64,000 nucleotides of DNA from Sphaerolaimus hirsutus (taxonomy: Eukaryota > Nematoda > Chromadorea > Monhysterida > Sphaerolaimidae). The notes under the pieces were generated by a model that was not told the origin of the DNA, did not search any database, and saw only the letters and a list, made by a program, of their open reading frames with translations. This document shows positions 1 through 64,000 of the stretch, one piece after another. The DNA lies in NCBI GenBank assembly GCA_964036195.1, contig OZ038452.1, forward strand, positions 11,030,704-11,094,703, in the 5' to 3' direction. How positions within the stretch are numbered: position 1 is the stretch's first letter; every line of letters begins with the position of its first letter. The position numbers and the translations under genes are program-made.

Positions 1-207
1 TTTTTCCGTTTTCCGGCAAGTGCAAAAAATTTTCCGTTTCCGTTTTCCGGAAAGTGCAAATTTTTTCCGTTTCCGCAGGCAAATTTTTTCCGTTTTCCGT
101 TCCATTTTCAGGCAAGTGCAAATATTTTTCCGTTTCCGTTCTCCGGCAAGTGCAAAAAAATTTCCGTTTCCGTTTTCCGTAAAAAAATTTGTTGACTTGA
201 CACCCTA
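1..207. mobile_element. AAACGG-array hAT-like element, right part
   Basis: Arrays of TTCCGTTTTCCGG ending in TTGACTTGACACCCTA. Same family as 12762-13384; the left end is outside the window. Confidence 0.75.
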
Positions 208-232
208 GAGCCCACCCACTTACTTATAAAAC

Positions 233-3200
233 CTAGCGCAGTCGGCCCGCTGGTCTAGGAACACGGCCAGTCTCCTGGTGGACTCCGCGAACAGCGCCAG
301 CACGCCGTCCACCAGCGAAGAGCTGAGCGTCACCGAGCCGGTGTGCTGCAGCAACTGCACGCACCGCTCCAACACCGGCATGAGGAAGTCTGCGTCGGTG
401 GGAACTTGCATTTGATGGAAGACACGTACCGTATTTCCCGGTATATACCCCTGGGGGTTTTATTCTTCAGAGCGAAAATTTTGAGGGGGGTATTTCGTGG
501 GAGGTTTATTATTTCGTCATGTGGACTTATCAACGTACATCGCTACACCAACTACTATATTTCCTCGGCTTGAAAAGACCTGGGTGTACATATTTCGAGG
601 GGGGGGGGGTTTATTGAAGGGAGTATTTCGAAAAAAAGGTATGCAATACGATTGCGCATGCGCACCGAAAATGAAAGCAGCGTTCTGCACTCTAGTCGCT
701 TCGGCGGCTCCGGTGAAACACTCGATGCAGTCGAGCAGTTGGGTGACCAACTCATCAGAATGAGAGCCCGCCCACTGGTCGCAGAGCGCGGCGAAACGTT
801 TCCCTAGCTTCTCCAGGGTCTGCGTGTATATCAGGTCATGATAACCTCGAGTGGTAAGATAGGAAAGGCTAGGATTGGGAATTTCAAAATTTTCGGGTTC
901 GGGCATCGGGCTTAGGTTCAAAAAAATGTGCGGCTATCGGGTCGAGTTCCCAACCCTAGTAAAGTCGACTTCGTTCACTCAAAGTCGACCCCACAACTCA
1001 CATTGACATACAGCTGCATTCTCAGCTGGTCGTCGTTCGCGCACGTGCCCACCAAGAGCAGGGCGCGCGTGAGCAGCCGGCGGCCGAGCGACGACAATTT
1101 GCACGTCTCCACGGCGGCCACTTGGCCCAGCAGCTGCGGCGACCCGGCGATCTCCAACGATCTATAGAGAATATGTACATCTGTAGCAGTACAAAGGCGC
1201 CGCACACGCCTGATGTCAACTGAATTCGTGTCAACTACATTTTAGTTGAATTATGTGATTTCAATTTTCCTATCTGATAAAGCATAGTTAATTTTACATT
1301 ATGACACTTAATTTTCATTGTTTCTGTTAAGTGTGATGCGTTACATTTTTTGTGTTATTTAAATAGTTGACACGAATTTGCGATGTCAGCTAGCGTATGT
1401 GGGCAAATTAGCTAGGTATCTCGCAAAAACTTCGAATTTATGCATTCAGATCGCTGTAATTTTAACACTTTGCATGACAAATTGACAAATTTGTATGATA
1501 TTTTACATGACATTTTACTGACACTCGACTTTACAATTTACTGGCTCGGGACTGGCAGCAGACATTTTTCAAAAGCCTAGAATTGTACTTGATCTCAGAT
1601 TTTTTAGACGAATTGCATTGTAAACCGTAAGAATGAACTATTGGTCACATGGAGTCGACATGGAACGACATGAAGACACACGGGAAATCCGATAAAAATT
1701 CAACCCTAAACAGTCACCCGTCACGCGAAGCAAAGCACCTTTGTCCAAACTCCACGCATCCAATGAGCAACTCTGCGGCGTCCTCCTGCACGTGTCGCTC
1801 GCCGGACCAGAAGCGCAGCGCGCCGAGACACTTGCACAGGAGGAATTCGGTCAGCGTGCGCGACACAGCGCTGCTGTCCGGCCGCAGGCACGCGTATGGC
1901 TGCGCGGGGGGCGCACGTTTGCCTGTCACAGCGCCGTGTATCTGTTGACTCACAACCACATTTTTTTACCATATACCTATAACGCTTTTTAAACCGAATC
2001 GTGAAAAAACGCTTTTTTGCTCCCCTCAAACTGCATACCGTAGACAATCGATGTTTTGACAATTTTTTTTTAAACTTCAGCAATCCCCAGTCACATGCAT
2101 CCCCAATAGGGAAGTCATTTAGGTATTATCCACATAGATACACAGCGATCACTCAAGCGAATACCAGGATATACCGCAAATCCTCGAATAAGACCCCCCC
2201 TCGAATAACTCCCCCCTGTTAGCGAGGTGAGGAAAAAATAACCCCCCCCCCTCGAATAACTCCCCCCTCTTGAATAATTCCCCCTCTGGATAAAAACTAT
2301 ACAATACAAAAATACAAAAGAATATATGCCTACAGCAGCGACAGCAGATACATTATATGTATGCAGTGTATACACATCATTTTGTTGTTGTTAGACAGGT
2401 AAATACCTGAATTACATGTGTTTACAGACTGCATCGATACAATGAATTAATTCCAAGTTTCTGAGGAAAAAATAACTCCCCCCCTCGAATAACTCCCCCC
2501 TCTAAAACGTCCGAGGAAAAAATAACTCCCCTGGGGTCTTATTCGAGGATTTAGGGTATTTATATTTTTCGACACACAAAATTGGCATGAACCGGGTGTA
2601 ACGAAATCTCATGCATTTCAGAGCTACATGTATTAAATTCCAGGTAAAATGCATGATAAATTATTTCCAGTATAAAAAAAAACGATTTTAAACGCGGAAT
2701 TCCACACACACCCTTATTGATATGATGTTTCATGAGTATAAACACAATTAGAAATGTACTCACCAAGGTGCCTAGTATAGTATATTTAGGTATAAATAGG
2801 TATATACATAGTAGGCGATGGCGCGCGTCCTAGAAATGGCGTCAGCGTCATGACTTCATTCCGTCAGTGCAGGAACAAATTTCAGTTGGGCCCCCCCCCC
2901 ATGTTCGTCAATATCCGTATACAATCCGCCCCCCCCCCCGCTAAAAAATCCTGGGTAACTGAAAACCCTTAAAGGCGGAGCATCACTTAAAATGATAAGA
3001 AAAGCGATTTCCAGCCGTATTTCCACATTTCAGACGAATGCACGCACAGCAATGCACCCCCAAACCGTGCCATTGGTAACTCACGTGCTTAGCGAGCGCC
3101 GACCGCTGCCCATTGTGCGTGGGCGGCGGGTCGTCGTCCTCGGGGGGCGGCGTGAGCGCGAGCACCGAGCGCCGCAGACACCACAGCGTGCTGCTCGCCA

Positions 3201-6200
3201 GCTGGGGGCTGAGCGCCGCGCAGTCGGTCGACCGGGTGCACAGGTGCAGCTCGATCGTCGACCACAGGAGGGTGTAGCAGAACAGCCTGCGCGGGCCGGT
3301 TCGCGCGGGTACATGGAGAAGGGTGAGCGCCTCCGATGGCACATCGCAATGCAAGAGTAGTAAGGGCGTCCATTTGGGTTGCGTAAAAATCGATGTTTTA
3401 AGCTCAGATTTTTTAGAACAATTTTTCCTCAAATTGTACATACCCCATTTCCTCTAAATACCCCCCTCAAAATGGATACCATGAATTTCTACCCCCAGCC
3501 CGGGGGTGGGGGGAATTTGAGGAAATACGGTATTTTTATTGGAAATTTTTTTGGAGTGGGTATAGCTACAAAGTAGTTACAATGTGTCTTTATATTCATA
3601 ATTGACGTAAATAGTACAAATTTCCGCTAGTACGTGAACATGTAGAATATTTACTGCTAAACAGGACCGAAGGTAGGAGGAGAATCTCTGCTAGTTTAAG
3701 AGTTCAGTTTACAAAATTCACGTTGAATAAATCAGTTTGGAAGTGAACCGGATTGTATTTGCACGTTTCAGAAGTAAAGGGAAACTACCACGTACCTACC
3801 ACCACATTTCCCGGTGAAACTGAGACCTTGAGCGCAAAATTTCACCGTTTACCTAGTGCACCCATACTGAAATTTTCTCGTGCGATTTGAGAAAATCAGA
3901 TTCGATGCTGCAATTTAAAAAAATCGGTTGCTTTAAAAACGGTTCTGAACTGGACTTCGGTGGTGGGGTGGGGGAGGATACCGTTCCGTATCTGTACGTA
4001 ACGTATCCTCGCTGCCCCCCCCCCCCAAATCGGCCAGCTATCTATCTATCTGGAGTGATTTTTGAGAAATTTTGCCCCAACTTTCGCTCAAAATCACTAA
4101 CTTTCGAACGTTTTTATATTTTTTCACCTTCAAAATCGTGCTTTCTGGCTTTATAAAGGTTATATACTTATTTTTAACCATTTTAAAGCTACTTTTGGCT
4201 ACTTTTAACTGATTATTAGCAGTTTTTTCCCTTTCTGCCTTCTTAACCTTGAAAAAGCCTATATATTGTGCCCCCGCCAGCCCCCCCCCAGAAAAATTCT
4301 CAGCTATCTATCCCTTCGGACGAACGATTTGCTATCTATCCAGCCCCCGCGAGGGCCAAAATCTTGGAGACCCCTGCTTCAGTGAGTACAAAAAATCTGA
4401 AAAAGTACCTAAATAGACGGAGGCCCCATCTTTCACACCTATAACAAAGAGATTTCAAAGGAAAACGAAAAGGATTACCACAGAAAATATTTACCGTATA
4501 TCCTCGAATAAGTCCCCCGGGGAGTTATTTTTTCGTCAGAGTTTTTGAGGGGGGAGTTATTCAAGGGTGGGGAGTTATTCAAGGGAGGGAGTTACTTTTT
4601 CCTCATAATGTTCAGGAAAAACTTGCAGGTAGATAGGTGTGTATACACTGCGTAATACACACTGTGCTAGGGTTGGAAAAAAATCGATTTTTTTAATAAA
4701 AATCGCTGGGGTCAAAATTAGCCCCATTTCTGCCTAAAATCGCCTCTGGGGGTAATAAAAGCCATATAAATTGGTAGGGAGTGCACACTTATACTTTCTG
4801 TGCTAATATAAGTACTGTAGAGCTTCGGAAAAGCTTCAAAGTCAGTTATTTTTAAGTGTAAATGAAATCAAATTGATCTATTTGTGACGTGAATCACATT
4901 TCATCGACCATTTGCAATTTTGTTTGCAGAAATAGCATGTTCTTGCTCAGAACAAAATATAAATGATATTGGAAGTGAACATGCATGCATTTTGCATAAA
5001 TGTTTGATGTGACAACACAAAGCATAACTATGAATACTTCCTAAAATAATTCACAGCCTACCTTACACGCTTAAAAGCACACATAAATGGGTACTACACC
5101 CCCCAAATTGGTTGTCAAAGCCATGAAAAAAGAAACTTGTGGATTGTTTGCATGTAAGTGCGCGCTTGCGCGCAAAATTTTTGCATTTTACCTAGTGCTT
5201 GAGTACCAAATTTTTTTGCCAGCGACTTTTTTTAAAAAAAATCGGTACGGGTGCTGCGATTTAAAAAAAAAAAATCGGAATTTAAAAAAAAAATCGCTTA
5301 AAAAAAATCGCTTGCCAACCCTACACTGTGCATCTGCTTTCGCTGCCGTATGCTAACATCCTTTGTATTTTTTGTCTCACACACTGCACTGCATTTGCAT
5401 TTCGTTTTTTTCACTTGTTCCAGTATCCTCTCCACTCATCACAGAGGGGGGAGTTATTCAAGGGTGGGGAGTTATTCAAGGGGGGGAGTTATTTTTTCGT
5501 CAGTGATTTTGAGGGTGGAGTTATTCAAGGGTGGGGAGTTATTCAAGGGGGGGGAGTTATTTTTTCGTCAGTGATTTTGAGGGTGGAGTTATTCAAGGGT
5601 GGGGAGTTATTCAAGGGGGGGTCTTATTCGAGGATATACGGTATATACGTTCCCCAGGAAGAGGAAATTCAGATTATAATGATGCTCGCTCCCCAAGAAC
5701 CAGATGAAGCCGATCATGTACCTATCGCCTGAAACGTCTCGTTCACGGGTTCTTTGGTGTCCCAATAGTGGCAAATGGGGGTGAAAAATAGTGCCTCCGT
5801 GTAGGTATTTCCTTACTCCATAGCTAAATAAGAGCAAGCCCATGCGGACACACCTGACAACGGGGTCGACCATCTGCTCTGGCGGCAGCGCGTCGGGCGA
5901 GCTGATGCAGGCGACGACTAGAGCCTCGGTGGCGGCCGCGTCGCTGCCGACCAGCCGTGACACCTCCTGCATGCCGTCGGCCAGCTCCGCGCTGCCGCAC
6001 ATGTCGCTGCGCGCGACCAAGTGACCTGGATAATGATTGAAAAAAAAACATAAATGGATAAATAGACCAGTGGCATGGTGGTGACGGCTGGGGTCTATTA
6101 CACATGTGAACCCGCTGCACATGTAGTCCTACCGACTACACATGTATACTCGCTATTGGCCCCACACACGCTAGTTGACATCGACACCAAATGTCAACTG

Positions 6201-9200
6201 GTTCCGTTCCCAATTCAAAGCATACGTTTGAACGTCGATCGTCGGCTCGTCAGCAAGCTTTGCATCGGGATCGGCACCAGTTGACATTTGGTGTCGATGT
6301 CAACTAGCGTGTGGGGGCCCATTAAGCTCCCGCGAGGGACAAAATACCCCGGCGCGAATTAACCTATGAAAAGTAGAAGCCAATGCAAGTCATCCTGCCA
6401 AGTGGCCACCGCGTCAGCATCCAGCGACGACGCGCCGAGAAAGCCGCTCAGCTGTTGCATGCTGTCTTTCAGTAGCCTGCGCAAGAACGTTGACATCATC
6501 CAATAGCGAGTCGAAATGTTTTCGCAAAACGCACCCAGTAAGCAGTGCGACAGATCCGGCGGCCGTGTGCCTGCCTAGCTGCGCGCCAAGGGACAACAAT
6601 TCCGAATATTTGCGCCTGTCATCGTCGCACAGCTGCTCGTCGAGCGCCTCGTCTCGTACTGATGCGGACATCTGAAGGAAAAATCGCTCACGTTGCCAAA
6701 TTTGAGATATCAATGTTGACGGGTCGGGGGGGGGGGGTTTATCGTTTATACGTGACTAATTTGTAATCTCGACATACCGATAGAATTCTACGCGCATTAT
6801 TCTTACAGGAGAGCCTCGCACTTCTAGACTCATCTAATCCCAAAATAAACTTCTTCTCTGAATGTTCCACACCTTTTCTCTGGTGCCTCTGGGCGGCGAC
6901 AGCCAACTGCGAACGATCGTCTCGTAAATTCTCGCGGTGTGCCGCAGCAAATAATTTTCTGGACACATTCGGCCGTCGACTTTGATCAGCACGGCCCACA
7001 CTGTTAAAACTTTGACCAATGAATCGTGGAGTGTAGTGTCATCGGTAGATGTCTGAAAACAAATAACAGATAGATACCGTATTTCCTCGAATTACCCCTC
7101 CTCCTTGAATTAACCCCCCCCCCCCCCCCCGAAATACCCCCGTGTTTTCGAGCTGAGGAAAAAACAATCCCCCCTTGAAATACCCCCCCCCCCTCTGGAA
7201 TAAGGTACATCATGTATGCAAGGAAGATGATGTATTAATTGCGACCATTTTGCATCGCAGTTATAAACACCTTCCCGATCAAGTCCGGCCCCCCATTTTT
7301 TATTTTACTTCTGACGTCCTATCTCCAGTTCTAGGACGCGCCAGAAGCTGAAACTTGGGGTAGATATTGGCGCTACCCCCCTCTACTTCGCATGAACTGG
7401 AGGGGTCGCCGCGACCCCTCCAATTCAAGCGAAGTAGGGGGGGTTGCGCAAATATCTACCCCAAGATTCAGCTTCTGGCGTCCTAGAATTGGAGATAGAA
7501 CGTCAGAAGTAAAATAAAAAATGGGGGGCCGGACTTGATCGGGAAGGTGCTTACGTATACGCTAGTTTGTGTAGCGATGTACGTTTACGTCCCTGTTGTG
7601 CCCCTATATACCCTATTTGGTCACGTTTATTACCGGTTTGGGGTATGTAAAAGCGCCTTCTTTAGTATGACTTTCCCGAAAATTTCTGACGAAATAATAA
7701 CCCCCCCTCGAAAAACCCCGCCTCAAAATTTTCACTCTGAAAAAATAAACCCCCTGGGGTATAAATATGTATGTACCGTATTTCCTCAAATTACCCCCTG
7801 GGTTTATATTTTCCCTGGGGGGTAATTCGAGAGGGATGGTATTTCGAGGGGGTGGTATTTCGAGGGGGTGGTATTTCGAGGGGGTGGTATTTCGAGGGGG
7901 TGGTATTTCGAGGGGGTGGTATTTCGAGGGGGTATTTCGAGGGGGTATTTCGTGGAAATACGGCATCTGGGAACACATTTAATAAGATAACATATTTAGG
8001 ACATTAGTGCACATTAAAAATTAGCTCTGCAAAATTCTAACTTTGCAAAAAAGCAGCACATCAGCAAAATATTTACTATGGCTTAAATTACGGAATTACG
8101 GATCACAGTTGAAGAATTCGTGAAGCGTTACGAACTCTCGAGTACTGGTGCACAGCTGACTCGCACTGAAAGAACGAAGGCACACCTAAGCGAAAAAATA
8201 CAAACTTAAAAATGTAACGAACGAACCATGGCCTCATTGCTGGCCTGCACGCACAGAGATTCGGCGAGTTGCGCCAAAAAGTGCACCAATGAATCGATGT
8301 CATTCTGCGGCAGCCGGAACAGGACAGACACCGGTTGGAATGTTGCCAACTTGTAAAGCATAGTTGACAACCCGAGCGCTTCGTGGCCCAGCGGCCCACT
8401 GTTAACGTGACGCTCAAAAATGTTTCCACGTGCAAAACATACATACAGCGATGACCTTTTTAACCAATTGACACAAAAAAGCAAGTGGTACATTGTAAAA
8501 ACTCCAAAAATTGCTAATTACTTGTTAAATCACTTCTAAAGGTTTACACTTCAGTTCAATTTGAGCTTGAAGTTTTTTAATTTTTCGGTAAACGGTTGCG
8601 GTACGACACGGTAAACTTCAAAAATACCAGAACACGGTATGACACAGTAAATTTTTACAACCGCGGTAAACCGTACGGAAATTGTTTTCGAATTTGCGGT
8701 AAGGTAAACAGCAAATTCACTACTGTATCTTTACAGCTTTCAGTAAATACAGCTTCAACGGAGCAACAACACTAACCCTGCGAACGTTTCAAGCAAGGAG
8801 CGTACAAAAGTCTGCACGTAAAGCTGTCTGCGAGAGAGCGGTTGGTCGCCGTGCCGCTTTCCGGGCGGATTCTCGGGGTCGTAACGCGTGTTGCTCATCG
8901 GCAGTGTCTGGATCAAACGCTTGCTCGGTTGAAAAATGGCACAATGTTAAAATAACACATCCACCCAAAAGTAGGGTTCAAACGGAATTGACTTTTCGGA
9001 ATCGGGATAGTTTCGTTTGAGGTTTCGGGATCGGGACCGCGATTGAGGCCTCGGGATCGGGACCGCAAAATGCCGAAATATTTCGGGATTCGGGATCGGG
9101 ATTCGGGATCGGGATCCCGTTTGAACCCTACCCAAAAGCCCATCTAACAGGAGCGAGTTGAGCGATCGACTGGGCGGGCGTCTCGTGGAATATCTCGCCC

Positions 9201-12200
9201 ATGAGGCTGGCCAAGTGCGCCAGACACTGCAGCGAGTCGTGGCACAGCCCCCGGTCGCCCGACGCGTGCCGCACGTTCCGGTGCACCTGAACCCGATTTT
9301 GGATCGATTTTATGCATGGTTTTTCTACCATACTGGGTTTTGAGTCAATTTCTCGACTGTCACTTAGGAGTCGACTAATGACTGATGCATAGGTATCGCC
9401 GGACGGTTTTTTTCAAAGGTTTTAAAAAACCGACTTTAAAAACGCAATCATCGAAACCATAAAATAAAAATATCAGCTAATTTTTTTAGTACCTATGAAC
9501 TTATTTGGCAAATTTTTTGTGCGCAAGCTGCAAGCTTGCAAATTTCACATACCATGGTTGTTCTTAAAATAAAGGTGTTGATATTGTTATGTAGTGTAAA
9601 AGCATCCATTTGTTCATGCTGTTGTGTGAGCTGTGATGGCGAATAACCCCTGGACAACAAACACCGCATGGCAACTGCGCTCAGAGCCAACTGCGTGCTC
9701 TCAGTGGGCCGCAATCACCCCCGGACAACCGCGACACGCGCGCACCGCATGCCGCTGCCGGTAGGCTGCACGCCTAGACGGCGCTAATGGCGCAGCGCAT
9801 GGCTACATAACGCGAGTGCAGGGATTAGCATTCCAAAAATAGTTTATCAGAAGTATGATAATATATAATCTCAGAAAATCTATTTAAAAAACACACAAAA
9901 TACGTCAATATTAAAAAAAACCTACCATAGAAAATAGAAATCAATATGAATCAGATTTTTTATATATTTTCTTTACATAAAAATATTTTTTATTATATTT
10001 TCTCAAATAAATTCTCTCCGTTAAAACCTGGAGTAAAAAAAATAAAAGATTTATATATTTTTTAAACTATATATCTCCCGAGATTTTCGGAACGCTAGTA
10101 GCGATAAAGCGCGGCACCTATGCGTTCACACAAGCGGCTTAACGGCTGAAGTGGCGCCAGTCAGGCGCGAGCGGGAAAACGGCTCATGCATTGGCGTGCG
10201 CAGTGTGGCGGTGGCGGTTGTCCGGGGGTGATTGCGGCCCACCGCGCGCACGCAGTTGTCCACAGAGCGCAGTTGCCACGCGGTGTTTGTTGCCCACAGC
10301 TGTTGGGTCGCTATGTTAGTGTAGTATGTATACTATTTCCAGCCAATGCGCTACCACATACTTCTACAGTGTGAAACATCACTCTCAATGTATAAGCTTC
10401 CTCTTATACCATATTCAAGCACTATTCATGCCCAACTCCACAAGTCACAAACGTTCGACAAAAGGCTTAATGGGTTAAAAAACGTTGTTTTTTTAAAAAT
10501 AAAACGGTTTTTTTAAAGCTCCCAGATATGGTTATGGGACAACATATACAGGTATATATAGGATTGGAAAAAATTAGATTTTTTTTAATGACCCCGACTT
10601 AAAAAAATCGCTTTTTTGTAAAAATCGCTGGGGTCAAAATTAGTGATATATCTCACGTTAATCGCCTCTGAGGGTAATAAAAGACATGTAAATTGAGGCG
10701 CAAGACCAGTGCACAAGTTGCCCCGGTGCACAAGTTGCCCCGGTGCACAAGTACTAATACCGTGCTAAATTTTATTCACGCAGGAAATACAACAATTTTT
10801 TACATTTAAACTTCAAAATTACTTACTTTTAAGCTTTTCCACAGCTCTACAGTACTTATATTACCTCAGAAAGGATAACTGTGCACTGGCTATCAATTTA
10901 CGGGGGTGTGTCGGTGCACAAGTTGCCCCGGTGCACAAGTTCTTATACCCCGTGCACAAGTCTAATCAGCGCACAAGTATGGCCCCCGTACTTGTGTACC
11001 GGGCCGGGCAGATTCTTGTGCACCGGGCGCATGGGCACTTGTGCACCGGGCAGTTGTCAGCACCCCATCCAGTGCACAAGGATGGGGGCCACTTTTCCAT
11101 CACTACTAATGATGGCAAAAAAAAAGATTCGAAAATTCGAAAACGTTTTCGATTTTTTAGTTACGCGGTGAAAAAATACATAAAAATCGGGGGGGGGGGG
11201 TCAAAAGATTCAAAATTCAAAAACGTTTTCGAATTTTTTGGTATTTTTCGCTGAAAATGAGTAAAAAACGCAGAAACTTGATAAAAATATCATATCCACA
11301 TTAGGGTTCAAACGATATATCGTATCGAATATCGGATATCGACCATTTTTTAATATCTAATATCGAATATCGATATCGAAAATTTTGCAAAAATATCGAA
11401 TATCAAATATCGATATCGAAAATTTTAAAAAAATATCGAATATCGACCATTTTTTCGATCGATCGAACCTGTATTGTGTCCCCAAATTTACTTTTCATTT
11501 TCATTTTGAGATGTTTATGGTTGATCTGATGTGCTTATAGTATTGTATTTGATGAGTAAAAGTACAGTATTTATAATGTCATTGTTGTTGGAGTGCTAAA
11601 TTTGAAGCCAGAAAACGCTGATATACTTTTTTTTGCAACATGCCCTTAAGCAATTAGGTTAGGATGAACTGTAATATCTACCAATTGTTATTTGTCTGAT
11701 ACACTTTGATTCATCATGTTTTTCTTCTATTTTCTACCATTGAGTGATGTAAAGCTTGTTAAACTCACTTGCACCATTCAAATTTCAGTAAAGAGATGAT
11801 TAAACATGTGTGCAACCACATGAAAATACAATATGCCACTTGAAATATGCCTTGCTATACCAAAAGCATATCGCAATATCGAATATAGAAAATATCGAAA
11901 TATCGAATATCGACCATTTTTCAATATTGAATATCGAATATCGATATCGAGGTTCCATATCGTATCGATATCGAATATCGAGTTTCAGAAAAAAATATCG
12001 AATATCGAATATCGATATCGAAAATTTTGAAAAAATATCGAAAAGTCATATCGTTTGAACCCTAATCCACATTGATTTTTTGTAGCAGCTTAAGCAAAAT
12101 ACGCATGCGGTAACAGCGGTAAGGCTGTAAAACATGTTATGCATTCAAAAGTCAAAACTTTTTTCGGAAAAAATTTGAAATTAGAAAAATCATTTCAGAG

Positions 12201-15200
12201 AAAAACACTTAAAATAAAAATATTTTTTTCCGGAGGGTTTGCCATTGTTAATCACTACTTATAACTATATTTGGGAAGTATGCAACTGCCAGGTGCCCAA
12301 GTGGTGCCCAAGTAATGCACAAGTGTGCTCAAGTAAATATCCACCCGGTGCACAAGTATCCACCCAGCCCGATGCACAATTACGGGCACTATACTTGTGC
12401 ACCGGGTAGACTTGTGCACGGGGTATAAAAACTTGTGCACGGGGTATAAAAACTTGTGCACCGGGGCAACTTGTGCACCGGGTTAACTTGTGCACCGGGG
12501 CAACTTGTGCACCGGGTTTACTTGTGCACCGACACACCCCGTAAATTGATAGCCAGTGCACAGTTATCCTTTCTGAGGTAATATAAGTACTGTAGAGCTG
12601 TGGAAAAGCTTAAAAGTAAGTTATTTTGAAGTTTAAAAGTAATAAAATTGTTGTATTTCCTGCGTGAAAAAAAAGTTCATCGACCATTTGCAATTTTGTT
12701 TTCAAAAAATGCATGTTTTTGCTGTGAACACAATAAAAATGATTTTTTAAGTGGCCATGGATAGGGTGTCAACAAAATTTTTTTACGGAAAACGGAAACG
12801 GAAAAATTTTTTCAGCGGCCGGAAAACGGAACGGAAAACGGAAAAAAAATTGCACTTGGCGGAAAACTGAAACGGAAAAAAATTTTCAGCAGCCGGAAAA
12901 CGGAAAAAGAGGCCGGAAAAAACGGAAACGGAAAACTCAAATTTGCACGGAAATGGATAAACTTGCTGAAATTTGCTGGAAAACGGGTAAAATTTGCTGA
13001 AATTTTGCTGGAAGTGGAAAAAATTTGCAGTAATTTTACTGGAAACAGAAAATTTTTCACATCATTGACAATCTGCATGAATTTTTACCAGTTTGGCTAA
13101 TCAGAAAACAGAAAGTTAAGCCAGAAAAAGGGAAAATCGAGGCGGAAAATGGAAAAAAAGGTGGAAAAAAATGGAAATTGAGGCAGAAAACGGAAAAAAA
13201 GCGGAAAAACTGAAAATTTAGCCGGAAAACGGAAAATGAGCCGGAAAAACGGAAACGGAAAAAAAAGTTGCCGGAAAACGGAACGGAAAACGGAAAAAAA
13301 TTTCAGCAGCCGGTAAACGGAACGGAAAACGGAAAAAATTTGCCTGCGGAAAACGGAAACGGAAAACGGAAATTTGACACCCTAGCCATGGATGCATTTC
13401 CATTCATGTTTGATATGCAAACAAATAGCAAAACAATGTTTACTTCCCCCAATGATGCACGCGGAGGGGGGTGAGCGGGGGGGGGCTGCTTGTTTACGGG
13501 GGCCGGCGAACGGGGGGGGGGGTGGCTCAGCCCCCCCTAAAATTGTTCCCTATATAGGGACGGAAAGGCGTTTTGGCGCTCGCGCCATACAACAGCGCCA
13601 CGCCATGGCGCTATTGGCGTTGGCGCCAGCGCCATGAACCGCTTAATATGTATGTAAATATGCATACATATACAGCGAAATTCTCAAAAATGTTTTCATT
13701 TCAAAGGATTTGAGTTTAAAGGGGCCGATCCACTGAAAATACAATGCATTGGGAAGAAATTGCGCGCTTGCGCTGCAGCCCCCCCCCCCCCCCCCCCCCG
13801 CGCCCCCCTGGATACGTCCTTGTGTGATGTAAAATATAGCCATAGAATAGCTGTGGAGCCATGGGATAGCACTATAAATAGGTGGTTATTTCTGTCACAA
13901 ATACTCACTTTTTGTCGACTTCTTAAGCATATCGCCTTTTGTCAAATGACTTCAAGTCAAGTTTTGCATGGAATAGTGCTTAAAAAAGTTATAAGAAAAG
14001 GCTAATACATTGACAGTGATGGCTGGATATTTTATACTACACTAACATATCATGGCTTATTATTACGCAATAACATGAACAAATGAAAGTTTTCTCACTA
14101 AAAATGCCTCAAAACCAATGAAAACAACCACCAATCGTAATGTGTATGTGAAATTGCGCGCAAAAAGCTTGCAAAATACCTAGTGCATAAGTACAAAAAA
14201 TTTTGGCTGCTGTTTACAAAAAACGGTTTCGATGCCTCTGTTTAAAAAAACAACAACGTTTTTTTAAGAGGTAAAAAAACACGTGCCATCTAGGGTTCAA
14301 ACGGGACCGCGGTCCCGGTGTCCCGGTACATGGTTCGGCAAAAAGTCGGGACTGGGGCGGTCCCGGTCCCGGTCCCGACCCCCCAGTCCCGGTCCCGGTC
14401 CCGACATTAGAAAATTTCTGGTCCCGGTCCCGGTCCGAAAAACTGGTCCCGTTTGAACCCTAGTGCCATCCCAAATGAGTAGACATAAAATGGATATTTT
14501 TGACAGAAATCACAACTTAAACTGCTATCCCTTGGCTCCACAGTAATTCTATGGCTATATATTACATCAAAAAGTACCGCCAATTGCCTGACATACATGT
14601 AATTGTTGACTCATAATCATATTTGTGAACTTTTGGAGAGAAAAAACAACGTTTTTAGACCGGATCGTGAAAAAAACGTTTTACCCCATTCCTAATACTA
14701 CCATGGAAAATCGAAGCATGGAACATGGAACACAATTTTAAAAATCGCTGAAAAACTCCAGCCATCCAGTCACATGAATCCCCAATACGAAAGATAGTTA
14801 CTTGGATAGATAGATATGGAGATAGTTGGATGCGTATCACTTCAGTGAATACTAGGATATATTTATATTTTTCGACACACAAAAAAGGCATGAATCGGGT
14901 GTAACGAAATCACACGGATTTCATAGTCAGATATATTAAATTCCAGGCAATGCATGATAAACTATTTCCAATTTAAAAAACGTTTTTTTATACGCATAAT
15001 GCCAAACCGCCTTAATCATACGATGTTTCACGAGTGTAAACACCATTAGATCTACACGCACCACGGTTTCTATTTTCATATATTTTAGTAAATAGAAAAA
15101 CGGTCTTATTTAAAAAAGGGTTTTCCACAAACGTACCTCAAAGAAAAAGGCGACAACCTTTTCATCGAGCAGAACATCGGCCCAGTGCGCGGGCGGTCTC

Positions 15201-18050
15201 AGCGCGCTGCTCGGCTGAAACTCGACCGCGTAATTTAGCCTGGCCGGCAAATGCCTGCTGCCGAAATGCCAGCCGAGCACCGACTCTGCCACTTGTAAAA
15301 AGCGGCGGTACAACTGACCGCTGGCCTCGCTGCCAGTGGCCGTGCCGGCGGATTTGTGCAGCGAGTCGAGCACCCGCAGGCAGTAAGAGAAGATGCGCTT
15401 CAAGTCCGTCGTCTGCGGAGACGTTATGTTTGGTTTGAACATTGGGCCCACACACACTAATTGACATTGCAAATTCGCGTCAACTCAGTGTCAATTGAAT
15501 AAAACCAGAAGTTTGTAAAAAGCATCACACTTAACAGGAACAATGAAAATGAAGTGTCATGATGTAAAATGACCTATGCTCTATCAGATAGATAAGTTGA
15601 AATCACAGTATCACTTAAATTGAGTTGACATTTAGTTGACACGAATTCAGTTGACATCCAGTGTGTGGGGGCCCATTGAAACATATTACTTACAATCGCG
15701 ATGTTACTAGTTTTGAACATATACAATATACCGTATTTCCTCGAAATACTCCCAGGGGGTTTTCATTTGCTTCAGTGTGAAAATTTTGAGGGGGGGGGGG
15801 TAAATCGAGGGTGGTTCTTAATTTATTGAACTCCCACTACTTTGACGTTGCATAAAGTACGCATACGTAGACAAATGCAACAAAACCCGCATGTAAATAC
15901 ATGTAAATGCAACAATAATATAGACTTACACAACTAAATGTATATGGTAAAAGCCCTGTCCTAACAAAACTCAGTAATTGTTTAGAACGTGTTCTGCACT
16001 ACACAGATGACAAACTGCAGTTTTTTGGCAATTTCATTCTCTTTACACACATTTCTCGTGGGGTTATTTCGAGAAAACACGGTAAGACACATGCATGAAA
16101 CAGTGCTCACCTCAAACTTTCGCTTAGCCTTGACGTGAAAGTCCCAGGGTATGCCGACGATGGCGGCGCGCCACGAGGTGCAGTACTCGGTGCAGATGGC
16201 CAGGAGCGCGTGGCACGCCAGCGACATGGCCCCGCAGTCGCACGCCCCTAAAACTATTGAAGCGTCAGTAGATATGTATAATTGCGCACCAATGGTCGCC
16301 CATACACTAGTTGACACATTTGTGTCAACTGGTCTGCGTCAACCAGGGGTTTTGTAGATTTGGACCCCCGCGGGGGTTCATATAGATAGTAAATCGCTCC
16401 TCCGGAGGGAATGATAGCTGAAAAAATTGGGGGGGGGGGGTTTGAGGGGTTCAATATATAGGCTTTTCCGAGGTATAGAAGGAAAAAAGGAAAAAAGTAA
16501 AAATCGCTAAAAGTAGGAGAAAAACAGCTAAAATAGGTATATAAGTACATGTAGTAAATACCAAAAATAGCTTAAAATAAGCAATACGGAACACGAATTA
16601 GAATTTTGAAGGTGAAAAACTATAAAAAAGTTCGAATTTTACTCTGAACTCTGATTCGGACTTTATGTTTCGCAGAACGATCTTTCAATGCACTAGACGT
16701 ATATTTATTATCCAACATGGCCGCATGGAATTTGGAGGTCGCTCTGCGAAATGTGAAGCCGAAATTAGAGTTGACACACATGTGTCAACTAGTGTGCGCG
16801 CCACCAAATGAAATGCTCCCGTTTAAAAAACCTGTATTATTCTGCTGCGCGGCCGCTTCGTTGACCAAGCGCTCGACAGCTGCGAAAAATGCTTCCGTGC
16901 TGCCAGACTTTCCGTCTAGAGTGCCGCGTTTGATGATCATGGCCATTGCTTGCAAACACTCGGCGACCACGTACGACGGCAGACTGAACGATCAAGTAAA
17001 CTTTCGTGAGCGACAATGAAACACGAAAATGGAAAGTAGACACGTGAGAACGGGGAAAGTGATTGTCACTTTATTCCACCCATAAAATCTAAAATTGACT
17101 GATCACTGGTTTAATTCGAGTTATTTCACTCATAAAATCTGACGCTAAAATCTCACAAAATCTGTCATTTGACGCATTTCTGCGCAAACGCCCCGCACAG
17201 TAGGATGACCACGCTCAAAAACTGCCAAACAAAAACAACCCCGAACAGACTCGCGCCTGTCCACAGCGAACTGCATGAGACACTGCCAAGCCCTCTGACA
17301 ATCATCAGCGGCGAGCAAAGGCCACTGTCTGAGCACGCTCTCTCTGATGGCGCTGACCACTTGGAACTGGACCATGCCGTCGACGCCCGACATGGACAGC
17401 AGCTGGACGGCGGTGGCCAGCGGCAGTTTGCCCGGCTGGCGGAGCGACAGAAATAGATTGTCGGCCGCTTGACGCTCGGCCGCGTCCGTAGATGACTGCG
17501 ATAGGTTTGGATGCAGACAGAGTCGGGGAGGGAAACAGAATGTTGCAAACAGGGACGTACCCAGGGGGAGGGGCCACCCCACCCCCCCCCCCCCCTTTCC
17601 CGGGGCGAGACCAGAAAGTGACCGGAAAATGCGACTTTTTCACCACACGTAAGTTATTATCATCAGATTTGCTCCATGTGGTCTAAAATCGTAATAAATA
17701 CACTCAACGGTGTGCTTTTTTGTATGTATTTTTAGATACATATACAGCGTTCCATGGCGCTGGCGCCCCATTCTGTAGGTAAAATATTACCCCCCCCCCC
17801 GGCCTCCGTAAACGAGCAGCCCCCCGCTCAAAAATCCTGGACACGTCCCTGGCTGCAAATGCCAGTTTTGTTGGCGTTTACAGAAACAACACTCAGAGCA
17901 AGTGACCTTCTCTACATCTAAGCCGCAACCACAAATAGGGACGACACCAAGCGACAAATAGCTAAAGGCAAGCAAAAGTCGAGCACCCACCATGACGACG
18001 TGGGCGGCCCGCTGCAGCTGCTCCGCCAACTGGTTAGCATCCACCGCCAT
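233..18050 (-). CDS. XPO4: Exportin-4, partial (3' end outside window)
   Basis: Importin-beta-family nuclear export receptor; in animals exportin-4 carries eIF5A and SMAD3 out of the nucleus with RanGTP. Exons 5' to 3': 18050-17991, 17495-17251, 16983-16832, 16247-16111, 15412-15137, 9286-9149, 8907-8777, 8398-8227, 7052-6873, 6671-6535, 6476-6364, 6025-5854, 3286-3085, 1899-1739 (an in-frame alternative starts at 1941), 1161-1002, 819-666, 404-233. All junctions are GT/AG and keep phase, giving about 920 codons of an expected ~1150. Diagnostic matches to the family are DSLQCLAHLASLMGEIF (exon 6), an IIKRGTLD block (exon 3), QDDLHWLLLFIG (exon 11) and CFTGAAEATRVQNAAF (exon 16). The protein is predicted all-helical HEAT repeats without signal peptide. 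The start is the only ATG before the conserved N-terminal helix. Exon 13 ends in a Pro/Asp-rich linker (PPPEDDDPPP). The 5.9-kb intron 15136-9287 is a nest of transposons. Identification is firm; the exon 14 acceptor is the least certain border. Confidence 0.93.
429..640. mobile_element. CCGTATTTCC-type TA element, degraded
   Basis: Begins CCGTATTTCCCGG after a TA and contains GAGGGGGGTATTTCG blocks in XPO4 intron 16. The right end is not clear. Confidence 0.5.
870..958. mobile_element. Small TAGGATTGGG...CCCAACCCTA element
   Basis: 89-bp element with complementary ends and internal GGGTTCGGGCATCGGGC. Flanks GGAAAGGC and GTAAAGTC match at 6 of 8 positions, a decayed 8-bp TSD. Confidence 0.55.
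1196..1404. mobile_element. TTGACA palindromic element (PIF/Harbinger-like)
   Basis: Ends GGCGCCGCACACGC and GCGTATGTGGGC with inverted TGTCAACT/AGTTGACA segments; flanked by AAA on both sides. Lies in XPO4 intron 14. Confidence 0.65.
1405..1640. repeat. AT-rich repeat with TGACATTTTAC / GTCAAAT motifs
   Basis: Degraded copy of the family bounded by CCCTGTAAAATG...CATTTTACAGGG-like ends, seen better at 34412-34560 and 61657-61805. Confidence 0.35.
2174..2556. mobile_element. CCGTATTTCC-type TA element
   Basis: TA-flanked, ends CCGCAAATCCTCGAATAAG and its complement ending GGATTTAGGG. Contains CCCCCCTCGAATAACTC blocks. The rest of intron 13 (1942-3084) also has a fragment with ACCGAATCGTGAAAAAACG near 1990-2030 and C-runs near 2890-2940. 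Confidence 0.75.
3443..3530. mobile_element. Short CCGTATTTCC-type TA element
   Basis: 88 bp, flanked by TA; left end CCCCATTTCCTCTAAATAC, right end complementary to CCGTATTTCCTCAAAT. Confidence 0.7.
3963..4376. mobile_element. TATCTATC / GGGGT...ACCCCTG hAT-like element
   Basis: Contains CAGCTATCTATCTATC and long C-runs and ends GAGACCCCTG. Flanks CTTCGGTG and CTTCAGTG form an 8-bp TSD with one mismatch. Same family as 35636-36052. Confidence 0.7.
4494..5641. mobile_element. CCGTATTTCC-type TA element, interrupted
   Basis: TA-flanked; ends CCGTATATCCTCGAATAAG and the exact complement. GGGGAGTTATTCAAGG units lie at both ends. It is split by the TAGGG element at 4678-5323, so it is the older insertion. 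Confidence 0.82.
4678..5323. mobile_element. TAGGGTTGG / AAAAATCG-array hAT-like element
   Basis: Ends TAGGGTTGGAAAAAAATCG and GCGATTTTTTT-rich sequence closing in CCAACCCTA when read outward. Perfect 8-bp TSD CACTGTGC. Subterminal arrays are AAAAATCG. Confidence 0.88.
6158..6320. mobile_element. TTGACA palindromic element (PIF/Harbinger-like)
   Basis: Almost complete palindrome with GGCCCCACACACGCTAG ends and CACCAAATGTCAACTGG arms; 3-bp TSD ATT. In XPO4 intron 12. Confidence 0.82.
7077..7205. mobile_element. CCGTATTTCC-type TA element
   Basis: TA-flanked; left end CCGTATTTCCTCGAATTACC followed by C-rich blocks and GGGAAATAC-like complements. Confidence 0.65.
7266..7551. mobile_element. 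Foldback TA element, short form
   Basis: Nearly perfect 286-bp palindrome with ends AACACCTTCCCGATCAAG; the centre is GGGGTCGCCGCGACCCC. Flanked by TA. Short relative of 50063-51539. Confidence 0.85.
7776..7963. mobile_element. CCGTATTTCC-type element with 16-bp tandem array
   Basis: After a left end CCGTATTTCCTCAAATTACC come about six head-to-tail copies of TGGTATTTCGAGGGGG and two shortened copies. Ends GGAAATACGG. Upstream, 7689-7760 is a partial second copy. Confidence 0.75.
8590..8720. repeat. CGGTA-rich repeat
   Basis: Repeated CGGTAAAC/GGTACGACACGGTAAA words in XPO4 intron 7, also seen at 40555-40715. Borders are not resolved. Confidence 0.5.
8972..9130. mobile_element. TAGGGTTCAAACG / GGGATC-array hAT-like element
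   Basis: 159 bp. Ends TAGGGTTCAAACGG and CCGTTTGAACCCTA; interior GGGATCGGGATTC repeats; perfect 8-bp TSD CCCAAAAG. In XPO4 intron 6, 18 bp from an exon edge. Confidence 0.92.
9382..10558. repeat. AT-rich repeat debris in the large XPO4 intron
   Basis: Contains GGTTTTTTTCAAAGG and AAACGGTTTTTTTAAA fragments related to the element at 27793-29144, plus an inverted pair around GCATGCCGCTGCC / GCGCAGTGTGGCGG (about 9640-10310). No clean ends or TSD found. Confidence 0.35.
10703..12560. mobile_element. GTGCACAAG-array element
   Basis: Both ends carry runs of GTGCACAAGTTGCCCCG and its complement. An inverted piece of host element sits at 10840-10905, and the ATATCG-array element 11302-12064 is nested inside. 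Element ends are AGTGCACAAG / CCAGTGCAC. Confidence 0.6.
11302..12064. mobile_element. TAGGGTTCAAACG / ATATCG-array hAT-like element
   Basis: 763 bp. Ends TAGGGTTCAAACGATATATC and the complement; subterminal arrays of AATATCGATATCG at both ends; unique AT-rich middle. Perfect 8-bp TSD ATCCACAT. Confidence 0.92.
12762..13384. mobile_element. TAGGGTGTCAA / AAACGG-array hAT-like element
   Basis: 623 bp. Ends TAGGGTGTCAA and TTGACACCCTA; the whole body is CCGGAAAACGGAAACGG-type repeats except a middle near GACAATCTGCATGAATTT. Perfect 8-bp TSD GCCATGGA. Confidence 0.93.
13455..13825. mobile_element. CAGGGACGTATCC-type element, left end worn
   Basis: Carries the family's GAGCGGGGGGG start, TGGCGCTATTGGCG block, ATATGTATG segment and the right end CCTGGATACGTCCTTG. 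The left terminal repeat is not intact. Confidence 0.65.
14291..14462. mobile_element. TAGGGTTCAAACG / GGTCCC-array hAT-like element
   Basis: 172 bp. Same ends as the GGGATC and ATATCG families, but the interior is GGTCCCGGTCCC repeats. Perfect 8-bp TSD GTGCCATC. Confidence 0.92.
15444..15674. mobile_element. TTGACA palindromic element (PIF/Harbinger-like)
   Basis: Ends GGGCCCACACACACTA and the complement with inner GTTGACACGAATTCAG arms; 3-bp TSD ATT. Just 32 bp upstream (minus strand) of XPO4 exon 5. Confidence 0.8.
15731..16082. mobile_element. CCGTATTTCC-type TA element
   Basis: TA-flanked; ends CCGTATTTCCTCGAAATAC and complement of CCGTGTTTTCTCGAAATAAC, with an AT-rich centre. Confidence 0.75.
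16294..16803. mobile_element. CTAGTTGACACA palindromic element with insertion
   Basis: Left arm CACTAGTTGACACATTTGTG and right arm GTTGACACACATGTGTCAAC, separated by a younger TATCTATC-type insertion from about 16345 to 16640. Confidence 0.6.
16345..16640. mobile_element. CAGGGGT / ATAGATAG-type hAT-like element
   Basis: Starts CAGGGGTTTTGTAGATTTGG and contains CGCTCCTCCGGAGGGA and a G-run, as in the 35636-36052 copy. The right end is worn. Confidence 0.6.
17550..17851. mobile_element. CAGGGACGTACC-type hAT-like element
   Basis: Ends CAGGGACGTACCCAGG and CCTGGACACGTCCCTG; 8-bp TSD GTTGCAAA / GCTGCAAA (one mismatch). In XPO4 intron 1. Confidence 0.82.
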
Positions 18051-18258
18051 TTTGGTCCTACTAAAAGATGATGATCACATTAGACAGACGAAACATGTCT
18101 AGGCGGGTGCACGGGTTATTTTGACGCCGTAACTTAAACTCCTCAGTTTTTACTTGGCAAAAAGTTGACAAATCGCAGTAGCAACTGAAGTTGTATAGCT
18201 CAACGATGACATTCCGATCCGCAAATAAAATAGGCTCGTCAGTTCGAAGTTGTCATAA

Positions 18259-18264
18259 TTTATT
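18259..18264 (-). terminator. Candidate polyadenylation signal of ATP5F1C
   Basis: AATAAA on the minus strand about 350 nt after the ATP synthase gamma stop codon, inside the 560-bp gap before XPO4. This gap (18051-18611) has no repeat or other gene that I can see. Confidence 0.35.
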
Positions 18265-18611
18265 AAAATTCTATTTAGTTTGTTTAGAACTGAATGCTGT
18301 AATAAATCAAAACTAGTGAAGAAACATAGGACAGTGACATGCTCCACACGAGTTCATACGTAAATGATCAATCCACCATTTAACCTTCACACCTAGATTC
18401 ATTACATCATCGATCAAAATAATAATAAATATATTGATGTACGATATTTGTCTAAAATTCTTCCTAGCGCGCAGACAAAAAAAGCGCGCGGTTCAAACCC
18501 AAGTTTTAAATTTCAACATAAAAACCGACTCGATTAAAATGGCTGCGCGCAAACAAATCTAAATAGGAATCACTCAAACAGGGCCTAGACTTGAGGTGTG
18601 AAATGTGCAAA

Positions 18612-21600
18612 TCAACCCTCCAGGGCCACGGCGCCGCTGATGATCTCGATGAGCTCGGTGGTGATGACCGCCTGCCTGGTCCTGTTGTAGTAGATGGTCA
18701 ACTTGTCGATCATCTCGCCCGCGTTCTTGGTGGCCGCGTCCATGCTCGTCATGCGAGAGCTGTGCTCCGCTGTGGCTGCTTCCTTGAGCACGTAGTACAG
18801 CAGGCTGGCCAGACTGGGGAGGGGGGGGGGGTGTAAATGTTTGCATGTTTCGACGTCGCTGCGACGACATGTATTTAGTTCACTTTGAATTTATTCAATA
18901 TAATAGCTTTATAAACGCTAGTTTTCAACTGAAATCTGTTAAGTTGATAGGGATAAAAAAATTGATTCTGATAAACTCAAATGCGTTCAGGGCTGATTCA
19001 AGAGTTTTCGAAATTTCGAGCGCGCGTTGAAAACCAGCGTTGAAATAAAAAACAGTAAAATTTTATGCATTTTATATAGTCCATGTGTAACATAATTTTT
19101 GCTAACGATTTGTCGATAATCAGATTCAAGGACGTATCCAGGGGGGGGGGGCGGGGGGGGCTGCAGCCCCCCCCCCGTTCCCGGGTGAGACCGGAAAAAA
19201 TCGAGGAAAATGCCGTTTTTGGTACTAATTTCCAAGGTACTATGTAAAAATTTTGCGCGCGAGCGCGCATTTTTCCACCGTCCACCGGAATTATCGGAAA
19301 ATCGAAACCTGCACCCTCAAACATCTATAAAATACGTTGAATTTCGTGCCTATCACTCTATATGTATGTATATTTACATACATATCGGCGGTTCATGGCG
19401 CCAGCGCCAACGCCAATGACGCCATGGCGTGGCGCCTACGAATGGCGCCAGCGCCATGGCGCCATTCCGCCACTGTATAGGTAAAATTTTAGGGGGGGGG
19501 GCTGAGCCCCCCCCCCCCCGTTCGCCGGGCTCTGTAAACAAACAGCCCCCCCCGCTCAAAAATCCTGGATACGTCCCTGATCGGATTTGATGCTGCGGTC
19601 GAGAAAATTCGCTTGACAACAGCAGTGCTGTCATAACAGAACATGAACTGGCACAATTACTTCTAAATGGCAGCATTTTCTCGCTATATAGCACACATAT
19701 CCTACATGAAAAACCTGAGTCTCCTAAAATCAATAAATACGGACACTAGAAACTCCACCTGAACTCCAAGTAACTCCTGAGTACATTCTCGTCGACGCTG
19801 TCGTACAGGGTCATCTTTTCTGCGTTGCGCACCACGTCCATAGAGAAAAAGGGCAGCTTCATTGTCGTATATGACACGACCGTCCTGAGCCACAAAGAAT
19901 GTGAAGCATTGTTTATGCGTGGTTGAATTGGGATGTGTAATAATGTTTTAGAGACCCTCCTTTTATTTTAAAAACTTTCTTAACAGTTTAAAAAAAGATT
20001 TTTTAAGCTAAGAGATAGGGTTCAAACGGGATCCCGATCCCGGATCCCGTGAAATTCCGGGATTTTGCAGTCCCGATCCCGATCCCGAAAAGTTTCAAAT
20101 CCCGATCCCGAGAAACTCCCAAGTCCGGGATCCCGATCCCGGAAAAAACAGTAAAATTATATAAAGTGAAAAATGAGGTGAAAAAACGAAAAACCCCCAG
20201 CGTCCATTTTATACCACGTTGCTGGCATCCAACAGTGTTTTGAGACCTTTATGAACACCTGTGGATGCCAGAACATTGGCCAAAATCTCTATCCCAAGAC
20301 CCCAATCCCGATCCCGAAAAAATGCCAATCCCGATCCCGATCCCGTGACCCCAATCCCGGCCAATCCCGATCCCGAAATCTCAAAAAACCAATCCCGATC
20401 CCGATCCCGAAAAGTCAATCCCGTTTGAACCCTACTAAGAGACAACAAGTCTCAGTACCTTGTGATGTTTAATCCCATAAATCAAAATTTGTATTTTTTT
20501 TCAAAATTTGACGCATCTTTCAAGATTACATTTTTTTAAATTTGGCGCTCCCCGTGGAGCTTGTAGAATATTAACCAACAATTAGGGTGTCAAAAAAATT
20601 TTTTTACAGAAAACGGAAACGGAAATTTTTTTTCAGCGGCCGGAAAACGGAACGGAAAAATTTGCACTTGGCGGAAAACAGAAACGGAAATGGAAAAAAG
20701 TTTCAGCGGCCGGAAAACGGAAAAAGAGGCCGGAAAAACGGAAACGGAAAAATCAAATTTGCACAGAAATGGAAAAACTTGCTGAAATTTTGCCTGAAAA
20801 CAGATAAAATTTGCTGAAATTGTGCTTGAAGTGGAAAAAATTTGCAGTAATTTTGCTGGAAGCAGAAATTTTTTTTACATCATTGACAATCTGCATGAAT
20901 TTCTGCCAGTTTGGCTGATCAGAAAACAGAAAGTTGAGCCAGAAAAACATAAAATGAGGCGGAAAAATGGAAAATCGAGGCGGAAAATGGAAAAAAGGCG
21001 AAAAAACTGGAAATTGAGGCGGAAAACGTAAAAAGGCGGAAAAACTGAAATTTTTGCCGGAAAACGGAAAATGAGCCGGAAAAACGGACACGGAAAAAAA
21101 AGTTGCCGGAAAACGGAACAGAAAACGGAAAAAAATTTCAGCAGCCGGAAAACGGAACGGAAAAAATTTGCCTGCGGAAAACGGAAACGGAAAACGGAAA
21201 TTTGACACCCTACCAACAATCAACCCACCGTATAATCGGTGGCTGTACCGGGATCAATTCGACGTTGAGACGTAAACACCCATATTAGAAGTAAAATGAG
21301 AAGTGAAAGGATAATTGAAATGTGAAATTATAAATGAAAAGTTTACTTAACTTAAACGCTATATAACTTTTTACATCACTTCACCGCTCATTTTTCACTT
21401 CAAATATGGTTTTTTAAATTCTCCATTTGCTGAATTGGCACCACAATTAACAAAACAAATGTCTCAAAAGCTCACTTGAATCTATTAAATATGACTTCGC
21501 CCTGTTTGAAATCAAATCCGCAGTTGAGAATCGCCTCGGCCAGATACTTGGCATCAGCGAAAGTGGGCGGGGCGCGGCCGATTTCGTTGATCGAAGCGAT

Positions 21601-23531
21601 GATGTTCTTTGCGAAGCGTCTGCGCAAATAAATAAGAGTCGGAACAGTGTTCAAACCACTGTTTGCAAAAAACTTTCGCGATAGATGCCTCAACATGTGT
21701 GACAAGTCAACTGTACAATTGAGAAAAACATTCAAGCCCAATGTAACCAATAGATTTTCTACGATTGGAAGCAAACGCACGAGAGTGGGCACCAATTTGC
21801 ATCTCGAATGACCATGTTTATGCATGCGACAGAAAAATAATTACACCAAATACAAAAGCTAAATAATTTGTTACCTATGATGCTCTATATTTGGCGGTAG
21901 ACTTTATCAATCGATACTCAGTTTCAAAGTGATTTTGAATAACAGCATTAATTAAACGCAGTAACTTTTTAAGTTTCCATCTCTCTATTAAACAGTAATA
22001 AAATGCCCCACAAGCAACATCAGAAAACAATTACCTGGACAACATCTGTTTGGACTTGTCTCCCACGCAAATAATCTTAGTGTTATCCAGTGTCTTCTTA
22101 TACTCCTCAGTCATGTCGCGCATGATGGTCTTGCTCACGGACGAGTGTACAGCGCCGCACAGACCCCGGTCCGAAGTCATGGCGATGATCAAGTGCTGCG
22201 GCTGTTTCTCTTCCTTAGTGATCTCCGCGCACTCGTAGAATGCTGCGATCAGAGATGTGTGGTGAAACGGATTACAATGGACCTGCGCACACTAGTTTTC
22301 ACACGAAATTTCGAAAACTCATAAATGAGCTATGAACTGTTTGAGCCATAATTGTTTGAGTTTTCCACAATGAGTAATTTTTAATCTCCGTCAACTGTAG
22401 TTGACGGCCACGGCATTGTAGAAAACTCACATTGCGTTCTAAGCTGACCTGTTAATTTTCAATCTTTTGTGTGAAAACTAGTGTGCGCATGCACATTGTT
22501 GAATCATACTTTCTGCTGATGAGGTTATGACATAAAACATCCGAGGCTAAAATGTAAAATAAAGCCGCTCCACACACACTTAAATAAGTTCGAACGTTTT
22601 TTGGCAAAGTATGAATACCGTAGTTCTTTTAATAGAAGAGCGCCGTTCTATTTTTCTTCGGTAAGAAGAAATATGGTATTCATACTTAGCGAAAAAACAT
22701 TCGAACTTATTTTGAAAATCGCTGTGTGTGGAGCGGCAATAGCAGATAAAGTACCCGGCATAGGTCAGGGCAAACCTGCACCCTGTGTCAGGGAAAAGTC
22801 CCCATATGATGACTTGATAATGTGCCAAATTGCTGATGATGTTGTTCAAATATAAATAATATGTAAAAAATAGGTATGTAACCATATGTATATACAAAAA
22901 TAGCGATAATGAAGATGAAAATTAGCAAAATAGCGTATTTTAGAGCATATTTTATCGATTTTGAGCAAAATTATAGGGAAACATCGCTTGGGCTTGGGTC
23001 AAATCGCTTGTGCAAGTTGTCCACTGGAACAAGACATCATACGTGGTGCGATCCATATCAGATCAAATGACAAATTGCGAATTTATTGACAAAATGTTTC
23101 ATGTCATCAGAAATCATTTGATAAAAACTTGAATGTTCTCAAAACACGGCAATTTGCACACTACTCTGAAGTTCACATAGAGGTCAGTTCACAGTGTGGG
23201 TACTCAGCGTACAAACCACTGAGGATTGTTTGAAGTAAATCATAAACATACCAGTGATGCCATCGCCATACGGCAAAGCGGGTTTTAACTCGCGCTCAGC
23301 CTTGGCATACTTGGCCGCTGCCACCATCTTCATGGATGCGGTGATCTTCTGAATGTTCTTGACCGATTTCAATCGGATTGAAACTGCAATCGCGAATTTG
23401 GATGAGTGCCAAACGAACGTTCACTACAACGTCAACGGGAAATTTAGCATAAAACACGCAAACCGACTGTCCTTCAGTGTGGCATAATTTCTGACGGGTA
23501 GCACCACCGCACTGGCTGTGTGTCGCAACAT
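18612..23531 (-). CDS. ATP5F1C: ATP synthase F1 gamma subunit, mitochondrial
   Basis: Central rotor shaft of mitochondrial F1-ATPase, turning inside the alpha3-beta3 ring. Exons 5' to 3': 23531-23468, 23383-23252, 22242-22035, 21619-21476, 19884-19759, 18813-18612; total 876 nt, 291 aa plus stop, close to the usual ~298. Exon 1 encodes a short basic presequence ([20 protein letters not shown]) followed by [20 protein letters not shown], the family's N-terminal helix. Exon 3 is the central Rossmann-like part, beginning AFYECAE. Exon 6 carries the C-terminal helix ending [17 protein letters not shown]. Introns hold one 8-bp-TSD repeat (19127-19579), a GGGATC-array element (20016-20434) and an AAACGG-array element (20583-21212). 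The last-exon acceptor has an almost pure C tract (minus strand) as its polypyrimidine tract. It lies upstream of XPO4 on the same strand, with about 560 bp between. Confidence 0.97.
19127..19579. mobile_element. CAGGGACGTATCC-type hAT-like element
   Basis: Ends CAAGGACGTATCCAGG and CCTGGATACGTCCCTG; interior GCGCCAGCGCCATGGCGCC palindromes; 8-bp TSD ATCAGATT / ATCGGATT (one mismatch). Confidence 0.85.
20016..20434. mobile_element. TAGGGTTCAAACG / GGGATC-array hAT-like element
   Basis: 419 bp. Arrays of GATCCCGATCCCG at both ends and a short unique middle; perfect 8-bp TSD CTAAGAGA. In ATP5F1C intron 4. Confidence 0.92.
20583..21212. mobile_element. TAGGGTGTCAA / AAACGG-array hAT-like element
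   Basis: 630 bp, colinear with 12762-13384; perfect 8-bp TSD CCAACAAT. Confidence 0.93.
22283..22492. mobile_element. CACACTAGTTTTCACAC palindromic element
   Basis: Ends GCGCACACTAGTTTTCACAC and its complement; a central GTCAACTGTAGTTGAC palindrome. Related copies at 46620-46770 and 62125-62358. Confidence 0.65.
22566..22735. mobile_element. GCTCCACACACAC long palindrome
   Basis: Inverted arms GCCGCTCCACACACAC ... GTGTGTGGAGCGGC with inner AATAAGTTCGAA / TTCGAACTTATT. Single copy of this type seen here. Confidence 0.65.
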
Positions 23532-24263
23532 CTCGGCTACTTCAAAGGGCGCCACACAGGCACGACCAAGTAAGGTTTTTTATTTTTACGACTCAAACAA
23601 TGGTACCTGAAAAATGTTTTACACGACATAAAAGTAGCATCCCACAAATATTTATTTTAGCAAGTAAACGAGGGAATACACGTATATCAATAAAGAAAAA
23701 TAACAGAAATATACGGTGAGTGTTCCCACTGTTGGATGGAAGTAGAAGGAATGGTTGAAGTATTGACGACGTGCGGGACATAACTTATACCAGTCAGTAT
23801 TTGGATACCCTCTTTGGAAACCATTCAATAGTTGCGAAATCGGAGACAAGACTGTCGCGGAAATGCCACGGTCACCATTTTGGCATGGGAAATGAGCCTA
23901 AAGCACCTAACAAAAAATCTGTGTAAAAATACATCTAAAAAGATAACATAATCCGACTATTTTACCACACTTTGACGATCGGTTTATAATATTAACAAAA
24001 TTTGCTGCGCAAAATATAGGTCGGCGTAATCTGCTTGCAGCAGACGGTACATATTCACATTTTTCCCGCCTATATCAGTATCCAAAAACTCGAAACGCGT
24101 TCAATAAACTCCTTGACACCCATTGATTTGACCCAAATCAGAAAACCTCCCCGCAGTGTGAAAATTCAAATTCAAATTCGTGAAAATAGAAAAAAATCGG
24201 GGGTCAGTCTCGTGCTCACTCATCTACGACAGTCGGCAGTGTCGTCTTGGCTGGTCGAGCGGC
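23532..24263. promoter_or_regulatory. Divergent 5' region between ATP5F1C and LIN54
   Basis: The ATP5F1C start (minus) and the first visible LIN54 ATG (plus) face away from each other across 732 bp. This stretch has no recognised repeat family and no conserved coding segment, so it probably holds both promoters and 5' UTRs. No TATA box could be assigned confidently. Confidence 0.45.
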
Positions 24264-27200
24264 ATGAAGCCGATGACGATCGTGCACGGGCGCGACGGGT
24301 CGGCGGCGCAGCTGATCGGGGGCACGGCCGAACAGGCGGCCATGGTGTTCAATGCGCAGCACCAGCACGCGTCGCAGGTCAGTGACTGGGGCGGTTCATG
24401 TGCATGTTGGTTAAAAATGAAGTTGATTAAGCTGACTTTGAATGTTGGGTTGGAGCTTGTGAATCATGTTACTTGGAGAATTGTGAGCTGTTTATCACGG
24501 TATTTTGTTATGCTGTGCTCGATTCAATTCCATATTGGTTGCTTGTAGTGCGCTGCCAGGCCATACGAATTATACGTCAACGTTATTTGAACGTGTTGAC
24601 GAGGGGTTACCGGCTACATGGTAACTCGCTTAAGATGGCCCCTAAATTTGCGTGTTTGAGTGGTTTGGTGTTCACCCGGTAAATTTGTTTCCGTAAACCC
24701 CTCAAAAACCCGCAGTATCGGCCGGTGCTGCAGGTAAGCCATTCCGTCACGCCTCCAGTCAGGTCCATGAGCAGCAGCACGGAACGATCCGCGAAACACG
24801 ACGGGCCGAAAAAGTGTGTGCTGGATCATTTAATGGTGCCATTTTGGTTGTTGCAAAATAGGCTTATTTTCCATTTTAATAATTTCCCGGAGTAAAGTTC
24901 CATATCTGCAAGAAAAAGAAGTGAAGTGTGCTCACTAGTTGAGCTTACACACGTTTGCAGATGATTTGATTCTGTCGTTCAAGACTACAGACACTTGAAA
25001 CGAATTATCTGCAAATTGGCATGCGTGTACACTCAACTAGTAAGAATAAATCACTGCTTTTTATTGCAGATGTGAACTGTATTCTGGAATTATGGAACAA
25101 TTTTTGTCGGCACAAAATGCATTATAAACGTGGCTTAACTATTGTTGTAGTCGATTTTAGTCGGGATTGCGGGCCCCCATTGCACATTGAACGTTACCCA
25201 CTTTCGTTGCGAAATCAGCTAGTTCAGTGACTTTAACCTAACTAGTTTTCTAAACACCTTTTCTATATTTCTATTTCCGATTCTACAAAATGGATTTTCT
25301 ACATTTTTTACAGCGTCATGAAGCGGAACGGGAGAAAGGCGTGCAACTGCACGCGCTCGGCTTGTCTCAAACTGTTAGTACTCAGCGATCATGCATAGCT
25401 CTAATTGAAGGGGGTGCTTCTAAAAGTACCGATCTACAAAAAATCGATTTTGAGGTAATTGCGATAGAATGTTCAGAGTATGCAATACCCATACATGAGT
25501 ATCAGGTATGGTTTTTGTGGTGTTTTGTTGTGTGTCCACTTCCGTCCACGTCCACTTCCTTGGCAATTGGACCCCCAGTCTGCGAGGCGTTTTATGCTCG
25601 TGCCAGAAAAATATTTGGCTGACTGCGATAAAGCATGACGCACGCCATGCGCTGTTGCAGTCATCCAAATATTGTTCTGGCACACAAACCCACTCAGCAT
25701 TGACCGACTACGGTTTGGTCAACGCTGAGCGAGTAAAAACAACTGAATGGAGGCACCTGTGCGCGGCCCATTTATAAGTCGCGCGGCACGTCATGTGCGC
25801 GGGTGCGGTGCACACAATAATTACTAAAAAAGTGCATGCACGCAGTGCTAATCACGTGATAATCACGTGGCTGAGTGCATGCACATGTGTCCCTGATTAT
25901 GGTAATAATTTAAAATCGATGACGTCATGGTTCTCAGCGACCAATGGCGTCGTCGATATGCCGCAACAACTCCCCCGTTCACCCACTTCTTTAAATATCC
26001 ACCTCCAACCAAAAAAGAAAAATCAGGCGAGGTAAAGAAAAGAAACCACGCCAACCCCCCCGATATTTTGGTCAGTCCCGTCGTACTACCGCCCACTTCC
26101 TTTATACCGTAAATCCTCCAATAAGTCCTCCCCCTGGAATAACTCCCCCCTGTTAGCTGACTGAGGAAAGAATAACTCCCCCCTCAAAAAATTCTGACGA
26201 TAAAATAACTCCCCCGGGGACTTATTCGAGGATTTTCGGTAGTCCTTAGTGACACATGTATAACTAGCTATATAAAATTTTGTGAATTGACATGTGAATT
26301 GTTAGTGTAGATCGGTACTCTTTGTGGCACAAACTTGAAAATGTCATGCAGATCGGCATTTTTAAAAGCACAAAGCACTACTAAAAAGACACTACTACTA
26401 CAAAGATCAGTACTTTATCAAAGCACAAACAATTACATTTTATGTACATTTTTAAAAACATTTTTATTGCAGATCGGTACTTTCAGAATTACCAATTTTG
26501 CCTTCATTCTCAATTTTTAAATGTGTGCTTTTAAAAGTACCAATATACAGCGCAACATTTTTTTCAAATTTGTGCAAATAGAAGTACTGATCTACGTACA
26601 ATTTTCGGAATTACCAAAAAAATTGTGCATTTAAAAGTACCGATCTAACGTCGGTACTTTCAGAAGCACAAATTAGTTCAGCGTAGATCGCTACTTCTAT
26701 CCATGCAAAACAGCACAAACTGAGTTTGTGCTCTGAAAAGTGCCTATCTAACATCGGTACTTTCAGAAGCACAAAAATAATATGTAGGGCGGCAGGGATG
26801 TATCCAGGATTTTTGAGCGGGGGGGGCTGCTTGTTTATGGGGGCCGGCGAACGGGGGAGGCTCAGCCCCCCCCCCCCCCTAAATTTTGCCCTATATAGGG
26901 ACGGAAAGGCGTTTTGGCGCTAGCGCCATACAAAGGCGCCACGCCATGGCGCTATTGGCGTTGGCGCCAGCGCCAGGAACCGCTATATATTTTTGTAAAT
27001 ATACATAAATATACAGCGAAAGTCGCAAAAATGTGTTTATTTCCAAGGATATTGGTTTACAGGGACCGATCCGCTGAAAATACAATGCATGGGGACGAAA
27101 TTGCGCGCTTGCGCGCAAAATTTTTGCGAAACATCGAAAAATATGCATGAAAAGTTGCATTTTTGGGGACTTTTTAGGTCTCACCCCGGGAAGGGGGGGG

Positions 27201-30200
27201 GCTGCAGCCCCCCCCCCCCCCCGCCCCCCCCTGTATACGTCCTTGTAGGACGGTACCTTTAAAAATACAATTTTGGAAAAACTGCGTAGATCGGTACTTT
27301 ATAAGATACAAAAGCTGAAAAACCTTGTAGATCGGTACTTTTAAAATTTCCGTAACTGCATTTTGCTATTTTTTCGGATTTTTCGACTCCCTAAACCTCA
27401 AAAAAATTTCGCCCCCCCACTTTTTGTAATTTTTTAATGCACTTTTCTTTGGGGACCCCGAAAATGGTCCTAACTCAAAATTTGAAAAAAATTGTAGATC
27501 GGTACTTTTAGAGGCACACCCTTCAATTGTTCACATGTGCAGTCTGCACCGTTTTCTCCGATTGTCAGGTACTGCGATTGTTTTGCCAATGGTGAATTTT
27601 GCGACGGGTGCAACTGCAAGGACTGCTACAACAATTTGGATCATGACTTCGAACGAAGCAAAGCGATTAAACAGTGCCTGGAGCGTAATCCGAATGCATT
27701 TCAGCCCAAAATTGGTGAGTCGTTGGTAAATAAGGGACAGCTTAGATAAAAGCCAACTTCGACTATAGATATCGAAAACTGATTGTCTCAACTAGGGACG
27801 GCCAAGGGTTTTTTTCGAAGGTTTTTTCAAAATAAAAACCGTTTTATTTTTTTTAAACTGACCATCAAAACCGTTTAAGAAAAACCTTGGCCAAATTTTT
27901 TACTACTAGGCACTAGGTATTTTGCAATTTTTTGCGCGCAAGCGCGCAATTTCACCTGCACTTTGTGGTGGTTTTCATTGCTTTCGTAGCATTTTTAGCA
28001 TTAAATGTTCCATTTGTTTGTGCTAATGGCGCTCCACACGCTGGAAACGCTGGAATGTCAACTGGTTTGGAGTCAACTCATTTTAGCTGAATTTAGGTAG
28101 CAGGATTATTTTCAAGTGCATATGTGGCAATGTCAAACAGGAATAAATATTGCCATGTGTATTTGAACATGGTTTTGCGACCCATAAACGAAAATCTTGA
28201 TGAAAACCATTCGACCAGTTGACATTGGGATGTCAACTGATGTCAACTGCACCATCCGGTTTTCATCAAGATTTCAGTTTATGGGTTGCGAAACCATGTT
28301 CAAATGCACAAGGCAATATTGATTCGTTTCGACATTGCCGCATGTGCACTTGAAATTGTCATGCAACCAAAATTTGAGCTAAAATCGAGTTGACACTGAA
28401 ACCAGTTGACATTCCAGCGTGTGGAGCGCCATTATGTTGTAATAAGCCATGATATGTTAGTGTATATAATATACAGCTAATGTGCCCCCACATACTTGTA
28501 CAGTGTGAAACACCACTGCCAATGTGTGAGCCTGCTCTTACATCCTTATTTAAGCACTTTTCCACACCCAACATCACTTGAAGTCACGAATGTTCGACAA
28601 AAGGTGATATCCGTAACAAGTTGACATAAAACAGATATTTTTGACAGAAATCACCACTTTTAAATATGCTACCATTTATCCATTCAAGTATCCATTTAAA
28701 TATGCTACCATGGGTTGATAAGCCATCATATGTCAGTGTAGTATATAATATTGAGGTAATGTGCTTCCATGTACCTCCACAGTGTGTAACTTCACTCCCA
28801 AAGTAACAACCTCCTTTTATAACCTTGTTTCATCACTATTCCGTGCCAAACTTTACCTGAAGTCACGAACATTCGACTATAAGGCGATATACGAACGTAT
28901 CGACAACAAAATGTATATTTTTGGCACAAATCACCACTTATAATGCTATCCCATGGCTCTAAAGCCATTCTATGGCTATATATAACATCACAAAGTACTG
29001 TCACCTATCTGATTTACCTGTATCTGTTGACTCATGATCATATCTGGGAGCTTTTGAAAAAAACTGTTTTATTTTAAAATAAAACCCTGTTTTTGAAAAA
29101 AGAAACCCTTTTTGTTGAATAAAAACCTTTTTCGGCCATCCCTAGTCTCAACTAATTAACTGAAAGTTTGAGTTGTATTGCAGCGCCGACGTCACGCGGT
29201 CGTGCCGAAGGCGAGCGCGTCCACCTGAAGGGGTGCCATTGCAAACGGTCGAATTGCCTCAAGAATTACTGCGAGTGCTATGAGGTGCGTCAGTTTTTCT
29301 CAAAAGTATGTCCTGTTCGTTGAGCTCGATTCGAATTTCCAATATGTCGATCATTGTGCGGGTGCGTTCCCTATGGGTTCACAACCGCAAGCAACGCTGT
29401 GCCCAGCGGTCGCTACACTGGGGCATGCCTAATACGCACATCCGCCCGTTAAGCACATTTGCCCGTTTTTCACTTGACACTTTTTCAAGTGATTTTCAGA
29501 TATGAGTGAAGTGAAAAAAAGTTGCGCAATGACAGAAGTGAACTCTGAAAATAACTTGAAAAAGTGTCAAGTGAAGCAACGGGCAAATGTGCGTAACGGG
29601 CAGATGTGCGTATTAGTGCACCCTCGCTACACTCCCCAGTGCACACAAGTCCCCCGCTGCAGGCGCGCGTCGCCTGCAGCAACCGATGCAAGTGCGTCGG
29701 CTGCTGCAACGTGGACTCGAATCGCTTCGACGGCGGCGGCGGCCAGCCCGGCTCCAGCTTCGTCGGCCTCAACGCCGCCAGAAGCCAATTCAGCCAGCGA
29801 TCTGGCGCCCACTTTCCCAATTCCGGTGCGCTCGGCTGTTTGTATCGCGGTTACTGTTTGGGGCGATAAGAGATTTCATTTTAATGTCGATATTCATCAC
29901 CCGATATTTTTATAAAATTTTCTGATGGCGACGTGACGGGAGACATGCTCTGTATTTGCATTTGCAGCCAATGTTGAGAAGGAAGAAAGGAAGGAAAATC
30001 GCAAAAAGTATAGGTGAAAGTTATATTGAAATACGTGTGTAAGGCGCTCCACACGGTGGTTGACGCTACTTTTTAGAAGTCGATTGAGTCAACTCAGAGT
30101 CAACTGTTTTAAGTATAACTATTTTTAATTTTTTACCTGTGTTGATTAAGAAATATTGAGAAGTCGATTGATGTAGAATGAAAGAAGGGGATTTTTTGGA

Positions 30201-31674
30201 TACATATTGTAAATGGCTCAGGGTCAATTGAATTTTTGACCAGTTGACTCTGAGTTGACGCTAATTTTGGCGTCAACTAGCGTGTGTGGGGCCTAAGAGC
30301 CAAAAATAACTGAAACTAACAAAAATAACTGATTGGCAATAAGGCACGTACACTAGTGATTTTGGTAGTGAAAATCTATAAAATGGTTAAAAATTGGTGC
30401 TACTTTAATTCTGTCCATTAATGCTGTTTTTTGTTAGGTAGATAATTTTGATCTAAAGTTTAGGTACAATTTCTCAGGAATCGATCTATAGCTAAATAGC
30501 TGGCTGATTCTATGTGGGGGGTGGTTCTCCACCCCCCCCCCCTCATGGAGACCCCTGATATTACATATGGAAATGTTCGATATTAGGGTAGAAAAAAATA
30601 GATTGTTCTAGTCATATGGCTGGTGAATTTGTTGGTATCTTCTCGTTTGTCTTTAAATCTTTGAAATTTAACAAAGCAAACAAATTGATATGTTGGTGAG
30701 CGTCCAAGTTCTTCTCCCACGCTGAATTCTGCCATGAACGTAATTCCTGAAAAACTCTGCATCGTTGGTCCCTTCGCTCCAATCCCGTCACTGGATTAGT
30801 CTGTGCCGCAGGTCTGATGAGTCTGGCGGCGGCCGCCGCCGCCGACATGGACGCGACTTCGCCCGGCGGCGCGCACGACGGCTCCCAGTCCATGATGCAC
30901 AGCGCCGGCGGCAGCACGGGCCAGTTGGACCCGAAAGCGTTCGTTTTCTCTTTTGAATTGATTTTTCATCGCCACTAGCGTCTGCTCGGGCGTTCTTTTC
31001 TGAGACCGCGTGTTTGTGCCAAATGCCCCTACTACACTCTAGTTGACAATGGCTTGGGTTGTCAACTGGGTCGTCTGGTTTTTATTCACATTTTAGTTGA
31101 CGGGTCGTGCAACCGTGTTCAAATATCCTTTTCCACGTTGCCACATATGCACTTTAAAATTGTCCTGCGACCCGTCAACAAAAAACCGAATTGACATGGA
31201 GACCAGGTGCCAATCCCAGATCTTGTAAAATGTAAAGCAGAGTATCAAATGTCATGCAAAGTGTCAAATGTCATGTAAATTGTCATACAAAGTGTCAATT
31301 GTCATGACAAATGTAAAGTAAAATGTCAATTGTCATGAAAAGTTTAGTAATAGAATGTTTTCTTTTGGCATTGGTTGACATTTTAGATGACACTTGACAC
31401 TTTACTTTACGGGGTCTGAGACTGTCCCCGGTACCCGCCACACGGTCTCGCGTCCTCTTGCAGCACGCCGTGGTACTACATGACGGACGAGGTGGTCGAG
31501 GCGACGGCGCTGTGTCTCATGGCGCAGGCGGAGGAGTGCGAGCGCCAGGCGCTCCAGTGCAACGCCGCCCTCGACGAGCAGCATATGGAGGCGCTCATGC
31601 TCAGGGAGTTCGGCCGCTGCTTGAAGCAGGTCATCTCAAACTGCCACGGACACACCAATCCGGACGAGTTGTGA
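24264..31674 (+). CDS. LIN54: LIN54/tesmin-type CXC-domain protein
   Basis: DNA-binding subunit of the MuvB core/DREAM complex, which binds CHR elements (TTYRAA) of cell-cycle promoters. Exons: 24264-24377, 24716-24813, 25314-25373, 27569-27714, 29184-29284, 29663-29825, 30812-30938 (an alternative donor ends it at 30923), 31464-31674; 334-339 aa, all phases consistent. The two cysteine-rich CXC repeats are clear: [16 protein letters not shown] from about residue 81 and [17 protein letters not shown] from about 157, joined by an [10 protein letters not shown] linker (the RNPxAFxPKI hallmark). The tyrosines that contact the CHR minor groove in human LIN54 are present (about Y92 and Y168). The C-terminal helix-coil-helix has LMAQAEECE and [12 protein letters not shown]. 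The protein lacks the ~500-residue N-terminal region of vertebrate LIN54; more 5' exons upstream cannot be excluded. Intron 3 cuts the first CXC repeat just before LYCDCF and is filled by a 2.1-kb inverted-repeat element. Tesmin is the alternative name for the same family. Confidence 0.93.
26107..26239. mobile_element. CCGTATTTCC-type TA element
   Basis: Flanked by TA; ends CCGTAAATCCTCCAATAAG and complement of CCGAAAATCCTCGAATAAG; nested in 25404-27529. Confidence 0.78.
26793..27245. mobile_element. CAGGGACGTATCC-type hAT-like element
   Basis: Ends CAGGGATGTATCCAGG and GTATACGTCCTTG; TSD TAGGGCGG / TAGGACGG (one mismatch); nested in 25404-27529. Confidence 0.85.
27793..29144. mobile_element. 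TAGGGACGGCC...GGCCATCCCTA hAT-like element
   Basis: 1352 bp with subterminal AAGGTTTTT / AAAAACCG arrays and a perfect 8-bp TSD GTCTCAAC. A palindromic element (28027-28431) is nested within. Fills LIN54 intron 4. Confidence 0.88.
28027..28431. mobile_element. TTGACA palindromic element, GGCGCTCC ends
   Basis: 405 bp; ends TGGCGCTCCACACGCTGG and complement; inner CAACTGGTTTGGAGTCAACTC arms are inverted in the right half. Nested in 27793-29144. Confidence 0.75.
29420..29623. mobile_element. TACGCACA-type element with TTCACTTGACAC arms
   Basis: Inverted ATACGCACATCCGCCCGTTA / GTGCGTATTAG arms around TTTTTCAAGTGATTTTCAG; flanked by direct repeats TCGCTACAC. It sits 39 bp before LIN54 exon 6's upstream neighbour (exon starting 29663). 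Confidence 0.7.
30043..30293. mobile_element. TTGACA palindromic element (PIF/Harbinger-like)
   Basis: Ends GGCGCTCCACACGG and GTGTGTGGGGCC; 3-bp TSD TAA, the classical TWA target of PIF/Harbinger. Confidence 0.8.
31024..31213. mobile_element. CTAGTTGACA palindromic element, right end worn
   Basis: Left arm ACACTCTAGTTGACAATGGC and inverted GTTGACGGGTCG / CGACCCGTCAAC segments; borders approximate. Confidence 0.5.
31216..31414. repeat. TGTCAAATGTCATG repeat
   Basis: Tandem AAATGTCATGCAAAGTG words with GTAAAATGTAAA and ACTTTACTTTAC ends, directly before the last LIN54 exon. Confidence 0.55.
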
Positions 31675-31814
31675 TCGATTTGGGGGGTGGGGGAACGGCA
31701 TGGTCTACTGGTGCGGTTGTCGACTACGTATTCGCGTTGTGATTACTCGCTGCTGAAAATATTTCACCTTTCAGTTATTGATTCAAATATGGACGTCAAA
31801 AAGTCCTGTATTTA

Positions 31815-32160
31815 TGTAGTCCGGCCCCCCTTCCCGGGGTGAGACCCGAAAAACATGGGGAAATGCAAGTTTCGGTACGATTTTGAAAGGTGCAATGAAA
31901 AAATTTTTGCGCGGAAGCGCGCAGTTGCTGCCAGCCATTAGAATTTTACCATATTACTCCCTGTAGCCGCAAATCCTTCAAAATTTACTTAACTGTGCGT
32001 TTTTGCTGTATTTGTATGTATATTTACATACGTATACAGCATTTCATGGTGCTGGCGCCAACGCCAATGGCGCCTACAAATGGCTGAGCCCCCTCCCCGT
32101 TCGCCGGGTTCCGTGAACAAGCACCCCCCCCCCCCGCTCAAAAATCCTGGATACGTCCCT
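31815..32160. mobile_element. CAGGGACGTATCC-type element, left end lost
   Basis: Contains the family's CCCGGGGTGAGACC, GGCGCCAACGCCAATGGCGCC and the right end CCTGGATACGTCCCTG. In the LIN54-ACSL gap. Confidence 0.65.
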
Positions 32161-32386
32161 GGGCAAAAGTGTAATTACGCATTGCGCTTTTACTAACAAT
32201 CTTGTAACTGTGCCGTTTCTCAGTCGACCATGCTGTTTACTTGTTGTTAAAATATTGTTCACATCGGCTGTGTGCTTGTGCCTCATTTGGTTAAGACGGT
32301 ACATTTTATTGTGGCTATCAGCAATGAAAATATATTACACAGATTAGCTATTTTCCGTTATCTATCTTTTGGTATATCGTATTTGC

Positions 32387-32651
32387 TTGAATAATAATCC
32401 TGGGGGATTATTTTTCGTCAGACTTTTTTTTAGGAAGAATTATTAAATTTTTTCGTGAACATTTTGAAATATGTTTCTGTCAACTCGTTTCATGACTGAT
32501 CCTTCATTAACAGCATAACATGCAATAACGTGCCATTATTGTTCAAAGAATACACAACAAATTAATCATATGCCTAAAAAGGGGAATTATTGGAGGGGGA
32601 TTATTTTTCCTGGCCCGTCTAATGGGATGGAATTATTCAAGCAAATAACGG
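32387..32651. mobile_element. TCGTATTTGCTTGAATAAT element
   Basis: Inverted ends CGTATTTGCTTGAATAAT / ATTATTCAAGCAAATAACG; variant of the CCGTATTTCC family with less G/C. Confidence 0.65.
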
Positions 32652-32721
32652 TGTAAATATTTTTCAGATCAGCCCGCTGTAAGTTGTTATCATTCTGCAT
32701 AATATGTGTGTGCTTTCATAA

Positions 32722-32727
32722 AATAAA
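32722..32727 (+). terminator. Candidate polyadenylation signal downstream of LIN54
   Basis: First plain AATAAA on the plus strand past the LIN54 stop, followed by a GT-rich stretch. It is about 1.05 kb from the stop and lies beyond two repeats, so the true site could be nearer with a variant hexamer. Confidence 0.25.
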
Positions 32728-34411
32728 GACAATCGCTTTTCCGTTGGAAATTCATTTCCTGTGCATTTTGTAGACTGTGATAAGTGAACTTATCTTGTCA
32801 CGTCTCGAACATTTCCATTGAACTGCCATATGGATGTGTATCTATTTTTACCCGCGGTTGGTATTTATCTCCGTTTCAATGACATTTACGCGCGTACTGC
32901 CGGCGGATGTTTTCAATGGGCGGTATTTCTATTGAAAATAACCCGTGGACAAAGAATCATTCTGCGTACGGTATATAGCTTTTAAAAAAGTATTGTAAAA
33001 AATAATTAAGCTTGTTTACAATTTTCGCGCGCATTTGGGAACATGGTGTAAAGATAACGATAGGGTAATATCGCACGGAATTCACTTTTAGATTTTCAAT
33101 TTTAGCGTTATTTTTACACTACGTGGTGCCCCTTTAAAGTTCGGTCATTATAGACCTGAGTGTGCAAATTATAGAATATTTTTGCCGCGTTGCATGATTT
33201 CAATATCTTGGGCGCCGTTGGCGTCTGGCCCATTCTTTTGCGGCAACCAGCCGTATGTTTCCCGTTTTGTGCCTTAGGGCTGCGGCACTGTGTAAAATTT
33301 AAGTGTTTACACATTTTTGCTGTGACGAAAAAGATAAACTATCTAATGTAAATCATTTTATATTGACGAGTGTAATTATAATGTGCACTTTCGATATGAA
33401 GCTAGAGAAACGCTTTTGGGATGAAAGCCAAATTTTGTATCGGGATTACGACCGGTTACCTCGGGAGCTCCTAGAATTGCGCACATGAGATGGACTTGTG
33501 CACTTTTGTGAAACCCCCGGTTTTTCACGATTATCAAAAACGTCCTGTGTACGCCGCGACGTAGCCACCGCTGCCATTTTTGGCGCTTTTCCATTACTTT
33601 GTGCCGGTCACCTATCGTTTACCGCACATAGCTTGTTTTTCCTGCTGTGCATGCCTAGCATTATCGATTCTAAATCATTTTGAAATGAGAAAATATGCAG
33701 CGGTGCTGGGGCTTACTGTTTCTTGCATGGACGCTGTGCTAAACATTCTTCGCTTCTGAGCACGAGAAATTGTATGAGCTTTAATAAACCGTTATATTTA
33801 CTTTTTCCACGTGTGAAACTACAGGCGAATTTTTGCATTTGAGTGCATGACGAAAGGTCACACAGAAGTTCCAAAATTTCCATTTGCGTTTATCGGGATA
33901 AGGTCCGTTAACTACTGTTGACATGGGTGAGAAATTTATTCCAGTAAACTGAAATGTGCTCAAAACAGATTCAGCAGTTGTGGAAGTTTTGGCTGTCAAC
34001 TAGTGTACGTAACTTTCCGTTTCTACCAGTGCATACGCCATTTATCGAAAAAAAAATTGGCACGTTTGTTCGGAGCTTTATTCTAACCCTTTCATTCCCA
34101 CCGTTAAGGTGTTTTCTCAATTCAAAATAACAGAACTCGGGTTCAAAATTTTTTTATACCTTTTTTGTGCGTTTGTTGTATGAAACTTAAGCATACCCTT
34201 ATTAAACCAGTATCAATCTATCGTTCCGAACGGACTGTCCCAGAAATACGTGGTTTGGTCAATCTGTATTAAATAAATTGCACTTGTGCCAGCCAAGTAT
34301 TTACCGTGCATATTAGCAGAAATGGGAGTTTAACTCGTGCCAACATAACATGCCTCAGTCTGGCACGTGACTCACGCTCGCCCTAGATCACGCCACCTTT
34401 TAGTCGGGGGG

Positions 34412-34560
34412 GCATTCCCGGACCCTGTAGAATGTCAAATGGCATGCAAAGTGTCAGAAGCAATGTAAAACTCTTTGCAATTTTACAGGGAATTTTACAT
34501 TACTTTTGACACTTCTCATGACATTTGACATTTTACTTGGTGGTCTGGGACTGGCACCGG
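34412..34560. repeat. CCCTGTAGAATGTCAAATG inverted repeat
   Basis: Arms CCCGGACCCTGTAGAATGTC and CATTTGACATTTTACTTGG with GCAAAGTGTCA words between; member of the 31216 / 61657 family. Confidence 0.55.
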
Positions 34561-35589
34561 GACACGCTGCCCTCGTCGTGTATAGTGCCAGTAGGTCTTA
34601 GGCTACTTTTTTACGTGGTTACGTAGGTTCTCTAATTTCCATAGTTTGAATAATTTACTGGGGTATTGGATCACACTCACGGGGCGTTTCAGTGACATTT
34701 GTTTTTCCTAACATTCGTGTTTGCACAAATGCACAGCTGACAGATTTTAGCGGGAGTAACGTTCGTTTCCTCTTGTAAAAATATGTTGAACAAAATGCAT
34801 TCTATTCGCTGGCCTTTAGAATTGTCCCAATTGTACCCGCTTTTTGTCCTTTACGCCTTTGTTTATGTATTTATTTACGCAAGTGCAGTAAAATACCGCG
34901 TACATTTTGGATCTGTAGATCGATCTTCTGTACACTTTACAATTTTCGTGTAAACACTGCACTTTGCGTCGAGAGCTGGCCGTGTGACAGCTACCGATTG
35001 TATATTATTTTTATTTATTTACTCGATTTGTTTCTGAATTACTGGCACAGTCAATTTCCGCATCAATTTCAACATCCTATTTTATCAGCTCTACAGTTCC
35101 CATGCACATGCAGCTTATATGGTATTTTAAATAAAATTTGAAAGCTAGGTGAATACTGTACTGATGTGCATGTGGGAAAAACTTGACAGTCCCGTTCCAT
35201 GTTTCCATCAAGCTGATTATTCTGTATTTGGGGAATGTATCTGATACTTGCAAAAGCATGTCATTTTTGTTGGAATGCAACGTATTTATAAACAGACGTA
35301 GAGTACTAGCTCTAGTTTACAGAAGTTTTGAAAAGTTAAGCTTGCGTCACTAATTCTGGAACTCGTCAAGCGCACACTTTTTCGAACTGTTAGGTGACTT
35401 AAATGCGTCCTTGAAGTTTTCCCCGTGTTTCTATTCCTCTATATCATTCCGTAGGTCTTCAAAGATTGATTGCCGCCGTCCCAGCCCGCTCATAGATTGT
35501 TATTTATACCGCACAGTTTTGTTTAATAGAACCACGCGTCGTTTTTATAATTTCTTCTTGCACCTAAAAGTCTTGCTCTTTTTGTTATA

Positions 35590-36240
35590 CTCGGCGGACA
35601 TCACACTTAGTATGGAAACCTATCATAACCCATCTCAGGGGTTTAGTAGATTTGGACCCTGGCGGGGGTTTATATAGATAGTAAATCGCTCCTCCGGAGG
35701 GATAGATAGCTGAAAAAATTGGGGGGGGGGGTTGGCGGGGGTTCAATATATAGGCTTTTCCAAGGTATAGACGGAAAAAAGGGGGGGAAATCGCTAAAAG
35801 TAGGTGAAAAAGTGCTAGAAATAGGTCTATAAGTACATATAGTACAAAAAATCGCTAAAAATAGGCAATAAGGAACGTGAATTAGAATTTTGAAGGTGAA
35901 AAACTATAAAAAGTTACGAAAATTAGCTTTCTTCAAAATCGGACGATTTGGGGGATAGATAGCCAAAAAATTTGCCTCCGGGATAGATAGATAGCTGAGC
36001 GGGCCTCCGGGATAGATAGATAGCTGGCGGATTTGGGGGGGTGTAACCCCCGACCCATCTGAGTAATGAACCAAAAATTATACAGTTTTTCCCATCACAA
36101 TATCTCGTTTTTACTATGGAATAATTAATTACGAAATTTATCGCAACATTTTATTCACTAAATTATGGTAGGATTCTGCGCGTACTTTGCGGTCCACTCG
36201 GTATGACTGCGCTTTGAACCGTCGAGTTTCAAACGTGGCA
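35590..36240. mobile_element. ACTCGGCGGACA element interrupted by younger insertion
   Basis: Left part ACTCGGCGGACATCACAC and right part GTACTTTGCGGTCCACTCGG match the uninterrupted copy at 38124-38303. The insert is 35636-36052. Confidence 0.7.
35636..36052. mobile_element. CAGGGGT...ACCCCCG / ATAGATAG hAT-like element
   Basis: 417 bp; starts CAGGGGTTTAGTAG, G-run, GATAGATAGCTG words, ends GTGTAACCCCCG; perfect 8-bp TSD ACCCATCT. Confidence 0.88.
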
Positions 36241-36265
36241 CCGCATGCGGAAAGCGCGGCTCTAT

Positions 36266-36426
36266 GGGCCCACACGCTAGTTGACATTGACACCAAATGT
36301 CAACTGGTGCCGATCCGAATTCAAAGCTTGCTCACGAGCCGACTATCGGCGTTCAAACGCAAGCTTTGAATTTGGAACGGAACCAGTTGACATTTGGTGT
36401 TGATGTCAACTAGCGTGTGTGGGGCC
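36266..36426. mobile_element. TTGACA palindromic element (PIF/Harbinger-like)
   Basis: 161-bp palindrome GGGCCCACACGCTAG ... CTAGCGTGTGTGGGGCC; 3-bp TSD TAT. About 95% like 6158-6320 by eye in the arms. Confidence 0.83.
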
Positions 36427-36605
36427 TATGGCGCACAGCACACTGCAAAGTGTAACGATCGGAACCGGACGTTTTAATTTCCGCCCGGGTAGAATACTAA
36501 AGTCGATTCGGACGATTTTATTTACCAAACTTCCCGTTACACTTTGCAGTGTGCGGTGCGCCTATTTATACGCCTACAGCAAAATACGGCCACTCGTGCG
36601 TGCAG

Positions 36606-48480
<11,875 letters not shown>

Positions 48481-49016
48481 AGTTATTGTGATGGTTTTTT
48501 TCTTTTTTTTCTTCAGGGTTAGAATTTTCGAGAGACGAATGGATTTTACGGCGTAATGTTGACAATTGTACTGAGCACTGCTTGTTTTTGTTCCTATGGC
48601 TCATGTTTTATTTCCTTTGTTTTTTCCAATGTTGAATTGATTGAGGTTTTTCTGAGGTTAATTCTTTTCTAGTGCCTTTACGTATATCGTGAACTACGCA
48701 TAATCACGATCCAAATGTACCCAAATGTTACAGTCGTTCCAAAGATTGATTACAAATCAAAATGAGGTCATTTCCAGCACTTCTCGGGCGTTTCATTTTA
48801 CTACCGTTTCTGCCGAAATGTGTGTCACTTTTGCTGTTTGGACGCATCAAAATTATGCTGTTTAATTCATAAATCGTTATCAACCGCATCACTTGGCTGA
48901 CATGGGTTCACTTATTAGAGGTGTTGCCCCCCCCCCCCACAATTAGACCCCATAACAGTGTCACAACGGTCCAAATATTTCGCAGTTTTTGTCGGCCACG
49001 TGGTGTGTTATGTGAG
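48481..49016. other. ACSL 3' flank
   Basis: Presumed ACSL 3' UTR and terminator region. T-rich, with no canonical AATAAA in the first 500 nt; no repeat recognised. Confidence 0.35.
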
Positions 49017-50060
49017 CAACGATGGGTAAGTTCTCCAAAAAAAAACACTTTCTGTGTTTTGAGTTTTTCAAAAATGAATACCTGTTTCTTGAGTTTTTTC
49101 CAAAATATTTGAGTTTTCCCCCAAAAAATTCTGATTTACAGCATTTCGATCTGGAAACAGTGGTTTTCTTATAAAATATTGGTTTTGCACATGTTTTATC
49201 CCCACATAACATTTGTGTATTCATTCAAGTGTCAAAAAAGTCCATAAAAATGCCCACAATGAGGACATCAACATCACAACACCAGCAACAAAATGCTCAG
49301 AAACAACAATTTATGCAGTACTCCAAAATCCTTCAATGGATGTGCACTGTATGGAAGACTACAGAATTGATTTGAACTACAACTACCATATTACCTCGAA
49401 ATACCCCCACGGGGGTTTATTATTTTGTCAGAAAGTTTTGTAAGGATCATAGAAAATAGTAGACATTTCATACCCAAAACAGGTTATAAATGCGTACAAA
49501 CAGGATATATTTGAAATAAACATGTAGATAGCTACACAACCTAGTACAGTCTATGTGTAGCTGCGATGCAAATTAGCAGTAATGAATACACCATGTACAT
49601 TGGATACATGATGTAAATCATCCCGGAGGGGGGTATTTCGAGGGGGGCTTATTTTTTCACCAGTCCATTTTGAGGGGGGGTTAATTTGAGGTAATAAGGT
49701 ATACTTAAATGTTGAAACTTAAATTGTCAAATCCACCATGAGATGTGCAAGCCATCTTTAATTTCTTTTTTGTACCATTATAAAATATGAATAAATTATG
49801 TACATATTTACATACTATACATGCATATCTTATCTTGTTTAGTTTAACTGAATTAATGTGCATTCAACCGCTTCGCTGAAAAAAAAACACAAAAACTCAA
49901 AAAACTTTTCTGTGTTTCCGTGTTTCTGTGTTCTCCAAAAAAAAACTCATTTGAGTTTTGAGTTTTTCAAAATTTATGAGTTTCCGTGTTTCTGTGTAAA
50001 ACAAAAACACAGAAACTCAATGAGTTTCTGTGTTCAATTTCTGTGTTTTTTCCATCGTTG
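49017..50060. mobile_element. CAACGATGG element with CTCAAAAAAC arrays
   Basis: Ends CAACGATGGGTAAG and TTTTTTCCATCGTTG; interior words GTTTCTGTGTTTT and AAAACTCAAA. TSD TATGTGAG at 49009-49016; its partner is at 51540-51547, displaced by the foldback element inserted between. Hosts 49386-49699. Confidence 0.85.
49386..49699. mobile_element. CCGTATTTCC-type TA element
   Basis: TA-flanked; ends CCATATTACCTCGAAATACC and complement of CCTTATTACCTCAAATTAAC; nested in 49017-50060. Confidence 0.8.
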
Positions 50061-50062
50061 TA

Positions 50063-51539
50063 AACACCTTCCCGATCAAGTCTGGCACCCCATTTTTTAT
50101 TTTACTTCTGACGTCCTATCTCCTGTTCTAGGACGCGCCAGAAGCTGAAACTTGGGGTAGATATTGGCGCAACCCCTCTCTACTTCGCATAAATTGAAGG
50201 GGTCGCGGCAACCCCCTACAGGGTGGGTCGCCGAGTGCAAAAAAAAATTGCAGCTTTTTTAGTGTCCCACACAGGTCCCGCCCCCACTGATTTCTTTCAC
50301 TGCGGGTGCCGTACCTCCACATGTGGGAGGGGTATAAATCTAAAATTTTGGGGATGTGTCGCCAACACCCCTCCCCTACTATACACTGGCCAGGCGGTCT
50401 TTGGCAACTCACCACAGTGTGGGGTGCAAAGTTTAAAATTTATGTAAATGTTACTGTCCCACACAAGTACAGCATCCAATTGAATTTCAAAAAATGGACA
50501 CTTTTGTGTGGTTTTAACACTAATGTGGTTGACAATGTGAAATAAGCATGAAATATCCTCTAAAAAATACTTTATCCGACCTAAAACTGCCCACCACATG
50601 AACCCCTCCCCCCAAGTGGGTGACAAAAAAATCACTTTTTACAACTTTTTCATCAGACACTAGAACTGCTGGTTTACAATGATTTATATAGGAGGGTTAA
50701 AGGTTTCAAATTGTGTAAAAAACCTTACCTCAAAAATGCCTTCATAAGAAAATTTGCTGGGGGTGAATTTCAAATCGTGAATTTTGCTTTTTTTTTGTTC
50801 CTGCAATGATGTCATTTTTACAATTTGAAATTCACCCCCAGCAAATTTTCTTATGAAGGCATTTTTGAGGTAAGATTTTTTACACAACTTGAGACCTTTA
50901 ACCCTCCCCTATAAAGTATTGTAAACCAGCCGTTCAAGTGTCTAATAAAAAAGTTGTAAAAAGTGATTTTTTTGTCACCCACTTGGGGGAAGGGGTTCAT
51001 GTGGTGGCCAGTTTTAGGTCGGATAAGATATTTTTTAGAGGATATTTCATGCTTATTTCACATTGTCAACCACATTAGTGTTAAAACAACACAAAAGTGT
51101 CCATTTTTTGAAATTCAATTGGATGCTGGACTTGTGTGGGACAGTAACATTTTAATAAATTTTAAACGTTGCACCCCACACTGTGGTGAGTTGCCAAAAA
51201 CCGCCTGGCCAGTGTATAGTAGGGGAGGGGTGTTGGCGACACATCCCCAAAAATTTTAGATCTATAACCCTCCCACAGCTGGAGATACGGGACCCGCAGT
51301 GTAAGAAATCAACCGGGGGCCGGACCTGTGCGGGACAGTGAAAACGCTGCAAATTTTTTTCACGTATATGGCGACCCCCTCTATAGTGAGTCGCCGCTGC
51401 CCCATTCATTCATGCAGGGTAGTGGGGGGTAGCGCCTATATACCACCCACGTTTTAGTTTTCCACCCCTCCCGCAACCGGAGATATGGCCTGCGAAGTAA
51501 AAAAAAAAATAGGCGGCCGGACTTGATCGGGAAGGTGTT
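50063..51539. mobile_element. 1.48-kb foldback TA element, copy 1
   Basis: Ends AACACCTTCCCGATCAAG and complement, TA on both sides. The halves are inverted copies pivoting near 50790 (AAATTCACCCCCAGCAAA on both arms). Open frames on both strands mirror each other and resemble no protein I know. Confidence 0.88.
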
Positions 51540-51547
51540 TATGTGAG

Positions 51548-52005
51548 ACCTCAAATATTTCAAAATAGTTCGGAGTTCTAGATTTACTTTTTCAATACAT
51601 TTTTTTCTTTAAAATATTATTTAGTTTATTCGGTGTATTTCAGTATTGAAAATGCGGAATTTTTGTTTGGTGTACCCATGGCCAGGGACGTTTCAAGTAA
51701 ATATGTATTTAGCCGATAAATTCAATTGTGGCATGTATTTAGTTAACACAGAAATTATTATCGCTTTCGCCGGTTGCGACCGCCTCCCCTGGATACATCC
51801 TTGTGCACGGCAGAAATTGTACAATGTATTTAGAAAGGTTTCTTACAATGTGAATATTTTGTGGTAACTGCTTCAAAATGTAAAGCAACAGAACGGTACA
51901 TATCCACACTGCCTCCACGTTGGCACTGTTATACTCACTGAACCACACTCGATCGCATCGACTATTTCCATCACAAAAGCAACGACAACGATATCAGCGA
52001 AGGGC
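51548..52005. other. FBXO21 5' flank
   Basis: AT-rich; no repeat with clean ends. Presumed promoter and 5' UTR of FBXO21; no core element assigned. Confidence 0.35.
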
Positions 52006-55000
52006 ATGTCGGCGGCGGGGGTGCAGCAGCTGCCCGTCGAGGTGCTGGTGCAGATCCTGGCCCAGCCGGCGCTGTCCTGCCGCGACGTGCACAATGCCGC
52101 GCTCGCGTGCTCCAAGTTCGCCGCCGCGCTCCAGTGCAATGCGTTGTGGAAGCGCTTGTTTGAGAACCGGTTGGTGTCTGCTTGTTTTTCTTCTTGCACT
52201 GTGTGTGTGCTTTTCTGTGGGTCAGAGCGTTGTTGGTGGTGGGCGTGGGTCGGTGCCCAAGTAAAGTGCCCGTACTTGTGTACTTTACTTTTGCACCGGG
52301 CGGCTGTTTACTTGGGCAACACTTGTGCATTACTTGGGCATGGTTGCGTCGGGCCGGGGCGGCCGGGTTTACTAGGGCATCGCACTTCGCATGACATTTT
52401 ACACGACATTTTCCATGACTTTTGACACTTCGCGTGACATTTTACAGGGCATTTTCTATTACTTTTGACACTTCGCGTGACATTTGACTTTTGAAGGGCA
52501 TTTTCCAAGACTTTTGACACTTCGCATGATATTTTACACGGCATGATATTTTACACGGCCAGGCCGGTGCACAAGTAGACCCCCGCCGGTGCCCAAGTAA
52601 ACATCCGCCCAGTGCCCAAGTAAAGAGCCGCCCGGTGCCCAAGTACGGACACTTTACTTGTGCACCGGGCGTACTTGGGCACCGGAAATTATACTTGGGC
52701 ACCGGGCGTACTTGGGCACCGGTTTTACTTGGGCACCGGTTTTACTTGCGCACCGGCTCAGCGCCGTTGGTGGTGTTTCTCTGACCCTGTAGAATGCTGA
52801 ATCGACCAGAAGTTTTGTGAAATTTCTTGTAGCATGACATTTTACAGGGTCTGTATCTGGCCTGGAACGCGAAAATGCACTCCGGTGGTAGGTCCCACAG
52901 TGTCCACAACTGGGTTTTCCGATGCCTGGCACCCAATCGCTCTTGATGTCGTTCCATCTAATAATAACGCTGTGCATCTCCCTCACCGAACGGTTGAATT
53001 AACAAGTCACTCAACACGTGCAGCTTCACGACGGTCTACAACGTGTACTTCAAGCAGCGGTGGCACATTCGGCCGCCGTTCGGCGCGTCTTTGTCCCAGT
53101 GCGACTGGCGCCGCATGTTGCGCACGCACGCGCAGTTGGACAGGCAGCTGCGCACCTTGCTCGAGAACGAGGTCCAGCCGGGCTATTTGCACAGGCAGAC
53201 TGCCACCGTGCTGTATAGCTACTTTGACAGATGGTACGTCCAAGGGGCAGTTCCCGAAAATTGAGAAGTGAGAAGTAAAACGGCAAATGCGAAGTGAATT
53301 TAGAAGAAAATTGGCAAATGCGAAGTGAAATGGCAAGTAGATTGGCAAAAGCAAAGTAAAAAAGAAAAGGTAATTTCCCATTCGCTTTTGCCAATTCCTT
53401 CTCAATTCACTTCTCATTTCACTTCGCATTTGCCATTTGACTTATCATATCTCAATTTGCGGAACTGGCCCCAGGGGGCAGTTCCAAGCCCAGTAAAGTG
53501 TAAAGTCGACTGTCAAATGTCATGACAAATGCGAATCGAAACAAAAAGAAAAGATTTCGGAATTTCTGGAATTTCGACACCTTGTATGACATTTGTCAAG
53601 GGTTTGTGACATTTGTCAAGGTTGTATGACATTTGTCAAGGTTTTGTGACATTTGTCAAGGTTGTATGACATTTGTCATGGCATTTGAAACTTCACTTAA
53701 AACTTTACAGTGCTTTGAACTGGCGCCACTTCAACTCTGTTTATTTTGCATCTGTAATGGCAGTGTTAATTCGGAGTGTCGCCTTTCAGGATTCGTGTAT
53801 TTGCGGCGGAAATTCTGAACGACCCCATGGAATTAACTCCGATATTCGCTATTCTAGTGGGAATTATGCACGAGCAGCCGTGGTCAGTTGCTATATAATT
53901 GGTCACTGTCATTGATAGGTTCCCCCACACAAACCACTTTTGTACAGGAACATGAACCTTACAATGAAATTCTACGCGCGCCAGTGTTTCGACCGGCTCA
54001 CGCCGATCCTGTGGTCTGAAAAAATTTTGAATGCCGACAGTCTGGAAGATGGTAGGTGCTTTTCAATATCATTATATTCAGAGTTGAGTTCGGGGGTCCA
54101 ATAGATAACCGGGTTTCGCTAGATAGTTAGTATAGCTGCAGGAAACGTTCAGAAATTTATTTTAAAGCTAGAAAAGAACTAGTTTAGTTTAGTTTATTTC
54201 TGTTTGCTCCGATTTTGTATGAGACTACTAATGAAGTGCCATTATACATGAATCTCATCGGATCCTAATGTCGTTTGAACTTTTTTCGTTTTTAGTTGTT
54301 AAATTTTTTACCAGACTAGGGCTGGGCGGAGTTTATTAACGTAAATAACGTTTTCTCAATAACGCCAGTTTCGAAACCTCAAAAAAAATTTTTTCGCAGC
54401 TGTCTGGCTCTTGTCCAAGTGGCTTGGTCTGAGCCCTGAGAACGACACGTTTATTGCCCGAGGCAGCGAGCAGCTGAGACAGTGCCTCGATGAAGCAGCC
54501 CACCACGTTCTGTTGGTGCTGCAGCACAGCGACAAAGCGATCGCTGACAAAATCGCTTTGCTGCCACACAATCAAGGTCATTTGAATCTGAATGTAGTTT
54601 TCTTGTCAAGTATTATTGTTTGTGCCGATTAGCGTTCCAGAAATGTTTTTAGAACATATAATCAAATATAAATCTTAGAAACAATCAAATCTCTCTGAAA
54701 AAAAAACAGAGAAAAAATGAGAGATTTTTTGTATATTTTCTTCTCATAAAATCAAGATAATTGAATCTGGTTAAAATATAAATATAAATTCAGGATTTTT
54801 TATAAACACCTTCCCGATCAAGTCCGGCCCCCCATTTTTTATTTTACTTCTGATGTCCTATCTCCTGTTCTAGGACGCGCCAGAAGCTGAAACTTGGGGT
54901 AGATATTGGCGCAACCCCCCTCTACTTCGCATGAATTGAAGGGGTCGCGGTGACCCCCTACAGGGTGGGTTGCCGAGTGCAAAAAAAATTGCAGCTTTTT

Positions 55001-58000
55001 TAGTGTCCCACACAGGTCCGGCCCCCACTGATTGGTCCAGGTTTATACCCCCCCCCCCCCACCTGTGGGAGGGGTATAAACATAAAATTTTGGGGACGCG
55101 TCGCCAACACTCCTCCCCTACTATACACTGGCCAAGCGGTCTTTGGCAACTCACCACAGTGTGGGGTGCAAAGTTTAAAATTTATTAAAATGTTACTGTC
55201 CCACACAAGTACAGCATCCAATTGAATTTCAAAAAATGGACACTTTTGTGTTGTTTTAACACTAATGTGGTTGACAATGTGAAATAAGCATGAAATATCC
55301 TCTAAAAAATATCTTATCTGACCTAAAACTGCCCACCACATGAACCCCTCCCCCAAGTGGATGACAAAAAAATCACTTTTTACAACTTTTTCATCAGACA
55401 CTTGAACTGCTGGTTTACAATGATTTACAGAGGATGGTTAAAGGTTTCAAATTGTGTAAAAAACCTTACCTCAAAAACGCCTTCATAAGAAAATTTGCTG
55501 GGGGTGAATTTCAAATTGTGAATTTTGCCTATTTTTGTTCCCACAATGATGTCATTTTTACAATTTGAAATTCACCCCCAGCAAATTTTCTTATGAAGGC
55601 ATTTTTGAGGTAAGATTTTTTACACAACTTGAGACCTTTAACCCTCCCCTATAAATTATTGTAAACCAGCAGTTCAAGTGTCTAATAAAAAAGTTGTAAA
55701 AAGTGATTTTTTTGTCACCCACTTGGGGGAAGGGGTTCATGTGGTGGCCAGTTTTAGGTCGGATAAGATATTTTTTAGAGGATATTTCATGCTTATTTCA
55801 CATTGTCAACCACATAAGTGTTAAAACAACACAAAAGTGTCCATTTTTTGAAATTCAATTGGATGCTGGACTTGTGTGGGACAGTAACATTTTTAATAAT
55901 TTTAAACTTTGCACCCCACACTGTGGTGAGTTGCCAAAAACCGCCTGGCCAGTGTATAGTAGGGGAGGGGTGTTGGCGACACATCCCCAAAAATTTTAGA
56001 TCTATACCCCTCCCACAGCTGGAGATACGGGACCCGCAGTGTAAGAAATCAACCGGGGGCCGGACCTGTGCGGGACAGTGAAAACGCTGCAAATTTTTTT
56101 CACATATATGGCGACCCCCTCTATAGTGAGTCGCCGCTGCCCCATTTATTCATGTGGGGTAGTGGGGGGTTGCGCCTATATACCACCCAAGTTTTAGTTT
56201 TCCACCCCTCCCGCAACCGGAGATATGGCCTGCGAAGTGGAAAAAAAAATAGGCGGCCGGACTTGATCGGGAAGGTGTTTATGTCTAATATTCAAAACAT
56301 ATACATCTCCCACCATTTTTGGAACGCTAATGGGAATTGATTCTAATCTGCCACTTTCACTAATGGGAATTTCACTTTAGATTTTGACTGGCCCGGTTCC
56401 AGCGCCCAGTCCATAGTGAGAGCGATTTTGCAAGTGATGTGCACCATGAATCTAAAGGGCGACTGTGAGGATGACAGCGACATTAGGCCGCACAGGTGAG
56501 TTGACGTCGCCCTCTAAATTTTACTTTTTCACGTGCTCAAATCGAATATTTTTTCAGGCTGTGCCCATTGCGCTCCCTGTTGAATCAGTCAGCAGCTAGA
56601 CCTATTAGTGTCTGCATTATTTTGATCTTGTTGGCGAAGCGGCTGAAACTGTCAATTCAGCCAGTAAACATGCCGAACAGGTTTTTAGTTCGCTTCAAGA
56701 TCAGCGGTAATGGGTGAGCTGGGCAGTTGTGATCACAGTTGTTAAAATGTATTTACATTTACTCGAAAAATACATATACTCGAGTACTTTGTAAATATAT
56801 ATACTTTAAAAAAGTACCTGTACTCACCTGTACGCGTACTTTTGAAAAGTACACGTGTACAGAAAATGTAAATCGCTAAAAATCGCTCTCACATGTGAAA
56901 AAGTACTAACTTTTATATTTTCCAATTTTACATATTGTATTTATGACGAAAAGTACTCGCTGTTACATTTTCCCCATTAAAAAGTACCCGATTTTACATT
57001 TTCGTGTGGAAAAGGTTATTTACTCACTTGTACTCATGAGTACGGGTAAAAAAAGTATTTCACAGAGTTTTGTGATTTTTCAGAGATGGTGCTGTTTGGA
57101 CGTATGTTGATGCGTGGAGGCAAGCAGTGATGACCGAAGTGGAAGTGATTCGCTGGCACACCGCGAACATCGGCGGCGGCGCGCAGCAGTTAGGTGAAGT
57201 TCTTCGCGGACCTCCGGCTGCTATTATCGACGTTCGTTTTCCCTTTTCCGCCTTTTCGGAAACTCCGCCCCCCCCCAAAAAAAAGAAACAATTGGGGCGA
57301 CTTTTAGCCCAAAACTAAGTGGACTTGTCGACTTCTTGCCCATTTTTTTGCATTTTTCTCAAAAAATGTCAAATCTGACACTACATTTATGGGCATGTGA
57401 GGTCAAAAAATTAATGGAAAATAGTGAAAAATGTACGTGAGTAGCCCCAGATGACGTTTCCGGGATTAACTCGAACTTTTCAATATTTTCAGACTTGTCG
57501 ACTTCTAGAATTGGGCGCCTCAATTTCGCCGCCTCGTCGCAGATTATCGAGCGCATCGTGAACAACGTGCTGACCGCCGACTTCGACTACTCGCCCAACG
57601 AGCGCCTGTTCATGCGCGCGACCGAGTTCCTGCTGCAGCTGCACGAGTGGCGCAGCGCGACGCAGCGAGCCACGCCGCATCCGCACGGCGGCAGGGCCGG
57701 CTGGCGCATCAAGAGGGAGCTCGCCGGGTGGTACATCAACGGCGGCACCAATTTGGATAGAGTTAGTGCAGTCACGATTGGGGTCCAAACGCGATCCCGA
57801 TTCCCGAAAAATTCCGGAATTCCGTCCCGATCCCGAAACCTCAATCCCGATCCCGATCCTGTAATTTAAAAAGCCAATCCCGATCCCGAAAAGTCAATCC
57901 CGTTTGAACCCTAGTCACGATCCATCAAATCACACCGTGTGAAAATTTGGGGTGGTCTTTGTGATGTCAGGTAGAGTCGATGTTGGCGCCGCTGCGTCGC

Positions 58001-58820
58001 GACACGTCCGGCGGCTGCCCGTTCATGTCGTCCGTGCGCGACGTGGCCATGCAGTTGCCGAGCATTCGACGCGGCTTCGGCGGCGACGACGTGGTGTCCA
58101 ACGCGACGCCCTTGCACCAGAAGCTGCGCCAGCCCGGCGTGCTGTTCAGCGTGGGCATGGTCATGCGCCACAAGCGGTACGACTATCGATGCGTGATTTA
58201 CGGCTGGGACCCGGTTTGCGGTGCTGGTTTGGAGTGGCAGCAGCGAATGAACGTCCAAAGTTTGCCCGATGGAGCGCAGCAGCCGTTTTACAACGTGCAC
58301 GCAGGCGATGGCAGTTCCAGATACGCGGCGCAAGGTTGGCTCCTTTGTTCATTGTCCTCCATTGGCAGCCAGTACACTAGTTGACACATGTCTGTCAACT
58401 GGTCTGTGTCAACTCAGATTTCGGCTTCACGTATCTTCCGATGCACTGCTTGCAGCAATGTTACATAAATATTACGGCAAGTGCATTGGCGCTCTGCGAC
58501 ACGTGAAGCCAGAATCTGAGTTGACACAGAACAGTTGACAGACATGTGTCAACTAGTGTATGGGCCTCCATTAACTACGGTTTCAAATCGCAGAGAACCT
58601 GGAACCGGTGCTGTTGACGCTGACCGAAGCTGAACTCTTGCCAATCCGCCACGGTCATGTGCTGAAATATTTTGAAAGTTATCACGGTGACCGCTATAAA
58701 ATGAACGGCAGTTGTTTAAATGACTATCCCGAGGACTGGAATGCCTGTCAGACTTTTCTGGCCGAGTTGTATGAGAAGAAGAATATTACGCAGCCAGTAT
58801 TGTTAAAGTGGGTGGGTTAG
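52006..58820 (+). CDS. FBXO21: F-box only protein 21
   Basis: Substrate receptor of an SCF (SKP1-CUL1-F-box) ubiquitin ligase. Exons: 52006-52169, 53024-53233, 53790-53882, 53948-54051, 54400-54576, 56381-56495, 56558-56713, 57084-57193, 57493-57761, 57971-58334, 58594-58820; 1989 nt, 662 aa (human about 628). The N-terminus is an F-box (LPVEVLVQILAQPALSCRDV, residues 9 to ~50). The middle corresponds to the SirB1-like transglutaminase-core region, recognised mainly by position; PISVCIILILLAKRLKLSIQ fits its conserved core. Exon 10 is the diagnostic YccV/hemimethylated-DNA-binding-like domain: FSVGMVMRHKRYDYRCVIYG, WDPVCGAGLEW, MNVQSLPDGAQQPFYNV, residues ~523-600. The last exon begins ENLEPV, as in vertebrates, and ends in TAG. 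The start is the ATG 27 nt before the F-box. The central region is poorly conserved and has an extra segment between exons 9 and 10 compared with human. Confidence 0.93.
52242..52766. mobile_element. GGTGCCCAAGTAAA-array element
   Basis: Arrays of GGTGCCCAAGTAAA and its complement at both ends and GACATTTTACACG words in the middle; flanked by direct repeats TTGGTGGTG. Related to the GTGCACAAG element at 10703. In FBXO21 intron 1. Confidence 0.75.
53245..53490. mobile_element. GGGGCAGTTCC palindromic element
   Basis: Arms GGGGCAGTTCCCGAAAATTG and CAATTTGCGGAACTGGCCCC, filled with GCAAATGCGAAGTGAA words inverted in the right half. Confidence 0.6.
53491..53712. repeat. TGACATTTGTCAAGG tandem repeat
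   Basis: About five copies of ATGACATTTGTCAAGGTT(T/G) between GTAAAGTGTAAAG-like ends, in FBXO21 intron 2. Confidence 0.6.
54805..56279. mobile_element. 1.48-kb foldback TA element, copy 2
   Basis: Same structure and nearly the same sequence as 50063-51539, TA-flanked; inside FBXO21 intron 5. Confidence 0.88.
56745..57065. mobile_element. AAAAGTAC/GAGTAC-rich element
   Basis: Words ACTCGAGTACTTTG, AAAAAGTACCTGTACTC and CATGAGTACGGGTAAA; related to 40935-41820; FBXO21 intron 7. Confidence 0.5.
57779..57913. mobile_element. GGGATC-array hAT-like element
   Basis: 135 bp; worn left end TGGGGTCCAAACG, good right end CGTTTGAACCCTA; perfect 8-bp TSD GTCACGAT. Lies 17 bp past the FBXO21 exon 9 donor. 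Confidence 0.88.
58364..58569. mobile_element. CTAGTTGACACATG palindromic element
   Basis: Arms ACACTAGTTGACACATGTCT and complement; 3-bp TSD ATT; fills FBXO21 intron 10, ending 24 bp before the last exon. Confidence 0.78.
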
Positions 58821-60669
58821 GTAAATAGTATTCTAGTTGGTAATTGTGATGTTGTTTGTTGAAGTGTTTCTGGCAGACAAGAATCAGCTTACAGCTAGGT
58901 GCCGCACATACACGTTTTGACTATTTAATGGGTTGGATGTTGCATTCCATTGACTTATTGGCTTGAGTTTTGTCTGTCCACCAGAATTTGTAAATTACGG
59001 ATATTTTTGGAAAACGTAAGCATTTGGACATTGTATCAACGTAGTGAAAAATCGGCATAAATAATGTCAATCTGTTGAAATTTCAACTGAAGTAGCTGCA
59101 CGAACCAGTGAATAGTCACAATGTTTAGCTGTGCTACAAATTTGCGGCCAGTAATTCGTCACAAACCATTTTTCATGTCACTTGTCCACTTGCTGAACTT
59201 AACACAATGTTTTCGAATTTTGTTGAGCGTATTTTATATATAAGAAACAGTTATTCTTAAACGGTGATTTGTAATGCGGATTAATCTTAAGAGGTTATTC
59301 GAGAGGGGGTTTATATTTCCCAGGCACACATAGACCTGGAGGTATTCCGAGGGGGGTAAATTTCAGGTAATGCGCTATATATTTGCATTAATATATATAT
59401 TTTTGAATAATTCTCTATTTATTTTTTAGATGGGATGTGATTCATTTGAGTTCAAAGTGTGCATGCAGAGTGTGGAGTTTCCACAGTTTTAATTGAATAT
59501 TTACTTACGTTAACCTTTTTACGCTCTCCTGCTACCCGGATAAATGTTACAGGTAGCGTAGCACAGTGTATTGGTAAATGTTTTTAAATGCAAATATTTA
59601 AGTATAAAATGGTATTCCGGGCAAACGTAAACACGCTTTCGCAATTCTACGGTCCAGGCCGTTTGTTTACACTTGAAATGTGATAATTGATTTGTTTAGA
59701 TAGAGCTTCTTCTCGCGGCTGCGGCAAAATAGCACTATAGCAGTTGTTTATTATGTAAAAATGCGCCACAAGCGCCTTTTCAAGCCTAGCTACGCGATCC
59801 ATGGTGATTTTTGTTTTGGTCCAGCGCCAGGCGCTTTTGTACTGGGCGTCACGAAAATATCGCGTCAAACACCTACAGCGCCATAGCGCATTTTAAAGCC
59901 ATGGTTCCGAAAGGTCTGATCGCTACATGTGTATGGCGCTTTTTGCTTTATCACTAGCCGTGTTCCTATTTGTAAACATCTGTTTATTATACTGTTTATG
60001 CATTGATTATTTATTTATTCAGACCAATCCCGCACCCTGTAAAATGCCACACTGTCAGTGAAAAAGCATGTACCTGTTATGAGCATTGGAGATTTAATTG
60101 TGACTTTAAATCTTTTATATTTGACATGACATTTTAAGGGTGCAAGATTGCATATTTACATACCGTGTGATTAATATTTACGTTATTATATTTATTTGTA
60201 TTCATATTAGACGGAAGTCTCTTCTATTAAAAGTACAGAAAAAAGTACAACCTTTCACACTAAAAATGCCTCTAACCCAATGAAACCCACCACAAATCGT
60301 AAAGTGCAGGAGAAATTGCGCGTTTACGCGCAAAAAATTCAAAATACCTAGTGCTTAGTAATAAAAATTTTGGCCAAGGTTTTAAAAAAAAAACGGTTTC
60401 GATGGTCGGGTTTTTTTTTAATAAAACCTTTTTTTATTACAAAAAAAACCCTGGCCAACCCTAGCTCTATGTATTTATTGCTGTATAATTTTATGGATTA
60501 CATGGATTTTTTGTTGAAGGAAGCAGAATAAATACTCCCTGTAAACTGGATTTCTTTTGAAGTACTTCACAGTTGCACTGGCAGATAAGCCGCCCTTTAC
60601 TTTGCTATATGCATGCACAATACCAATAACGCCGTAACCACTAGCACACTCGTCTCGCCGCCTAGGTCC
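58821..60669. other. FBXO21-OPLAH intergenic stretch
   Basis: No coding exon seen. Holds a worn TA element (59280-59375, GGTTATTCGAGAGGGGG), a CCCTGTAAAATG repeat (60022-60160) and the right part of a GGCCAACCCTA element (60220-60464). A GCGCCAGGCGC / CGCCATAGCGC-containing block lies near 59820-59940. Confidence 0.4.
60220..60464. mobile_element. GGCCAACCCTA-ended element, right part
   Basis: AAAACGGTTTCGATGG, AATAAAACCTTTTTTT and terminal GGCCAACCCTA, like the right half of 27793-29144; no left end found. Confidence 0.55.
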
Positions 60670-63600
60670 ATGTTCACACCCGTTTTGCGCCTATGGCCGG
60701 AGCTGTCGTTGCACGCAGCCCGTCGTCTGCTGTCCTCGTCGCGGCGCGCCAGCACCGGCATGAAGTTCGGCTTCGCCATCGACCGCGGCGGCACCTTCAC
60801 CGATGTCTACGTGCGCAGGCCGGACGGCACCGCCGAGGCGATCAAGCTGCTCAGTGAGGACCCGCAGCGGTATGGCGACGCGCCCACGGAGGCCATCAGG
60901 AGGGTCTTGGAGAGGGAGTTGGGTACCGAAATACCCAGGGGTGCCCAGATACCCATCGGTACTTTTTTTATCTCATTTTATCTGAGTCGCAGCTGGGGAA
61001 TCGCACTGTTGCGGCACGCAGGCAGCATCGATTTCATCCGCATGGGCACGACAGTGGCGACCAACGCGCTGCTGGAGCGCCGCGGCGAGCCGTGCGCCCT
61101 GTGCGTTTCGGCCGGCTTCAAAGACCTGCTGTTCATCGGCGACCAGGCGCGGCCAGACATTTTCGATCTGAATGTTCGGTATGTCTCATGTACTGTTGTG
61201 CTGCCTGCCATTGACTTGAGTGGCTGTATTGAGCCTGTGCCGGTGCACATGTAAACCAATTGCGCATCTAGGCCCGCTGCCCATCCATACGAGGGGTTAT
61301 TCGAGGAAATAATTTTTACGGGTTCTTGCGTTGCGCAGGTACCCCGACGTGCTGTACTCCGACGTGGTCGAGGTGCCCGAGCGCGTGGTGCTGCGCCAGA
61401 GCGACTGCCAGCTGCGGCGCGACTTGCCCACCCGACCGGCCATCACTGGCAACGATACGGTTAGCCATTCCATGGCTCTTCTTGTGCTGGACCATTGTGC
61501 ATGAATTGATGTTTTGCAGCTGCAAATTTGGCGGCCCTTGGATGAGAAAGAGTTGACGCAAAAGCTGCAAGCTGTCTACGATAAAGGGATACGCTCGTTG
61601 GCCGTCGTTCTCATGCATTCCTATATGTTGGCTGATCGAGTTGAATTGTTTTTGGCAGCCCACACTCTGTAAAGTGTCAAATATCATGTAAAATGTAATA
61701 CAAATTTGTCAGATGTGTCATGCAAAATGCCAAAAGTTATGTTTTTAATTAACATTTTACATGACATTTAAACTTGACACTTCACAGGGTTCGGGTTTTG
61801 CCCCAGGTATGCTGTGAATATATTATTTGCCACTTTCAGGGATCCGACGCATGAAGAGTCTGTTGGCAAAATAGCAGCCAAAATCGGCTTCAGCAACATT
61901 TCATTGTCGAGTAAAATAATGCCCATGATCAAAGCGGTTCCGAGGGGCTTCACCGCCGCTGCAGATGCTTACCTGACGCCAGTCATCAAAAAGTACATCG
62001 ACGGTTTTGTCAGTGGATTCAAAAACGGACTGAAGGGCGTCAATGTGCTGTTCATGCAGAGCGACGGCGGTCTCTGTCCCGTGGACGAGTAACCTTATTT
62101 CTGACTTTTATTAGACACATTGGCCGTACGCACACTAGTTTTCACCGTGACCGATGTGAAAACTGAAATGGCCACATGGCGACATCCAGCCTAGGTACTT
62201 CTTTGTATGTGTTTGAGTTTAGAAATTTTCAAATTTTAACTTTCATTCATTTAAATCCTAATTTGAATAAAATCAAATCATTCAACCGTCTTCATTAATT
62301 TGCTTTTGAAAAAGTTTTAGTTTTCCCACGAAGTCACGATGAAAACTAGTGTGTGTAGGCACAATTTCCCATCGTCAAATTTCGACCACGCCTCAGATTC
62401 GTCGGGTCTCGTGCGATTTTGTCCGGCCCGGCGGCGGGCTGCGTCGGCGTCGCGCTGACCGCGTACAAGGAAGCGAGCCAGCAGCCGGTCATCGGCTTCG
62501 ACATGGGCGGCACCAGCACCGACGTCGGTTGAGGGTATTCAGTGCGGGCCAGGCCTCCTACGCACAAATGCCTGGTACGCACAAACGCCCGGTACGCACA
62601 AAATTGTGCCCGCCACGCACATCTGCCCGGTACTTACATGGCTGATGATCTTTGCGTAGCGGACAGATGGTCACTAATGTTATTGCACAGCTTTTTTCAC
62701 TTCACTGATATCTGAAAATCACTTGAAAAAGTGTCAAGTGAAAAAAACGGTCAAAAATGGCCATTATCCACCATTTTTTCACTTGACACTTTTTCAAGTG
62801 ATGTTCAAATATATGTGAAGTGACAAAAAGTTAACTAATGTCATTACACAACTTTTTTTCACTTCACTCACAAGTGTGAAATGAAAAACACGCTCAAAAT
62901 GTAATGTAATGTTATTTCGTATCGGGCAGATGTGCGTGGCGGGCACAATTTTGTGCGTACCGGGCGTTTGTGCGTACCGGGCATTTGTGCGTACAAGTGC
63001 ACCGCCTTCAGTGACTGGTGACGGCGGAAAGTGAACACGGCTGACATCCGTGTACCTATTTATTGGCGGATTTACAGACAAAAATGTTTGGTAACCATTT
63101 AAATTTGTCTAAACAGAACATAACTTCAAACTACCGTATTGCCTCGTATTAACACGCTTGAATCAGGGACGTACGCAGGATTTTTGAGCAAGGGGGGATT
63201 GCATACGGAAGCCAGCGAAGGGGGGGGCGGCCATTTTCCCCTGGAGCTATATTCTCTACATTTCCTTCCATTACAACCCATGTGCAGTGACGCGCTCTGT
63301 ATTTAACGTACTCATCTAACAAGCGCACCGAAAGAAGTTATCGCACAGGTGTCCCGCTACGCTGGCGCCTTGGAGCACGTGTTCGAGTCTACGACTGCCG
63401 GCGTGACCATCCAGGCGCCGCAGCTAGACATCAACACCGTGGCGGCGGGCGGCGGCTCGAGGCTCTTCTTCAGGAATGGCATGATGCACGTGGGCCCAGA
63501 GAGTGCCGGCGCACATCCTGGACCTGTTTGTTATAGAAAGGGTGAGTAGTGGCTTTTACCATGTTGACGTTATACTCCAGTGACGTTAGACTTTGCGCAC

Positions 63601-63971
63601 GTGGTTCGCGTTGGAAGCATGCCAATGATAGTTTTCAGCGATTTTCATGAATAGTTTTAAAAATCCATTGCCGTTAATACTATATGTTAAGATATTCAAA
63701 GCACTCTATTTTCTCATATTTTAACAAAAATTAACTGCTTTAATCATCATTGGCACGCTTCCAATGTAGGACATAAATCAGGCCGAGTGCAGAGTATTAC
63801 AGGCAAGTTCGCCGAGTATACTTTAGTTTGTGTTCGCTTTTTTTTTAACTGTTGTTGTTATTCTCCAGGTGGGCATCTGGCGATCACGGACGCCAACCTG
63901 GTGCTGGGCCGCATCCTGCCCCAACACTTTCCACACATCTTTGGACCCACAGAGGATGAACCTCTTGACAG
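60670..63971 (+). CDS. OPLAH: 5-oxoprolinase (ATP-hydrolysing), N-terminal part
   Basis: Cytosolic gamma-glutamyl-cycle enzyme that opens 5-oxo-L-proline to glutamate using ATP. Exons: 60670-60958, 61022-61178, 61339-61459, 61520-61626, 61840-62088, 62397-62523, 63349-63541, 63869-63971 (the last donor, AG/GTGCAT, is provisional); phases agree throughout. Seen in order: [19 protein letters not shown], the N-terminal phosphate loop of the hydantoinase/oxoprolinase fold; [69 protein letters not shown], the second phosphate loop, split by intron 6; and [19 protein letters not shown]. About 445 of ~1290 residues lie in the window. The start could be 60670, or the internal ATG at 60763 directly before [10 protein letters not shown]; the extra 31 residues are Arg/Ser-rich. 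Confidence 0.94.
61657..61805. repeat. CACTCTGTAAAGTGTCAAAT inverted repeat
   Basis: Arms TGTAAAGTGTCAAATATCATG and CATGACATTTAAACTTGAC in OPLAH intron 4; same family as 31216-31414. Confidence 0.55.
62125..62358. mobile_element. CACACTAGTTTTCACC palindromic element
   Basis: Ends GTACGCACACTAGTTTTCAC and GAAAACTAGTGTGTGTAGGC; OPLAH intron 5. Confidence 0.65.
62545..63006. mobile_element. TACGCACAAA-array element
   Basis: Ends hold GGTACGCACAAACGCCC words and the complement; the middle repeats TTTTTCACTTGACACTTTTT. Flanks ATTCAGTG / CTTCAGTG (one mismatch of 8). Relative of 29420-29623. Confidence 0.72.
63166..63240. mobile_element. CAGGGACGTACGC-type element, left end only
   Basis: CAGGGACGTACGCAGG, TTTTTGAGC and a G-run as in 43357-43971; the rest is missing. 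Confidence 0.6.
63572..63825. mobile_element. ATACTCCAGTGACG / GCCGAGTATACT element
   Basis: Arms GTTGGAAGCATGCCAATGAT and ATCATTGGCACGCTTCCAAT inverted; OPLAH intron 7; relative of 38304-38560. Confidence 0.6.
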
Positions 63972-64000
63972 GTGCATTGGACAATTTGGCAAAATACCTA

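Follow-up and report, generated by a model that had tools for sequence, protein, structure and literature searches.

Results

Tip-bounded elements in the 64-kb window

The window, by which we mean the whole 64-kb stretch of DNA that was analyzed, contains nine elements bounded by inverted tips (Table 1), lying in host DNA in which AMP-binding, oxoprolinase, and F-box exons point to a probable animal host; an Rfam scan and a tRNA scan were both empty. Six of the nine (8972, 11302, 14291, 20016, 38846, and 43713) carry the exact 13-mer TAGGGTTCAAACG at both ends, and near-tips with two or fewer mismatches number 16 in the window compared with 1.76 expected and a maximum of 5 among 100 shuffles. 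An earlier sequence-only reading had all nine elements begin with TAGGGTTCAAACG, which holds exactly for seven and nearly for eight, but the ninth (36826) is a worn relative that starts with TAGGGTTGGGACG, three differences away from TAGGGTTCAAACG, and that has a worn copy at its other end (37015). The window was also scanned blindly for inverted 12-mers flanked by exact 8-bp direct repeats, with five first-order shuffles as the control, which returned 22 pairs from the window and none from any shuffle. Eight of the 22 are the TAGGGTTCAAACG-tip elements, in agreement with the earlier claim that the 8-bp target-site duplications are perfect in eight of the nine, and the rest are further transposons or array-internal matches. 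The array assignments and coordinates given for each element were likewise correct, with the addition that the element at 8972 has two GTCCCG copies besides its own ATCCCG array.

Table 1. Tip-bounded elements and transposase remnants of the window
Feature	Position	Strand	Duplication	Remarks
ATCCCG-type element, 159 bp	8972..9130	-	CCCAAAAG	right end on left side
ATATCG-type element, 763 bp	11302..12064	+	ATCCACAT	within 11107-12250
hAT transposase C-terminus remnant, 12 residues, in 11302 element	11599..11634	+		tblastn E 0.039, weak alone
GTCCCG-type element, 172 bp	14291..14462	+	GTGCCATC	
ATCCCG-type element, 419 bp	20016..20434	+	CTAAGAGA	
Worn ATATCG element	36826..37015	+	imperfect, CTGGGG shared	tip TAGGGTTGGGACG
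ATATCG-type element, 939 bp	38846..39784	+	CGGCGCAT	
hAT transposase remnant, two pieces, in 38846 element	39206..39327	+		tblastn E 7e-6, 0.004
ATCCCG-type element, 163 bp	43713..43875	-	AGCACCAT	right end on left side
ATATCG-type element, 694 bp	44991..45684	+	ATTTACAC	right tip TAGGGTTCGAACG, 1 mismatch
hAT transposase C-terminus remnant, 12 residues, in 44991 element	45258..45293	+		tblastn E 0.008
ATCCCG-type element, 135 bp	57779..57913	+	GTCACGAT	left tip with 2 mismatches

Three nearly exclusive arrays behind one tip

A genome-wide search confirms that the tip is shared beyond the window: in the assembly of 348 Mb and 762 contigs, TAGGGTTCAAACG has 15,514 exact copies (7,752 + 7,762) compared with 8 (5 + 3) for the reversed control. 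It is followed by GGAT at 8,581 tips and by ATAT at 3,241, and the remaining 3,692 include GTCCCG ends and altered ends, most of them expected to be TAGGGTTCAAACGGGAC. For classification of the arrays, 99 of 100 listed places on contig C1 yielded 98 distinct exact ends, to which 14 were added from the window, with identical ends counted once and L002-L005 left out. These 112 ends comprise 59 with ATCCCG, 28 with ATATCG, and 25 with GTCCCG arrays and none of any other kind, in a sample that is drawn from one end of one contig and could therefore miss rare array types. A later pass over a wider set of loci gave 118 exact ends, namely 59 ATCCCG, 33 ATATCG, and 25 GTCCCG, together with a single end that has at most one motif in 100 bases.

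Both ends could be paired for 57 elements, of which contig C1 supplied 49 and the window 8; the composite pairings L013:293-6856 and L042:588-2055 were left out of this set, and the nested element at L023 was kept, its motifs counting twice. The duplications are perfect in 45 of the 57, the duplication itself having served as one criterion for pairing. ATATCG-type elements in this set contain 523 copies of their own motif and none of either other, ATCCCG-type elements 718 of their own with 24 GTCCCG and 1 ATATCG, and GTCCCG-type elements 240 of their own with 2 ATCCCG and 1 ATATCG. Each element was assigned to a type by its commonest motif, so that the low foreign counts are a result and not an artifact of the assignment. 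One or two copies of a second motif occur within the first 150 bases of 27 of the 112 ends, and 25 of these are GTCCCG in ATCCCG-type ends. The claim of one common tip with differing interiors is thus borne out by arrays that are nearly exclusive in both samples. The claim that the hexamers are unrelated is not: spelled from the tip, the three are CGATAT, CGGGAT, and CGGGAC, which differ by one to three bases and can be written as CG-N-N-A-Y, the CG being also the final two bases of the tip. The elements have the features of MITEs in being short, tip-bounded, and present in many copies, and no intact gene was seen in the subset that was translated. At L042, an ATATCG element is nested inside an ATCCCG element.

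Layout of the left and right ends

The two ends of an element are not alike, and in 54 of the 57 paired elements a left end is combined with a right end; one of the remaining three, which has a 1-base deletion, is also left/right on visual inspection. The left-end consensus of every type has a perfect palindrome of the type's own motif immediately after the tip, starting at base 11 for ACGATATATCGT and at base 12 for CGGGATCCCG and CGGGACCGCGGTCCCG, and the right-end consensus of the three types has no perfect palindrome of 8 bp or more. The motifs also have a direction, with a ratio of 657:61 in the ATCCCG elements and 221:19 in the GTCCCG elements of the paired set; the overlapping directions of the motifs in ATATCG arrays are hard to distinguish.

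The longer conserved ends are particular to each type, and some right-end bases are common across types. The ATATCG and ATCCCG right ends have a common run of 10 bases, a length reached in 1 of 20,000 shuffles, when the ATATCG end is taken with G before ACTTTT; the copies there have 11 G, 9 C, and 1 A, and the C spelling would cut the run to 8 bases. In the two pairs with GTCCCG the runs are 6 and 7 bases, lengths reached in 94 and 44 of 20,000 shuffles. When 70 bases were compared with the motifs masked, using 25 random pairs per comparison and elements of at least 150 bp that have no more than one mismatch in the duplication, no significant similarity was found in any of six tests, 5 to 30% of nulls being as high. 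The proposal that motifs were replaced in place over a kept scaffold is therefore supported for a few right-end bases but not over 70 bases, and this lack of similarity suggests that the bulk of each array probably grew anew.

Relationship to hAT transposases

A short terminal inverted repeat of the TAGGG/CAGGG kind is a hallmark of hAT transposons, and inverted tips of this kind are found here together with the 8-bp duplications of eight window elements. The hAT dimerization domain PF05699 has at least 28 matches listed genome-wide, and the 3' side was read for 27 of the 28, which represent 26 loci. Four matches in three elements, on contigs C2, C6, and C9, cover the C-terminal part only and lead into ATATCG arrays and then the tip; these elements are 995, 3,188, and 1,389 bp long, with 3/8, 7/8, and 7/8 equal bases in their duplications, respectively. 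The ATATCG type is thus hAT, as the sequence-only reading had it, and the ATATCG elements of the window retain the C-terminal tail of the protein (tblastn E 7e-6 to 0.04). A separate family with AAACGG arrays and the tip TAGGGTGTCAA accounts for eight hAT-domain loci and for a further one with a variant tip (L071), and it includes two window elements (12762 and 20583). The remaining 14 of the 26 loci have neither the hAT-domain, ATATCG, and tip layout nor a CCGTTT array with a TTGAC(A/G)CCCTA tip. At one of them, L079, an ATATCG left end bearing the exact tip lies about 800 bases downstream and is probably a separate insertion.

Among 12 GTCCCG elements, one has a homologous tail, EKAETFIFLQKALRQLMYQY, with a score of 28.1 bits compared with 20.4 for the best of 100 shuffled queries, and this remnant agrees with that of the ATATCG type in 12 of 20 residues. 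It supports a predicted hAT origin of the GTCCCG type, which may also have had a transposase of its own. No hAT remnant was found in 30 ATCCCG elements; this type too is presumably hAT, and a transposase of its own would have to be supposed for it. The autonomous copy that the sequence-only reading proposed to find was searched for, and no complete transposase was found for any of the three types. Two candidate features were set aside, an Ets-domain match in an ATATCG interior because it is on the strand opposite to the hAT remnant, and a 4.3-kb pairing at L013, considered as an autonomous copy, because it encloses a further element, which has inverted ends of its own and a weak, below-cut-off DDE_Tnp_4 match.

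A second tip on ATATCG elements

Used as a query, the ATATCG transposase piece had 118 matches, and 20 of these were examined. Four distinct ATATCG elements among them (L088, L089, L094, and L098, with L099 approximately a copy of L098) have the tip TAGGGTTGGGACG, two others have GGA and CGG, respectively, where TAGGGTTGGGACG has GGG, and for most of the others no tip was seen in the stretch examined. All 14 of the 14 ends with GGG, GGA, CGG, CGA, or TGA in that position of the tip have ATATCG arrays. An unrooted tree of ATATCG interiors, built from 18 of 23 rows, separates the four rows with GGG and the one with GGA from the remaining 13 with support of 100/98. The CGG row lies among those 13, and the CAA rows alone require four changes, so that the tips are clustered on the ATATCG tree without following one clean step. 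Genome-wide, TAGGGTTGGGACG is followed by ATAT 1,185 times, and by GGGA 0 times in 348 Mb. The tip thus changed within one array type and stayed across array types. The end had been described as fixed, but ATATCG arrays stand behind two tips, at 3,241 ends with TAGGGTTCAAACG and at these 1,185 ends with TAGGGTTGGGACG.

Discussion

The explanation that we favor, and think probable with some reserve, is that at least three related hAT lineages exist in one genome as apparently non-autonomous MITEs, the putative binding arrays and the tips of which turned over separately. In the mechanism that we propose, the 13-bp tip would be the site cut by the transposase, and the hexamer array would be where the DNA-binding (BED-type) part of the lineage's own transposase attaches, with one transposase per type. 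The motif palindrome of the left end would load two DNA-binding domains first, and the right end, having no palindrome, would give the element its direction. The array of each lineage, palindrome included, would be built from a different but related hexamer, most likely because the specificity of the transposase shifted and the arrays were multiplied by duplication, and, separately, part of the ATATCG lineage has the other tip.

A single transposase with the loose specificity CG-N-N-A-Y might instead move all three types, the arrays being alternative spellings that were fixed in founders and spread by copying. The identical tip, the closeness of the hexamers, the same end layout, and the right-end bases common across types all agree with this, as does the fact that a separate ATCCCG transposase was not found. 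Mixed arrays, however, are few, the remnants of two types agree in those 12 of 20 residues only, and the second tip precedes ATAT to the exclusion of GGGA, and we therefore regard a single loose enzyme as unlikely. Convergence of otherwise unrelated hAT families on the same 13-bp tip we judge to be improbable. The sequence-only reading had named separate longer ends and separate autonomous elements as the mark of such convergence, and half of this is found, in that each type has its own longer ends and the remnants of two types are distinguishable; tips can moreover vary within one array type. These C-terminal remnants are nonetheless homologous, so that an inherited tip fits better, and the left/right layout common to all types and the shared right-end bases also speak against convergence. 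Least probable is that the arrays are passive simple-sequence expansions without a role in transposition, since, although array length is highly variable and a block of about 398 bp is repeated within the L011 element, all three types have the palindrome directly behind the tip and left/right polarity, and the motifs are present even in a 100-bp element.

Returning to separate turnover of arrays and tips in related lineages, we put forward as a tentative extension that a hAT group may have rewritten its binding code at least twice in one genome, with the specificity of the transposase and thousands of arrays moving to new hexamers under an unchanged arrangement of a left palindrome, a directional array, and a plain right end, and with tip and array acting as separately exchangeable modules. 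In our judgment, how a transposase shifts its DNA specificity while thousands of copies rely on the old sites is an open question. The coexistence of three array types and two tips in many copies makes paths of change testable, along with the minimal end layout and whether or not tip and array are read by separate parts of the protein, and the three arrays behind one tip may record the change of an enzyme and its docking sites through time.

Relative to known hAT ends, the new element is the occurrence of several nearly exclusive arrays behind one tip, for which we found no account in the open-license literature, although this does not prove that none exists; neither the 13-mer nor two related strings turned up in that literature. 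The DNA-binding domains of hAT proteins vary widely in motif (CGG, CGC, or AT-rich), even within the coelacanth genome, and four hAT proteins have motifs that match their own subterminal regions (PMC8097297). That study, of CGG-binding proteins and hAT-19, is centered on the proteins, and the available part of it does not describe one tip with several arrays. In maize Ac/Ds, an 11-bp tip is common to Ds classes with unlike interiors, and the subterminal hexamer AAACGG, which some Ds1 copies do not have, is bound cooperatively by the transposase (PMC3260210). The short common tip over unlike interiors is similar here, but in the part of that account available to us one hexamer is discussed for all Ds classes, whereas three nearly exclusive hexamers are found behind one tip in the present genome. 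AAACGG itself was not seen as an array behind TAGGGTTCAAACG, the AAACGG-rich arrays of this genome going with TAGGGTGTCAA.

A parallel in layout can be drawn with Hermes, the hAT transposon of the house fly, in which, according to the available part of the report, a quasi-palindrome immediately following the left tip is occupied by two BED domains and no BED domain is seen bound at the right end (PMC10368747). As described there, Hermes has few AAGT-type sites of one motif, in contrast to the long hexamer arrays found here. It is similar in having short subterminal repeats and in the position of a motif palindrome directly behind the left tip, with none on the right end. By this analogy, the layout of the present elements fits a Hermes-like scheme in three spellings, and the recurrence of the left-end palindrome in each spelling suggests that it is the layout rather than the letters that is kept.

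Genomic context and nested insertions

AMP-binding matches at window positions 41790-42161 and 45508-45915, with a weaker one under its cut-off at 46966-47322, probably represent exons of an acyl-CoA synthetase-like gene that flank the ATCCCG-type element at 43713 and the ATATCG-type element at 44991, and because both elements are situated between these probable exons, they are probably intronic. The ATATCG-type element at 11302 is a nested insertion, sitting within the end pair 11107-12250, which has tips resembling TAAYRATGGCAAA and the duplication ATCACTAC. At another locus of the assembly (L042:588-2055), an ATCCCG-type element contains an ATATCG-type element with the tip TAGGGTTGGGACG, a nesting that can be used for relative dating. 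A further locus (L013:293-6856), which carries one left end and two right ends lying 2.2 kb apart with an identical flanking 8-mer, is a composite or duplicated copy with another element nested within it.

A second hAT family and other repeats

Two other end pairs (4668-5323 and 27793-29144) have 8-bp duplications, the tips TAGGGTTGG and TAGGGAYGGCC, and A/T-rich interiors. Besides the hexamer arrays of the elements, the window holds a further repeat in tandem units.

Second-family elements and tandem arrays, in window coordinates
Feature	Position	Tip or unit	Array	Duplication
hAT element	12762-13384	TAGGGTGTCAA	AAACGG-rich	perfect, 8 bp
hAT element	20583-21212	TAGGGTGTCAA	AAACGG-rich	perfect, 8 bp
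Tandem array	10709-10752	like GTGCACAAGT / GGTGCCCAAGT
Tandem array	12292-12531	like GTGCACAAGT / GGTGCCCAAGT
Tandem array	52564-52756	like GTGCACAAGT / GGTGCCCAAGT

The two hAT elements in the table are members of another family, apart from the elements of the three array types, and their combination of tip and array is also borne by copies with the hAT dimerisation domain at other genome sites. The hexamer abundant in their arrays, AAACGG, is also that of maize Ac.
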